This document shows positions 1-49,378 of a stretch of DNA of 49,378 nt, piece by piece. Position numbers and translations under genes: made by a program. The stretch is from an uncultured Prevotellaceae bacterium (GTDB taxonomy: Bacteria; Bacteroidota; Bacteroidia; Bacteroidales; Bacteroidaceae): contig ONSR01000003.1 of NCBI GenBank assembly GCA_900320565.1, forward strand, positions 1-49,378. Direction: 5' to 3'. Every line of letters begins with the position of its first letter. Within the stretch, counting starts at the first letter, position 1. The notes under the pieces are model-generated. The model was not told the origin of the DNA and searched no databases. It saw only the letters and a list, made by a program, of their open reading frames with translations.

Positions 1-360
1 AAATGCTCTCGGACATAGTTTTCTTCATTTTTTTGAAGAAATGCGCTCATTTTTATTGCATGCTGATATTGAATGACTTACAAGTCGGGAAAATCGAGAC
101 CATGTTCTGAATTGCCAACTCTACATGGCAAAATCGACTGATTTATCACGTTTTTGCACACTTTTCGACGTGTTTCTTCGCCCAACGCATGCAGTCGAAA
201 TGGCCAACACACTACGTCGAGTTTCCACTTCCCCTATAGGGGATTGAAAAAGCCTCCCTGATGAAATGGCAAATCCGACGTTTTAAGGCCAGTTTTTCGG
301 CACTTTACATAGTGTGCAAAAATAGCAAAAAGAAAGTAATCTTGGCCATTTCGTGACACT
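1..360 (+). repeat. Dispersed ~400-bp intergenic element, copy A (left end outside window)
   Basis: No gene is seen here. Positions 14-315 align without gaps, at a constant offset of 19299, with 19313-19614; by eye identity is about 60-75%. Landmarks are CATAGTTTT, AAATGCGCT, CTTACAA and GGCACTTT. From 112 to 288 the element falls into 22-nt units: 112-133 has TTGCCA/TGGCAA arms, 223-244 holds the perfect palindrome CCCCTATAGGGG (231-242), and 245-266 is the conserved unit containing CCTCCCTG. The right end (AATAGCAAAAAGAAAG then GTGACACT) matches copy D near 42209-42240. It sits just downstream of the recX stop codon. Confidence 0.75.
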
Positions 361-375
361 TTGAGAAGCAGAGTA

Positions 376-858
376 TCACAAATCCAAGAGCGAATCGACG
401 GCACTGATGGCGAGTTCTGTCTCGAATCCTCGCGAGAGAAGATGACGGACGAGTTTGGCTTTGCGAAGGTACTTATCCTTGTCTTTCAGAGTACGGTCCT
501 TGGCGCGAAGCACATCATTCAATGCCTCCAGATAGTCTTCCTCGTCGATTGTCTCCATTCCCTCCTCAATTTCTTCGTCGCCAAGACGAAGGTGGCGGAG
601 CATTTGCCTTATCTTGATGCGTCCCCAATGGTTGTAGCAGAACTTGTCGTGGCAGTAGGCACGGGCAAAGCGACTGTTGTCGATGTACTTCTCCTTCACG
701 AGATAGTCCATGATATCATATGCATCCTGGGTCGAAACATTCCAAAGAGAGAGTTTCTCCATTATTTGAGACGTGCAATGTTCGCTGCCGCTACAAAGGG
801 CCGTAGCCTTGCTCAGCGCCACTTCTTTCGGCATCAGTCCTGAATCTTTCTTGCCCAT
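376..858 (-). CDS. recX: Regulatory protein RecX
   Basis: A 160-residue RecX-family protein, known elsewhere to bind RecA filaments and modulate recombination. The three-helix repeat pattern is visible: an N-terminal ALSKATALCSGSEHC segment, a middle stretch with VKEKYIDNSRFARAYCHDKF, and a C-terminal LVRHLLSRGFETELAISAV. Length is normal. It follows prmC on the same strand. The start at 858 overlaps prmC by 25 nt. A second ATG at 834 overlaps the prmC stop in a TGATG arrangement and would give 152 residues; translational coupling makes that start at least as likely. Confidence 0.9.
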   Translation of the reverse strand: MGKKDSGLMPKEVALSKATALCSGSEHCTSQIMEKLSLWNVSTQDAYDIMDYLVKEKYIDNSRFARAYCHDKFCYNHWGRIKIRQMLRHLRLGDEEIEEGMETIDEEDYLEALNDVLRAKDRTLKDKDKYLRKAKLVRHLLSRGFETELAISAVDSLLDL

Positions 859-1721
859 ACAAATCGATTATTATCGTATTCATCCCTCACAACCTGTACC
901 TTCTCGTAACCCTTTTGCTGGAGGAGTTCCGCAACTTGCTCGGCATAAGCCCTGTTCACCTCAAAGAAGATTTGTCCTTCATCACAGAGATGTTCCCGTC
1001 CGAACTCGCTGATTGCCCTGTAGAAGAGCAACGGGTCGTCGTCTGGAACAAAGAGCGCGAGGCGAGGTTCGTGGTCGAGAACGTTTGCATCCATCGCCGA
1101 GGCTTCGCTTTCGCAGATGTAAGGAGGGTTGCTGACAATGCTGTAGAATGAAGAATGAAGAATGAAGAATGAAGAATTTGCTGCCGCCATCATGTCACGC
1201 GATGATACTTCATTCTTAATTCTTAATTCTTCATTCCCAAGGATATCTCCCTTCACAAACTCCACTTCAGCGCTAAGTCGCTCGGCATTCTGCTTTGCAA
1301 TGGCAAGAGCTTCGTCCGAAACATCAAGAGCCGTCACTTTGTAACCGGCCAAAGCCAATGAGATAGCGATGCAGCCGCTGCCTGTCCCAACGTCGAGCAC
1401 CGTACTTCCAGGAGCCACATTCTGCTCCACGAGATGCGCCAATTGCTGGGTCTCGGGCCTGGGAATAAGTACGCCAGGTCCAACGAGAAACTCGTGTCCA
1501 CAGAACTCCTCACAGCCCAAAACATACTGCACAGGCTCGCCTTTCACGACTCTATCAACAATTATTTGCAACTCTGCTTGCTTTTCTGCCGATAATGTCG
1601 TATCTTTGCCGAGGAGAATATCTGTGCGAGAGAGGCCAAAACGCTGGCTGAGGATAAGCTCATAAAGTGCTCTCCCCTCGCCCGAGCCGTATCTCTGTTG
1701 TAACTTCTGCAGTGCATTCAT
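834..1721 (-). CDS. prmC: Release factor glutamine methyltransferase PrmC with in-frame repeat insertion
   Basis: PrmC (HemK) methylates the Gln of the GGQ motif in class 1 release factors using S-adenosylmethionine. Visible are the N-terminal helical domain, the substrate-side motif GVLIPRPET, the SAM-binding VLDVGTGSGCIAISLA and the catalytic VSNPPYI. About 30 extra residues (roughly 162-192) lie between GDIL and VSNPPY. They are encoded by a heptamer hairpin (1146-1236) that keeps the frame and introduces no stop. The start is placed at MNALQKL because the longer frame (1736) runs through the -7 promoter box at 1726-1733. Transcribed with recX. Confidence 0.93.
   Translation of the reverse strand: MNALQKLQQRYGSGEGRALYELILSQRFGLSRTDILLGKDTTLSAEKQAELQIIVDRVVKGEPVQYVLGCEEFCGHEFLVGPGVLIPRPETQQLAHLVEQNVAPGSTVLDVGTGSGCIAISLALAGYKVTALDVSDEALAIAKQNAERLSAEVEFVKGDILGNEELRIKNEVSSRDMMAAANSSFFILHSSFYSIVSNPPYICESEASAMDANVLDHEPRLALFVPDDDPLLFYRAISEFGREHLCDEGQIFFEVNRAYAEQVAELLQQKGYEKVQVVRDEYDNNRFVWARKIQD
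1146..1236. repeat. Inverted pair of four-heptamer blocks inside prmC
   Basis: Left arm 1146-1173 is four GAATGAA units. Right arm 1209-1236 is TTCATTC, TTAATTC, TTAATTC, TTCATTC. The 28-nt arms are inverted repeats matching at 26 of 28 positions around a 35-nt loop. The block is read in frame in prmC, where its peptide contains ELRIKN; the same six residues come from the purL insertion at 43776-43851. Confidence 0.9.
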
Positions 1722-1725
1722 GCTG

Positions 1726-1733
1726 CAAAGATA
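1726..1733 (-). promoter_or_regulatory. Promoter -7 box for prmC-recX
   Basis: The minus strand reads TATCTTTG, a match to the Bacteroidota -7 box TAnnTTTG. No TTTG lies 19 bp upstream. The box ends only 4 nt before the prmC ATG at 1721, so the transcript would have almost no leader. Confidence 0.65.
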
Positions 1734-1740
1734 CAAAAAG

Positions 1741-1806
1741 ATTAGGGATTAAAGATTAGAGATTAAAGATTTTTACATTTCAATGTTCAATATTCAATGT
1801 TCAATG
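1741..1806. repeat. Two four-heptamer blocks between prmC and ribD
   Basis: Block 1 (1741-1768) is four ATTAAAG-like heptamers. Block 2 (1779-1806) is TTCAATG, TTCAATA, TTCAATG, TTCAATG. Positions 1779-1810 are identical to 38501-38532 in front of trpD. Block 2 overlaps the chosen ribD start codon. Confidence 0.85.
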
Positions 1807-2771
1807 ATATAAATTACATGCGGCGGTGCCTGCAATTGGCACGATGTGGAGAGGCTGGAGCGCCGCCCAATCCGATGGTGGGAGCCGTGATTGTCTGCGA
1901 CAGTCGCATCATTGGCGAAGGCTATCATCGCCGTTGTGGCGGACCGCATGCCGAGGTGAACGCCATAAACAGCGTAAAGGAAAGAGACCTCCTAAGCCGC
2001 AGCACCATCTATGTCAGTCTGGAACCTTGTGCTCATTACGGCAAGACGCCACCTTGTGCCGACCTCATCATCGAGACAGGCATCAGGCGGGTTGTCATTG
2101 GTTGCACAGACCCATTTGCGAAGGTCAACGGCTTGGGAATCAAGAAACTGCGGGAGGCTGGATGCGAAGTGCAGGTTGGAGTACTCGAACAGGAATGCCG
2201 CGAACTGAACCGCCGCTTCTTTACCTTCCACGAAAAGCACAGACCTTGGATTACTCTAAAGTGGGCACAAAGTTCGGATGGAATTATGGGGGGAGACAAT
2301 AGAATCACCTTCTCTAATGCTTTGACCCAGACTCTTGTACATCGCTTAAGGGCACGAAGCGGAGCCATCCTCGTCGGCACGAATACGGCTCTACAGGACA
2401 ATCCGACGCTCACCACAAGACTCTGGCCTGGGCCCAACCCTCTTCGCCTCACCATCGACCGCAACGGCATACTTCCGCCCACTCTTCATCTAAAGGACAA
2501 CAGCACTCCGACGGTCATCTACAGCCACGAAAGCATCGAGGAGATACTGGCGGACCTCTACGCTCGAGGCATACAAAGCCTCCTCGTGGAAGGTGGAGCG
2601 AAACTGCTTCAAAGCTTTATCGACAAAGGCCTTTGGGACGAAGCACGCATCGAAACTGCACCCCTGTGCCTCGGCCAAGGCACCAAAGCGCCCACACTCA
2701 AAGACGAACAACTGAAAAGCAAGCAAAACATCGACGGACACATCATCCAACATTATTGCCACAAACCCTGA
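1797..2771 (+). CDS. ribD: Bifunctional riboflavin biosynthesis deaminase/reductase RibD
   Basis: Catalyses two steps of riboflavin synthesis: deamination of the pyrimidine product of GTP cyclohydrolase II, then NADPH-dependent reduction of its ribosyl side chain. The N-terminal deaminase domain shows PNPMVGAVIV, the zinc/catalytic HAEVNAI and PCAHYGKTPPC. The C-terminal reductase domain (from about residue 145) has ITLKWAQSSDG and SLLVEGGAKLLQSF. The 324-residue length is normal. The chosen ATG lies inside the heptamer repeat; a second ATG at 1818 (MRRCLQLA) is possible, but family members usually have several residues before that point. Confidence 0.94.
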   Translation: MFNDINYMRRCLQLARCGEAGAPPNPMVGAVIVCDSRIIGEGYHRRCGGPHAEVNAINSVKERDLLSRSTIYVSLEPCAHYGKTPPCADLIIETGIRRVVIGCTDPFAKVNGLGIKKLREAGCEVQVGVLEQECRELNRRFFTFHEKHRPWITLKWAQSSDGIMGGDNRITFSNALTQTLVHRLRARSGAILVGTNTALQDNPTLTTRLWPGPNPLRLTIDRNGILPPTLHLKDNSTPTVIYSHESIEEILADLYARGIQSLLVEGGAKLLQSFIDKGLWDEARIETAPLCLGQGTKAPTLKDEQLKSKQNIDGHIIQHYCHKP

Positions 2772-2884
2772 AAAACATGGAATAAAGTGTTACACAAGGT
2801 GCAATATTCCCTAATTAAACTTAAAACAAGCACAGAAATGAGCAATAATCGTAAACAATAAACGGTTAAATCGCAAATTATTTG

Positions 2885-2892
2885 TATCTTTG
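2885..2892 (+). promoter_or_regulatory. Promoter -7 box upstream of the lipoprotein-porG-uppS run
   Basis: TATCTTTG fits TAnnTTTG and is followed by a short leader to the ATG at 2933. It rules out the TTG at 2882 as a start codon. It may serve the whole same-strand run beginning with the lipoprotein gene. Confidence 0.65.
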
Positions 2893-2932
2893 CACCTTGA
2901 AATCACACATACACGCTATGCGCGCTAAACAT

Positions 2933-4294
2933 ATGACAAGTAAGACAACACTGACTCGTTGGTTCCTGTTGCTATTGGCAGTGCCCCTCTTGGCATCTTC
3001 ATGCTCAAAAGACAGCGACATCGTGACTGCCAACGATTACTGCTACATAAAGTCAGTGACGCTGGGAACCGTCAAGCGTAAGACTGCTACAATCAACACC
3101 ACTTTCTCCGGCAGCGGCTATGCTATGACCATCAACCTGCGCGACAATACCATCGAGAACAGAGACTCCCTACCCTTTGGCAGCCAACTCTCAAGAGTTA
3201 CGGCCAACATTATATTCGATGGATTAATGCTCACTTATCGCACCAAAGGTTCCGATGCAGAATGGACTGCATACAACTCCGCCGATAGTCTTGACCTCAC
3301 GGCTCCATTGGAGCTCAAGCTAACAAGCAACGACAACAATAGTAGCCGCATCTACACCTTCAAGGTCAATGTGCACAAACAAGAAGGCGACTCACTGTAT
3401 TGGAACATGTGCGAAAGCGAAGTACCACAACTTGCAGACATGACTGACATGAAAGCCTTTATCTTCGGAGGAAAGCTGATGGTTCTGGGACAGAAGGCAG
3501 CTGGTATCGTTCTTGCAGAACGCTCATCAACAGAAGCCCAAGGCACTTGGGAAGAAACCCCTATAACAGACCTGCCCACCACAGCAGACCTGCAGACACT
3601 TCGCGAACAAGGGGAAGCACTTTACCTCAGCACAAGCAATGGCGAGATACTCTCCTCAACAGATGCCAAGACATGGCAACAAGTAGGCATCACACACTCC
3701 GCCACCCTAACACTCGTCGAAAAGACTCAGGACTTCTTCTATGCTATCTCAGAAGGCAAGATGCTACGCTCTGCCGACGCAATAACCTGGGAAGAAGAGA
3801 GCCTCGACACAAAGCCGGACTCCCTTCCCAATACAAACATCAGAGCGCTGACCATAGAACAGGCAAACGGAAACCTGAGAACCATAATGGTGGGGCATAA
3901 CGACAGTCACATCCATGCCGTCGTATGGAACAAGATGTGGAACGAGAGCGAAGAGGAAGAAGACGCTCAGTGGATGTTCTTTAACTGGACTTCCGATAAC
4001 GCAATTCCTTGCCCACGCCTCAAACATTTCAACCTGTTAGCCTACGACGGCAAGTGCATCGCCTTTGGTGGCGCATCTGACGACGAAACACACCAAGCTC
4101 TTGACGCCATGTATATCAGTCAAGACTATGGCATTACATGGCGACCCAGCAAAGAACACCACATGCCCGTTGAACTAAAGGGCATCGAAAGCTGCATAAC
4201 AAGCACCGTTGACAACAATTATTTCATCTGGATTATCACTAACGCACAAGTATGGCGCGGAAGATTGAACAGACTTGGATTCGTACAGCAATAA
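2933..4294 (+). CDS. Predicted lipoprotein, DUF6242-like
   Basis: A 453-residue secreted lipoprotein of unknown function. The N-terminus has a positively charged start, a hydrophobic LLLLAVPLLASSC run ending in a lipobox cysteine, then an acidic SKDSD stretch. The rest looks like beta-rich repeats with WEEESLD, TWQQVG and ITWRPS segments, suggestive of a propeller-like fold. It resembles DUF6242 proteins of Bacteroidales; that assignment is from memory of the family. Its 3' end overlaps porG by 43 nt, implying coupled expression. An in-frame ATG at 2918 is an alternative start. Confidence 0.7.
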   Translation: MTSKTTLTRWFLLLLAVPLLASSCSKDSDIVTANDYCYIKSVTLGTVKRKTATINTTFSGSGYAMTINLRDNTIENRDSLPFGSQLSRVTANIIFDGLMLTYRTKGSDAEWTAYNSADSLDLTAPLELKLTSNDNNSSRIYTFKVNVHKQEGDSLYWNMCESEVPQLADMTDMKAFIFGGKLMVLGQKAAGIVLAERSSTEAQGTWEETPITDLPTTADLQTLREQGEALYLSTSNGEILSSTDAKTWQQVGITHSATLTLVEKTQDFFYAISEGKMLRSADAITWEEESLDTKPDSLPNTNIRALTIEQANGNLRTIMVGHNDSHIHAVVWNKMWNESEEEEDAQWMFFNWTSDNAIPCPRLKHFNLLAYDGKCIAFGGASDDETHQALDAMYISQDYGITWRPSKEHHMPVELKGIESCITSTVDNNYFIWIITNAQVWRGRLNRLGFVQQ

Positions 4295-4986
4295 CCATCT
4301 TCTGTCTCCTCTTTGTCTTCACCACGAAGGCAGAAGAAGAGATTGAGTACAAGATGGATATGGGCGTAGGACTTGGCGGTTGCTTCTACATGGGCGACGC
4401 CAACGGCGTCCCGTTTGCCAACCTTAGTGCAATGGGAGCCATCACAGCTCGCCGTATCCTCAATGCCCGCATGGCAGTCAAGGCAAACCTCGCCTTCGGG
4501 CATATACACGGCACAACCGACGGATTCATCCCGGTCGACGCATATAGCGAAACCCCCGAAGGCGGCACGCGTACCCAAGTACAGTTCTCCAGAAATGTCA
4601 TGGATCTAGGCGTACAATTCGAACTGAACTTCTGGGGCTTCGGAACAGGAGTCGGCTACAAAGGCAATAGTCGCATCACACCATACATCCTTGCAGGAGC
4701 AGGCGTTACAATAGGAATGGGAGGAGGAGCGAAAGCATGTGGTGGAATGAACATCCCTGTAGGCATAGGAGTTAAATACAAAGTCAAGCCCCGCATTAAC
4801 CTCGGCTTCGAGTGGACTATGCGCTTCAGCACAACCGACAAGCTCGATGCCACACCAGAAGGAACGCAACTAAACGACCCATATGGTGTAAAGAGCGGAT
4901 TCCTCAAGAACAAAGACACCTACAGTTTCGCCATGTTCTTCATCACATACGACATGTTCCCGAAACTCCGCAAATGCAATAATTAG
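4252..4986 (+). CDS. porG: Type IX secretion outer-membrane protein PorG (DUF6089)
   Basis: A 244-residue outer-membrane beta-barrel of the PorG family. PorG is a type IX secretion component associated with the PorK/PorN ring in Porphyromonas gingivalis. A signal peptide (TAITIFCLLFVFTTKA) is followed by family features: EYKMDMGVGLGG, FYMGDANG, a central LGVQFELNFWGFG, ITPYILAGAGVT, IPVGIGVKYKV and INLGFEWTMRF. The gene order porG-uppS-bamA-skp matches P. gingivalis as I recall it and supports the call. The start overlaps the preceding lipoprotein gene by 43 nt. Confidence 0.85.
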   Translation: MARKIEQTWIRTAITIFCLLFVFTTKAEEEIEYKMDMGVGLGGCFYMGDANGVPFANLSAMGAITARRILNARMAVKANLAFGHIHGTTDGFIPVDAYSETPEGGTRTQVQFSRNVMDLGVQFELNFWGFGTGVGYKGNSRITPYILAGAGVTIGMGGGAKACGGMNIPVGIGVKYKVKPRINLGFEWTMRFSTTDKLDATPEGTQLNDPYGVKSGFLKNKDTYSFAMFFITYDMFPKLRKCNN

Positions 4987-5005
4987 TAACTAAGCATCAA
5001 GAAAT

Positions 5006-5761
5006 ATGGATTTCGAAACAAAGCTCGACGCAAGTCAACTCGACAGAAACAACATACCACAATCCATAGCCATCATCATGGACGGCAATGGTCGCTGGGC
5101 ACAGGAGAAAGGATTACCCCGTTCTAGTGGACACCTACAAGGAGTCGATAACGTAACTCGCATCACTTCTGAATGTGCAAGGCTTGGAGTTAAGTATCTG
5201 ACCATGTATACCTTCTCCACAGAAAACTGGAATCGTCCGGAAGCAGAAGTAAAAATGCTGATGGGCCTTGTAGTTGATAAACTCGAGGATGAGATATTCA
5301 TGAAGAACGATATCCGTTTCCGTTACATAGGAGACCTGGAGAGACTGCCTGCACCTGCACGCCAAAGAATCCTGGATTGCATGGAGAACACAAAGAACAA
5401 CAAACGCATGACAGCTGTCACTGCCCTTAACTATAGCAGCCGATGGGAACTGACTAAAGCAATGCAAGACGCTGTTCGTGAAGCACAGGCAGGACACATT
5501 AAACCCGAGGATATCAACGAGGAATATATATCGAAACACCTTGAGACAAACTTCATGCCAGACCCCGACCTGCTCATAAGGACAGGTGGAGAATTACGCA
5601 TCAGCAACTACCTGCTTTGGCAATGCGCCTATAGCGAGTTCTATTTCTGCGACACCTTCTGGCCAGACTTCCGCGAAGAAGACCTACACAAAGCCATAGC
5701 TGCATATCAACAAAGGCAAAGACGATTCGGCATGACCGGAGAACAAGTGGCAAAAGGCTGA
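5006..5761 (+). CDS. uppS: Undecaprenyl diphosphate synthase (cis-prenyltransferase)
   Basis: Condenses isopentenyl diphosphate onto farnesyl diphosphate to make the C55 lipid carrier for peptidoglycan and surface glycans. Motifs seen: [12 protein letters not shown] with the catalytic Asp, the [11 protein letters not shown] segment, [19 protein letters not shown], and YSEFYF..FWPDF near the C-terminus. The 251-residue length is normal. It sits 19 nt after porG and 29 nt before bamA. Confidence 0.97.
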
Positions 5762-5790
5762 ACACAAAGAAACTACGGCAAATAACAAAA

Positions 5791-8415
5791 GTGAAAAAGA
5801 CTTACCTCATATTATTCTGTCTATTCGGACTTCTCCTCCCCCTACTTCCACAAGTAGTGAAACGCGAAGTGGCCCCAGAAATTGACTATAGCCGCACACC
5901 TAAGCAATACTTCATCGGCCAGATTACTATTGATGGTGTGAAAAACTATGACGATCGGCTTCTCATCGGACTTAGCGGACTGGCAGAAGGACAAAAGATT
6001 GAAATCCCTGGCGAAGAGATAACAAAAGCCGTGAAACGATATTGGCGTAACGGACTCTTTAGCAATGTGGCAATCAGTGTAGATAGCCTTGTCGGCGACT
6101 CTGCATACCTTCATATTCAACTCACCCAACGCCCTCGCATTTCTCAAATCAACTATAACGGCGTAAGGAAAAATGAACGCGATGACCTGAAGGAGAAGTT
6201 AGGGCTGGTAAAAGATAACCAGCTAACGCCAAACATGATTGACCGCGCAAAGATACTTGCACAAAGATACTTCTCTGAAAAAGGTTACAAGAATGCTGAA
6301 ATAAACATTGTCCAACGAGACGATGCTGGCGCCCCAGAGAAGATTATTGTAGATGTCAATATCGAGAGGAAAGACAAGGTAAAGATTAACCGCATATACA
6401 TTACAGGTAATGAACACCTGAAAACAGGCAAAATTAAAGGCAACATCATCAAACCTGGTGTACTGAAGAAGATACACGAAAAACATTCGATGGCTGGTTG
6501 GTTCAGGAGCAAGAAGTTTACTGAAGCCAATTACAAAGAGGCTAAGGAAAACCTGCTTGTAAAATATGGCGAGTTAGGCTACCGTGATGCTCTCATCGTG
6601 GCAGATAGTGTGGTGCCTTATAAAGAACAAAATGTAAACATATATCTCAGCATCGAAGAAGGACAAAAGTACTATATCCGCAACATCGAGTGGGTTGGCA
6701 ACACACTGTACCCAACTGAAGGCCTGAATCAGGAACTGAAGATGAAGAAGGGGGATGTCTACAACCAGAAACTTCTTAATGAACGTCTGTTAAGCGACGA
6801 AAATGCTGTTGGCAACTTATACTACAACAACGGATATGTCTTCTCTAAGCTTGAACCAGTTGAGACAAACATCATTGGTGACTCTGTTGATTTGGAGATT
6901 CGCATCTATGAAGGCCCCCAGGCGCATATCAGTCACGTACGCATCAGCGGTAACGATCGAGTTTATGAGAATGTCGTACGACGTGAACTACGCAACAAAC
7001 CTGGTGACCTCTTTTCGAAGGAAGCACTTATGCGCTCTTATCGTGAGCTCGCTTCCCTCGGGCACTTCGACGAGAATATTGACCCAAAAGTCGAGCCTGA
7101 CCGAGTAAATGGTACTGTCGACATTAATTGGGGACTTACCAGCAAGAGCAATGACCAAATAGAATTCTCGTTAGGCTATGGACAAACGGGTGTCATCGGT
7201 CGCATCGGACTAAAGTTCAGCAACTTCAGTATGGCAAACCTCTTCAGCAAGAAAGGATTAAGGCGAGGGGTAATGCCTATGGGCAATGGCGAAACATTTA
7301 GCATTAGCGGACAGACAAACGGACGATACTATCAACAGTACAGCATCAGCTACATGAACCCCTGGTTCGGTGGCAAGCGCCCTAACACGTTCAGTTTAAG
7401 TGCTTTCTTCTCGAAACAGACAGACGTAAGCGACAACTACTACAACTCAGCCTACTACAACAACTACTTCAACAGTTACCTCAATGGTATGGGTAATAGC
7501 AGTTACAATTACTACGAGAACTACTATGACCCTGATAAATATGTGATGCTCTTCGGCATGTCTGTAGGATGGGGCAAGCGCTTACGCTGGCCTGATGACT
7601 GGTTTAACCTGTCTTTAGAGTTGAGCTATACGCGCTATATGCTGAAGAACTGGCAATACTTCCTGATGTCCAATGGTAATTGCAACAACATCAACTTGGG
7701 CTTAACATTGAGTCGCAACAGCACCGACAATCCCATCTATCCAAGAAAAGGTTCCGAGGTTATATTAAGTGCTACGCTGACACCTCCATACAGTGCATTC
7801 ATCAAAAAGGACTATGCTAACCTTGCAACTAATAGCAACAGTCCGACATACCACAAGGAGATGCAGGAGAAGTATCGCTGGATTGAATACCACAAGTGGA
7901 AATTCAAGAGCCGTACTTTCACGGCTCTGAGCGGACATGAGAAATGCTTCGTGCTGATGACTCGCGTAGAATTTGGCATATTGGGACACTATAACAAGAA
8001 CAAGCGCTCTCCATTCGAGACATTCTATGTCGGCGGTGATGGTACTAGCGGCTATAGTACAACTTATGGCACCGAAACAATTGGTATGCGAGGCTATGAT
8101 AATGGCTCACTTACGCCAAGAGGAGAAGCGGGTTATGCCTATGATCGCTTTACCGTAGAATTGCGTTATCCTTTCATCCTGAGTCCAAGTACCAACATCT
8201 TTGGCTTGGTCTTTGCCGAAGGAGGCAATGCATGGAGCAATATCAAGAACTTCAATCCTCTGGACATGAAGCGTTCCGTAGGTGTTGGCGCTCGCATCTT
8301 CCTGCCTATGGTCGGTTTGCTTGGCATTGACTGGGCATATGGCTTCGACAATGTCTTTGGCAGCAAAGCCTATGCAGGAAGTCACTTCCACTTTATCCTT
8401 GGACAAGAATTCTAA
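5791..8415 (+). CDS. bamA: Outer-membrane assembly factor BamA (Omp85)
   Basis: Core protein that folds beta-barrels into the outer membrane. The N-terminus is a signal segment (LILFCLFGLLLPLLP). Several POTRA domains follow over about residues 40-440, with boundaries such as IGQITIDGVKNYDDRLL, VKINRIYITGNEHL and AHISHVRISGNDRV. The C-terminal barrel has the surrogate-latch region FYVGGDGTSGYSTTYGTETIGMRGYDN and ends in HFILGQEF, with the terminal aromatic residue typical of barrels. A Tyr/Asn-rich loop lies near residues 545-590. The start is GTG. At 874 residues it is of usual size for Bacteroidota. Confidence 0.95.
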   Translation: MKKTYLILFCLFGLLLPLLPQVVKREVAPEIDYSRTPKQYFIGQITIDGVKNYDDRLLIGLSGLAEGQKIEIPGEEITKAVKRYWRNGLFSNVAISVDSLVGDSAYLHIQLTQRPRISQINYNGVRKNERDDLKEKLGLVKDNQLTPNMIDRAKILAQRYFSEKGYKNAEINIVQRDDAGAPEKIIVDVNIERKDKVKINRIYITGNEHLKTGKIKGNIIKPGVLKKIHEKHSMAGWFRSKKFTEANYKEAKENLLVKYGELGYRDALIVADSVVPYKEQNVNIYLSIEEGQKYYIRNIEWVGNTLYPTEGLNQELKMKKGDVYNQKLLNERLLSDENAVGNLYYNNGYVFSKLEPVETNIIGDSVDLEIRIYEGPQAHISHVRISGNDRVYENVVRRELRNKPGDLFSKEALMRSYRELASLGHFDENIDPKVEPDRVNGTVDINWGLTSKSNDQIEFSLGYGQTGVIGRIGLKFSNFSMANLFSKKGLRRGVMPMGNGETFSISGQTNGRYYQQYSISYMNPWFGGKRPNTFSLSAFFSKQTDVSDNYYNSAYYNNYFNSYLNGMGNSSYNYYENYYDPDKYVMLFGMSVGWGKRLRWPDDWFNLSLELSYTRYMLKNWQYFLMSNGNCNNINLGLTLSRNSTDNPIYPRKGSEVILSATLTPPYSAFIKKDYANLATNSNSPTYHKEMQEKYRWIEYHKWKFKSRTFTALSGHEKCFVLMTRVEFGILGHYNKNKRSPFETFYVGGDGTSGYSTTYGTETIGMRGYDNGSLTPRGEAGYAYDRFTVELRYPFILSPSTNIFGLVFAEGGNAWSNIKNFNPLDMKRSVGVGARIFLPMVGLLGIDWAYGFDNVFGSKAYAGSHFHFILGQEF

Positions 8416-8456
8416 TTGACCTATACATTATATTATATATTAAAGAACGTACCATT

Positions 8457-8966
8457 ATGAAGAAGATTTTGATTGCAACGCTGATACTGCTGAGCAGTTC
8501 AACAATTTGGGCACAGAAGTTTGTTCTGGTTGATATGGACTACATCCTGAAGAACATTCCCGCCTACGAGCGCGCCAATGAGCAACTCAATCAGGTGAGC
8601 AAGAAGTGGCAGGCAGAAGTTGACGTCCTGACCACAGAAGCGCAAACCCTATACAAGAACTATCAGTCGGAAGCTGTCTTCCTCAGCGAAGAGCAGAAGA
8701 CTAAGCGTGAAGATGCCATCGTTGCGAAGGAGAAGGAGGCAGCTGAACTAAAGAAGAAGTATTTCGGTCCTGAAGGCGAGCTCTACAAGAAGCGCGAGAG
8801 CCTGATGGCTCCCATTCAGGAGGAGATTTACAATGCCGTCAAGGACATTTGCGACCTGAAGGGTTACAGCCTCGTTCTGGATCGTGCTAGCGATGCAGGC
8901 ATCATCTTCGCAAGCCCAAAGATTGACATCTCGAACGAAGTTCTAACCAAACTTGGATACAACTGA
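8457..8966 (+). CDS. OmpH/Skp-family periplasmic chaperone, first of three
   Basis: A 169-residue Skp-like protein. The family forms trimers with coiled-coil tentacles that hold unfolded outer-membrane proteins. A signal peptide (LIATLILLSSSTIWA|QK) precedes the beta start FVLVDMDYIL, then a long charged coiled coil over about residues 45-125 and a C-terminal strand region (YSLVLDRASDAGIIFASP). It lies 41 nt after bamA, fitting a role in delivering barrel proteins to it. Confidence 0.92.
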   Translation: MKKILIATLILLSSSTIWAQKFVLVDMDYILKNIPAYERANEQLNQVSKKWQAEVDVLTTEAQTLYKNYQSEAVFLSEEQKTKREDAIVAKEKEAAELKKKYFGPEGELYKKRESLMAPIQEEIYNAVKDICDLKGYSLVLDRASDAGIIFASPKIDISNEVLTKLGYN

Positions 8967-9008
8967 TTTTAGAATAAATAATTAACTCACAAACTTATAA
9001 ACTTAAAG

Positions 9009-9509
9009 ATGAAAAAGATTCTGATTGCCATCCTTATGATGGCTCCCATGAGCCTTTGCGCTCAGAAGTTCGCACACTTCAACACCGCAGACATCATTCC
9101 CAATATGAAGGAATACACCACTGCTCAGGAAGAGATGCAAAGCATGCAGAAGCAGTATGAGGACGACATGAAACTCATGCAGGACGAACTGCAGAAGAAG
9201 AGCGAAGAGTACCAGAAGGAACAAGCTAACCTGCTGGACAACGTACGTCAGCGCCGCGAACAGGAGTTGAACGACCTCTACACACGTCTGCAACAGTCCT
9301 ATCAGGACAATCAGGCTGCTCTGCAGAAAGCACAGTCAGAAAAGATGAGTGCTATCAGCGAGAAGGTGCTTGCTGTAGTGAAGAAGATTGGCGAAGAAGG
9401 CGGCTATGTATATATCGTAGACACCAGCGCTGGCGTAATCCCCTACGTTAGCACAACCCTGAGCACAGACATCACCGAGCAGGTAAAGAAAGAATTAGGC
9501 ATACAATAA
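9009..9509 (+). CDS. OmpH/Skp-family periplasmic chaperone, second of three
   Basis: A 166-residue paralogue of its neighbours. The signal peptide ends near SLCAQKFAHFNTADII. A highly charged coiled coil rich in Gln, Glu and Lys spans about residues 35-115, followed by the conserved ending GGYVYIVDTSAGVIPYVS. It sits 42 nt downstream of the first copy and 19 nt upstream of the third, so the three are probably one transcript. Confidence 0.92.
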   Translation: MKKILIAILMMAPMSLCAQKFAHFNTADIIPNMKEYTTAQEEMQSMQKQYEDDMKLMQDELQKKSEEYQKEQANLLDNVRQRREQELNDLYTRLQQSYQDNQAALQKAQSEKMSAISEKVLAVVKKIGEEGGYVYIVDTSAGVIPYVSTTLSTDITEQVKKELGIQ

Positions 9510-9528
9510 CCCTTTTAACTTCAAGCCT

Positions 9529-10092
9529 ATGAAACGCTTGTCATTCATTCTTCCACTATTGCTGTTTTGTGTCGCGAGTCAGGCACAGATTCAGTTCGGC
9601 TACATCAGCTACGAGCAAGTGCTCAAGGAAATGCCCGAATATACTCAGGCAACGCAAGATCTGGCAGCCTTGAAGGCCAAATACGAGGCTGAAGCACAAA
9701 AGGGCGAGGAGGAGTTCCAGCAGAAGTTTGTGGACTTCCTGCAGGGACAGAAAGACTTCCCGCAGGCTATCATGCAAAAGCGTCAGGCTGAGTTGCAAGC
9801 ATTGATGGACAATGGCGTAGCATTCCGCATGAAGTCGCAGGAACTGATTGCTCAGGCTGAGAAAGACATGATGCAGGAAGCCCAGAAGCGCCTGAACCGT
9901 GCCTTGCTCGAGGTGGGTGTGGAATTGGGCTATGGCTACATTCTCAACACCGACAACAACAATTGCCCATACATCAATCCTGTAGTGGGTGTTGACGTTA
10001 CGAACATCGTTCGCAAGAAACTTGGCTTGGCAACTGCCACAGAAACTGAGACGGCTTCTCCCATCCCAGCTCAGGAAGGTACGGGGAACTAA
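9529..10092 (+). CDS. OmpH/Skp-family periplasmic chaperone, third of three
   Basis: A 187-residue Skp-like protein. The signal peptide (LSFILPLLLFCVASQA|QI) precedes FGYISYEQVLKEMPEY, a coiled coil with many Gln/Glu/Lys residues, and ELGYGYILNTDNNNCPYINP. It carries a longer Thr/Glu/Pro-rich tail than the other two. murI starts 10 nt after its stop, so the cell-wall gene probably shares the transcript. Confidence 0.9.
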   Translation: MKRLSFILPLLLFCVASQAQIQFGYISYEQVLKEMPEYTQATQDLAALKAKYEAEAQKGEEEFQQKFVDFLQGQKDFPQAIMQKRQAELQALMDNGVAFRMKSQELIAQAEKDMMQEAQKRLNRALLEVGVELGYGYILNTDNNNCPYINPVVGVDVTNIVRKKLGLATATETETASPIPAQEGTGN

Positions 10093-10102
10093 GGAGGCTG
10101 GC

Positions 10103-10957
10103 GTGCAAGAGATGGCTGTCCAATTGTTCCAGACAGGAGAAGTTGGCCCAATTGGAGTCTTCGACTCGGGTTATGGCGGACTGACTGTCTTGCGTGAGAT
10201 TCGCAGGACTTTGCCTCAGTATGACTATCTTTATCTTGGAGACAATGCGAGAGCCCCTTATGGCACACGTTCCTTTGAGGTCGTCTACGAGTTCACTCGA
10301 CAAGCCGTTCGCTATTTGTTCGAGCAAGGTTGCCATTTGGTGATACTGGCTTGCAACACGGCTTCCGCCAAGGCACTGCGCACAATTCAGCAGGTTGATC
10401 TTCCAAAGTTTGACCCCAAGCGAAGGGTCTTGGGAGTGATACGCCCGACGGTTGAAGTTGTTGGGGAGCTGTCACAGTCCCGTCATGTTGGCATCATGGC
10501 GACGGAAGGCACCATTCGCAGCTGCACCTACGAACTTGAGATAGCAAAGCTCTGGCCCGACATACAGGTGACGGGCGAGGCATGTCCGATGTGGGTTCCG
10601 CTTGTCGAGAACAATGAATATGAGAGCCCTGGAGCAGATTACTTCGTCAGGACACGCATTGAGCATCTGATGAGCCTCGACCCACTGATAGACAGCGTCA
10701 TCCTTGGCTGCACACATTACCCCCTCCTGCTTGGTAAGATTCGTCAGTTCATGCCGGAAGGGGTGAAGATAATTGAGCAGGGCGGTTATGTGGCACAGAG
10801 TCTGAAGGACTATCTCCTCCGCCATCCTGAGATGGAAAAGCGCCTCACAAAAGAAGGTACCATTCGATTCCTTACAACAGAGCGAGCTGAGCAGTTCCAA
10901 CAGAAAGCCGCCATTTTCATGGGCGAAGGACTGGATGCAGAAAGGATTACCTTATAA
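10103..10957 (+). CDS. murI: Glutamate racemase
   Basis: Makes D-glutamate for peptidoglycan. The two catalytic cysteines are visible in LACNTASAKALRTI and LGCTHYPLL, with the N-terminal IGVFDSGYGGLTVL and LGDNARAPYG. The frame is open from 9989, but that would overlap skp by 104 nt with a non-homologous N-terminus. I place the start at GTG 10103, five nt after a full AAGGAGG (10091-10097); ATG 10112 is the alternative. Length is then 284 residues, normal for the family. Confidence 0.95.
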   Translation: MQEMAVQLFQTGEVGPIGVFDSGYGGLTVLREIRRTLPQYDYLYLGDNARAPYGTRSFEVVYEFTRQAVRYLFEQGCHLVILACNTASAKALRTIQQVDLPKFDPKRRVLGVIRPTVEVVGELSQSRHVGIMATEGTIRSCTYELEIAKLWPDIQVTGEACPMWVPLVENNEYESPGADYFVRTRIEHLMSLDPLIDSVILGCTHYPLLLGKIRQFMPEGVKIIEQGGYVAQSLKDYLLRHPEMEKRLTKEGTIRFLTTERAEQFQQKAAIFMGEGLDAERITL

Positions 10958-11062
10958 TAAAATATGGTACTTTACCGAAATTCGCATCACTCCACATCAA
11001 GGCTTTCTGCCACCAGCACATGACAGAAAGACCATCAATAGGCAAAAAAAAGCACAGATATC

Positions 11063-11093
11063 TTTGCATACATAAAAAAAAGTGATACATTTG
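11063..11093 (+). promoter_or_regulatory. Promoter for the glycosyltransferase-gtrA pair
   Basis: TTTG (11063-11066), exactly 19 bp, then TACATTTG (11086-11093): a full match to the Bacteroidota -33/-7 promoter. The -33 TTTG is itself the end of an upstream TATCTTTG (11059-11066), so two overlapping promoters are possible. The 180-nt gap after murI also holds CTTTCTG/CAGAAAG arms at 11003-11030. Confidence 0.75.
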
Positions 11094-11137
11094 CATTGTT
11101 AATGCACAGATAAAAGACTATCACCCTACAAAAAGGA

Positions 11138-11872
11138 ATGAAAAGCGACACTATAGTCATAATCCCGACCTACAACGAGAAGGAGAACATCGAGGCAATC
11201 ATTCGTGCCGTCACATCGTTGGAGAAACCTTTCGACGTCCTTGTTATCGACGATGGAAGTCCGGACGGAACAGCTGATATCGTAAAAGGTCTCCAGAAAG
11301 AGGATGAACTTTCCGAACGCGTCTATCTTGTTGAGCGCACGGGAAAGTTGGGGCTTGGTACGGCTTACATCTGCGGCTTCAAGTGGGCGCTGGAAAACGG
11401 CTATGACTATGTGATTGAGATGGATGCCGACTTCAGTCACTCGCCCAATGATTTGCCCAGGCTCTATGCAGCTTGCCACGATGAGGGCTACGATGTTTCT
11501 GTAGGAAGCCGATACATCACGGGCGTGAACGTCGTGAACTGGCCTATCGGACGAGTCCTCATGTCGTATTACGCTTCGGCTTACGTACGTACTGTCCTTG
11601 GCATTTCTCTGCGCGACACGACAGCAGGCTTCGTTTGCTGGACAAGGAAAGTCTTGGAAACAATTTGTCTGGACGACATCAGGTTCAAGGGTTATGCCTT
11701 CCAGATTGAGATGAAATACACGGCTCTGCGCCTTGGTTTCAAGATAAAAGAGGTTCCTGTTGTCTTTGTGAACCGCGAGTTGGGCACAAGCAAGATGTCT
11801 GGCGGAATCTTCAGCGAAGCACTCTTCGGAGTGTTGAAATTGCGCTTCAAGAAGTATAAGAGAAACAAGTAA
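11138..11872 (+). CDS. Polyprenol-phosphate mannosyltransferase-like GT2 enzyme
   Basis: A 244-residue GT-A family 2 glycosyltransferase of the dolichol/polyprenol-phosphate sugar synthase type. It would move a sugar from a nucleotide donor to a lipid phosphate at the inner face of the cytoplasmic membrane. Motifs: IVIIPTYNEKENI, the nucleotide-binding VLVIDDGSPDGTADIV, the metal-binding MDADFSHSPNDLPRL, and SRYITGVNVVNWPIGR. There is no C-terminal membrane domain; the next gene, gtrA, starts one base after the stop and would supply the membrane part. Confidence 0.88.
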   Translation: MKSDTIVIIPTYNEKENIEAIIRAVTSLEKPFDVLVIDDGSPDGTADIVKGLQKEDELSERVYLVERTGKLGLGTAYICGFKWALENGYDYVIEMDADFSHSPNDLPRLYAACHDEGYDVSVGSRYITGVNVVNWPIGRVLMSYYASAYVRTVLGISLRDTTAGFVCWTRKVLETICLDDIRFKGYAFQIEMKYTALRLGFKIKEVPVVFVNRELGTSKMSGGIFSEALFGVLKLRFKKYKRNK

Positions 11873-12307
11873 ATGGAGATCGGAGAGAAGACAAAGGAGT
11901 TGATCCACCACCAAGAGACGCGCCAGTTCGTCCGTTTCTGCATCGTTGGCGGTACCTGCGCTCTGATAGACGCAGCCATCTTCTATGTCGTGCGTCTTTT
12001 CGCCCCCTATCAAGTGGCGCTCATCTCCGGCTATCTCATCTCATTCTGTGCCAACTATTTCCTCACCGTCTATTGGACTTTCCACACGAAGTCCTCGATG
12101 CGTAACCTGGCTGGCATCATCGGAGCGCACATGTTCAACCTGTTTGTTGTGCGAATGGGACTGATGCTCCTGTTCGTCGAACTGCTCGGACTGAAGGACT
12201 CCATTGCCTACATCCCGATGGCTGCCATCAGTGCCGTAACGAACTACCTCGTCATCCGAACCGTTGTGAAGTATTCCAAGAAGAAGCAGGAATCGAAGAG
12301 TTTGTAA
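11873..12307 (+). CDS. GtrA-family membrane protein
   Basis: A 144-residue protein with four predicted membrane segments, including FCIVGGTCALIDAAIFYVV, ALISGYLISFCANYFLTVYW and MGLMLLFVELLGL. The N-terminal RQFVRFCIVGG matches GtrA/DPMS-like proteins, which act with lipid-linked sugar synthases, possibly as flippases. It follows the GT2 gene immediately, a common pairing. A weak AACGC/GCGTT hairpin with a T-run (12320-12347) may end the transcript. Confidence 0.88.
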   Translation: MEIGEKTKELIHHQETRQFVRFCIVGGTCALIDAAIFYVVRLFAPYQVALISGYLISFCANYFLTVYWTFHTKSSMRNLAGIIGAHMFNLFVVRMGLMLLFVELLGLKDSIAYIPMAAISAVTNYLVIRTVVKYSKKKQESKSL

Positions 12308-12309
12308 AG

Positions 12310-12675
12310 ATTTTTCTGTAACGCACGCTTTCTGGCGGCGTTTTTTTGTTTTTCCGACACTTTTCTACCCCAAACGCGAGAAAATGGCTCAAATCGAGTC
12401 ACCACTGATAATCAACAAGTTACAAAGAGGCATCTAAGAGGACGATGCAAATAACATACAACAATAACGTTGTTAGTTGGCAAAATCAGCATATTTTGAC
12501 ACAAAATTCGACGTGTCGAGTCGGTCAACGTAACGTAGGGGAATTGCAAACTCGGCATAGGGGATTTGCAAACTTAACGTAGGGCGTTGAGAAATCCTCC
12601 ACGCCGAATCACAAAAGATGGCGTTTTGCGTAAAACTTTTTGTCAGTATTTTTTCAGGAACTTTGCAAGCCACGC
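12310..12675 (+). repeat. Dispersed intergenic element, copy B
   Basis: No gene is seen. It shares with copies A and C the AAGTTACAAAGAGG stretch near 12418, GTTGGCAAAA (12477-12486), CGACGTGTCGAG, and the conserved CCTCC unit (12588-12609). Tandem 22-nt units run 12522-12543, 12544-12565, 12566-12587 and 12588-12609; two begin TTGCAAAC. The right end reaches the stop codon of the minus-strand gene at 12676. Confidence 0.7.
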
Positions 12676-14184
12676 TTATGGCTGCCGCTCGTAAATCTGC
12701 ATCCGTTGGTTGTCTGTTACGGGCTCCATGACATATTTGAGCAAAGGTCGTGGCCAGGTGAGGTTCCAGAGGTAGTTGAGCGGCTGCCAGATGAAACGAT
12801 AGCGGAACAGCTCCTCCCGGTCGTATATGAGCTGATAGTTGGCTGGCACAGGCACATCGTAATACTCGTGGCAAGTGTTGATGGAGCCTATCACGCGGAC
12901 CAAGTACTTCACCTTTCCGGATGCGACCCACTCGGCCTGTTCCTTCTTAATCTCTGGATCGAGAATGCTCGAGAGGAAGTAATTCTTGTTGGGCGGCAAG
13001 TGGCGCGTGTGCTGGTAAATGCCCGTATCGTAGCTGCTGAAAGTCAGGACCTCGCTGTCCTCACTCTCGTTTTTATTGATTATCTCGGCCATCTCGAGCA
13101 CACTGGTGGGGAAAGTGCCGTTCAGCAACGTCACAACATTCCAGTTGGTACTTATAGCCAGAATACTCACGACACACATTATTATATATGCCTTAATGGA
13201 GGACTTGGCCTGGCGGATATAAGTGATGAGCAACGGGAAGAAGGGGAAGAGCGTCAGGAAATAGTAGAACTGCACCGTCAGGGTGGCAAAAGAGAACACC
13301 AGCACACCGTATGTGCCGAAGACGAGCCACTTCACCTCTTTCTCGACACGCAGGAAGACGACGGGAATCATCAGCACGGCCCATATGCTGAGCTTCACAA
13401 GCTTGAACCACCAGAAAGGAGGCTCGCCATTAGTTGCCACGCCATGATAGCTGAAGATATTTATCATGAAGTACGACTCCCAGAGCGCTGGCAAAGTCCC
13501 ATGAACAGCGAAATAGCCTAACACTGGAGCCGTAACAGTAGCCACACCAACCAGAACCCAACGGACAACAAGTCTCAAGTCCCGCAGTTGCTCATGCTTC
13601 CAGGCGATGAAAGTAAGCACCAGAATGCCTCCAGCATAGAAGAACAGCAAGTTGAACTTCATCCAAAAGACCAGCGCGAGCCCCACGCCCATGACAAAAG
13701 CACGCCATCGGTTCGGCACATGACGGTTCTTCACGAAGCAAAGCATGTAATACAGGCAGTGAGCCAATATGGGCAAAGCAAACTCCTCCACGCTATCACC
13801 ATAGCTGAAGAAGTCGGAAGAGTATGTTATCACGCCCAAAAGAAGCGTCAATGGCATAATGAGCGGAGAGGAGGAAAAGAGGCGCATCGTCTTCAGCGAA
13901 TAGCGAAGATAGAAGAAACACGCCACAACCTCTACCACATATATACCTATGAAACTGTTTCTCGAAAGCAAAGCCGCGGCCTCATGCAGGAAGAAAAGCA
14001 CAGGGCCCTTGTGGTCGAAGATGTCAACATACAGTTCCCTGCCGCCAAGCATCGCATTGCCTATCGTCATATAGACATTAGCATCGTCCCACGGATTAAG
14101 GGGATAAAGGAAAGAGCAGGTGCTGAACAAGGTGATGAGAAGCACCGCGAACAGGAACAAAAGGAGGTTTTTCATTGAGTTCAA
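12676..14184 (-). CDS. Polytopic membrane protein, GT-C glycosyltransferase-like
   Basis: A 502-residue protein with many hydrophobic segments. The first loop has NPWDDANVYMTIGNAMLGG followed by VDIFDHKGPVLFFLHE, resembling the Asp-containing first periplasmic loop of lipid-linked-sugar-dependent GT-C enzymes (GT39/ArnT type). A soluble C-terminal part begins near residue 350. The acceptor is unknown. It converges with the GT2-gtrA pair, which could provide the lipid-linked donor. The C-terminus lies against repeat element B. Confidence 0.65.
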   Translation of the reverse strand: MNSMKNLLLFLFAVLLITLFSTCSFLYPLNPWDDANVYMTIGNAMLGGRELYVDIFDHKGPVLFFLHEAAALLSRNSFIGIYVVEVVACFFYLRYSLKTMRLFSSSPLIMPLTLLLGVITYSSDFFSYGDSVEEFALPILAHCLYYMLCFVKNRHVPNRWRAFVMGVGLALVFWMKFNLLFFYAGGILVLTFIAWKHEQLRDLRLVVRWVLVGVATVTAPVLGYFAVHGTLPALWESYFMINIFSYHGVATNGEPPFWWFKLVKLSIWAVLMIPVVFLRVEKEVKWLVFGTYGVLVFSFATLTVQFYYFLTLFPFFPLLITYIRQAKSSIKAYIIMCVVSILAISTNWNVVTLLNGTFPTSVLEMAEIINKNESEDSEVLTFSSYDTGIYQHTRHLPPNKNYFLSSILDPEIKKEQAEWVASGKVKYLVRVIGSINTCHEYYDVPVPANYQLIYDREELFRYRFIWQPLNYLWNLTWPRPLLKYVMEPVTDNQRMQIYERQP

Positions 14185-14214
14185 TACCTATAGTTGTTGC
14201 AAAGATACAAAATA

Positions 14215-14261
14215 ATTATGAACTATGAGCAATGAATTATGGACTTTTTTTTGTACCTTTG
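14215..14261 (+). promoter_or_regulatory. Four-heptamer block and promoter of the DUF1573 gene
   Basis: Heptamers ATTATGA, ACTATGA, GCAATGA, ATTATGG occupy 14215-14242. They run into a T-rich tract and the -7 box TACCTTTG (14254-14261). The same layout (ACTATGG block, T-tract, TATCTTTG) precedes the superoxide dismutase gene at 48987-49031. Confidence 0.65.
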
Positions 14262-14282
14262 CACAAGAAAATGCAAATGCAC

Positions 14283-15374
14283 ATGAAACGACATACAATT
14301 CTCCTCCTATTTATAGCCCTTTTGCCACTCGTCAACACCCTGTCTTCAACGGCATTGGCACAGCCTCGGTTTGTACCCGACACAGACATTAAGAAGGTGG
14401 GCGAAGTGGAGTTCCAGAAGCCACGACAGTTCAGCCTCGGCTTCACGAACAAAGGCGACAAGCCCCTCGTCATCAAAGAAGTGAAAGCCTCGTGCGGCTG
14501 CCTCGATGTCTCCTTCCCCAAGAACGCAATTGCTGCCGGCTCTCGCGGAGAGATAGATATTACTTTCGACGCCAAGATGTTAGGCTCCTTCTACAAGGAA
14601 GTGGAAGTGCAGACCAACGCATCCGACAAGCCTGCCTATATTGCCATTCAGGGAACTGTGGTGGCCGAGATACAGGACTTCAGCGACGAGTTCCCCATAG
14701 ATCTCGGCAATGTAAGGCTCATGACAAACACCATCGAGTTTGAAGATGTCAATCGCGGCGACCACCCTACTGCAGAGCTTCGCCTTCTGAATGCCGACCG
14801 CACAGCCTTCCGACCCGAGCTCATGCATTTACCACCATATCTCTCGGCCGAATACCTGCCCGAAGACATACCTGCAGGCAAGACGGGCACCATTCGTCTC
14901 ACCCTCGACAGCGAGAAGCTCAACACTCTTGGCCTCAACCAGACGAGCATTTACCTGTCCCGATATATGGGCGACAAGATAAGCGAAACGAACGAGATAC
15001 TTGTCTCAGCCATCCTCCTGCCGAGTTTTGCCCAGATGAGCGACGAGACGCTTGCCCTTGCGCCTGAGCTAACCATCAGCGAGTCGTCTGTCGATATGGG
15101 AGCTTTTGATGGAAAGAAATCCATAAGCAAAACCATCATGCTCACCAACACAGGCAAGAGCGACCTGCATATCCAGCAGGTACAAGTCTTCAACAAAGCC
15201 ATTGGAGTCAGCATTGCCAATAGCACAATCCGACCTGGCAAGAGCACCAAACTGAAGATTAGTGTCAGCGCACACTACCTCCACAAAAGCAAAGGCCGTA
15301 TGCGCGTCATGCTCATCAGCGACGCACCCCGTCAGGCCAAGCAATACATCAATGTGGATGTTGCGCAGGAATAA
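14283..15374 (+). CDS. Secreted DUF1573 protein
   Basis: A 363-residue exported protein of unknown role. A signal peptide (ILLLFIALLPLVNTLSSTALA) is followed by a DUF1573 Ig-like domain with the hallmark VKASCGCLDVSFPKNAIAAG and GEIDITFDAK. A second Ig-like domain near the C-terminus repeats the pattern (ISKTIMLTNTGKSDLHIQQV, IRPGKSTKLKISVSA). The longer frame from 14232 would start inside the promoter, so I use ATG 14283; 14271 and 14277 are close alternatives. Confidence 0.82.
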   Translation: MKRHTILLLFIALLPLVNTLSSTALAQPRFVPDTDIKKVGEVEFQKPRQFSLGFTNKGDKPLVIKEVKASCGCLDVSFPKNAIAAGSRGEIDITFDAKMLGSFYKEVEVQTNASDKPAYIAIQGTVVAEIQDFSDEFPIDLGNVRLMTNTIEFEDVNRGDHPTAELRLLNADRTAFRPELMHLPPYLSAEYLPEDIPAGKTGTIRLTLDSEKLNTLGLNQTSIYLSRYMGDKISETNEILVSAILLPSFAQMSDETLALAPELTISESSVDMGAFDGKKSISKTIMLTNTGKSDLHIQQVQVFNKAIGVSIANSTIRPGKSTKLKISVSAHYLHKSKGRMRVMLISDAPRQAKQYINVDVAQE

Positions 15375-15376
15375 AT

Positions 15377-15404
15377 ACTATGAACTTGGACTCATAACTA
15401 TGAA
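15377..15404. repeat. Heptamer block before meaB
   Basis: A degenerate seven-nt period (ACTATGA, ACTTGGA, CTCATAA, CTATGAA) begins a few bases after the DUF1573 stop and ends just before the meaB ATG. It resembles the block at 48987-49014. Confidence 0.5.
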
Positions 15405-15409
15405 CTGAA

Positions 15410-16507
15410 ATGGAGCACCCTGAGAACAATCCCGAATATGCAGGCTTGACCGTAAACAGCGGCGTTGCACCCGTCACTGCCGTCAATCCGCATCTCAACA
15501 GACAGCGCTTTGCCCGTCATCGTCTTACCGCAAACGACTATGTGGAAGGCATTCTGAAAGGCAACATCACCATCCTCGGGCAAGCCGTCACATTGGTCGA
15601 GAGCACCATTCCTGAGCATCAAGCCATCGCTCAGGAAGTCATCGAGAAGTGTCTGCCACATTCAGGAAACAGCGTTCGCATCGGCATAAGCGGCGTTCCT
15701 GGCGCAGGCAAGAGCACAAGCATAGACGAGTTCGGCATTCATGTTCTCAAAGAATATGGCGGTCGCCTTGCTGTCCTTGCCATCGACCCAAGCAGCGAGA
15801 GAACGAAGGGCAGCATCCTTGGCGACAAGACACGAATGGAGAAGCTTAGCGTACATCCTGACTCCTTCATTCGCCCCAGCCCGTCTGCAGGCAGTCTTGG
15901 CGGTGTGGCACGCAAGACGCGAGAGACCATCATCCTTTGCGAAGCAGCAGGTTTCGACAAGATTTTCGTCGAGACAGTAGGTGTGGGACAGAGCGAGACG
16001 GCTTGTCACTCGATGGTTGATTTCTTCCTCCTCATCCAGCTGGCAGGCACAGGCGACGAGTTGCAAGGCATCAAGCGCGGCATCATGGAGATGGCCGACG
16101 GCATCATCATCAACAAATGCGACGGCAATAACGTCGATAAGTGCCAACTTGCCGCCACTCACTTCCGCAATGCCCTCCAGCTCTTCCCCCTTCCCGAAAG
16201 CGGCTGGGCACCACAAGTGTTGACCTATAGCGGCTTCTACGGCTACGGCATCAAGGAGGTTTGGGATATGGTTTACAGCTATCTTGACTTCGTAAAGAAG
16301 AGCGGATACTTCGATTATCGTCGTGCAGAACAGGCAAAGTACTGGATGTACGAGAGCATCAACGAGCAGCTGATGGGGAACTTCTATCACAATCCCACTA
16401 TTGCCGACATGCTTCAGGCTGCCGAACAAGGTGTGCTTAATGGCGAAAGGACATCATTTGTCGCTGCCAAGCAATTGCTCGACTCTTACTTTGCACTCCT
16501 CCATTAA
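15410..16507 (+). CDS. meaB: MeaB/ArgK-type GTPase, methylmalonyl-CoA mutase chaperone
   Basis: A G3E GTPase that protects and reloads the B12-dependent methylmalonyl-CoA mutase. The P-loop is IGISGVPGAGKSTSIDEFG; further motifs are LAIDPSSERTKGSILGDKTR, the switch region VETVGVGQSE and the base-specifying INKCDG. The 365 residues are normal. The mutase genes are not in this window. The 3' end overlaps ispH on the other strand by 54 nt. Confidence 0.94.
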   Translation: MEHPENNPEYAGLTVNSGVAPVTAVNPHLNRQRFARHRLTANDYVEGILKGNITILGQAVTLVESTIPEHQAIAQEVIEKCLPHSGNSVRIGISGVPGAGKSTSIDEFGIHVLKEYGGRLAVLAIDPSSERTKGSILGDKTRMEKLSVHPDSFIRPSPSAGSLGGVARKTRETIILCEAAGFDKIFVETVGVGQSETACHSMVDFFLLIQLAGTGDELQGIKRGIMEMADGIIINKCDGNNVDKCQLAATHFRNALQLFPLPESGWAPQVLTYSGFYGYGIKEVWDMVYSYLDFVKKSGYFDYRRAEQAKYWMYESINEQLMGNFYHNPTIADMLQAAEQGVLNGERTSFVAAKQLLDSYFALLH

Positions 16508-17326
16508 CCACTTGGGCGTGCTTGTGGCACCACAGATGCCTATTGATTCACACCCTTGCAGCCAGCAGACATCAATCTCGCTGGCTGTATCTATCATATA
16601 GGAACGGGGATTTGCCTGACGACACTCATTGAAGAGCACACGCCCGTTACTGCTCTTCTTGCCGCAAACGAAGAGTATCACGTCATGCTTGATAGCGAAA
16701 TTGCGGATATTGGGCATGCGGTTTGCCACTTGTCGGCAGATGGTATCGTAATAAGTAAAGGTAGCATCGGGACTGATATGCTGCTGGACGTAATCGACTA
16801 TCTTGCGGAACTCGTCGAGCGGCATGGTGGTCTGGGAGTAGAGACAGATGTCGCGCGAGAAGTCGAGCTTCTTGACTTCCTCGGCCGACTCGATGATGAT
16901 GGCTGTCTCTTCCGTCTGACCTACCAGCCCGAGCACTTCGGCATGACCGTTCTTGCCGAAGATGACAATCTGCTTCTTATGCTCTGAGTCGGCATCATAT
17001 TCCTTCTTGATGCGCTCCTGCAAGTGCAACACGACGGGACATGTAGCATCAATCAGGTTAATGGAATGTTCGCGGGCAAGAGCATAGGTAGAGGGAGGCT
17101 CACCATGAGCACGAAGGAGCACTTTGGCATCATGGATGTCATGCATCTGTTCGTGATTGATTGTCACGAGTCCCATCTGCTGGAGACGGTTGCATTCCTT
17201 GCCATTATGAACGATATCGCCAAGGCAATAAAGTCGTTCCTCCTTAGCGAGTTCCTCTTCCGCTTTGCCGATTGCTCTCGTCACGCCAAAGCAGAAGCCT
17301 GAGCCTTGGTCGATTTCAATCGTCAT
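16454..17326 (-). CDS. ispH: 4-hydroxy-3-methylbut-2-enyl diphosphate reductase
   Basis: Last enzyme of the non-mevalonate isoprenoid pathway, an Fe-S protein making IPP and DMAPP. The three cluster cysteines are visible in [19 protein letters not shown] and [15 protein letters not shown]. Also seen are the His motifs in IVHNGKE and LLRAHGEPP and the TICRQVANR segment. The 290-residue length is normal. It starts within an ATGA overlap with the cmk stop, so cmk and ispH are coupled. Confidence 0.96.
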
Positions 17327-18012
17327 TCGGCTGCTACTCTATGGTATTGTTCCAGCAGCCAGGCTTTCTGCTCTGGAATAGTAAGGTTACTATTGTCGAG
17401 TACGATAGCATCTTCTGCCTGACGAAGGGGACTGATGGCACGTGTGGAGTCAATGCGATCTCGCTCTATGACGTTGGCAAGAATCTCGTCGTAGCTACAC
17501 TTCTCACCCTTTGCCGTCAATTCATCATAACGACGCTGGGCACGCACATCGGCGCTTGCAGTAACAAAGACCTTGAGTTCTGCATCAGGGAATACAACTG
17601 TTCCTATGTCGCGGCCATCCATGATGACGCCTTTGGCCTCACCCATCAAGCGCTGGAGGTCAACCATTGCTTCGCGGACAAAGCCTAAGGTTGCGATGGG
17701 GCTAACGTACTTCGAGACCTCCATCGTGCGGATTTCCTTCTCGACGCAAACGCCATTGAGGTAGGTGTCGGGACGCCCAGTCTCTTCGTTCAGCTGGAAG
17801 GTTATCATGATGTCGGCCATACGCTCCCGCAAGCCTTCCTCGTTGATGCCATCATCCGTTATCAAGCCGTTCTGCAAGGCGAAGAGTGTGACTGCGCGAT
17901 ACATTGCGCCTGTGTCGATATAGATGTAGCCTATCTCTTTGGCCAAGTCCTTGGCCATCGTGCTCTTACCACAAGAAGAGTGGCCGTCGATTGCGATGGT
18001 GATCAGTTTCAT
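17323..18012 (-). CDS. cmk: Cytidylate kinase
   Basis: Phosphorylates CMP/dCMP. The P-loop is [19 protein letters not shown], followed by [13 protein letters not shown] and [18 protein letters not shown]. The frame is open to 18102, but that extension is not homologous and would overlap porQ, so I start at [10 protein letters not shown], 4 nt after the porQ stop; this gives 229 residues. The order porQ-cmk-ispH is one I recall from other Bacteroidales. Confidence 0.95.
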
Positions 18013-18016
18013 GTCC

Positions 18017-19033
18017 TTATTCTTTATTCTTTTGGAAGTTATAAGCCAGCGTGAAAGCCAATGTGGGTGCGCTGACGTGATATTTGGCATAAGCAATACC
18101 AAACTTGAGGCGCTTGAGATTCACGCCGCCGCCGAAGGAAAGGCCTGCGGCATGAGAAGAGCCTGCGGCATTCATCTCGTACCCTCGACGGAAGTTGTAA
18201 CCCATGCCGACATAGAATTTATCGTTGATCAGCCACTCGGCTCCCAGCACGAAGTGGTTGATGAAGATACTGCCGGCTTTGAGTTTATTGCCAGTCGTGA
18301 AGTAGTCGTTCCTGGTCCATCGCGTCATATCTACCATCGTGACGGAGATACGAATAGGAGCATGACCGAGGGACTTCGTGAAACCCATCTCCAGGTCTGC
18401 TGGCAGGCGGTCGTGTTGGTCGCCAAAGCTCTTCACCTGTCCGCCAAGATTACGTCCTGTTATTGAGAACGAGAAGTCTGTTTCCTCGTTATAGTAATTC
18501 AGACCCAAGTCGGCAGCGAGGGCAAGGGATGAGTAGGGACCGTAGTGAGAATAGATGATTTTGGCAGTGACACCGCCAGCCCATCGTTCGCTCAACAAGT
18601 GGCTATACTGGCCTGCGATGCAGAGGTCGAGAGGCTTAAACTGGCCGACAACCTCGCCGGAGAGCAAGGTCTCCTTGGTCGAGCCGTATCCCACAAACTG
18701 GACATTCACGCCCCAATTGCCATATTTTCCCACTTGCTGGGAATAGGCAGCTGCTCCCGTATTACAGCCCTGCATATAGGTCATAAAGGAGAATCCGATA
18801 GTCTTGTCGCTGACACCAGACAGCAAGGCTGGGTTCTGGATGGCGAGGGATATGTCGTCTTCGATAAGGGAGATATTCTTGCCGCCAAGCGCCGTCGAGT
18901 GGGATGAGACGGGCAGGTTCAGGAAGTTGAACACGCTGCCGCTTTCCTGAGCACAAAGAGCAGTCCATCCGCCTCCAGCCACTAAGCAGACTGCGAGGAG
19001 CAAGGAACGTTGTATCTTTTTCAATCTATTCAT
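18017..19033 (-). CDS. porQ: Type IX secretion system protein PorQ
   Basis: A 338-residue outer-membrane barrel of the PorV/PorQ family, needed for the attachment step of type IX secretion. A signal peptide ending near GWTALCAQ is followed by the family start [22 protein letters not shown] and [13 protein letters not shown]. The barrel ends with [10 protein letters not shown]. It heads a porQ-cmk-ispH run. A candidate -7 box TACCTTTG lies on the minus strand at 19044-19051, so the leader is short. Confidence 0.92.
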
Positions 19034-19043
19034 AAATCAGCCA

Positions 19044-19051
19044 CAAAGGTA
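19044..19051 (-). promoter_or_regulatory. Promoter -7 box for porQ
   Basis: The minus strand reads TACCTTTG, 10 nt before the porQ ATG. No clear -33 TTTG at 19 bp. Confidence 0.55.
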
Positions 19052-19239
19052 CGAAAAAAAGTTTGTTGTTTACTATTCTTCGCCTGTTTTTATAATATAT
19101 AAACGTAAACACAGTCCGATTTATTGCATTGGCGAACATAAACTATTGAGGTCTCACGAAAAAATGAACGACAATCGAAGGACAATGACAACACAGATAA
19201 ATACTTTAAGAACGACCCGACGCTCACTTTTACACAATG

Positions 19240-19655
19240 TCAATAATTTGCCCGTTTTGCTTACATCTTGATTTTGAGACAACCGCCACAAACCGTCGAA
19301 AACGGTCTCAGCCATAGTTTTAGTCATTTTTTCAAAGAAATGCGCTTAAATCGAATCTATATTGAGTATCAAGAAGTTACAAAGAGAAGAATTAAAGGCA
19401 AAACACCAAATTGACAACTCCGGATAGCAAAACTGGCCATTTTTCTATAGTTTTTGATGAATTCCGACGTAATTTTTCACCCAACGAATGCAGCCGGAAT
19501 TGCAAACGCCCCGTAGGGGATTCGCAATTCCCCTATAGGGCATTGAGCAACCCTCCCTGCCGAGTTGGCCAATTCGACGTAATCCATGCCCTTTTCAGGC
19601 ACTTTGCAGAATATCATTCTGTCAGAGAAATTGAGAAACCACTTACATTATGACA
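19240..19655 (+). repeat. Dispersed intergenic element, copy C
   Basis: The 790-nt gap between porQ and tonB has no convincing gene. Positions 19313-19614 align without gaps to copy A. Upstream parts (TTTGCTTACA near 19258, ACCGTCGAAAACGGT at 19292-19306) match copy D near 41841-41880. Units of 22 nt run 19500-19521 (CCCCGTAGGGG core), 19522-19543 (CCCTATAGGG core) and 19544-19565. An earlier unit, 19411-19432, corresponds to 112-133. Outer limits are tentative. Confidence 0.75.
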
Positions 19656-19774
19656 CCCCAAGCACACCGAGGAAGCCTTGCAAATTAACACCCGCAACCG
19701 CGCTCAAAGAACAAAAAATTCTTAATTTTGAAAAAAAACTTCCACGCATGCACGCCTATGTAAAAAAAAAGATG

Positions 19775-19782
19775 TAATTTTG
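19775..19782 (+). promoter_or_regulatory. Promoter -7 box for tonB
   Basis: TAATTTTG fits TAnnTTTG and lies 45 nt before the ATG at 19828. No TTTG at the ideal spacing. Confidence 0.55.
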
Positions 19783-19827
19783 TGGCACATATCACATCAA
19801 CCGATAATAAATTCAACAAAATATAAC

Positions 19828-20544
19828 ATGGAAGCAAACAAAACAGTAAACGAAGAGCTGAGAAGTCAGAAATCGACCAACATGCTGATTGGATATGTTC
19901 TGGCACTCGCTGCTATGTTCGTTGCCTTCGAGTACACCCAGCGCGAAGTAAAGGTGGTCGAAGAAGACAAGATTTATGATTACAGAATGGAAGAGGACAT
20001 GATCCCCATCACCCAGCAGCAGGAAGTGATGGCTCCCCCTCCAGCAGCAGCTCCAACCGTAATGGAGTTCATCAACGAGGTTGAAGATGATACCGAACTT
20101 CCAGAGGAAGAGGTAGAGACCTCCGAGGAAATGAACCAAGCCATCACAGCAGTTGTGGGTACCGGCGCACCCAGTGCAGCCGTCGTAACTGGCCCCGTTG
20201 GACCGGCTGTGGAAGCCGATGATGACGACCGCATCTACGAGATGGTAGAGGAGAACGCACAGTTCCCAGGCGGTGACGAAGCCTGCTTCAAGTGGCTCAG
20301 CGAACACATCAAGTATCCCAGCATCTGCCAGGAACAAGGCGTTCAGGGTCGTGTAATCGTGAACTTCGTGGTCAACAAGGACGGTTCTATCGTCGATGTC
20401 AAGACCGTACGCTCTCCAGACCCCAACCTCACCAAGGAGGCAGAACGCGTCGTGAAGATGATGCCTAAGTGGAAGCCCGCCAAGCAAGGTAACAAGACCG
20501 TGCGCTCACGCTTCACACTGCCCGTCATGTTCCGTCTGAACTAA
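19828..20544 (+). CDS. TonB-family energy transducer
   Basis: A 238-residue TonB-like protein linking inner-membrane proton flow to outer-membrane transporters. One membrane helix (MLIGYVLALAAMFVAFEYT) is followed by an acidic, Pro-containing linker and the C-terminal TonB domain. That domain has PGGDEACFKWLSEHIKYP, VQGRVIVNFVVNKDGSIVDV and VKMMPKWKPAKQGNKTVRSR. I use ATG 19828; the longer frame starts in the promoter. The matching exbB/exbD genes are 2.1 kb downstream. Confidence 0.9.
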   Translation: MEANKTVNEELRSQKSTNMLIGYVLALAAMFVAFEYTQREVKVVEEDKIYDYRMEEDMIPITQQQEVMAPPPAAAPTVMEFINEVEDDTELPEEEVETSEEMNQAITAVVGTGAPSAAVVTGPVGPAVEADDDDRIYEMVEENAQFPGGDEACFKWLSEHIKYPSICQEQGVQGRVIVNFVVNKDGSIVDVKTVRSPDPNLTKEAERVVKMMPKWKPAKQGNKTVRSRFTLPVMFRLN

Positions 20545-20574
20545 GAAACTATCTCCAAAGGGAATTCTACACAT

Positions 20575-20610
20575 GGCCCCTCCTCCCCCACAAAGGGGTC
20601 GGGGGGGCCT
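20575..20610 (+). terminator. C/G-rich hairpin after tonB
   Basis: GGCCCC (20575-20580) pairs with GGGGCC (20604-20609), and an inner CCCC/GGGG stem closes on ACAAA. T-rich sequence follows. It resembles C/G-rich hairpins at 38468-38489 and inside the superoxide dismutase gene at 49322-49340, so it may be a repeat that serves as a terminator. Confidence 0.6.
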
Positions 20611-20628
20611 TCTATATAATATATAATA

Positions 20629-21603
20629 ATGTATAGTAGCACACAACTCCTGCAGATGGTGGAAGAAGCCATCGCTTCCCTACCCCTCGAACGCGAACCC
20701 AGAGGACTCTATGAACCCATCCGCTACGTCCTCTCGCTTGGAGGCAAACGCATCCGGCCCGTCCTCATGCTCATGGCATACAACCTTTATCGCGACGACG
20801 TAAAGCCCTCACTCATGCCAGCCATAGGACTTGAAGTATTCCATAACTTCACCCTCCTGCATGACGACCTCATGGACCGGGCAGAAGTGCGTCGAGGCAA
20901 GACATGCGTCCACCTCAAGTGGGACGACAACACCGCCATCCTCAGCGGCGACAACATGCTCGTCCTCTCCTTCAAATACATGATGCAATGCGACGAGACG
21001 AAGATGCCAGAAGTGATGCGCATCTTCTCCAAGACTGCCATCGAGATAGACGAGGGACAACAATATGACGTAGATTTCGAGACACGAAACGACGTCACCG
21101 AGGCAGAGTACATCGAAATGATACGCCTCAAGACCTCAGTCCTGCTGGCTTGTGCGCTCCAGATTGGAGCCACACTTGCCGACGCTCCCAAGCAAGACGC
21201 TGAGGCGCTCTATCGCTTCGGCGAATGCCTCGGGCTCGCCTTCCAACTCCAGGACGACTATCTCGACGTCTATGGCGACCCTGCCGTCTTCGGCAAGAAG
21301 ATTGGTGGCGACATCCTCTGCAACAAGAAGACCTTCATGCTCATCAATGCCCTACTCAATGCCTCCGAGGAAGACAGAGCAGAACTGCAGCGATGGATTG
21401 AGAGCAAGGACTGCAACCCAGACAAAAAGATACAAGCCGTCACCGCTCTCTATACAAAGATTGGCGTTGACCGCATGGCAAAGGAACGCATGAGCGCATA
21501 TTACGAAGAAGCAAAAGCATGCCTGGACAAAGTGGGGCTGCCCGAGCAGCGTAAGCAGATGCTTCGCGAGATTGCCCTCGAACTCATGGGCCGGCAGAAA
21601 TGA
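20629..21603 (+). CDS. Trans-polyprenyl diphosphate synthase
   Basis: Builds linear isoprenoid diphosphates from IPP. Seen are GGKRIRPVL, the first Asp-rich motif LLHDDLMDRAEVRRG and the second AFQLQDDYLDVYGDP. At 324 residues it fits the farnesyl/geranylgeranyl/octaprenyl synthase family. Product chain length cannot be told; the residues before the first Asp motif (FHNFTLL) contain one Phe five positions upstream. It would link ispH output to uppS. The stop overlaps tatD in ATGA. Confidence 0.9.
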   Translation: MYSSTQLLQMVEEAIASLPLEREPRGLYEPIRYVLSLGGKRIRPVLMLMAYNLYRDDVKPSLMPAIGLEVFHNFTLLHDDLMDRAEVRRGKTCVHLKWDDNTAILSGDNMLVLSFKYMMQCDETKMPEVMRIFSKTAIEIDEGQQYDVDFETRNDVTEAEYIEMIRLKTSVLLACALQIGATLADAPKQDAEALYRFGECLGLAFQLQDDYLDVYGDPAVFGKKIGGDILCNKKTFMLINALLNASEEDRAELQRWIESKDCNPDKKIQAVTALYTKIGVDRMAKERMSAYYEEAKACLDKVGLPEQRKQMLREIALELMGRQK

Positions 21604-22382
21604 TAGACACGCATAGTCATATCTACGAGCCCGAGTTCAATGCCGACCGTAACGAAGTCATCGTTCGGGCCAAGCAGGCAGGAGTAGAATACATCCTCTT
21701 GCCCAACATCAATGCAGGCAGCATCGAACAGATGCTCGACCTGTACTATCAATACCCCAACTACTGCTTCCCTATGCTTGGCCTGCATCCGGAAGACATC
21801 GGGGAGGACTACAGGCAAGTCCTGGCCGACATGGAGAAGTTGTTGGAAGCCCCAGACCATCCCTACATCGCAGTTGGTGAGGTCGGGCTCGACTACTACT
21901 GGGACAAGACAAAAGTCAAGGAGCAGGAAGAGACCTTCCGCATACAGATAGAATGGGCCATTAAGTACCACCTCCCACTCTCCATACATGCCCGCAATGC
22001 CCATCGGCAACTTGTCACAGCTCTGTCAGAGTACCGCAACGAACCTCTCAGCGGAGTCTTCCACTGCTTCGGCGGCACAAAGGAAGAGGCACAAGAGTTG
22101 CTGCAATTCCCCAACTTCATGCTTGGCATCGGCGGCGTAGTGACATACAAGAACAGCAAGTTGCCCGAGACATTGAGCGTCGTTCCTCTCGAGCGCATCG
22201 TACTCGAGACAGATGCCCCCTACCTCACCCCAGTTCCTTATCGAGGCAAGCGAAACGAGAGTGCCTATGTTGCAGAAGTACTTCGCAAAGTCGCATATAT
22301 ATATAATGTAAGCGAGCAAGAGGCAGATTGCATCACAACCAACAATGCAAAGCACATTTTTCAACGAATAAAGCCGCATTAG
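21600..22382 (+). CDS. TatD-family metal-dependent DNase
   Basis: A 260-residue amidohydrolase-fold nuclease. Metal ligands are seen in MIDTHSHIYEPEF, GEVGLDYYWD, IHARNA, GVFHCFGG and LETDAPYLTP. Family members act as 3'-5' exonucleases in repair or DNA quality control. The gene starts within the stop of the prenyl synthase (ATGA), so the two are coupled. A TATATATATAA run near its 3' end is coding. Confidence 0.92.
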   Translation: MIDTHSHIYEPEFNADRNEVIVRAKQAGVEYILLPNINAGSIEQMLDLYYQYPNYCFPMLGLHPEDIGEDYRQVLADMEKLLEAPDHPYIAVGEVGLDYYWDKTKVKEQEETFRIQIEWAIKYHLPLSIHARNAHRQLVTALSEYRNEPLSGVFHCFGGTKEEAQELLQFPNFMLGIGGVVTYKNSKLPETLSVVPLERIVLETDAPYLTPVPYRGKRNESAYVAEVLRKVAYIYNVSEQEADCITTNNAKHIFQRIKPH

Positions 22383-22458
22383 AGCAGCCAAAACTACAAA
22401 AAAGCATAGAAACCCAAACTTTTTTGCCCAAAAACTATGGCTGTATAGGAAAAAAAGC

Positions 22459-22466
22459 TATCTTTG
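22459..22466 (+). promoter_or_regulatory. Promoter -7 box for tRNA-Ser
   Basis: TATCTTTG lies 50 nt before the tRNA, with no TTTG at exactly 19 bp upstream. Confidence 0.55.
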
Positions 22467-22516
22467 TAACCGAAAAGCGCGAAGTCAGACACGTCTAACA
22501 CTGGCGCGACCCAAAG

Positions 22517-22604
22517 GGAGAGATGCTCGAGTGGCTGAAGAGGCACGCCTGGAAAGCGTGTGACCGGCAAAACTGGTTCGCGAGTTCGAATCTCGCTCTC
22601 TCCG
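22517..22604 (+). tRNA. tRNA-Ser (anticodon GGA)
   Basis: An 88-nt class II tRNA. The acceptor GGAGAGA pairs with TCTCTCC (22597-22603). The anticodon arm is CACGC-CTGGAAA-GCGTG with GGA, reading UCC and UCU. A long variable arm and the T-loop GTTCGAATC are present. CCA is not encoded. Confidence 0.95.
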
Positions 22605-22660
22605 CAAAAAAGAAAACATAAGAAACAAACACAATCATAAACATTTAAACAAACAACACA

Positions 22661-23500
22661 ATGAAAAAGTTATTTGCAATTATTGCAATGGTTGCTGCTT
22701 GCTCATTTGGAGCAACATCATCTGTAATGGCTCAGGAAGACGTAGCTGCTACTGAAGTAGCAGATAGTGCTGCCGTTGACTCTGCCGCTGTGGACACTGC
22801 TGCTGTGGAAGAAGCTGTCGAGGCTGCTCCCATCGTAGAGGAAGAGAACGAAGGTGTATTCAAGAACCTTAAGACAAAGTTTATTGAAGGTGGCGCAGGC
22901 TTCATGTCTCTCGTTGCCATCGCCCTCGTATTGGGTCTCGCATTCTGTATCGAGCGCGTTGTTTACCTGACTCTCGCTCAGATCAACACCCGCAAGTTCA
23001 TGAAGGAACTCGCCGACCTCGTTGCAGCTGGCAAGATTGCTGATGCCATCGAGAAGTGCAAAGGCACACGTGGTCCCGTCGCTCAAGTTAGCCGTAAGGC
23101 AATGGAATGCCTCGACAGCAATGACCGTAACGACATTGGCACCATCGAGCGCACCATCAACATGGAGGCAGAGGTTCAGGGCACTTACCTCGAAGAGAAC
23201 TGCTCTTGGATCACCCTGTTCATCGCAATGGCTCCGTCTCTCGGCTTCCTCGGAACTGTGATCGGTATGGTGATGGCCTTCGACGACATCCAGCGCGCTG
23301 GTGATATCAGCCCGACAGTCGTTGCAGGCGGTATGAAGGTCGCCCTTATCACAACCATCTTCGGTATTATCGTTGCCCTGGTTCTGCAGGTATTCTACAA
23401 CTACATACTTTCCAAGGTTGAGGCACTGACCAGTAACATGGAAGAAGCCGCTGAGGAACTGCTCGTTATGTGCGTCAAGAGCGACAAGTGCAAGAAGTAA
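22661..23500 (+). CDS. exbB: ExbB/TolQ/MotA-family proton channel protein
   Basis: A 279-residue inner-membrane protein that with ExbD powers TonB. Membrane segments include FMSLVAIALVLGLAFCIERV, the conserved SLGFLGTVIGMVMAF and VALITTIFGIIVALVL. It has an N-terminal extension: a signal-like hydrophobic stretch (residues 1-25) and then an Ala/Asp/Val-rich acidic linker with AAVDSAAVDTAAVEE, so the protein probably has a periplasmic N-terminal tail. It starts 57 nt after tRNA-Ser. Confidence 0.9.
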   Translation: MKKLFAIIAMVAACSFGATSSVMAQEDVAATEVADSAAVDSAAVDTAAVEEAVEAAPIVEEENEGVFKNLKTKFIEGGAGFMSLVAIALVLGLAFCIERVVYLTLAQINTRKFMKELADLVAAGKIADAIEKCKGTRGPVAQVSRKAMECLDSNDRNDIGTIERTINMEAEVQGTYLEENCSWITLFIAMAPSLGFLGTVIGMVMAFDDIQRAGDISPTVVAGGMKVALITTIFGIIVALVLQVFYNYILSKVEALTSNMEEAAEELLVMCVKSDKCKK

Positions 23501-23506
23501 TTAATA

Positions 23507-23571
23507 GGATTAAAGATTAAAGATTAAAGATTAAGAATATTACAGTTTTCTTAACTCTTAACTCTTAATTC
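23507..23571. repeat. Two four-heptamer blocks between exbB and the next gene
   Basis: Block 1 (23507-23534) is GGATTAA plus three AGATTAA. After a 9-nt spacer, block 2 (23544-23571) is a degenerate AGTTTTC then TTAACTC, TTAACTC, TTAATTC. The blocks are loosely complementary. They begin 6 nt after the exbB stop codon. Confidence 0.8.
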
Positions 23572-23594
23572 TAAATTAATTAACAGGTAGAACT

Positions 23595-24080
23595 ATGAAG
23601 ATTGAAAAGATATCAAGTCGCGTGCTCTTGTGCTGCGTCATCTTGATTGTCGTATGCTTCGCAGCATTCCTGCTCATTGGCTACAACAATCCTGTAGGCG
23701 ACAACAACGAGCCTATGCTTACCGACGTCATCATGTGGCTCATGTACCTGCTTGTTTTGGTAACAGCTGGGCTCACCGTTTGGTCTGCAGTTCGCGGCAT
23801 ACAGAACAGCAAGGGCAATGACCCCGCTGCCACTACTGGTGTTCCAGGTGGCAAGATCACCCTCTTCACAGCAGGTCTGACCATCGTATCCCTTATCCTC
23901 GGATGGATTCTGGGTCTTGGCGAGGAAGCATTCACAGCCAGCGACGGTACTGTAACTAGCGCCGGATGGGTGACCGTAGTAGATGTGTTCATGGTCAGCA
24001 TGGGCGTACTGCTCGTGGCTGCAGCCATTGCAGTTGCCGTTAGCATGACCGGCATTTTTACTAAGAACGCAAGTAAGTAA
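23595..24080 (+). CDS. Hypothetical membrane protein in the exb cluster
   Basis: A 161-residue protein with four predicted helices: VLLCCVILIVVCFAAFLLIG, a second around MWLMYLLVLVTAGLTVW, LFTAGLTIVSLILGWILG and a C-terminal VFMVSMGVLLVAAAIAVAVS. I do not recognise a family. Its place between exbB and two exbD genes suggests an accessory part of the same motor complex; this is inference from position. Confidence 0.8.
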   Translation: MKIEKISSRVLLCCVILIVVCFAAFLLIGYNNPVGDNNEPMLTDVIMWLMYLLVLVTAGLTVWSAVRGIQNSKGNDPAATTGVPGGKITLFTAGLTIVSLILGWILGLGEEAFTASDGTVTSAGWVTVVDVFMVSMGVLLVAAAIAVAVSMTGIFTKNASK

Positions 24081-24103
24081 ACCGACCTAAAAAAGAGAAA
24101 GAT

Positions 24104-24706
24104 ATGGCAAAGAAGAAAAAGAAGATGCCGGGCTTGAACACCAGTTCAACTGCCGATATCTCTTTCATGTTGCTCATCTTCTTCCTGGTCACAACAAGTA
24201 TGGATACCGACATGGGTCTGGCACGTCGCCTGCCCAAGCCACCAGAACCAGATCAGGAAGATGCCACTATGGACATCAAGAGCCGCAACATTCTCTACGT
24301 TCGTCTTAACGCTGCTGGTCAGTTGTGGATTAAGGACGAAATGAACAGCGGCTATGGTGACATTGGCGAACTCCGCAACCGTGTGAAGGAGTTCATCAAG
24401 AACGAGCAGAACTTGAGCAAGTTGCCTGAGAAGCACGTCAAGAACATCGACCTCCTGGGTCAGTGCTTCGTAACGGACAAGCATGTGGTCAGTGTACAGA
24501 CCGACCGCGGCACGCCCTACAACGTATACTTCCAGGTGCAGAACGAGTTGGTGGCAGCTTACAACGAACTGAGAAACGAGCTATCTAAGCAGAAGTTCGG
24601 CCGTGAATTCCAGTACCTCAAGGAAGAGGAGAAAGCGGCTATACGTCAATACTATCCCCAGAACATCTCTGAGGCTGAACCTAAAAAGTATGGAGGAGAC
24701 CAATAA
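24104..24706 (+). CDS. ExbD/TolR-family protein, first copy
   Basis: A 200-residue protein with a short cytoplasmic N-terminus (KKKKKMPGLNTSSTADISF), one helix (FMLLIFFLVTTSMDTD) carrying the conserved Asp upstream (STADISF), and a larger periplasmic domain. It forms the proton pathway with ExbB. It is longer than the typical 130-150 residues because of an extended loop and a charged C-terminal tail. It overlaps the second exbD by one nt (TAATG). Confidence 0.9.
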   Translation: MAKKKKKMPGLNTSSTADISFMLLIFFLVTTSMDTDMGLARRLPKPPEPDQEDATMDIKSRNILYVRLNAAGQLWIKDEMNSGYGDIGELRNRVKEFIKNEQNLSKLPEKHVKNIDLLGQCFVTDKHVVSVQTDRGTPYNVYFQVQNELVAAYNELRNELSKQKFGREFQYLKEEEKAAIRQYYPQNISEAEPKKYGGDQ

Positions 24707-25164
24707 TGGCAGGATTTAAAAGAAAACAAAGTCGCGAAATGCCTGAGATGAACACCTCATCTCTGCCCGACCTTATCTTCACCATCCTATTCTTCTTCAT
24801 GATGGTTACCACGATGCGTGAGGTGACCCTCAAGGTCAAGTTCACCATCCCACAAGGTACAGAGCTCGAGAAGTTGGAGAAGAAGTCAGTAGTATCGTTC
24901 ATCTATGTTGGTCCTCCTACGGACAACCTGCGTGCCCAAATGGGTAGCAGCACACGTATTCAGCTCAACGACCGCTATGCTGAAGCTCGCGAAGTCATGG
25001 ACTTCATTGCAGCAGAGCGTCAGGGCATGACGAATCAGGCTGAGCAGGTCATCAGCATTAAGGCCGACCAGCACACACAGATGGGCTACATTACCGACAT
25101 CAAGGAAGTGTTACGTAAATCATGGGCGCTGCGTATCAACTACTCAGCTACCCGCAGAAACTAA
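24706..25164 (+). CDS. ExbD/TolR-family protein, second copy
   Basis: A 152-residue paralogue. The N-terminus SREMPEMNTSSLPDLIFTIL contains the conserved Asp at the membrane entry, followed by LFFFMMVTTMREV and a periplasmic domain. Two different ExbD proteins beside one ExbB is common in Bacteroidota. It is the last gene before a strong terminator. Confidence 0.9.
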   Translation: MAGFKRKQSREMPEMNTSSLPDLIFTILFFFMMVTTMREVTLKVKFTIPQGTELEKLEKKSVVSFIYVGPPTDNLRAQMGSSTRIQLNDRYAEAREVMDFIAAERQGMTNQAEQVISIKADQHTQMGYITDIKEVLRKSWALRINYSATRRN

Positions 25165-25189
25165 CGCCGAACAATACGGTTACATAGAA

Positions 25190-25229
25190 AAGGAAGCGGC
25201 TTCCTCCACAAAGAGGAAGCCGCTTCCTT
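25190..25229 (+). terminator. Terminator of the exb cluster
   Basis: A perfect 17-bp inverted repeat (25190-25206 with 25213-25229) around the loop CACAAA, starting about 25 nt after the exbD stop. Confidence 0.85.
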
Positions 25230-25263
25230 ATTATCTATAATACGGATGATAACAATAAAAAAG

Positions 25264-25297
25264 AAGAGGAACCGACACCATTCTGTCAGTTCCTCTT
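25264..25297 (-). terminator. Terminator of the tRNA cluster
   Basis: On the minus strand a 14-bp stem (25297-25284 with 25277-25264, one G-U pair) closes a 6-nt loop and is followed by CTTTTTTATT. It lies just after the tRNA-Leu(CAG) 3' end. Confidence 0.85.
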
Positions 25298-25307
25298 TCT
25301 GCTTTTG

Positions 25308-25388
25308 TGCCCAGAACAGGACTCGAACCTGCACGCCTCGCGGCACGCGCACCTGAAACGCGCGCGTCTACCATTCCGCCACCTGGGC
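25308..25388 (-). tRNA. tRNA-Leu (anticodon CAG)
   Basis: An 81-nt class II tRNA. The acceptor GCCCAGG pairs with TCTGGGC. The D-arm GGCGGAATGGTAGACGC is typical of Leu tRNA. The anticodon loop TTCAGGT reads CUG. The variable arm is GTGCCGCGAGGCGTG and the T-loop is GTTCGAGTC. CCA is not encoded. Confidence 0.93.
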
Positions 25389-25392
25389 ATTC

Positions 25393-25455
25393 GTTAGTTC
25401 ATAGTTCATAGTTAAGAGTTCATAGTTTATCTCTTCACTCATCACTAATCTCTAA
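25393..25455. repeat. Heptamer blocks between tRNA genes
   Basis: Five CATAGTT-like heptamers (25393-25427) are followed directly by four TCACTAA-like heptamers (25428-25455). Confidence 0.75.
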
Positions 25456-25462
25456 TCAAAAT

Positions 25463-25606
25463 AAAACGAGACTCAGCGCAAAGCACTTTAATCTCGTTTC
25501 GAGCGGAAAACGAGACTCGATGCTTTTGCACCTTGAGCTCGTTTTGCGCAAGAGTGGAAAACGAGACTCGATGCTTTTGGTACCTTGAGCCTCGTTTTGC
25601 TCTACG
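25463..25606 (-). repeat. Iterated tRNA-Gly 3'-end fragments
   Basis: The plus-strand motif AAAACGAGACTC occurs at 25463, 25507, 25558 and, within the tRNA-Gly gene, 25612 (steps of 44, 51 and 54 nt). The middle two copies extend to G(A)GYGGAAAACGAGACTCGA, the T-arm and acceptor 3' end of tRNA-Gly. The intervals hold AAAACGAG/CTCGTTTT inverted repeats. All lie downstream of tRNA-Gly on its strand. Confidence 0.8.
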
Positions 25607-25679
<73 letters not shown>

Positions 25680-25692
25680 CTGACATTATGTG

Positions 25693-25774
25693 TGAAGAGG
25701 AGGAGACTCGAACTCCCACGCCTCGCGGCACTACCACCTCAAAGTAGCGCGTCTACCAATTCCGCCACCTCTCC
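25693..25774 (-). tRNA. tRNA-Leu (anticodon GAG)
   Basis: An 82-nt class II tRNA. The acceptor GGAGAGG pairs with CCTCTTC (one G-U). D-arm GGCGGAATTGGTAGACGC, anticodon loop TTGAGGT reading CUC and CUU, variable arm GTGCCGCGAGGCGTG, T-loop GTTCGAGTC. First gene of the minus-strand tRNA cluster. Confidence 0.93.
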
Positions 25775-25851
25775 AACAATTGTTGTCTTTCCAGTACTTA
25801 TGGCTGCTCTTACGGGCTTGCCAAACTATCATTTCCTCTGAAATGCGGTTG

Positions 25852-25882
25852 CAAAGGTACAACTTTTTTTGAAACTGACAAA
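25852..25882 (-). promoter_or_regulatory. Promoter of the tRNA cluster
   Basis: On the minus strand TTTG (25882-25879), 19 bp, TACCTTTG (25859-25852): a full Bacteroidota promoter about 80 nt before tRNA-Leu(GAG). Confidence 0.8.
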
Positions 25883-25937
25883 ACATTCCGCCACTTTTTT
25901 CTCTTTTTACCTCTTTTTTGTATCCCTCTGCCAAAGA

Positions 25938-26171
25938 TTATATATGGTTTTGTTGCTGCTGCAGCTTCATCAGTTCGTAAAGATATGCCGGGCTTTGTAC
26001 GTAGAGCTCGTTATCCTCATCCTGGAGGGCGGTCGTCAGCGCGGAGTTGTAAACCTGCTCCATAGCCTGCTCGATGGAGCAACCTGTGTCTTCCATGGTA
26101 TACCTCACGAGTTCGCTCAAAGCATAGTCGGTCAGATATGTGGCTATCTGGTGGTGCGATGGTTGCTTCAT
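25938..26171 (-). CDS. Small protein, third gene of the DUF3791/DUF3990 cassette
   Basis: A 77-residue acidic, mostly helical protein (YLTDYALSELVRYTMEDTG, SPAYLYELMKLQQQQ) that I cannot assign to a named family. It starts inside the stop codon of the DUF3990 gene (ATGA), so it is translationally coupled to it. It may be an immunity or accessory component; that is inference. Confidence 0.75.
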   Translation of the reverse strand: MKQPSHHQIATYLTDYALSELVRYTMEDTGCSIEQAMEQVYNSALTTALQDEDNELYVQSPAYLYELMKLQQQQNHI

Positions 26172-26656
26172 ACGGCTTCCGTATTATTCTTGTGGAGGAA
26201 ACTCAAGGCACGCTCTGTCCCGAAGAAGTATTGCTGGTCGAGAAACCTGTCCTGAAGCAGCGCAGCAACTTGTTCTGGCGAATAGATGCCCTCGCGATAG
26301 TTAGTCAGTTGGAGCACCACTCCATCATTGGCAATTGGGCCAATGATGATGTCGTAGTCGTGGATGGGTTGTGTGTTCTTCCGGTCACGGTTGGCATCAA
26401 TGAAAAGAAGCCACTCCACACTAGCCTTCTCGGGGAAAATTTTGACTTTAAGGTCTGACGCCAAAGCTCTTTCGTCCAACTCATAGGTAATCAATGTGGC
26501 AGTGCCTCCGAAGAGCCGCGCTTTTTTCTGTGCCATACGGATAGCCGTAGCACGAGCGGACGTCAGGTAAAAGCCCTTGCCAAAATCCTTGTACCGCAGG
26601 CCCTTCAGAAGGTCGATGGACTGGATGTCTACGTTGGTGCCGTGATAGAGCTTCAT
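26168..26656 (-). CDS. DUF3990 protein, predicted ADP-ribosyltransferase fold
   Basis: A 162-residue protein resembling DUF3990, which I recall as belonging to the ADP-ribosyltransferase superfamily. It begins MKLYHGTNVDIQ (candidate His motif), has KDFGKGFYLTSARATAIRMA (candidate Tyr motif) and later IYSPEQVAALL (candidate Glu). These three positions would form the H-Y-E catalytic set. No signal peptide or membrane helix. ATGA overlaps at both ends tie it to two small genes, as in toxin-antitoxin loci. Activity is not shown. Confidence 0.75.
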   Translation of the reverse strand: MKLYHGTNVDIQSIDLLKGLRYKDFGKGFYLTSARATAIRMAQKKARLFGGTATLITYELDERALASDLKVKIFPEKASVEWLLFIDANRDRKNTQPIHDYDIIIGPIANDGVVLQLTNYREGIYSPEQVAALLQDRFLDQQYFFGTERALSFLHKNNTEAV

Positions 26657-26868
26657 GACAGAGTACCCCCGTTCTTTTGGCAGATGATGAGCAGGTCATC
26701 TATGGTTTCGTCCATTGACTGAAGATGCTCCACATCGAAGAATTCAATCAGAAACGCCAGTCCCTTATGCTCGTGCAGATAACGGAAGGCTGATTGTCTT
26801 GTCATGGAGAACCTCTCCCCGAAAGCTTGTATGCAAGCTGTCAGATATGGTATTTCGTACTTGCTCAT
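26653..26868 (-). CDS. DUF3791 small protein, possible antitoxin partner
   Basis: A 71-residue protein with the DUF3791 look: FSMTRQSAFRYLHEHKGLAF, then an acidic FFDVEHLQSMDETIDDLLII. It is first in the cassette, directly after a full promoter, and overlaps the DUF3990 gene in ATGA. DUF3791 genes are commonly found beside DUF3990 genes, as I recall. An antitoxin role is inferred from position and acidity. Confidence 0.75.
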   Translation of the reverse strand: MSKYEIPYLTACIQAFGERFSMTRQSAFRYLHEHKGLAFLIEFFDVEHLQSMDETIDDLLIICQKNGGTLS

Positions 26869-26896
26869 GTACCGCTGTGATGTCTGTTTCTGTCTG

Positions 26897-26927
26897 CAAA
26901 GTTACGAAAGATAATTTGAAATGCAAA
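26897..26927 (-). promoter_or_regulatory. Promoter of the DUF3791/DUF3990 cassette
   Basis: On the minus strand TTTG (26927-26924), 19 bp, TAACTTTG (26904-26897), about 30 nt before the first ATG. It gives the cassette its own transcription unit. Confidence 0.8.
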
Positions 26928-27035
26928 ATAATTGATAAAAATTGTAGCTGATACACATGCGCATATCGTTCCGTGCAGTCACATCTGCAGCAGGGACAGG
27001 AGCATTGTCCTTCAAGAAATCGTGCCGTCGTATCG

Positions 27036-27101
27036 CCAGTACTCACACGAGAAAACTCCAGTACTCTCCGGAGAAAACTCCAGTACTCACACGAGAGTAC
27101 T
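27036..27101 (+). repeat. Three tandem 22-bp units
   Basis: Units at 27036-27057, 27058-27079 and 27080-27101 all begin CCAGTACTC. The middle unit contains the palindrome TCTCCGGAGA (27065-27074); the outer two have ACACGAG there. Period and dyad placement match the arrays elsewhere in the window, but the flanking octamer differs. The rest of 26928-27168 shows no gene. Confidence 0.75.
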
Positions 27102-27168
27102 GGAAAGTTGACTGGTGTCGAGCTAAAGCTTCACACGGGAAATTAGGGGGGATGAGAAAACATACACG

Positions 27169-27278
27169 AAGCGGCAACTGCCCCTGAAAAGTATAAATAA
27201 AAGGGGGCACTTGCCGCTTTGCGTCTGAGAGGGAGCCTCCTCCGGTCCTCCCTTTGGAATGGAGGCCAGGAGGAGGCT
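27169..27278 (-). terminator. Two hairpins after the BspA-like gene
   Basis: Reading the minus strand from the stop: AGCCTCCTCC/GGAGGAGGCT arms (27278-27269 with 27243-27234) with an inner GGCCTCC/GGTCCTCC-type stem, then a long AGCGGCAA..GCCCC stem (27219-27202 with 27185-27169) around an A/T loop. They probably end the transcript. Confidence 0.65.
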
Positions 27279-27313
27279 GTTGGTTTACTTAATCATAACT
27301 TTGAACTTTACAC

Positions 27314-30300
27314 TTACTTAATCACAACTTTTCGTCCGTTCCTGATGTACAGGCCGGGCTTCGTGGGCTTGCCAGTGAGCTTGCGACCGCTGAGGTCGAA
27401 CCAGCCGCCAGAATGGTCAATGGTCAATGGTGAATGGTCAATGGTTTCAACGCCTGTTATCAGGTCGTCGTCCTTGCCCTCCTGCAGGAAGTAGATGTTG
27501 TCCACATAGAATGCATCGCCTTCGGCATCGACGCTGCTGTCCTTCGTGTATTCCCACTTGAAGGTGTGCATGCCTGCCGAGACGGGGAAGCTGTAGTTGC
27601 TCCAGTAGTTGCCGAGTGCGCCGTAGCTGAACTGCTGTTCGCCGTCGATGTAGAAGAGGCACTTGTCCCAGCCACTGCCTTGACCTTCGCCCATACACTT
27701 AGCCGTAAAGTAGATATAACCGTCGGTGTTGTAGAGGTACATCGCCGAGATGGAAGAGGAGGAACTGGAGATGCCTTTGTTGCCGCTCTTCATGCTGTAG
27801 CGACCGCTTTCAGCATCTTCGTTGGTGATGTCCCATGGATACTGACTGTCCGAGAAGAAGGCCACCTGATTCAGCTTGCCTGTCTCGAAGTCAGCCTGGA
27901 TTTCCTGAGTGGGCATGTCGAGGGTGTTGAGTTTATGGGCGGAGTGGTTGAACTTTGCCCATTCGCTGTTGATCAAGGCATAGTCGGTGCTGGCGTTGGG
28001 CACAGTCCAAAGGAAAGCTAAGTTGGCGGTGATGCGCTTTTCCCAGAATGCCTTGTTGGGAACAGGCAGTGTGGGTGCATTTACGCCGTAGCAGTTCACG
28101 CGCTTCAGTTCGTAGAGTGATAATGAGCCGCGGCCGAGGCTCTTCACACCATCGCCGAGCGTCACCGTCTTGATGTGGTCGTCGGGATGTTGGCCGTCCG
28201 ACGTTCCGTCGCCTTCGTAGTAGAGGAAGTAGGGCTGCACCTCAACGTCGGTACCTGTCACGACAACTTCCTCTATCTGTGCGAGGAAGCTGGTCCACTT
28301 GTAGCGGAAAGCCTTGTCGGGATCGGTTTCTGCCTTCGTAATCGTCGGCATTGCCCCATTGTAGTTCACGGTCAGCACGCCATCGGCAAACGTCCAGTAG
28401 CCCTTCGTGTCCAGCGTGCCGCACTTTATCATCATGTTTGCGTCGAGGTCGGCCACGACGTGGAAGCGGGTCGTTGCCGGGTTGGCAGCATAGTAGTAGC
28501 CGTCCGAGGTCTTCAGAATATGCAGCGTGGCATTGTTCTTGGCGGCTGCATCGAGGTCGAAGGCGTTGCTCTCCATTTCGAGCAGGTTCTCGCTATAGAC
28601 ATAGACGTCCTTGATGCCGCTGAACGAGAGCGACTTCTTGCCGACGGACTTGAGGAAGCGTCCCAGCGTGACGGTTTCCACGCCTGCCGATGCGTCGGCG
28701 AAGTATGTGCCGCCGAAGAAGTTGTCGGGGATGGACGTCACGTTGTCCGTGAAGATGACGTTCTTGATGAGGCCAACCCAAGCATTGAAGGTCTCGCACC
28801 AGGGCTTGCCCACAGGGTCGAATTCCGGAATGTCGCCGCTGACGTCAACGATGAACGTGCCGTCTGTATCGAGGAACCATGTGCCGTTGCCAAGTAGGCC
28901 GCCGGTGGGCAGAGCGGAGTTGACATTGCCTGCTTCGCCATTGATAGACATTTCCTTCCAGATATTGGCTGCTCTGTAGGCAGAGACATACTCCTCAGGA
29001 ACGATGAGGTTGATGTTTCTGAGTGTAAGGCCGTCGAATGCCCAAGCGTCTTCAAATCTGTAGTCAACGTCGCCGAGCCATACTTGCTTCTCGCCCTTAG
29101 GCAGAGCGGGAGGTGTTGCGCGGTCGATGTAGATGGTGCTGAGCTTGGTGCAACCGTCGAAGGCCGACCACTCGATGCTTTCCAGTCTGCTGCCCAGGTT
29201 GACGGTCTCGAGGCTCTTACAGTTATAGAAGAAGTCGAGAGGCAGATTTGTGCCGTTGAAGGTAATCTCCTTCAGAGCGGAGCAGCCTGTGAAGCAATAG
29301 CTGGCGTTGTCCACGTTGGCTGAACCCAAGTTGATTGTTGTCAACTTGGGGCAATGTGCGAAGGCATAACGGCCGACGTTGCAGACAGGTCCCAGCTTCA
29401 CGGTTGTCAGTTGCGGACAGTTGTCGAATGCGTACCTGCCGAGTTCCTTCACGTTGGTGAGGTCGATGGTCTCGAAGGCATTTCCCGAGAAGGCATTGTT
29501 TCCGATGGTATCCACGTTCTCCAGGTTGATTTCCTTCAGCTTGGTGCAACCCTCGGTACCATAGTAGAAGGCATTCTCTGGAATCCTTCTGATGGTGGGA
29601 CACAGTTCGACGCTTTCCAGGTTGATGAACTCCTTGAAGTACGAGCCGAACTCGGTCATATTGCCAGAGAACTCTATCTTCTTGGTGAGGGCGAGAGGAT
29701 CGGTGGACTTTATGGTACCATATCCTCTGAAGCCGAGTTCGATGGCGGTGGCATCAACGTCCGGTCCCTTGTCGGCAGCGATGACCATCGTGCCGTCGTC
29801 GTAGAGTATCCACATGCCGTCGCCGAACTTGCCTGCCTTCGTCCATGTGCCGCGGTCGTCGGCGTAAGGAATATGGAACTTGCCCCAGTTCGGGTCTGTG
29901 ATGTATTTCGTGATGTCTGCTGTGGTGACGGTCAGGTCGATGGTCGATTGTCCGCCGTCGTTTGCCTTACGTGGTCCGCCCTTCAGGTTGTAGGCGCCGC
30001 TCTTGATGCCGGCGAAGGAGTAGTTCGTCGTGGTGGCGGGCGTGCTGGTCATGTTCACGATTTCGTTCAGACTGTGGCAGTCCTTGAAGACGTAGTCGCC
30101 CACGCTGGCAAGCTTCATGCCAAGCTCGATGGTTTCCACCGAAGAGCAACCGGCAAAGGCATAGCTGCCCAAAGTCTCCACGTTGCTGATATAGATGTTC
30201 TTCAGTTTGTTCAGGTTGCGGAAAGCACCTTCTCCGATGTTCTTTAAGCCGCGTGGTATAGCGACGGTGAGCACTCGCGACTCCTCGCCGTCGGGAATGG

Positions 30301-31966
30301 CAAAGGCATTCTTGCCGATGCTCGGGATATTGTCGTCGATGATGATGTCTTCGATGAAGTCGCGGTAGTTGTACCACGGCTGCTTTGTGATATCGTCGTA
30401 GTCGGGAATAGCGCTCGAACCGCTCAGTCTCAAGATGCCGTTGGAGGTCAGTTCCCATTTGAGGGTATTGTAGATTTCGCCCTTGATGAGGCCGTCTTTG
30501 TCGAACGCGAGGCTCTTGTCCAGTTCAAAGGCATTCCACGGGGCTTTCTCGTAAGTGTGGCCATAAATGGCAGGCACATGAAGCGTCACATTGCTGGCCG
30601 TCACGCCCTGGAAGGCATTGGTGCTCGTGCTTGGCGCAGAGCATGTCATCGTGATGGACTTGATATCGATGTTGGCAAATGCATAGTCTCCGATTGTTTT
30701 GATTTCCGAGAACCTGAGTGTCTTGACTTTGCAACCGTAAAAGGCTTTTTTACTGATTTTCGGGCTATGGGATATATCAATATCGTACAGTTCTTCGCAA
30801 CCAGAGAAAGCTTCCTCCCCTATTTCACCAGGAACAATGGGGTACATAGTAGCATCATAAGACAAGAAAGCCCTCAGCTTGGTACAGCCGTAGAAAGCTT
30901 TATCGAAGATGGGGAAAGTGTAATAATGCTTTCCATTAGACACCCCGGTATACTGAGCGTTTTGCATATCACTTAAAGTGACAACCTTCTCAAGGTTCGT
31001 GCATCCGTAGAAGTCATTCTTGTTTGGCGAGCGAGACAGTTCCACCTTCTTTATCTGCGTGCGCATATTGTGCCAGGGGCGTGCCTCTGGGGTTTCATAC
31101 ACGGGTGATGCAGTCACTGTGCGTTTCAGATGAAATTCTCCCGTTGTGGTGCTGAGGGACCAACCGCTGCCGCCTGTTTTATTCTCGATGGAATACCCTT
31201 CGAAGGTGTCGGGCTTCGTGCCGTAGCCTTCAACAGGCCATATAATACCCAGCTTGCTGCCCTTGGGAATAACATCTACATAGTAGCTAACATTATTCAA
31301 CGTGACATAAGAATGTCCGTCTGCGCTCCAGAAACGGGGATTCTCAGCTTTTTGGAGCCCTTCATTGCATATTTTTGCTAGCCATTTGAAGCCTACAAGA
31401 TTGGATAGGGACACATGCTTGCCGAGGACGATTTCACGTTTTATTGCCAGTGCTTTACAATTGTAAAATGCGTCGGCTTCACATTTCTCTAACATTGGGA
31501 AGTCGCCGCTATACAGATCATGGCAAGAAGCGAAGGCTTCCTCACCTATGTACTTAACATAAGAAAAGTCAAAAGTTTTCAGTTCTGTTGTTAAATAGAA
31601 TGCACCTTTTTTAATGGTGACTGGCTCCGTACGCGGCTGAAACTCTACACATTTTACATTGGTACCCGCAAAGGCATATTCACCAATTGTTTTGACACTC
31701 GGTGAAAGTTTAAGCGTGAACTCCTTATCGACGGTATAGTTTCTCCATGGAGCAGTAGTCACTTCAGAACACCATCTGTCCGGTTTTGTCTTGTAATCAG
31801 GAATGACCTCCGCACTTATGTAGAGCACTTGATTCCCGTTATCATCTTCGTTGATTTGCCATCCGCCGGCTCCATTTGGGAATGCTCCGCTCTTGAGCAC
31901 TCTCAAGGCACTTGCGCTCCCTGCCGTTACCAACAGACAGAGAAGCAGAAGTAATCGTTTCTTCAT
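27314..31966 (-). CDS. Giant secreted BspA-like leucine-rich-repeat protein
   Basis: A 1550-residue secreted protein. A signal peptide (LLLLLCLLVTAGSASA) is followed by blocks of BspA-type LRR_5 repeats with the pattern IGEYAFAGTN, IPENAFYYGTEGCTKLKEI, LGRYAFDNCPQLTTV. They alternate with small beta modules that include GTWFLDTDGTFIVDVSGDIPEF and WTFADGVLTVNYNGAMP. About residues 1360-1500 look like a jelly-roll binding domain (SSISAMYLYNTDGYIYF..WKCLF-like). The C-terminus (WFDLSGRKL..GLYIRNGRKVVIK) resembles type IX secretion tails. A heptamer block adds TIDHSPLTIDHS near residue 1510. Family members mediate adhesion or glycan and host binding. Confidence 0.88.
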   Translation of the reverse strand: MKKRLLLLLCLLVTAGSASALRVLKSGAFPNGAGGWQINEDDNGNQVLYISAEVIPDYKTKPDRWCSEVTTAPWRNYTVDKEFTLKLSPSVKTIGEYAFAGTNVKCVEFQPRTEPVTIKKGAFYLTTELKTFDFSYVKYIGEEAFASCHDLYSGDFPMLEKCEADAFYNCKALAIKREIVLGKHVSLSNLVGFKWLAKICNEGLQKAENPRFWSADGHSYVTLNNVSYYVDVIPKGSKLGIIWPVEGYGTKPDTFEGYSIENKTGGSGWSLSTTTGEFHLKRTVTASPVYETPEARPWHNMRTQIKKVELSRSPNKNDFYGCTNLEKVVTLSDMQNAQYTGVSNGKHYYTFPIFDKAFYGCTKLRAFLSYDATMYPIVPGEIGEEAFSGCEELYDIDISHSPKISKKAFYGCKVKTLRFSEIKTIGDYAFANIDIKSITMTCSAPSTSTNAFQGVTASNVTLHVPAIYGHTYEKAPWNAFELDKSLAFDKDGLIKGEIYNTLKWELTSNGILRLSGSSAIPDYDDITKQPWYNYRDFIEDIIIDDNIPSIGKNAFAIPDGEESRVLTVAIPRGLKNIGEGAFRNLNKLKNIYISNVETLGSYAFAGCSSVETIELGMKLASVGDYVFKDCHSLNEIVNMTSTPATTTNYSFAGIKSGAYNLKGGPRKANDGGQSTIDLTVTTADITKYITDPNWGKFHIPYADDRGTWTKAGKFGDGMWILYDDGTMVIAADKGPDVDATAIELGFRGYGTIKSTDPLALTKKIEFSGNMTEFGSYFKEFINLESVELCPTIRRIPENAFYYGTEGCTKLKEINLENVDTIGNNAFSGNAFETIDLTNVKELGRYAFDNCPQLTTVKLGPVCNVGRYAFAHCPKLTTINLGSANVDNASYCFTGCSALKEITFNGTNLPLDFFYNCKSLETVNLGSRLESIEWSAFDGCTKLSTIYIDRATPPALPKGEKQVWLGDVDYRFEDAWAFDGLTLRNINLIVPEEYVSAYRAANIWKEMSINGEAGNVNSALPTGGLLGNGTWFLDTDGTFIVDVSGDIPEFDPVGKPWCETFNAWVGLIKNVIFTDNVTSIPDNFFGGTYFADASAGVETVTLGRFLKSVGKKSLSFSGIKDVYVYSENLLEMESNAFDLDAAAKNNATLHILKTSDGYYYAANPATTRFHVVADLDANMMIKCGTLDTKGYWTFADGVLTVNYNGAMPTITKAETDPDKAFRYKWTSFLAQIEEVVVTGTDVEVQPYFLYYEGDGTSDGQHPDDHIKTVTLGDGVKSLGRGSLSLYELKRVNCYGVNAPTLPVPNKAFWEKRITANLAFLWTVPNASTDYALINSEWAKFNHSAHKLNTLDMPTQEIQADFETGKLNQVAFFSDSQYPWDITNEDAESGRYSMKSGNKGISSSSSSISAMYLYNTDGYIYFTAKCMGEGQGSGWDKCLFYIDGEQQFSYGALGNYWSNYSFPVSAGMHTFKWEYTKDSSVDAEGDAFYVDNIYFLQEGKDDDLITGVETIDHSPLTIDHSGGWFDLSGRKLTGKPTKPGLYIRNGRKVVIK
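27412..27446. repeat. Heptamer block inside the BspA-like gene
   Basis: AATGGTC, AATGGTC, AATGGTG, AATGGTC, AATGGTT: five heptamers read in frame between the binding domain and the C-terminal tail, in a linker where insertion is harmless. Confidence 0.85.
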
Positions 31967-32111
31967 AGTGTTTGTAATTTAAGTTAATAAATAAGGTTTA
32001 TTGGTTATTTGTTTCAAGTTTTCCGCCTTTATTATATCAAGAATTATAGAATTTGAGAATTAGTATTTTAAGTCCCGACAGTTCCGATTCTATGTAATAC
32101 TCTAATCCTCT

Positions 32112-32212
32112 GCATTCTTATTTTCTACATTTCTTATTTTCTACATTTCTTCATTTTCTACATTTCTTATTTTCTCATTCTCTCATTCTTTCATTCTTTC
32201 ATTTTTCACTTC
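32112..32212. repeat. Octamer tract between the AraC-type and BspA-like genes
   Basis: About twelve 8-nt units of the TTTTCTAC, ATTTCTTA and TTCTTTCA types. On the minus strand the tract encodes the last residues (KNERMKE) and the stop codon of the AraC-type gene. The remaining gap to the BspA-like start (31967-32111) shows no clear gene. Confidence 0.75.
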
Positions 32213-33949
32213 GCTGGGCATGATGCCGTAGAAGTTCTTGAAGGCTCGGGTGAAGTTGGGCACCTGGGCATATCCGCAGCGTTCTGCCACCTCGGCGATG
32301 GTGATGTCGCTATACTGCTGCAGCAGGTATTTGGCTTTCTCCATGCGGGTCTGCAGGATGTACTTCTTGGGTGTAACGTCGAGCATCTGTGAGAGGCGGC
32401 GTCGCAGGGTGACAGTATTGATGTGCATGTGCGAGGCTATGGTGTCGACGTCGGTCACGCCCTTCTCGGTCAAGAGGTATATCACGCCACCCAGTTGCTC
32501 CAGAAACTCGCGGTCGTCATCGGTGAGCGTGCCGGAGCTTTGCAGAGCATTGGCCACGACGTTCTGGTACTGCCGGTAGATTTGTGCATTCTGGTCTTCG
32601 GCTTGACTGATTTGCTGCTCATAGTTCATCACCTTGTGGCGGTGGCGCCGGTAGGTATAGACGATGGCAAGGACAAGGATGGTGAGCGCCACGACAAAGC
32701 CGATGCCGACCGAGAGGAGCAAGAGGCGGCTCTGGCGCCTGGAGGCTTCGGCCTGCTCCTGCAGTATGTCGTTGTAGTATAGGGCATTGTATTTTGCCAA
32801 TGCCTCGCTCGTCTCGGTCTGATAGATGGAGTCCTGCAGGAGTTTAGCCCGCTCCAGGTGCAGCATGGCCTGGGAGGGAGCGGAGGCTTTCGTGGTGCGG
32901 TAGAGTCCCTCGCGCGCGTGCAGTTCATTATATTTATCGCCCTGCTTCAGGAAGAGCATGGCGGCCTCCAGGTAGCACTGAGCCGCCTCGGGGTTCTTGC
33001 CCTCACTCTCCAGGATGTCGCCCAGCTGGTTCTGGCAGATGCCCCAGGAGTGGTAGTTCCTGGCCTTGTAGAGGAGGGGGATGGCCTGCTGGAGCGAACG
33101 GCGTGCCTCGCTGGCCTTGGAGAGGCTCATCTGTGCGCTTGCCAGCTGCGAGAGGCGGATGCCGATGCGTGCGCTGTCGCCCGTGAGGCGTTCCGTCTCG
33201 AGGGCTTTCTGGGCATATTCCAGCGCCTGCTGCTTGTCGTCGAGCGAGCGATAGAGCTCCGATGCGGTGCCGAAGAGGACGGCCCGCCGCGCGAGGTTGT
33301 CGGTGAGGCTGTTGGCAGCAATGGCTTCGCTGATGTACTTCTCGGCCTCGCGGGGCTTGCCTGCAGCTGTGAGGACGCTGGCGATGCTGTTGAGCGTGGA
33401 GCTGAGGCGGTCGAAGTCGCCCGACTTCTTGTCCAAGAGGTAGCAGTGATGGAGTGCCTTGGCCGCTTTGTCGTATGCGCTCATGCGGAAGTAGGCAGCC
33501 CCGAGCAGGCCATAGACGTCGCTGCGGGAGGCGTCGTCCACCACGGTGCGCTGCGAGGCACTGGTCAGCAGGTCGATGGCTTTCTGATAACTGCCTTCGC
33601 CGTATAAGAACTCTGCTGCATAATAAAAGACGTTGACGTCGACAGAATCGATGTGCGAGCCGGCAGGGAACCGGATAGGCTCGTCGATGTAGCCTGACTC
33701 CAGAAGGTAGGAGAAGAAGTCGTTTGCGAGCTTCAGGCGGCTGCCCGGGTCCTTGCACCCGACGTATCGGCTGGCATAATTCTCTATCTGCTCAGCCTCG
33801 GCAGAAGTCTGTGCATGCAGCGGCTGGGACAGACAGAGGAGCAGGCAGAGCAAAAGGCCTGCAGCCCCATGGAGGGCGACCTGATGCCATGCGCCGACAG
33901 GTTTGCTGAACAAGGGATTCATCATTCTGGGCAAAAATATTGTATTCAT
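32183..33949 (-). CDS. Membrane-bound TPR/AraC-type transcription regulator
   Basis: A 588-residue regulator. The N-terminus has a signal or anchor segment (GAAGLLLCLLLCLSQPLHAQ), followed by about six TPR-like helical pairs (residues 40-380). Then come a membrane helix (LLLLSVGIGFVVALTILVLAIVY), a coiled coil, and a C-terminal AraC-type double helix-turn-helix (IASHMHINTVTLRRRLSQML and IAEVAERCGYAQVPNFTRAF). The layout suggests sensing outside and DNA binding inside. The start is set at 33949 because the upstream Met lies in the promoter. The BspA-like gene follows 216 nt downstream on the same strand and is a candidate target. Confidence 0.85.
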   Translation of the reverse strand: MNTIFLPRMMNPLFSKPVGAWHQVALHGAAGLLLCLLLCLSQPLHAQTSAEAEQIENYASRYVGCKDPGSRLKLANDFFSYLLESGYIDEPIRFPAGSHIDSVDVNVFYYAAEFLYGEGSYQKAIDLLTSASQRTVVDDASRSDVYGLLGAAYFRMSAYDKAAKALHHCYLLDKKSGDFDRLSSTLNSIASVLTAAGKPREAEKYISEAIAANSLTDNLARRAVLFGTASELYRSLDDKQQALEYAQKALETERLTGDSARIGIRLSQLASAQMSLSKASEARRSLQQAIPLLYKARNYHSWGICQNQLGDILESEGKNPEAAQCYLEAAMLFLKQGDKYNELHAREGLYRTTKASAPSQAMLHLERAKLLQDSIYQTETSEALAKYNALYYNDILQEQAEASRRQSRLLLLSVGIGFVVALTILVLAIVYTYRRHRHKVMNYEQQISQAEDQNAQIYRQYQNVVANALQSSGTLTDDDREFLEQLGGVIYLLTEKGVTDVDTIASHMHINTVTLRRRLSQMLDVTPKKYILQTRMEKAKYLLQQYSDITIAEVAERCGYAQVPNFTRAFKNFYGIMPSEVKNERMKE

Positions 33950-33976
33950 GTCGTGTTGTTCTTCATATTTCTGGGG

Positions 33977-33984
33977 CAAAGTTA
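33977..33984 (-). promoter_or_regulatory. Promoter -7 box for the TPR/AraC gene
   Basis: The minus strand reads TAACTTTG, 27 nt before the ATG at 33949. The -33 element is not clear. Confidence 0.6.
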
Positions 33985-34158
33985 CAGGTTTTCCTTATCA
34001 TTTTTGTTAGCATTAAATGAAAAAGATTTATCATTTCGTGATGGATTGGCACTTTTTTGCACTTCGTGCGACATTTCTTACCACGAGAGCCAGGAAGGCG
34101 AGATGTTATTTTTCTATAAAATCATAGCAGGAGCGATGGTAAATACAGAAAGATGTCA

Positions 34159-34166
34159 TAACTTTG
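34159..34166 (+). promoter_or_regulatory. Promoter -7 box for the SIMPL gene
   Basis: TAACTTTG lies 24 nt before the ATG at 34191. The divergent gap 33985-34158 holds nothing else that I recognise. Confidence 0.6.
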
Positions 34167-34190
34167 CAAGCGGAACAAAGTGAGAATACT

Positions 34191-34913
34191 ATGAAGACAA
34201 TGCAGTTCAAGTACGTCGGCGAGGCGTTAATTCTCGCCATCGGTCTCTTCCTGGCAGGAGGAGCCATCAGTAAAGGTATCGTGAAGTTCAAGGAGATGGA
34301 CCGCACCGTAACGGCTAAAGGTCTCTCGGAGAAAGAGGTGAAAGCCGACAAGGTGACGTGGCCTTTGAAGTTCAAAGAGCTGGGCAACGACCCGGCTGAA
34401 CTCTACGAAACCATCGCGAAGGACACTCGCACCATCGTGGACTTCCTGAAAGCAAACGGCATCAACGACGAGGAAATCACACAAGCCCCGCCACAGATGG
34501 TTGACCAGCAGGCCAACATGAGCTACAGCAGCGAGACGGTTCGCTATCGCTACAAAGCAAACTGCGTGGTGACCGTCGTGAGCAAGAACGTGGACCTCGT
34601 GCGCAAGCTTGTCAACAAACAGGCCGACCTAATGCGCCAAGGCGTCACCATCATCGGCAATGAATACGATGACGATGGGAACGTGAGCTACGAGTTCACG
34701 GGTCTCAACGAGATTAAGCCTGAGATGATTGCCGAAGCCACAAAGAACGCTCGCAAGACAGCGGAACGCTTTGCAGAAGACTCCAACAGCAAGCTCGGCA
34801 AGATTCGTACTGCCGACCAAGGCCAGTTCAGCATCGAGAGCCGCGACCAGAACACGCCGTGGCTCAAGAATGTCCGCGTCGTCACAACCGTCGTCTATTA
34901 CCTGAAGGACTAA
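34191..34913 (+). CDS. SIMPL (DUF541) domain protein
   Basis: A 240-residue membrane-anchored or exported protein. One N-terminal helix (ALILAIGLFLAGGAISKGI) is followed by the SIMPL domain: DRTVTAKGLSEKEVKADKVT, then IVDFLKANGINDEEIT, VRYRYKANCVVTVVSKNVDL, and KNARKTAERFAEDSNSKLGK near the end. Family function is poorly known (oxidative stress and envelope roles are reported for some members). The frame extends to 34164, but that start is in the promoter. Confidence 0.85.
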   Translation: MKTMQFKYVGEALILAIGLFLAGGAISKGIVKFKEMDRTVTAKGLSEKEVKADKVTWPLKFKELGNDPAELYETIAKDTRTIVDFLKANGINDEEITQAPPQMVDQQANMSYSSETVRYRYKANCVVTVVSKNVDLVRKLVNKQADLMRQGVTIIGNEYDDDGNVSYEFTGLNEIKPEMIAEATKNARKTAERFAEDSNSKLGKIRTADQGQFSIESRDQNTPWLKNVRVVTTVVYYLKD

Positions 34914-34914
34914 G

Positions 34915-35017
34915 TAATTTACGATTTGACGATTTACTATTTACGATTTAGCAAATTCGTCATTTACAGGGCGAGACAAAATAAGCAACAACGGATTACA
35001 CGGATTTCACGGATTAA
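34915..35017. repeat. Heptamer-like and nonamer repeats before the trp promoter
   Basis: ACGATTT-type units (34921-34949) begin next to the SIMPL stop. Three tandem nonamers ACGGATTAC, ACGGATTTC, ACGGATTAA follow at 34991-35017. Confidence 0.65.
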
Positions 35018-35099
35018 AGGGCCGTTCCACTTTTCTTGTCTATTTTCCTAACTAAAATGACAGAAATGATAATTTCCTTGAAAAAAAATGAGGAAAATG

Positions 35100-35130
35100 T
35101 TTGGCAAAAAGAAATAAATACGTAATTTTG
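35100..35130 (+). promoter_or_regulatory. Promoter of the trp operon
   Basis: TTTG (35100-35103), 19 bp, TAATTTTG (35123-35130): a full Bacteroidota promoter, 27 nt before the leader peptide ATG. Confidence 0.85.
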
Positions 35131-35157
35131 CATCAACAAACAGAAAAAAGTACAAAT

Positions 35158-35205
35158 ATGATGACAATTAACAATTGGTGGTGGCGTGATTCGAGATTAG
35201 TTTAG
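35158..35205 (+). CDS. trpL: trp operon leader peptide
   Basis: A 15-codon frame, MMTINNWWWRDSRLV, with three consecutive TGG Trp codons at 35176-35184 and a TAG stop. It sits between the trp promoter and an attenuator hairpin. When Trp-tRNA is scarce the ribosome would stall here and let the operon be transcribed. ATG 35161 is an equally good start. Confidence 0.9.
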   Translation: MMTINNWWWRDSRLV

Positions 35206-35279
35206 TCGCGAAGCACGAAGCCGTTGTATATTGTCAAAAACATAAGAAAGAGGCTCGTCGATAGCGACGGGCCTCTTTT
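35185..35279 (+). promoter_or_regulatory. Transcription attenuator of the trp operon
   Basis: Four pairing segments are visible. Segment 1 (35185-35193, CGTGATTCG) can pair with 2 (35209-35217, CGAAGCACG, one mismatch). Segment 2' (35215-35222, ACGAAGCC) can pair with 3 (35252-35258, GGCTCGT, one bulge). Segments 3 and 4 (35248-35260 with 35265-35277) form a terminator stem, with one G-U pair, a 4-nt loop ATAG and a T-run. Segment 1 lies just after the Trp codons, as in classical attenuation. Confidence 0.85.
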
Positions 35280-35310
35280 CTGTATATAATATCAAACTAT
35301 AAATATAATA

Positions 35311-36516
35311 ATGTATATGAGCTATCACGTTGACAAGAAAGGCTTTTACGGAGAGTTCGGTGGGGCATACGTGCCTGAGATTCTCTATGGGACGCTCGAG
35401 GCTTTGCGCGAGCAGTACCAGCAAATCATTGACAGTGAGGAGTTTCTGCAGGAATACTACAGTCTCTTGCGCGACTATGTAGGTCGTCCGAGCCCACTCT
35501 ATTATGCGAAACGCATGAGCGAGAAGTACGGCTGCCAGCTCTATCTGAAGCGCGAGGACCTGAATCATACAGGCGCTCACAAGATAAACAATGCAATCGG
35601 ACAAATTCTCTTGGCCCAACGTATGGGCAAGAAGCGCATCATTGCCGAGACGGGAGCCGGCCAGCACGGTGTCGCAACGGCTACGGTCTGTGCCTTGATG
35701 GGAATGCCTTGCCGCGTTTATATGGGTGCTTTAGACGTTCAGCGTCAACACATTAATGTGGAGCGAATGAAGATGCTGGGTGCTGAAGTCTTTCCCGTAG
35801 AGAGCGGCAACAAGACACTCAAAGACGCAACAAACGAGGCGATACGCGACTGGTGCTGCCATCCGAGCGATACCTTTTATATAATAGGCAGTACAGTCGG
35901 GCCGCATCCCTACCCCGAAATGGTTGCCAAGCTGCAGAGCGTCATCAGCAAGGAGATACGCTTCCAGCTTCAGGAAAAGGTTGGCCGTGATTGGCCGGAC
36001 TACCTCATCGCCTGCGTTGGCGGCGGAAGTAATGCTGCAGGTACTATCTATCACTACCTCGACGACGAGCGTGTGAAGATTGTTCTCGGCGAAGCTGGCG
36101 GCAAAGGCATGGAGACGGAGATGACTGCGGCGTCGCTGAACATCGGCACTGTCGGCATTCTGCACGGCAGTCGCATCAAGGTGATGCAGACCGACGATGG
36201 CCAAATCATCGAGCCTTACAGCATCAGCGCCGGCCTGGACTATCCTGGTACAGGTCCCATGCACTGCAACCTCTTCGAGACAGGTAGGGCGAAGGTCCTC
36301 GCAGTCAACGACGACGAAGCACTCGCAGCCGCCTTCGAGCTCACCCGACTCGAAGGCATCATCCCCGCCCTCGAAAGCAGCCACGCCCTCGCGCTACTCT
36401 CTAAGATGAAGTTCAAACCAGAAGATGTGGTCGTGCTTACCGTTAGTGGTCGCGGCGACAAAGACCTCGCAACCTATCTTAACCATAAAGACGAAATTGA
36501 TTATGAGCGCATATAA
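35311..36516 (+). CDS. trpB: Tryptophan synthase beta chain
   Basis: Joins indole and serine to make tryptophan with pyridoxal phosphate. The PLP lysine is in [13 protein letters not shown], the phosphate loop is [10 protein letters not shown] and the catalytic Glu is in [23 protein letters not shown] and PEGRVALESSHA-type endings ([12 protein letters not shown]) are present. 401 residues, normal. First structural gene after the attenuator; its 3' end overlaps trpE by 14 nt. Confidence 0.98.
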
Positions 36517-37909
36517 GTTCCGCTTCCACACGGCAAGCAAGAAGGTCCTTGGCGACCTCATTACACCCGTCAGCGCTTACCTGAAGGTGCGCGACGCTTA
36601 TCCGCAAAGCGCACTCATGGAGAGTAGCGACTATCACGGCGGAGAGAACGCGAAATCGTTCATTGCACTACACCCCATCGCAAGTGTCAGCATCGAGCAC
36701 AGCATAGGTTTCTGCCGTTTTCCCGACGGCACAACCGAGAAGCACACTATCGGCAAGGACTATGACACCGCACGCCTCATCAGCGAATTCCTCAGCAGCT
36801 TCAGCATCGAGGGCAACGACGTGAGCTACTGCGGACTGTATGGCTACACGACGTTCAACGCGGTCCGCTACTTCGAGAACATTGCCGTCAAGGACGAGAC
36901 GCAAGAGGAAAACGACGCGCCCGACATGCTCTATATATTATATAAAGATGTAGTGGTGTTCGATCACTTCCGTAATGAACTCACGCTTATCGAGCTGCTT
37001 GCCGATGGGGAACAGGACGACCTCGACCAACTGGAGCGCGACCTCGCCAGCCGCAACTATCAGGCGTTCGACTTCCGGCCCGTGGGCGAATGTACAAGCA
37101 CGCTGACCGACGACGAGCACCGCGAGAACATCCGTCGCGGCATACAGCATTGCCTGCGCGGCGACGTGTTCCAAATCGTCCTCTCTCGCCGTTTCAAGCA
37201 GCGCTACGAAGGCGATGACTTCAAGCTTTATCGTGCCTTGCGAAGCATTAACCCCAGCCCGTATCTCTTCTACTTCGACTTCGGCGGCTTCCGCATCTTT
37301 GGCTCGTCGCCCGAGACACACTGCCGCATCGAGAACCGTCACGCTTACATCGACCCGATTGCAGGCACCACGAAGCGCACCGGCAACAGCGAAACAGACC
37401 GACAGAATGCTGAGTACCTGCGCAACGACCCGAAGGAAAATGCCGAGCACGTCATGCTGGTTGACCTTGCACGCAACGACCTCTCGCACAACTGCCACAA
37501 TGTGAAGGTCGATTTCTACAAGGACATGCAGTTCTACAGCCACGTCATCCATCTCGTCAGCCGCGTCAGCGGAGAGCTCGACAACGAGGCTGACCCCATC
37601 AAGACATTTATTGACACGTTCCCCGCAGGCACGCTGTCGGGCGCTCCCAAAGTGCGGGCCATGCAACTCATCTCTGAGTACGAGCCTCACAATCGCGGTG
37701 CCTACGGCGGCTGCATCGGGTTTATTGGTTTCGAGGGCAATCTCAACCAAGCCATCACGATACGCACCTTCGTCAGCCGCAACAACGAGCTTTGGTTCCA
37801 AGCAGGTGGTGGCATCGTTGCCAAAAGCAACGTGGAGTACGAACTTCAAGAGGTTAACAATAAGCTTGGGGCACTTCGCCGAGCCATCGAAATAGCAGGA
37901 AAATTATGA
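36503..37909 (+). CDS. trpE: Anthranilate synthase component I
   Basis: Converts chorismate to anthranilate using ammonia from TrpG. Chorismate-binding motifs include [43 protein letters not shown] and [15 protein letters not shown]. The inhibitor-binding LMESSD element, typical of Trp-sensitive enzymes, is near residue 39. I start at ATG 36503 (MSAYKFRF), giving 468 residues; the longer frame lies inside trpB. Confidence 0.97.
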
Positions 37910-38475
37910 AAAAGATAGTAATCATAGACAACTACGACTCGTTCACCTACAACCTGAGCCACTTGGTAAAGGAACTCGGGGCTGAGGTGACGGTCTATCG
38001 CAACGACCAGTTCGAGATGTCGCAGCTCGAGGCATTCGACAAAATCATTCTTTCCCCAGGCCCGGGCATCCCGAGTGAAGCGGGACTGCTCCTCGACGTC
38101 ATAAAGACCTACGCAGGTCGAAAACCCATCCTCGGCGTGTGCCTCGGCCATCAGGCTATTGGCGAAGTGTTCGGCGGCACATTGACAAACCTCAGCGACG
38201 TCTATCATGGCGTAGCAACGCCCGTCACCATAACGGCCGACGACTATCTGTTCGAGGGCTTGGGCAAGACGTTCGAAGTGGGCCGCTACCACTCGTGGGT
38301 GGTCGATACGAAAGGCTTCCCCGATTGCCTCGAAGTGACAAGCGTGAGCGAAGAGGGCTTCATCATGTCCCTCAGACACCGCGAGTACGACATCCGCGGC
38401 ATTCAGTATCACCCCGAAAGCGTGCTTACGCCAGGCGGAAAGACGATAATAAAGAACTGGTTAGAGACCCCCTAA
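37906..38475 (+). CDS. trpG: Anthranilate synthase glutamine amidotransferase component
   Basis: Class I glutaminase subunit supplying ammonia to TrpE. Seen are IIDNYDSFTYNL, LSPGPGIPSEAG, the catalytic Cys in ILGVCLGHQAIGE and the His/Glu pair in IQYHPESVLT. 189 residues, normal, not fused to trpD. It starts in an ATGA overlap with trpE. Its last codons and stop fall in a C/G-rich hairpin. Confidence 0.97.
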   Translation: MKKIVIIDNYDSFTYNLSHLVKELGAEVTVYRNDQFEMSQLEAFDKIILSPGPGIPSEAGLLLDVIKTYAGRKPILGVCLGHQAIGEVFGGTLTNLSDVYHGVATPVTITADDYLFEGLGKTFEVGRYHSWVVDTKGFPDCLEVTSVSEEGFIMSLRHREYDIRGIQYHPESVLTPGGKTIIKNWLETP

Positions 38476-38528
38476 CCCCCTTTAGGGGGAACAAAAATTG
38501 TTCAATGTTCAATATTCAATGTTCAATG
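38468..38528. repeat. C-rich hairpin and four-heptamer block between trpG and trpD
   Basis: CCCCCTAA (38468-38475) pairs with TTAGGGGG (38482-38489) around six bases; the trpG stop codon is inside the first arm. TTCAATG, TTCAATA, TTCAATG, TTCAATG follow at 38501-38528. Positions 38501-38532 equal 1779-1810 exactly. Confidence 0.85.
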
Positions 38529-38530
38529 AT

Positions 38531-39526
38531 ATGAAGCAGTATTTGCAACGACTCATTGCTGGCGAGACACTATCGCGGCAAGACACACACAACATATTGG
38601 TGAACATCACCCGCCAAGCCTACCCTGCCGAGCAGATTGCCGCTTTGCTGATGGCTATGCAGACACGCGGTGCTACGGTGGATGAAATGCTTGGTTTCCG
38701 CGACGGACTGCTCGAAACGGGCAAGCACGTTAACCTCGACGACTTCGACATGCTGGACATCGTGGGCACAGGAGGCGACGGAAAGAACACTTTCAACATC
38801 AGTACTTGCGCTTGCTTTGTGGTTGCCGGAGCGGGATTCAAGGTCTCAAAGCACGGCAACGGCGCAAGCACGAGCGTGAGCGGCGCAAGTAATGTTCTGA
38901 TGGCACACGGCGTGAAGTTCTCCGACAACGAGGATGTACTCCGTCGCTCCATTGAGAAAGCCGGCATCTGCTACCTGCACGCGCCCCTCTTTGCCACGGG
39001 CATGAAGTTTGTCGGCCCTGTTCGCAAGGCGTTGAGCGTGCCGACGTGCTTCAACTTGCTTGGCCCCTTCATCAATCCTTGCACGCCAAAGAACTCGCTC
39101 CATGGCACCGCGACGCCCACCCAGCTGCGTCTCTACTCCAGCATGCACCAGCGCATTGGCGACAACTTTGGTGTCATCTCGAGCTACGATGGCTACGACG
39201 AAATCTCGCTCACCAGCGGTTTCAAGTTCGTGACACGTCACTTCGAGAAGGTCTATACACCCCTCGAAATGGGACTTGCCTACGTGAAGCCCGAGGAGAT
39301 ATTCGGCGGAACGACTGCTGAGCAGGCCAAGCGCATCTTCGACGATGTGCTGGAGAACAAGGCAACGCGTGCCCAAACGGAGGTCGTCATTGCCAATGCC
39401 GCTTGTGGCATCAGCCTGATGAACCCGAACCTGCCCATCTCGGACACCGTTGCAATGGCCCGCGAGAGCATCGAAAGCGGCAAAGCCCTGCAATGCCTCA
39501 AAGCGTTCATCGAGATAAACAGCTAA
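38531..39526 (+). CDS. trpD: Anthranilate phosphoribosyltransferase
   Basis: Transfers phosphoribosyl to anthranilate. Motifs: DIVGTGGDGKNTFNIST, SKHGNGASTSVSGASNVL, HAPLFATGMKFVGPVRKAL and LLGPFINPC. I start at ATG 38531 (MKQYLQRLIAGE), 2 nt after a heptamer block; a longer frame from TTG 38498 would translate the repeat. 331 residues, normal. Confidence 0.97.
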   Translation: MKQYLQRLIAGETLSRQDTHNILVNITRQAYPAEQIAALLMAMQTRGATVDEMLGFRDGLLETGKHVNLDDFDMLDIVGTGGDGKNTFNISTCACFVVAGAGFKVSKHGNGASTSVSGASNVLMAHGVKFSDNEDVLRRSIEKAGICYLHAPLFATGMKFVGPVRKALSVPTCFNLLGPFINPCTPKNSLHGTATPTQLRLYSSMHQRIGDNFGVISSYDGYDEISLTSGFKFVTRHFEKVYTPLEMGLAYVKPEEIFGGTTAEQAKRIFDDVLENKATRAQTEVVIANAACGISLMNPNLPISDTVAMARESIESGKALQCLKAFIEINS

Positions 39527-39539
39527 GGAAATCCTCGTT

Positions 39540-39571
39540 ATAACGAGATAACGTCATAACGTGATAACGAC
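39540..39571. repeat. Four-octamer block between trpD and trpC
   Basis: ATAACGAG, ATAACGTC, ATAACGTG, ATAACGAC in tandem, ending 10 nt before the trpC ATG. Confidence 0.85.
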
Positions 39572-39581
39572 AATTGAAGCA

Positions 39582-40373
39582 ATGAAAGACATCTTAGAAG
39601 AAATCGTGGCGCACAAGCGCATCGAAGTGGCCGAGCAAAAGGAGCAGACGCCAGCAAGGAAACTCTATTCCGAAGTTGAGCGAATGATGGCAGAAGGCGT
39701 ATCGAAGCGCAGTTTGAGTCAGGCTTTGACAGTGAACGACTTTGGCATCATCGCCGAATTCAAGCGCAAGAGTCCGTCGAAGGGATGGATTAAAGAGGAT
39801 GGCAAGCCTGAGATAATTCCGCTTTCTTACGAGCAAAACGGTGCCGCAGCCCTCAGCATCCTGACCGACGAGATGTATTTTGGCGGCTCGCTCGACTTCA
39901 TAAGAAAGGCCCGACCGCTCGTCTCGATTCCCATCCTCCGCAAGGACTTCATCATAGACGAATACCAGCTCTTCCAAGCGCGACACGTCGGAGCCGACGC
40001 CGTTCTGCTCATCGCCGCCGACCTCAGCAAGCAGGAAGTCCGCTCACTTACTTCCATCGCCCATGAGTTGGCGCTCGAAGTCCTGCTGGAACTGCATTCA
40101 GAGCACGAGTTGGACTACGCCGACAGCGACGTCGATGCACTTGGCGTGAACAATCGCAACCTGGGAACTTTCGTCACGGACGTGCAGAACTCGTTCCGCT
40201 TGGCGAGCCAACTTCCTCAAGACAAAGTGCTTGTCAGCGAGAGCGGCATCAGCAATCCGGACACCATCCGCTTGCTGCGAGAGGCAGGTTACAGAGGTTT
40301 CCTCATCGGAGAGACTTTCATGAAGACCGACAACCCAGGGGAAACATTAAAGAACTTCATTTCGCGATTATGA
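39582..40373 (+). CDS. trpC: Indole-3-glycerol phosphate synthase
   Basis: Closes the indole ring. Seen are EFKRKSPSKGWI, ILTDEMYFGGSLDFI, ILRKDFIIDEYQ, ALGVNNRNLGTF and VSESGISNPDTI. The start is ATG 39582 (MKDILEEIVAHKRIEV), giving 263 residues; GTG 39561 would begin inside the octamer block. TrpC is separate from TrpF here, not fused. Confidence 0.97.
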   Translation: MKDILEEIVAHKRIEVAEQKEQTPARKLYSEVERMMAEGVSKRSLSQALTVNDFGIIAEFKRKSPSKGWIKEDGKPEIIPLSYEQNGAAALSILTDEMYFGGSLDFIRKARPLVSIPILRKDFIIDEYQLFQARHVGADAVLLIAADLSKQEVRSLTSIAHELALEVLLELHSEHELDYADSDVDALGVNNRNLGTFVTDVQNSFRLASQLPQDKVLVSESGISNPDTIRLLREAGYRGFLIGETFMKTDNPGETLKNFISRL

Positions 40374-40990
40374 TGATAAAGGTTTGTGGAATGCGAGATG
40401 CCGAGAATATTCGGAAAGTAGAACGTTTGGGCATCGACATGATGGGCTTCATTTGTTGGGAGCGCTCGCCGCGATATGTGAGCGAAGTGCCTGCCTATCT
40501 ACCTCAATGCGAACGTATTGGCGTCTTCGTTAACCAGTCTCTTGACGAGATTCAGAAGCAGATGGAGGCCTTCGAGTTCAGTTACATTCAGCTTCATGGC
40601 AGCGAAAGTGCTGAGTTCTGCCAAGCAGTTCGAGAAAAGACGGGCTGCAAAGTCATCAAAGCTATCTGCATAAGTTCGGAAGCGGACCTCGCTCTTGCTG
40701 GTCAATACGAAGGCTTCGTCGATCTGCTTCTCTTTGATACAAAGTGCACAAACTTTGGCGGAAGCGGCAAACAATTTAACTGGGACATCCTCCGCGACTA
40801 CCGAAACGCCCTACCCTTCCTGCTTTCAGGAGGCATCGGACCTGAAGATATTGAGCGACTCAACACGTTTCATCACCCCAAATGCCTCGGCTTCGACATC
40901 AATTCGCGCTTCGAGATCGAGCCAGGCATCAAGGATACAGAAAAGATAAAAACTTTCATAAAAGGCATTCAGACTTATGAACAGAATTAA
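40370..40990 (+). CDS. trpF: Phosphoribosylanthranilate isomerase
   Basis: An Amadori rearrangement enzyme, TIM barrel, 206 residues. Seen are IKVCGMRDAENI with the catalytic Cys, FICWERSPRYV, IQLHGSESAEFC, LLLFDTKCTNFGGSGKQFNW with the catalytic Asp, and FLLSGGIGPEDI. It overlaps the trpC stop (ATGATG) and overlaps trpA by 14 nt. Confidence 0.96.
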   Translation: MMIKVCGMRDAENIRKVERLGIDMMGFICWERSPRYVSEVPAYLPQCERIGVFVNQSLDEIQKQMEAFEFSYIQLHGSESAEFCQAVREKTGCKVIKAICISSEADLALAGQYEGFVDLLLFDTKCTNFGGSGKQFNWDILRDYRNALPFLLSGGIGPEDIERLNTFHHPKCLGFDINSRFEIEPGIKDTEKIKTFIKGIQTYEQN

Positions 40991-41753
40991 CAAGATATTT
41001 CAAGAGAAGAGCAAAGGCTTGCTCTCGCTCTATTTTTGTGCTGGTCATCCGACCCTCGAAAGCACCTGCGACATCATTAAGACGCTGGAACAGAAGGGCA
41101 TAGACTTCATCGAAGTGGGCATTCCCTTCAGTGATCCGATGGCCGACGGCCCAGTTATTCAGGACGCAGCCACTAAGGCGTTGCGAAACGGAATGAGCCT
41201 CCAGAAGCTCTTTTCGCAGTTGGAACCACTCAGGAAACAAGGCGTCCAGCTGCCCCTCATACTGATGGGCTACATGAATCCCATTTATCACATGGGTTAC
41301 GAGGCTTTCTTCCGACGCTGCAAGGAAGTAGAAATCGACGGCGTCATCATTCCGGACCTGCCCTTCAAGGACTACATGGACGAGGTCAAACCCATTGCCG
41401 ATAAGTATGATATCAGGGTAATCATGCTCATCACGCCTGAGACGAGCGACGAGAGGATACGCTTCATCGACGAGAACACAGATGGTTTCATCTATATGGT
41501 CAGTTCCGCGGCCACAACCGGAGCACAGAAAGAGTTCGACGAGGCCAAGCAGGCTTACTTCTCGCGAATCGACAAGATGGGCCTCAAGCACCCTCGCATG
41601 ATCGGTTTCGGCATTAGTAACCGACAGACTTTGCAGAGCGCTCAAGCCAACGCAGCTGGAGCCATTATCGGCAGCAAGTTCGTAACTCTGCTCGACAAAC
41701 ACGGCGCTCCAGAGCCTGCGATTGAGGAACTCTTCAAGGCACTCGAAGAGTAA
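40977..41753 (+). CDS. trpA: Tryptophan synthase alpha chain
   Basis: Cleaves indole-3-glycerol phosphate and passes indole to TrpB. The catalytic Glu is in FIEVGIPFSDPMADGPVIQ and the catalytic Asp in GVIIPDLPFKDY. Phosphate-binding parts are IGFGISNRQT and AGAIIGSKFV. 258 residues, normal. Last gene of the operon, so trpB and trpA stand at opposite ends. Confidence 0.97.
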   Translation: MNRINKIFQEKSKGLLSLYFCAGHPTLESTCDIIKTLEQKGIDFIEVGIPFSDPMADGPVIQDAATKALRNGMSLQKLFSQLEPLRKQGVQLPLILMGYMNPIYHMGYEAFFRRCKEVEIDGVIIPDLPFKDYMDEVKPIADKYDIRVIMLITPETSDERIRFIDENTDGFIYMVSSAATTGAQKEFDEAKQAYFSRIDKMGLKHPRMIGFGISNRQTLQSAQANAAGAIIGSKFVTLLDKHGAPEPAIEELFKALEE

Positions 41754-41786
41754 TTCCCAATTCGAAATACACAATTCACAATTGGG
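41752..41786. repeat. Heptamer block at the trpA stop
   Basis: AATTCCC, AATTCGA, AATACAC, AATTCAC, AATTGGG begin in the trpA stop codon itself. The ends (CCCAATT/AATTGGG) are inverted. Confidence 0.65.
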
Positions 41787-41814
41787 GCAGTTCTCAATAA
41801 ATCTGCCTCAACTT

Positions 41815-42239
41815 GACAGAATGTAAGCAAACTGGCATAATTTGCTTACACTCTGCATTTCCAAAACCGTCCAAAAACGGCATCGAAATTCAGGGCCTGT
41901 ACCTAGGTACACAGTTTCTAGAATTTTGTTGGTTTTTGTAACTACTTGGCTTTGTTGAAGTTACATTTTAGGAGTTCTGGAGAAGACAGTCAAAACGCTC
42001 GATTTTGCATGTAAAACGGGCCATTTTACCTTATTTTGGGGGTCATCAAGACACGTTAAATTACCAAAATCGACGTGTCGAGTTGGAAAACTTCACGTGT
42101 GAAGTTTGTCAACTACTCTAGAGAAGTCGTACAACTTGACCTTTCGAGCCAATAAAGTCTCCATAATTTACGCAAATTCACTCAGTTTTGTATTCAAAAC
42201 CGAAATAGCAAAAAGAAAGAAAAATGGGCAGATTGGTGA
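41815..42239 (+). repeat. Dispersed intergenic element, copy D
   Basis: No gene is seen. It is palindrome-rich: a 10-bp inverted repeat TGTAAGCAAA/TTTGCTTACA (41822-41850), TGTACCTAGGTACA (41898-41911), TTCTAGAA (41916-41923). The 22-nt-spaced dyads are CGACGTGTCG, CTTCAC-GT-GTGAAG (42091-42104) and CTCTAGAG (42116-42123). Its right end (AATAGCAAAAAGAAAG..GTGACT) matches copy A and touches the chromate-transporter stop codon. Confidence 0.7.
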
Positions 42240-42821
42240 CTAAAGTCCCAGTATGATGCCGGCAAATCCGCAAAGCAGAATGATGAGGATTGGGCCGAGA
42301 CGATAGACTTTCTGGGCAATAAAAGCGAAGCAGAAAAGGAAGATGCTGAGACAGAAACGCCATGGATTTTCACTCATCGAACTGAAGTTCTCGGCGTTCA
42401 TCAAGAGCAAAGCGGCTGACAACAACAGGCCGACAACGGCTGGACGCAAGGCGCTGAAGACATTCTCGACTGAGGGATGATTCCTGTATTTCATGAGAAA
42501 TTTGCTGATGAGCAACATCAGGACGAAGCTCGGAAGCACCACCGCAAACGTGGCAATAAAGCTTCCAAATATTCCCCATGCAGGTGAATAGCCCGCGTTG
42601 ACGAGTGCCGTATAGCCGACATACGTGGCAGAGTTGATGCCGATAGGTCCCGGAGTGCTTTGGCTGACAGCAACAATGTCCGTGAACTGCCCCATAGTCA
42701 TCCAATGATAATGTCCCACGACCTCGCCCTGAATCATAGAAATCATGGCATAACCCCCGCCAAAACCGAAAAGACCGATAAGGAAAAAGGTCCAGAAAAG
42801 CTGTAATAGGAGCGTTATCAT
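42240..42821 (-). CDS. Chromate transporter half-protein (ChrA family), second subunit
   Basis: A 193-residue membrane protein equal to one half of long ChrA. It begins LFWTFFLIGLFGFGGGYAMI and has VAVSQSTPGPIGINSATYVG, the conserved motifs of the family, followed by further helices. The family exports chromate or related oxyanions; natural substrates are often unknown. It lies 6 nt after its partner, so the two are co-expressed as a heterodimer. Confidence 0.9.
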   Translation of the reverse strand: MITLLLQLFWTFFLIGLFGFGGGYAMISMIQGEVVGHYHWMTMGQFTDIVAVSQSTPGPIGINSATYVGYTALVNAGYSPAWGIFGSFIATFAVVLPSFVLMLLISKFLMKYRNHPSVENVFSALRPAVVGLLLSAALLLMNAENFSSMSENPWRFCLSIFLFCFAFIAQKVYRLGPILIILLCGFAGIILGL

Positions 42822-42827
42822 TGTTAT

Positions 42828-43367
42828 TTATGAGTTAAAATCGTCTTTCAAATACTTACCGTAAACATAGCCCGAAACGCCTGCTGCCAAGACGACGAAG
42901 ATGGGACTTACGCCCAAAATCCATATCAGGAAAGCCGCCACGATTGGAATCCACACGTTGTAACGATTGATTTTAGCGCTCTTTGCCATGCGAAAGACAG
43001 GCAAAGCGATGAGAGCCACTACGGCAGGACGGATGCCGTGAAAGAAGTGCTCGACATAGACATTCTCCCTAAATTGCTGGAAGACAAGGGCTATCAGCAA
43101 GATACAAAGGAACGAAGGCAGACAGGTGCCGAGAGCACTTACGAAAGCTCCCTTGTTGCCCAGTCGCTTGTTGCCGATGAAGATGCTGATGTTCACGGCA
43201 AAAATGCCCGGACACGACTGCGCAACGGCAATCAGGTCAAGCAACTCGTCGTGCCCCACCCAATGTTTCTCGTCCACAACCTTCTGCTCGATGAGCGGAA
43301 TCATGGCATAGCCGCCACCAATCGTGAAGAGTCCTATCTGGAAGAATGTCTTGAAGAGTTCGAACAT
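42828..43367 (-). CDS. Chromate transporter half-protein (ChrA family), first subunit
   Basis: A 179-residue homologue with the same start (TFFQIGLFTIGGGYAMIPLI) and VAQSCPGIFAVNISIFIG. Paired short ChrA proteins are a known arrangement, so this is not a broken long gene. Its ATG overlaps the purL stop by one base (TAATG), suggesting translation coupled to purL. Confidence 0.9.
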   Translation of the reverse strand: MFELFKTFFQIGLFTIGGGYAMIPLIEQKVVDEKHWVGHDELLDLIAVAQSCPGIFAVNISIFIGNKRLGNKGAFVSALGTCLPSFLCILLIALVFQQFRENVYVEHFFHGIRPAVVALIALPVFRMAKSAKINRYNVWIPIVAAFLIWILGVSPIFVVLAAGVSGYVYGKYLKDDFNS

Positions 43368-46300
43368 TATCCTAACTTTGTCTCAACCCATTTCCTTGCA
43401 TTCACGAACGCTTCTATCCAAGGTGTCACCTCATCCTGGCGTCCTGCAGGATAATATCCGCATTGCCAAGGGAAGAAAGCACGCTCGAGGTGAGGCATCA
43501 TGGCCAAGTGTCTGCCGTCTGCCGAAGCGATACCTGCGGCCGAGAAGTCGCTGCCGTTCGGGTTGGCGGGATAGCCGTCGTAGCTGTACTTGAGCACGAT
43601 ATTGTAGTCATCCTCCTTGCCTGGCAGGCTGAACTTACCTTCGCCATGAGCAACCCAAATGCCCAACCTGCTGCCGCTCAGGCTGCCCATCAACACGCTG
43701 CGATTGGTCTGGACAGTAAGCCCCACGAAGCCCGACTCGAATTTGTGGCTGTCGTTGTGGAGCATCCTTGCAGAATTCTTAATTCTTAATTCATAATTCA
43801 TAATTGTTTCTGAGCTGCCTTCATTATGAATTGTGAATTGTGAATTATGAATTAACCCCAGTTCCACCATCAATTGACACCCGTTGCAGACGCCAAGGGA
43901 GAGTGTGTCAGGACGGCTGTAGAAACGGTCCAGTGCCTCTTTTGCCTTGGGATTGTAGAGGAAAGCACCTGCCCAACCCTTTGCCGAACCAAGCACATCA
44001 CTGTTGGAGAAGCCGCCACAGAAGACGATGAAGTTGATGTCGCTGAGCGTTTCCCTGCCCGAAATGAGGTCGGTCATCATGACATCTTTGACGTCGAAGC
44101 CTGCCAAGTAGAGCATGTAGGCCATTTCCCTCTCGCCATTTGTGCCTTTCTCGCGGATGATAGCTGCTTTTACGCCACTCTTTTCCCTACGGTCCGGGTT
44201 CAAACCATACTGGCTGAGTTTGCCTGTGAAGCTTGGCAGGAAGTTCCATTCGAGTGGCTGCTTGCGATAGTTTTCATAGCGTTCTTTCGCCTTACCATTG
44301 AAGCTTTGCTTGCGGTCGAGCAGATAACTGCTTGCATACCAAACATCACGAAGATAATCGATGCCAAACTGATATTGTGCTCCAGCCTTTTCCATGAGGA
44401 TGTGACGCTCTTCGCAAGGACGGCCGATGTTAACATAACCGACTCCCGCATCCTCAAGGAACTTCTTGACCTCCGTGCGATTCTTGTCGGCAACCTGTAT
44501 GACGATGCCCGGGTTCTCTGCAAAAAGGAGTTTCACTAGGTCGTCGCACTTCATCTTGTCGAGGTTTATCTCAAGTCCGCCTTCTGTATTTGCGAAGCAC
44601 ATTTCCAGCAGACAAGTGATGAGACCGCCTGCCGAGATGTCGTGACCGGCAAGAATAAGCCCCTTCTTTATCAGGTCCTGAACGGCATTGAAGGCATCGC
44701 GGAAGTACTCCGGATCACGTACCGTTGGCACATCTGAGCCGACCTTCCCCATGCTTTGGGCAAATGCAGAACCACCCAAACGCAGTTCATCGAACGAGAA
44801 GTCTATATGATATAATGTAGAGGGACATTTCTGCAAAACGGGCGAAACGACCTTCTTGATGTCGCTTACCTGACCGCCACTCGAAACGATAACTGTTCCT
44901 GGGCTGATTATCTTAGTTCCATCAGGATATTTCTGTGTCATAGAGAGGCTGTCCTTGCCCGTCGGAACATTGATTTGAAGAGCGCAGCAGAAGTCGCTCA
45001 ACGCTTCAACTGCCTGATACAGACGTGCATCCTCGCCTTCCTGAGCACGACAAGGCCACATCCAATTCGCGCTAAGACTGACGCTATCCAATCCTTCTTC
45101 GAGCGGAGCCCAAAGGATATTTGTCAGAGATTCTGCAACAGAAAGGACACTTCCTGCAGCCGGATTGGCAAGAGCGGCTTGTGGTGCGTGGCCAAGAGCC
45201 GTGGCAATACCTTTCTCGCCACGATAGTCGAGGGCAACCACGCCACAGTCCGAGAGCGGCAACTGCAGTTCGCCCTGACATTGTTGGCGTGCCACCTTGC
45301 CCGTCACAGAACGGTCAACCTTGTTGGTCAGCCAGTCCTTACAAGCCACAGCTTCAAGTTGAAGCACTCGAGCAACCTTTCCGCTGAGGTCCTTTTGGTC
45401 GTAAGAAACATTCTCGTAAGCACGTTCCACCGTCTTATCTCGCATGACAGTCTTAGGACTATGACCAAACATCTGAGCCACATCGAGGTCGAAAGGTCGC
45501 TTCCCATCCCCTTGTTGGAAGGCGAAATGGGCATCTCCTGTCGTCTCTCCGACTACATAAAGCGGAGCGCGCTCCCTTTCTGCAATCTTGCGGACATGCT
45601 CGATGTGCTTCTCGTCGATGAGGAGTCCCATGCGTTCTTGGCTTTCGTTGGCGATGATTTCCTTAGCCGAAAGTGTTGGGTCGCCAATAGGAAGTTTCGT
45701 CATATCAATGAGTCCGCCACACTCTTCTACAAGCTCGGAGAGGCAGTTGACGTGTCCTGCGCTTCCATGATCATGGATGCTGACAACGGGATTCACTTCC
45801 TCTTCGCAAAGCGCACGCACCAGATTGTTGGCACGCTTCTGCATCTCTGGGTTAGCACGCTGTACTGCGTTAAGCTCGATACCACTCGAATAGCGACCAG
45901 TCTCCACGCTGGAAACGCTGCCGCCACCAAGTCCGATGCGATAGTTATCACCGCCCACGACCACAATCTTATTGCCTTTCTGAGGTTTTTTCTTCAGGCA
46001 ATCGCGCTTCGTGCCATAACCTACGCCTCCAGCCAGCATGATGACTTTGTCGTAGGCATATTGTTCCTGACCTTCCTGATGCTCGAAAGTGAGGACAGAT
46101 CCGCAGATAAGGGGCTGTCCGAACTTGTTTCCGAAGTCGGAAGCACCATTCGAAGCCTTGATGAGAATCTGCTCAGGAGTCTGGTAGAGCCACTTCCTGA
46201 CAGGCAAGATCTGCTCCCATTCGCGCTCTTCCTCCGTTCTGGGATAGCTCGTCATATACACCGCAGTACCTGCGATGGGCCATGAACCTACGCCACCACC

Positions 46301-47119
46301 CATACGGTCGCGAATCTCGCCACCAGTTCCGGTTGAAGCTCCATTGAAGGGCTCGACCGTAGTCGGGAAGTTGTGCGTCTCGGCTTTGAGGCTGATAACG
46401 CTTTCTATGTCACGCACTTCGAAGTAATCACTCGTGCTGTGATCCTTCGGAGCGAACTGCTCGACAACCGGTCCTTCAGCAAACGCCACATTATCCTTAT
46501 AGGCAGAAATGATGTGATGGGGGTTCTCGTGGGTCGTTTTCTTTATCATCTGGAAGAGAGACGACTCTTTTTCTTCGCCATCGATGATAAAGGTTCCGCC
46601 AAATATCTTGTGTCGGCAATGCTCACTATTGATTTGAGCGAAGCCAAAGACCTCGCTGTCAGTTAGTTTCCTGCCGAGTTGACCTTCCACTTGATGCAGG
46701 TATTCTATCTCTTCGGGGGACAGCGCGAGGCCTTCCTGCTCGTTGTATTCCTCCAGATTGTCAATGCTGAGGATGGGCTCGGGCTTCTTGTTGATGGTGA
46801 AGATGTCCTGATTCAAGCCGTGATAAAGCCTTTGAAGCATGGGGTCGTAGTCAGCATTCTCGTCCTTTACGGGGTAGTATTCCTCTATTCTCGAAATGCC
46901 TTCGATGGCCATGTTCTGCGTGATTTCCACCGCGTTAGTGCTCCACGGCGTAATCATTTCGCGGCGAGGTCCAATGAAATAACCTTGCAAGTTTTCTTCC
47001 TTTTCAGTATTCGCTTCACCATACAGCCAGCAGAGTTTCTCGACTTCGGCTTTCGTGAGAGCCTTTTTGCTTTCGGTTGCGATAATACTTAGCTGGGGAG
47101 TCTTGAAAAAAGTAATCAT
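43367..47119 (-). CDS. purL: Phosphoribosylformylglycinamidine synthase, single-chain type, with in-frame repeat insertion
   Basis: A 1250-residue enzyme for the fourth step of purine synthesis. The FGAM synthase domains have DSEVFGFAQINSEHCRHK, ETHNFPTTVEPFNGASTGTGG, HDHGSAGHVNCLSELVEECGG and GHDISAGGLITCLLEM. The C-terminal glutaminase has the catalytic Cys in LGVCNGCQLMVE and His/Glu in AMMPHLERAFFPWQ (HPER is more usual). About 26 residues near 1089-1114 come from a heptamer hairpin placed between VELGLI and MLHNDSHKF. A -7 box TAAATTTG lies at 47152-47145. Confidence 0.97.
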   Translation of the reverse strand: MITFFKTPQLSIIATESKKALTKAEVEKLCWLYGEANTEKEENLQGYFIGPRREMITPWSTNAVEITQNMAIEGISRIEEYYPVKDENADYDPMLQRLYHGLNQDIFTINKKPEPILSIDNLEEYNEQEGLALSPEEIEYLHQVEGQLGRKLTDSEVFGFAQINSEHCRHKIFGGTFIIDGEEKESSLFQMIKKTTHENPHHIISAYKDNVAFAEGPVVEQFAPKDHSTSDYFEVRDIESVISLKAETHNFPTTVEPFNGASTGTGGEIRDRMGGGVGSWPIAGTAVYMTSYPRTEEEREWEQILPVRKWLYQTPEQILIKASNGASDFGNKFGQPLICGSVLTFEHQEGQEQYAYDKVIMLAGGVGYGTKRDCLKKKPQKGNKIVVVGGDNYRIGLGGGSVSSVETGRYSSGIELNAVQRANPEMQKRANNLVRALCEEEVNPVVSIHDHGSAGHVNCLSELVEECGGLIDMTKLPIGDPTLSAKEIIANESQERMGLLIDEKHIEHVRKIAERERAPLYVVGETTGDAHFAFQQGDGKRPFDLDVAQMFGHSPKTVMRDKTVERAYENVSYDQKDLSGKVARVLQLEAVACKDWLTNKVDRSVTGKVARQQCQGELQLPLSDCGVVALDYRGEKGIATALGHAPQAALANPAAGSVLSVAESLTNILWAPLEEGLDSVSLSANWMWPCRAQEGEDARLYQAVEALSDFCCALQINVPTGKDSLSMTQKYPDGTKIISPGTVIVSSGGQVSDIKKVVSPVLQKCPSTLYHIDFSFDELRLGGSAFAQSMGKVGSDVPTVRDPEYFRDAFNAVQDLIKKGLILAGHDISAGGLITCLLEMCFANTEGGLEINLDKMKCDDLVKLLFAENPGIVIQVADKNRTEVKKFLEDAGVGYVNIGRPCEERHILMEKAGAQYQFGIDYLRDVWYASSYLLDRKQSFNGKAKERYENYRKQPLEWNFLPSFTGKLSQYGLNPDRREKSGVKAAIIREKGTNGEREMAYMLYLAGFDVKDVMMTDLISGRETLSDINFIVFCGGFSNSDVLGSAKGWAGAFLYNPKAKEALDRFYSRPDTLSLGVCNGCQLMVELGLIHNSQFTIHNEGSSETIMNYELRIKNSARMLHNDSHKFESGFVGLTVQTNRSVLMGSLSGSRLGIWVAHGEGKFSLPGKEDDYNIVLKYSYDGYPANPNGSDFSAAGIASADGRHLAMMPHLERAFFPWQCGYYPAGRQDEVTPWIEAFVNARKWVETKLG
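43776..43851. repeat. Inverted pair of four-heptamer blocks inside purL
   Basis: Left arm 43776-43803: TTCTTAA twice, TTCATAA twice. Right arm 43824-43851: TTATGAA, TTGTGAA, TTGTGAA, TTATGAA. The arms are inverted repeats matching at 24 of 28 positions around a 20-nt loop. Read in frame; the peptide includes ELRIKN, as in prmC. Confidence 0.9.
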
Positions 47120-47144
47120 TTTGAGGTCGTTTTTAATTTGCGTG

Positions 47145-47152
47145 CAAATTTA
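47145..47152 (-). promoter_or_regulatory. Promoter -7 box for purL
   Basis: The minus strand reads TAAATTTG, 25 nt before the purL ATG. Confidence 0.55.
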
Positions 47153-47256
47153 CAACAAAATTTCGTGTTTACCAATTTTCTACTTTGATATTTTCAAAAG
47201 AAAACATCAAAGCAACAAATGACTCTTGGTTAGTTTGAAAACCAGGCACACTGACT

Positions 47257-47344
47257 TTGCAAACTTAACACGTTAAAACGATCAACTTAACACGTTAAAA
47301 TGATTAACTTAACACGTTAAAATTACAATTTAACCATGTTATGT
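47257..47344 (+). repeat. Tandem 22-bp dyad array
   Basis: Units at 47257, 47279, 47301 and 47323. The first three carry CTTAACACGTTAAAA with TTAAC/GTTAA arms; the fourth is degenerate (TTTAACCATGTTATG). The first unit begins TTGCAAACTTAAC, identical to the start of the unit at 12566 in copy B. Lies between purL and the regulator gene. Confidence 0.85.
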
Positions 47345-47380
47345 TTGGCGACAAACCTAAGGTCTTCGGAAAACCTATAA

Positions 47381-48172
47381 TTATGCGGGCTTCAAGATAT
47401 GCTTGTCTATCTCCGCAGCAATCTCGCCAGCCAAGCCTCCATCATAGCCCACACGAAGCTGGATGGTGGGATGAAGCGGGTCTTTCGTCGCGATAACCAC
47501 AGCATATTCATCTATTGTATAGGGCGTCGCCATGTTCTTCGACATCACGCCCTCCAAGTCGCTCAGCCTCATCTCCTCGCCCACCACAATCATCTTATCT
47601 TGAGCCGGATAGAAGAGAATCACGCCCTGAAGTTCATTTGCCTTCGTTGCATCAAGCACCACAACATCTTCCGGCTCGCCATACTTCGCTTCAACTTCCT
47701 CGACATTGGCGTATGTAACCCGCTTTGGAGCAGCCTTTTCAAGCCGATCTATGAAGAAATAAGCGATGGGGATCACAAGCAAAAGTAGCAACAGATAAGG
47801 CCCACACCAGACTGCTAGCAGGACAATCGCTATAATTGGGAAAATGACAGTTCGCTTCATGGCTCTTGAGAAAATTAACTTGTTTTTTATTTCAAGGTAA
47901 CCTTTCAGGGCCTCGACATAAGCTGTGAAAGCCTTCTGACCCTTTGCCGTGATGCGACAAATCGTGCAAGGTCGCTTCCCCTTGAACGTCTTCTTCACCT
48001 TGATGTAACCCGCCGAAGACAGTTTATCTATTTGAACACTCAGGTTGCCTGCAGTCGCTCCCGTCTGCTCCTTGATATAAGGGAACTCGGCCTCCTCGTC
48101 GGCGATGAGCAAAGACATCACCGCGAGTCGCAACTCAGCGTGCAATAACGGGTCTAATGGTTGGAAGTTCAT
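47381..48172 (-). CDS. Winged-helix transcription regulator with membrane helices
   Basis: A 263-residue protein. Residues 1-100 form a winged-helix domain (LRLAVMSLLIADEEAEF, TGATAGNLSVQIDKLSSAGYI, GKRPCTICRITAKGQKAF), similar to MarR/HTH_34-type regulators. Two close hydrophobic segments follow (TVIFPIIAIVLLAVWCGPYLLLLLLVIPIAYFFI region), then a soluble C-terminal domain of unknown role. The DNA-binding part would be tethered to the membrane. It is one base downstream of a membrane-protein gene, a common Bacteroidota pairing. Confidence 0.8.
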   Translation of the reverse strand: MNFQPLDPLLHAELRLAVMSLLIADEEAEFPYIKEQTGATAGNLSVQIDKLSSAGYIKVKKTFKGKRPCTICRITAKGQKAFTAYVEALKGYLEIKNKLIFSRAMKRTVIFPIIAIVLLAVWCGPYLLLLLLVIPIAYFFIDRLEKAAPKRVTYANVEEVEAKYGEPEDVVVLDATKANELQGVILFYPAQDKMIVVGEEMRLSDLEGVMSKNMATPYTIDEYAVVIATKDPLHPTIQLRVGYDGGLAGEIAAEIDKHILKPA

Positions 48173-48173
48173 A

Positions 48174-48836
48174 TCACTTTCTCCTTATAAGCATCAAGCC
48201 TGGGAGCATCAAGCCGACAAGAGCAAAGAGGAATATAAGCTCGCAAGGCCGGACGAGACTCAACTTGGTCAACGCCGTAGGTGGCAAGACACGACTTATT
48301 ATAACCGAGAATAAGCCGAAACGTAATATCACGAAGGACAGCAATCCGAACCATACCAACGCGCTTTTCTTCAGGATCAGGCCTGTCATGCTGACCGCAA
48401 CAGCCAGCAAGGTGAGGATAGTAGGCGTTATGTGCATCCCAGCATGAAGAAAGACTTCGGGACTCTCATAGTGTTGCAAAACGATATTCCATACGGTAGC
48501 AATAACGACATAAACAAGGGCAAAGGCCAAGGTGGTGTACCAAGTCTTCCTGACCAACGTGCCTACAAAGCTCTCAGGGACAGGCACACGGTTTCTGTTG
48601 ATGCGCTTCATCACCAGCCAGATAACGACAGGCAAGGCGAACCAAAGCAAATGAAAAAGAGGTGTCCAAGTAAGATAGTTGGCACATGCCACGACGACGG
48701 CCGTTATCATCGTCGTCAAACCCGACACGAAAAGCCACTGCCCCGTATCCTTCGACACGGCTCGGCGACTCTTTTCAAGCTGTTCGGTGATAATCTCAAG
48801 ACTGCGCTCAGCAGTCAGCTCCATGTTTTCTTCCAT
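48174..48836 (-). CDS. Hypothetical membrane protein paired with the regulator
   Basis: A 220-residue protein with about six membrane segments, among them LFVSGLTTMITAVVVACANYL, ALPVVIWLVM, LAFALVYVVIATVWNIVL and IFLFALVGLMLPGLMLI. The N-terminal EENMELTAERSLEIITEQLE is amphipathic. I cannot assign a function. First gene of a two-gene unit. Confidence 0.75.
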   Translation of the reverse strand: MEENMELTAERSLEIITEQLEKSRRAVSKDTGQWLFVSGLTTMITAVVVACANYLTWTPLFHLLWFALPVVIWLVMKRINRNRVPVPESFVGTLVRKTWYTTLAFALVYVVIATVWNIVLQHYESPEVFLHAGMHITPTILTLLAVAVSMTGLILKKSALVWFGLLSFVILRFGLFSVIISRVLPPTALTKLSLVRPCELIFLFALVGLMLPGLMLIRRK

Positions 48837-48899
48837 AGTTTCCTTTGTTAAGTGGTTATTATTAAAGTGTTTCGATGTGTTTCATAACGTTCGACGCTG

Positions 48900-48927
48900 C
48901 AAATGTAAATTAGTTTACGTTATAAAC
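48900..48927 (-). promoter_or_regulatory. Promoter and candidate operator of the membrane protein-regulator pair
   Basis: On the minus strand the -7 box TACATTTG (48907-48900) is overlapped by two interlocking dyads: GTAAA-ttag-TTTAC (48905-48918) and GTTTA-cgtta-TAAAC (48913-48927). These are candidate binding sites for the winged-helix protein. Confidence 0.5.
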
Positions 48928-48986
48928 CAAACGTTTTACAAGAAATCTTTCGATTTGTTGCATCTTTTAACATTTCGTGAGAAAAA

Positions 48987-49031
48987 ACTATGGACTATGG
49001 ACTCATAACTCTGAACTTTTTCGTATCTTTG
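48987..49031 (+). promoter_or_regulatory. Four-heptamer block and promoter of the superoxide dismutase gene
   Basis: ACTATGG, ACTATGG, ACTCATA, ACTCTGA (48987-49014), then a T-tract and the -7 box TATCTTTG (49024-49031), 31 nt before the ATG. Confidence 0.65.
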
Positions 49032-49062
49032 CAGACGCAAAACTATATAAATATAATAAGGT

Positions 49063-49378
49063 ATGGGAAAGTTTAGTTTGATGGCATTGCCCTACGAGGC
49101 AGATGCCCTGCAGCCAGTCATCAGTAAGGACACGATTGGTTTCCACCACGGCAAGCATCTTGCTGCCTACGTCAATAACCTCAACGCACTTCTGCCTGGC
49201 AGCGGATTCGAGGAAGCGAGCCTCGAGGAGATTGTCTGCAAGGCAAGTGGTGGCATCCTCAACAATGCGGGACAAATCTTGAACCACGAACTCTACTTCG
49301 GACAATTTAAGGGGAAGGAAGCCTCCCCTTTAAGGGGAGGTTTGGTAGGGTCTGCTATTAAGAGAGATTTCGGTTCGT
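49063..49378 (+). CDS. Fe/Mn superoxide dismutase, N-terminal part
   Basis: Cut by the window end after about 105 codons. It removes superoxide. The N-terminal metal-site helix reads TIGFHHGKHLAAYVNNLN and the second ligand His is in ILNHELYFGQF, followed by AIKRDFGS. The loop between GQF and AIKRDFGS reads KGKEASPLRGGLVGS, encoded by a C/G-rich hairpin repeat (49322-49340); loop length is about normal. The metal-binding Asp/His pair further on is outside the window, so Fe or Mn preference cannot be read. Confidence 0.92.
   Translation, partial: MGKFSLMALPYEADALQPVISKDTIGFHHGKHLAAYVNNLNALLPGSGFEEASLEEIVCKASGGILNNAGQILNHELYFGQFKGKEASPLRGGLVGSAIKRDFGS
49322..49340. repeat. C/G-rich hairpin inside the superoxide dismutase gene
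   Basis: CCTCCCCTT and AAGGGGAGG are perfect inverted arms around one T. The following GTTTGGTAGGGTCT resembles the reverse complement of the sequence at the trpG end. Read in frame. Confidence 0.7.

What the first reader, a model, noticed from the sequence alone, without database searches (positions are those of the whole stretch)
112..47344. Family of 22-bp tandem dyad arrays whose palindromes change but symmetry is often kept
At five loci (201-266, 12522-12609, 19500-19565, 42083-42127, 47257-47344) units repeat every 22 nt. The left part is often TTGCAAAC-like and a dyad is centred near unit position 14-15. The cores differ: CCCCTATAGGGG, CCCCGTAGGGG, CTTCACGTGTGAAG, CTCTAGAG, TTAACACGTTAA. 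Changes on both arms together suggest selection on symmetry, though some units (e.g. in copy B) have weak dyads. A 22-bp step is about two helical turns, so dimeric proteins could line up on one face. All are in the same orientation. I cannot name a known family; P. gingivalis BrickBuilt MITEs, which I recall carrying ~23-bp tandem repeats, are the nearest analogue.
Basis: partly seen in the sequence, partly recalled or inferred. Interest (0 to 1): 0.82.

Follow-up and report, generated by a model that had tools for sequence, protein, structure and literature searches.

The report
22-bp near-palindrome arrays between genes
A group of uncultured gut bacteria carries, in the gaps between ordinary genes, short DNA arrays that repeat every 22 bases; the letters differ from species to species while the spacing does not, as if a protein were lining up along one side of the DNA.

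Summary
The 22-bp step is real and wider than the window suggested. Lag 22 is the leading tandem lag in the window, and a sixth array lies at 27036-27096. In sampled own and same-genus DNA, the midpoints of 89 of 89 lag-22 arrays lie outside predicted genes; 255 kb from 20 other families hold none. Species use different cores. Two grammars stand out: class II, AAC-N4-C-RY-G-N4-GTT plus a 4-bp spacer, found as unit pairs in 9 of 37 same-genus genomes and 0 of 24 others; and class I, CCCTATAGGG-N12. Of 88 class I neighbours within 70 bp, 86 are 22 bp apart and 2 are 44, though the 12-nt spacers differ by 4.2 bases on average. Best reading: an intergenic minisatellite family, partly inside a MITE-like element, kept as a helically phased protein-binding platform near gene ends. 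No binding protein was identified.

The parts
201..266 (+). Array A (mixed class II and class I units) in a leader-array-tail element; 110 bp beyond the stop of a RecX-domain gene on the minus strand
12522..12609 (+). Array B; chimeric units such as AACTTAAC-GT-AGGGCGTT; between convergent predicted genes; sequence to its left is shared with other own copies
19229..19499 (+). Leader of element C (shared with other own-genome copies; no conserved RNA fold); left end approximate
19500..19565 (+). Array C; two class I-like cores 22 bp apart, in a divergent gap
19566..19625 (+). Tail of element C, as far as it matches L003; right end approximate
27036..27096 (+). Array F, not in the finding: TRF unit CCAGTACTCACACGAGAAAACT
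   Evidence: dyad p 0.01
41800..42047 (+). Putative leader of element D, with hairpin GTAAGCAAA..TTTGCTTAC; inferred from that hairpin, as its sequence matched only itself among own sequences
42048..42155 (+). Array D; class II units with GT centres (AAATCGAC-GT-GTCGAGTT, AACTTCAC-GT-GTGAAGTT), between convergent tryptophan-synthase-alpha and chromate-transporter genes
47257..47334 (+). Array E; class II units with AC centres (AACTTAAC-AC-GTTAAAAC), about 29 bp from the stop of a winged-helix gene and 112 bp from the start of an FGAR-amidotransferase (purL-like) gene

Best explanation
These are members of an intergenic minisatellite family, seen here throughout one genus of uncultured Bacteroidales and its near relatives (a few other MAGs carry similar class I-like arrays). 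The unit is 22 bp: an 18-bp near-palindrome (class II AAC-N4-C-RY-G-N4-GTT; class I CCCTATAGGG with asymmetric flanks) plus a 4-bp spacer. Shown by sequence: arrays lie between predicted genes, favour gene ends, keep a 22-bp step while their letters diverge, and in five orthologous comparisons differ by whole units. Inferred: each unit is a site for a dimeric DNA-binding protein, and a step of two helical turns stacks dimers on one face of the duplex near gene ends. Part of the family sits inside a leader-array-tail element that probably spread like a MITE.
For: Spacing: class I neighbours within 70 bp 86 at 22 and 2 at 44, spacers differing at 4.15 of 12 bases; class II 68 at 22, 4 at 44, 1 at 66 and one each at 5, 37 and 64. 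Midpoint inside a predicted gene: 0 of 101 arrays with 88% of the DNA called coding; 0 of 89. Class I never in a divergent gap (0 of 22; p 0.003 by gap bases, 0.009 by gap count), median 44.5 bp from a stop codon. Tandem gaps: 38 of 53 arrays nearer the stop. Centre: GT 24 and AC 21 of 75 class II candidates. Unit direction ignores gene direction: class I 8 along, 6 against. Two-unit class II pattern, up to one mismatch, 16-163 times in 9 of 37 genus genomes, 0 in the other 28 and in 24 of other families; reversed control 0 except 2 in G017. Of 12 gaps of 10 bases or more that touch an array in orthologous alignments, 5 are 22, 22, 22, 44 and 110.
Against: No binding protein was found; only two recombinase families were sought. 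Very different cores in one genome are awkward for one protein. RNA hairpins of the arrays are strong. Rigid spacing could follow from unit-wise duplication followed by substitutions alone. Many loci were brought in by a pattern or alignment that contains the 22 step, so arrays with another step would be under-sampled. The other 7 of the 12 gaps are 12, 16, 16, 18, 21, 28 and 73 bases; they and nine smaller gaps fall where the two spacers carry different arrays or the array meets a non-alignable edge. Multiples of 22 also occur outside arrays (22, 44, 44, 66, 66). An earlier, weaker gene caller put 3 of 101 arrays inside genes. The genomes are drafts, in which arrays can collapse.
Confidence: 0.42

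Rival explanations
1. Selfish or neutral minisatellite with a MITE-like carrier, as in P. gingivalis BrickBuilt: arrays grow by slippage or transposition and have no function; the palindromes are tolerated in spacers.
For: Leader and tail shared by several own-genome copies; whole-unit length changes; found in one lineage; intergenic placement is expected of any such element. BrickBuilt has leader, repeats and tail too (PMC4596501).
Against: Neutral drift should leave 1-2 bp indels between units; none among 88 class I neighbours (with the sampling caveat). A different 22-bp array occupies the same orthologous spacer in G000 and G034 (L156:14378 v L104).
Confidence: 0.28
2. 3'-end mRNA hairpins or terminators, in the manner of REP/BIME: transcribed arrays fold into long stems that stop polymerase or protect the message.
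For: Location near stop codons; four class I arrays fold at z -4.6 to -8.7; mean z of all arrays -4.3 in convergent and -3.4 in tandem gaps.
Against: On the sense strand of tandem-gap arrays G.U mismatches (158) are not commoner than A.C (181); class I direction ignores gene direction (8 v 6); by eye most class I array ends lack a T run; E folds weakly (z -1.7); 16 of the 89 arrays that could be placed lie in divergent gaps; hairpins do not need a strict 22-nt step.
Confidence: 0.18
3. A lineage-specific enzyme makes 22-bp tandem duplications at palindromes, so the ruler is mutational and any palindrome can found an array.
For: Unrelated cores share the step; at one spacer G061 has three units where G000 has about one (L078:2401 v L161).
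Against: One birth-like case, and loss in G000 explains it as well; no enzyme found: Y1 transposase 0 in G000, serine recombinase 0 in G000; other enzymes were not sought.
Confidence: 0.12

Closest known systems
BrickBuilt minisatellite/MITE of Porphyromonas gingivalis (PMC4596501: abstract, sections 5 and 8, part 1 of section 7 and search passages seen)
   Same: Order Bacteroidales (recalled); intergenic; tandem repeats with leader and tail; some copies lack leader or tail; long predicted stem-loops.
   Different: Step 22, not 23; many unrelated cores across the genus; class I arrays mostly without leader or tail; 113 exact core pairs in G000 against 19 elements in strain ATCC 33277. Sequences were not compared.
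REP/BIME/REPIN palindromes with RAYT transposase (PMC3733652: search passages seen; PMC3116915: listing only; BIME recalled)
   Same: Short extragenic palindromes in many copies, some clustered.
   Different: Exact tandem 22-bp grid; no Y1 (RAYT-type) match in G000.
22-nt tandem direct repeats of P. gingivalis W83 (mentioned in PMC4596501, section 7)
   Same: Same period.
   Different: Sequence and place are not given there; not compared.

Membership tests
BrickBuilt MITE | 23-nt tandem repeat unit | tested here: not met
   89 arrays at lag 22 against 1 at lag 23 in own and genus stretches; neighbour distance 22
BrickBuilt MITE | Leader and tail around the repeats | tested here: inconclusive
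   Present for A, B (left side), C and further own copies; E flanks matched only themselves; class I hits match the array part only
BrickBuilt MITE | IS5-like terminal inverted repeats GAGACC..GGTCTC | tested here: inconclusive
   A GGTCTC lies inside the leader, not at its end; ends and target duplications were not resolved
BrickBuilt MITE | Intergenic location | tested here: met
   0 of 101 array midpoints in predicted genes; 3 of 101 with the weaker caller
REP/REPIN | Associated RAYT (Y1) transposase | tested here: not met
   PF01797: 0 in G000 (89% complete); 12 of 37 genus genomes, G034 among them, have a match, several weak
REP/REPIN | GTAG or CGTC tag beside the palindrome | not tested
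   no search made
Serine-recombinase crossover sites (near-palindrome with GT centre; recalled) | Cognate serine recombinase in the genome | tested here: not met
   PF00239: 0 in G000; 34 of 37 genus genomes without a match
Known structured RNA | Rfam match at gathering score | tested here: not met
   Only four tRNAs in the window; the leader alignment gave 0 consensus pairs

The most novel reading that the evidence does not exclude
A genus-wide bacterial satellite system: a DNA-binding protein that stacks every 22 bp holds the spacing constant while its recognised half-sites turn over from species to species, so that array and protein co-evolve much as satellites and their binding proteins do in eukaryotes, and arrays at the same gene end are replaced by arrays of another core type.
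Probability: 0.2. Interest if true: 0.85.

Novelty: new variant of a known kind. Interest (0 to 1): 0.62.

Why it matters
Repeat families are normally recognised by shared sequence. Here the spacing is the conserved character and the sequence the variable one, in 61 places of the 448 kb of this genome that were read (stretches partly chosen beside known copies). If a protein holds that spacing, these arrays are a readable record of how a bacterial DNA-binding protein and its sites change together, and they may organise or insulate gene ends in a lineage known mostly from MAGs. If no protein does, the rigid step becomes a mutational puzzle.

Tried and rejected
Serine recombinase: the GT/AC centre and chimeric half-sites (AACTTAAC-GT-AGGGCGTT) suggested crossover sites; rejected because G000 and 34 of 37 genus genomes lack the family. 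REP/RAYT as driver: rejected for G000. Whole-array palindrome with covarying spacers: suggested by the fold of L156:925-1060; by eye most other arrays do not show it. Intrinsic terminators as the general role: T runs at few class I ends, by eye. Structured leader RNA: no consensus pairs. parS-like sites: thought of from memory because of CACGTG and set aside because the dyad centre differs; no test. Phage source: class I pattern 0 in viral contigs; class II pattern one stretch, L218, not pursued. Other lags as controls: in the genus, lags 27, 18 and 36 also give dyads (8 of 9, 6 of 12, 5 of 10); several of the intergenic ones have a 9-bp step with CTATAG or CTAGTT units, others lie in genes, so dyads are not unique to lag 22. 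The gene caller was replaced by that, which is used throughout. Papers: eight searches listed no paper that by title or abstract start describes this family; CCCCTATAGGGG is in no paper held.

Full report
What was checked. The window is the whole of contig C77 of an unnamed draft genome, G000 (2.63 Mb, 122 contigs, 89% complete). Lag 22 is its strongest tandem lag. B, D and E are clear; A and C are weak by autocorrelation but on the same grid; a sixth array, F, lies at 27036-27096.

Extent. With up to two mismatches, CCYTATAGRG-N12-CCYTATAGRG occurs 187 times on the forward strand of G000, reversed control 0. The exact core pair occurs 113 times in G000, 3 times in G034 and in none of the other 59 of 61 genomes. 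Near relatives: G061 15, G063 12, G062 3, G065 3, G064 2. The public scan gave 34 stretches; 20 are from five MAGs (RUG11599 10, RGIG4467 5, Reindeer_1_mag_94 3, RGIG6885 1, RUG837 1) and 14 from others, among them Kiritimatiellaeota, SI.A6 and SI.B26 MAGs. Contig lengths indicate that G034 is Reindeer_1_mag_94. A lag-22 scan, which needs no known core, found 0 arrays in 255 kb from 20 genomes of 20 other families, 18 in 356 kb from eight congeners (three stretches chosen beside hits) and 22 in 370 kb from twenty more. Absence elsewhere is thus from small samples, apart from the two patterns searched in whole genomes.

Cores differ between species. Examples: AAGACGCGCGTCTT in G001, ATACGACCGGTCATAT in G015, CCCTCGCGAGG in G031, AACTCCCCTAGGCGAGTT in G002 and TTCCCAGCCTGGGAA in G032. 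Dyads: own 43 of 59, genus 18 of 34, against 12 of 48 and 39 of 147 at other lags.

Grammar. Class II units read AAC-N4-C-(mostly GT or AC)-G-N4-GTT, then N4. Of 75 candidate units 45 have a GT or AC centre; 8 of the 75 lie in predicted genes. The two-unit pattern, up to one mismatch, occurs in G007 (163), G000 (111), G026 (108), G035 (83), G019 (61), G011 (54), G023 (27), G034 (19) and G012 (16), and in no other of 61 genomes. In 14 arrays from the loci of a five-genome search the half left of GT is less variable than the half right of it, so the unit has a direction. Class I: in 46 arrays of at least three cores, some from other genomes, 133 of 183 cores have a CG flank on one side and a GA/GG flank on the other, 31 have GA/GG on both, 0 have CG on both (26.8 expected), 19 are unclassed; CG flanks never face each other across a spacer (0 of 137, 16.8 expected). 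One two-core array, L150:9248, breaks both rules with an altered core.

Does symmetry persist through joint changes? Not shown. Searches give some excess agreement of inner arms, one search does not, and in the own set the agreement belongs to the array rather than to the unit. What persists is a symmetric frame in class II and an inner 10-bp palindrome in class I.

Spacing. Class I neighbours within 70 bp: 86 at 22, 2 at 44; the 12-nt spacers differ by 4.15 bases on average. Class II: 68 at 22. In orthologous alignments small gaps inside arrays appear only where the two spacers carry different arrays or at non-alignable array edges (9 gaps, all read). This is the strongest single result and the reason for a DNA-level, helical reading; the loci were partly gathered by 22-step queries, which limits it.

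Place. No midpoint of 101 arrays lies in a predicted gene, though some arrays overlap predicted gene ends. Tandem gaps 53 (38 nearer the upstream stop; medians 45 bp from the stop, 136 to the start), convergent 20, divergent 16, at stretch ends 12. Per base, convergent gaps hold more arrays than divergent ones (p 0.025). Class I is in no divergent gap (0 of 22). Window neighbours are ordinary genes by Pfam: purL-like, tryptophan synthase alpha, RecX, chromate transporter, TonB, GtrA; one had no match.

RNA or DNA. Arrays fold well as RNA on both strands alike, class I very well. But G.U mismatches are not favoured on the sense strand (158 against 181 A.C) and unit direction ignores gene direction. 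I lean to DNA without excluding an RNA role at gene ends.

Turnover. Of eight spacer pairs with G061, five have equal length. At L156:14378 G000 has a class I array directly after a predicted stop codon, and G034 has a different 22-bp array at the orthologous place. At D, G061 and G065 keep the array, while G063 and G064 lack the long element but carry a short, different 22-bp array. At another spacer G063 has a CTCACGTGTGAG array where G000 has 7-bp repeats. Of 12 gaps of 10 bases or more touching arrays, five are 22, 22, 22, 44 and 110; the other seven (12, 16, 16, 18, 21, 28, 73) touch replaced arrays or array edges.

Carrier. A, C and further own copies share a leader of about 250 nt (A is cut by the contig end); several start with a GTAAGCAAAA..TTTTGCTTAC hairpin. 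The left side of B is shared with other loci, and tails such as AGTGTGCAAAAATAGCAAAAAGAAAG recur. D has a like hairpin and a like tail end, but its leader matched only itself among own sequences held. Ends and target duplications were not resolved. Class I hits mostly match the array part only.

Verdict. I file it as a new variant of free or MITE-associated intergenic minisatellites, nearest to BrickBuilt but not a member (step 22, not 23).

Noticed in passing
window 1145-1236, 1737-1806, 23508-23577, 25395-25458, 43774-43854: Paired 7-bp tandem arrays of many different heptamers in spacers; lags 14, 21, 28 and 35 are also common in the genus.
   Followed up: partly
L131:1963 and L129:2456: Intergenic arrays of a 9-bp step with CTATAG or CTAGTT units in two congeners: another fixed-step array with palindromes.
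   Followed up: no
L054, L055, L068, L085: A Kiritimatiellaeota MAG has clustered ACCCTATAGGG-type units with steps of about 22-23 bp by eye, seemingly less strict.
   Followed up: no
L056, L084, L071: MAGs SI.A6 (Bacteroides sp.) and SI.B26 (Bacteroidales) carry 22-bp CCCTATAGGG arrays, that of L071 with a 23-bp step in places.
   Followed up: no
L150:1093 and L159:2525: Two own-genome spacers carry repeated TATACCGGACA, an 11-bp direct repeat.
   Followed up: no
L218:958-997: One viral contig of 199,845 bases holds an exact two-unit class II pattern; may be chance.
   Followed up: no
L155:16328-16571 v L065 and L103: One flank of this array matches G061 at 97-98% and the other at 79%, with a non-alignable stretch beside the array, as if the array were a rearrangement point.
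   Followed up: no
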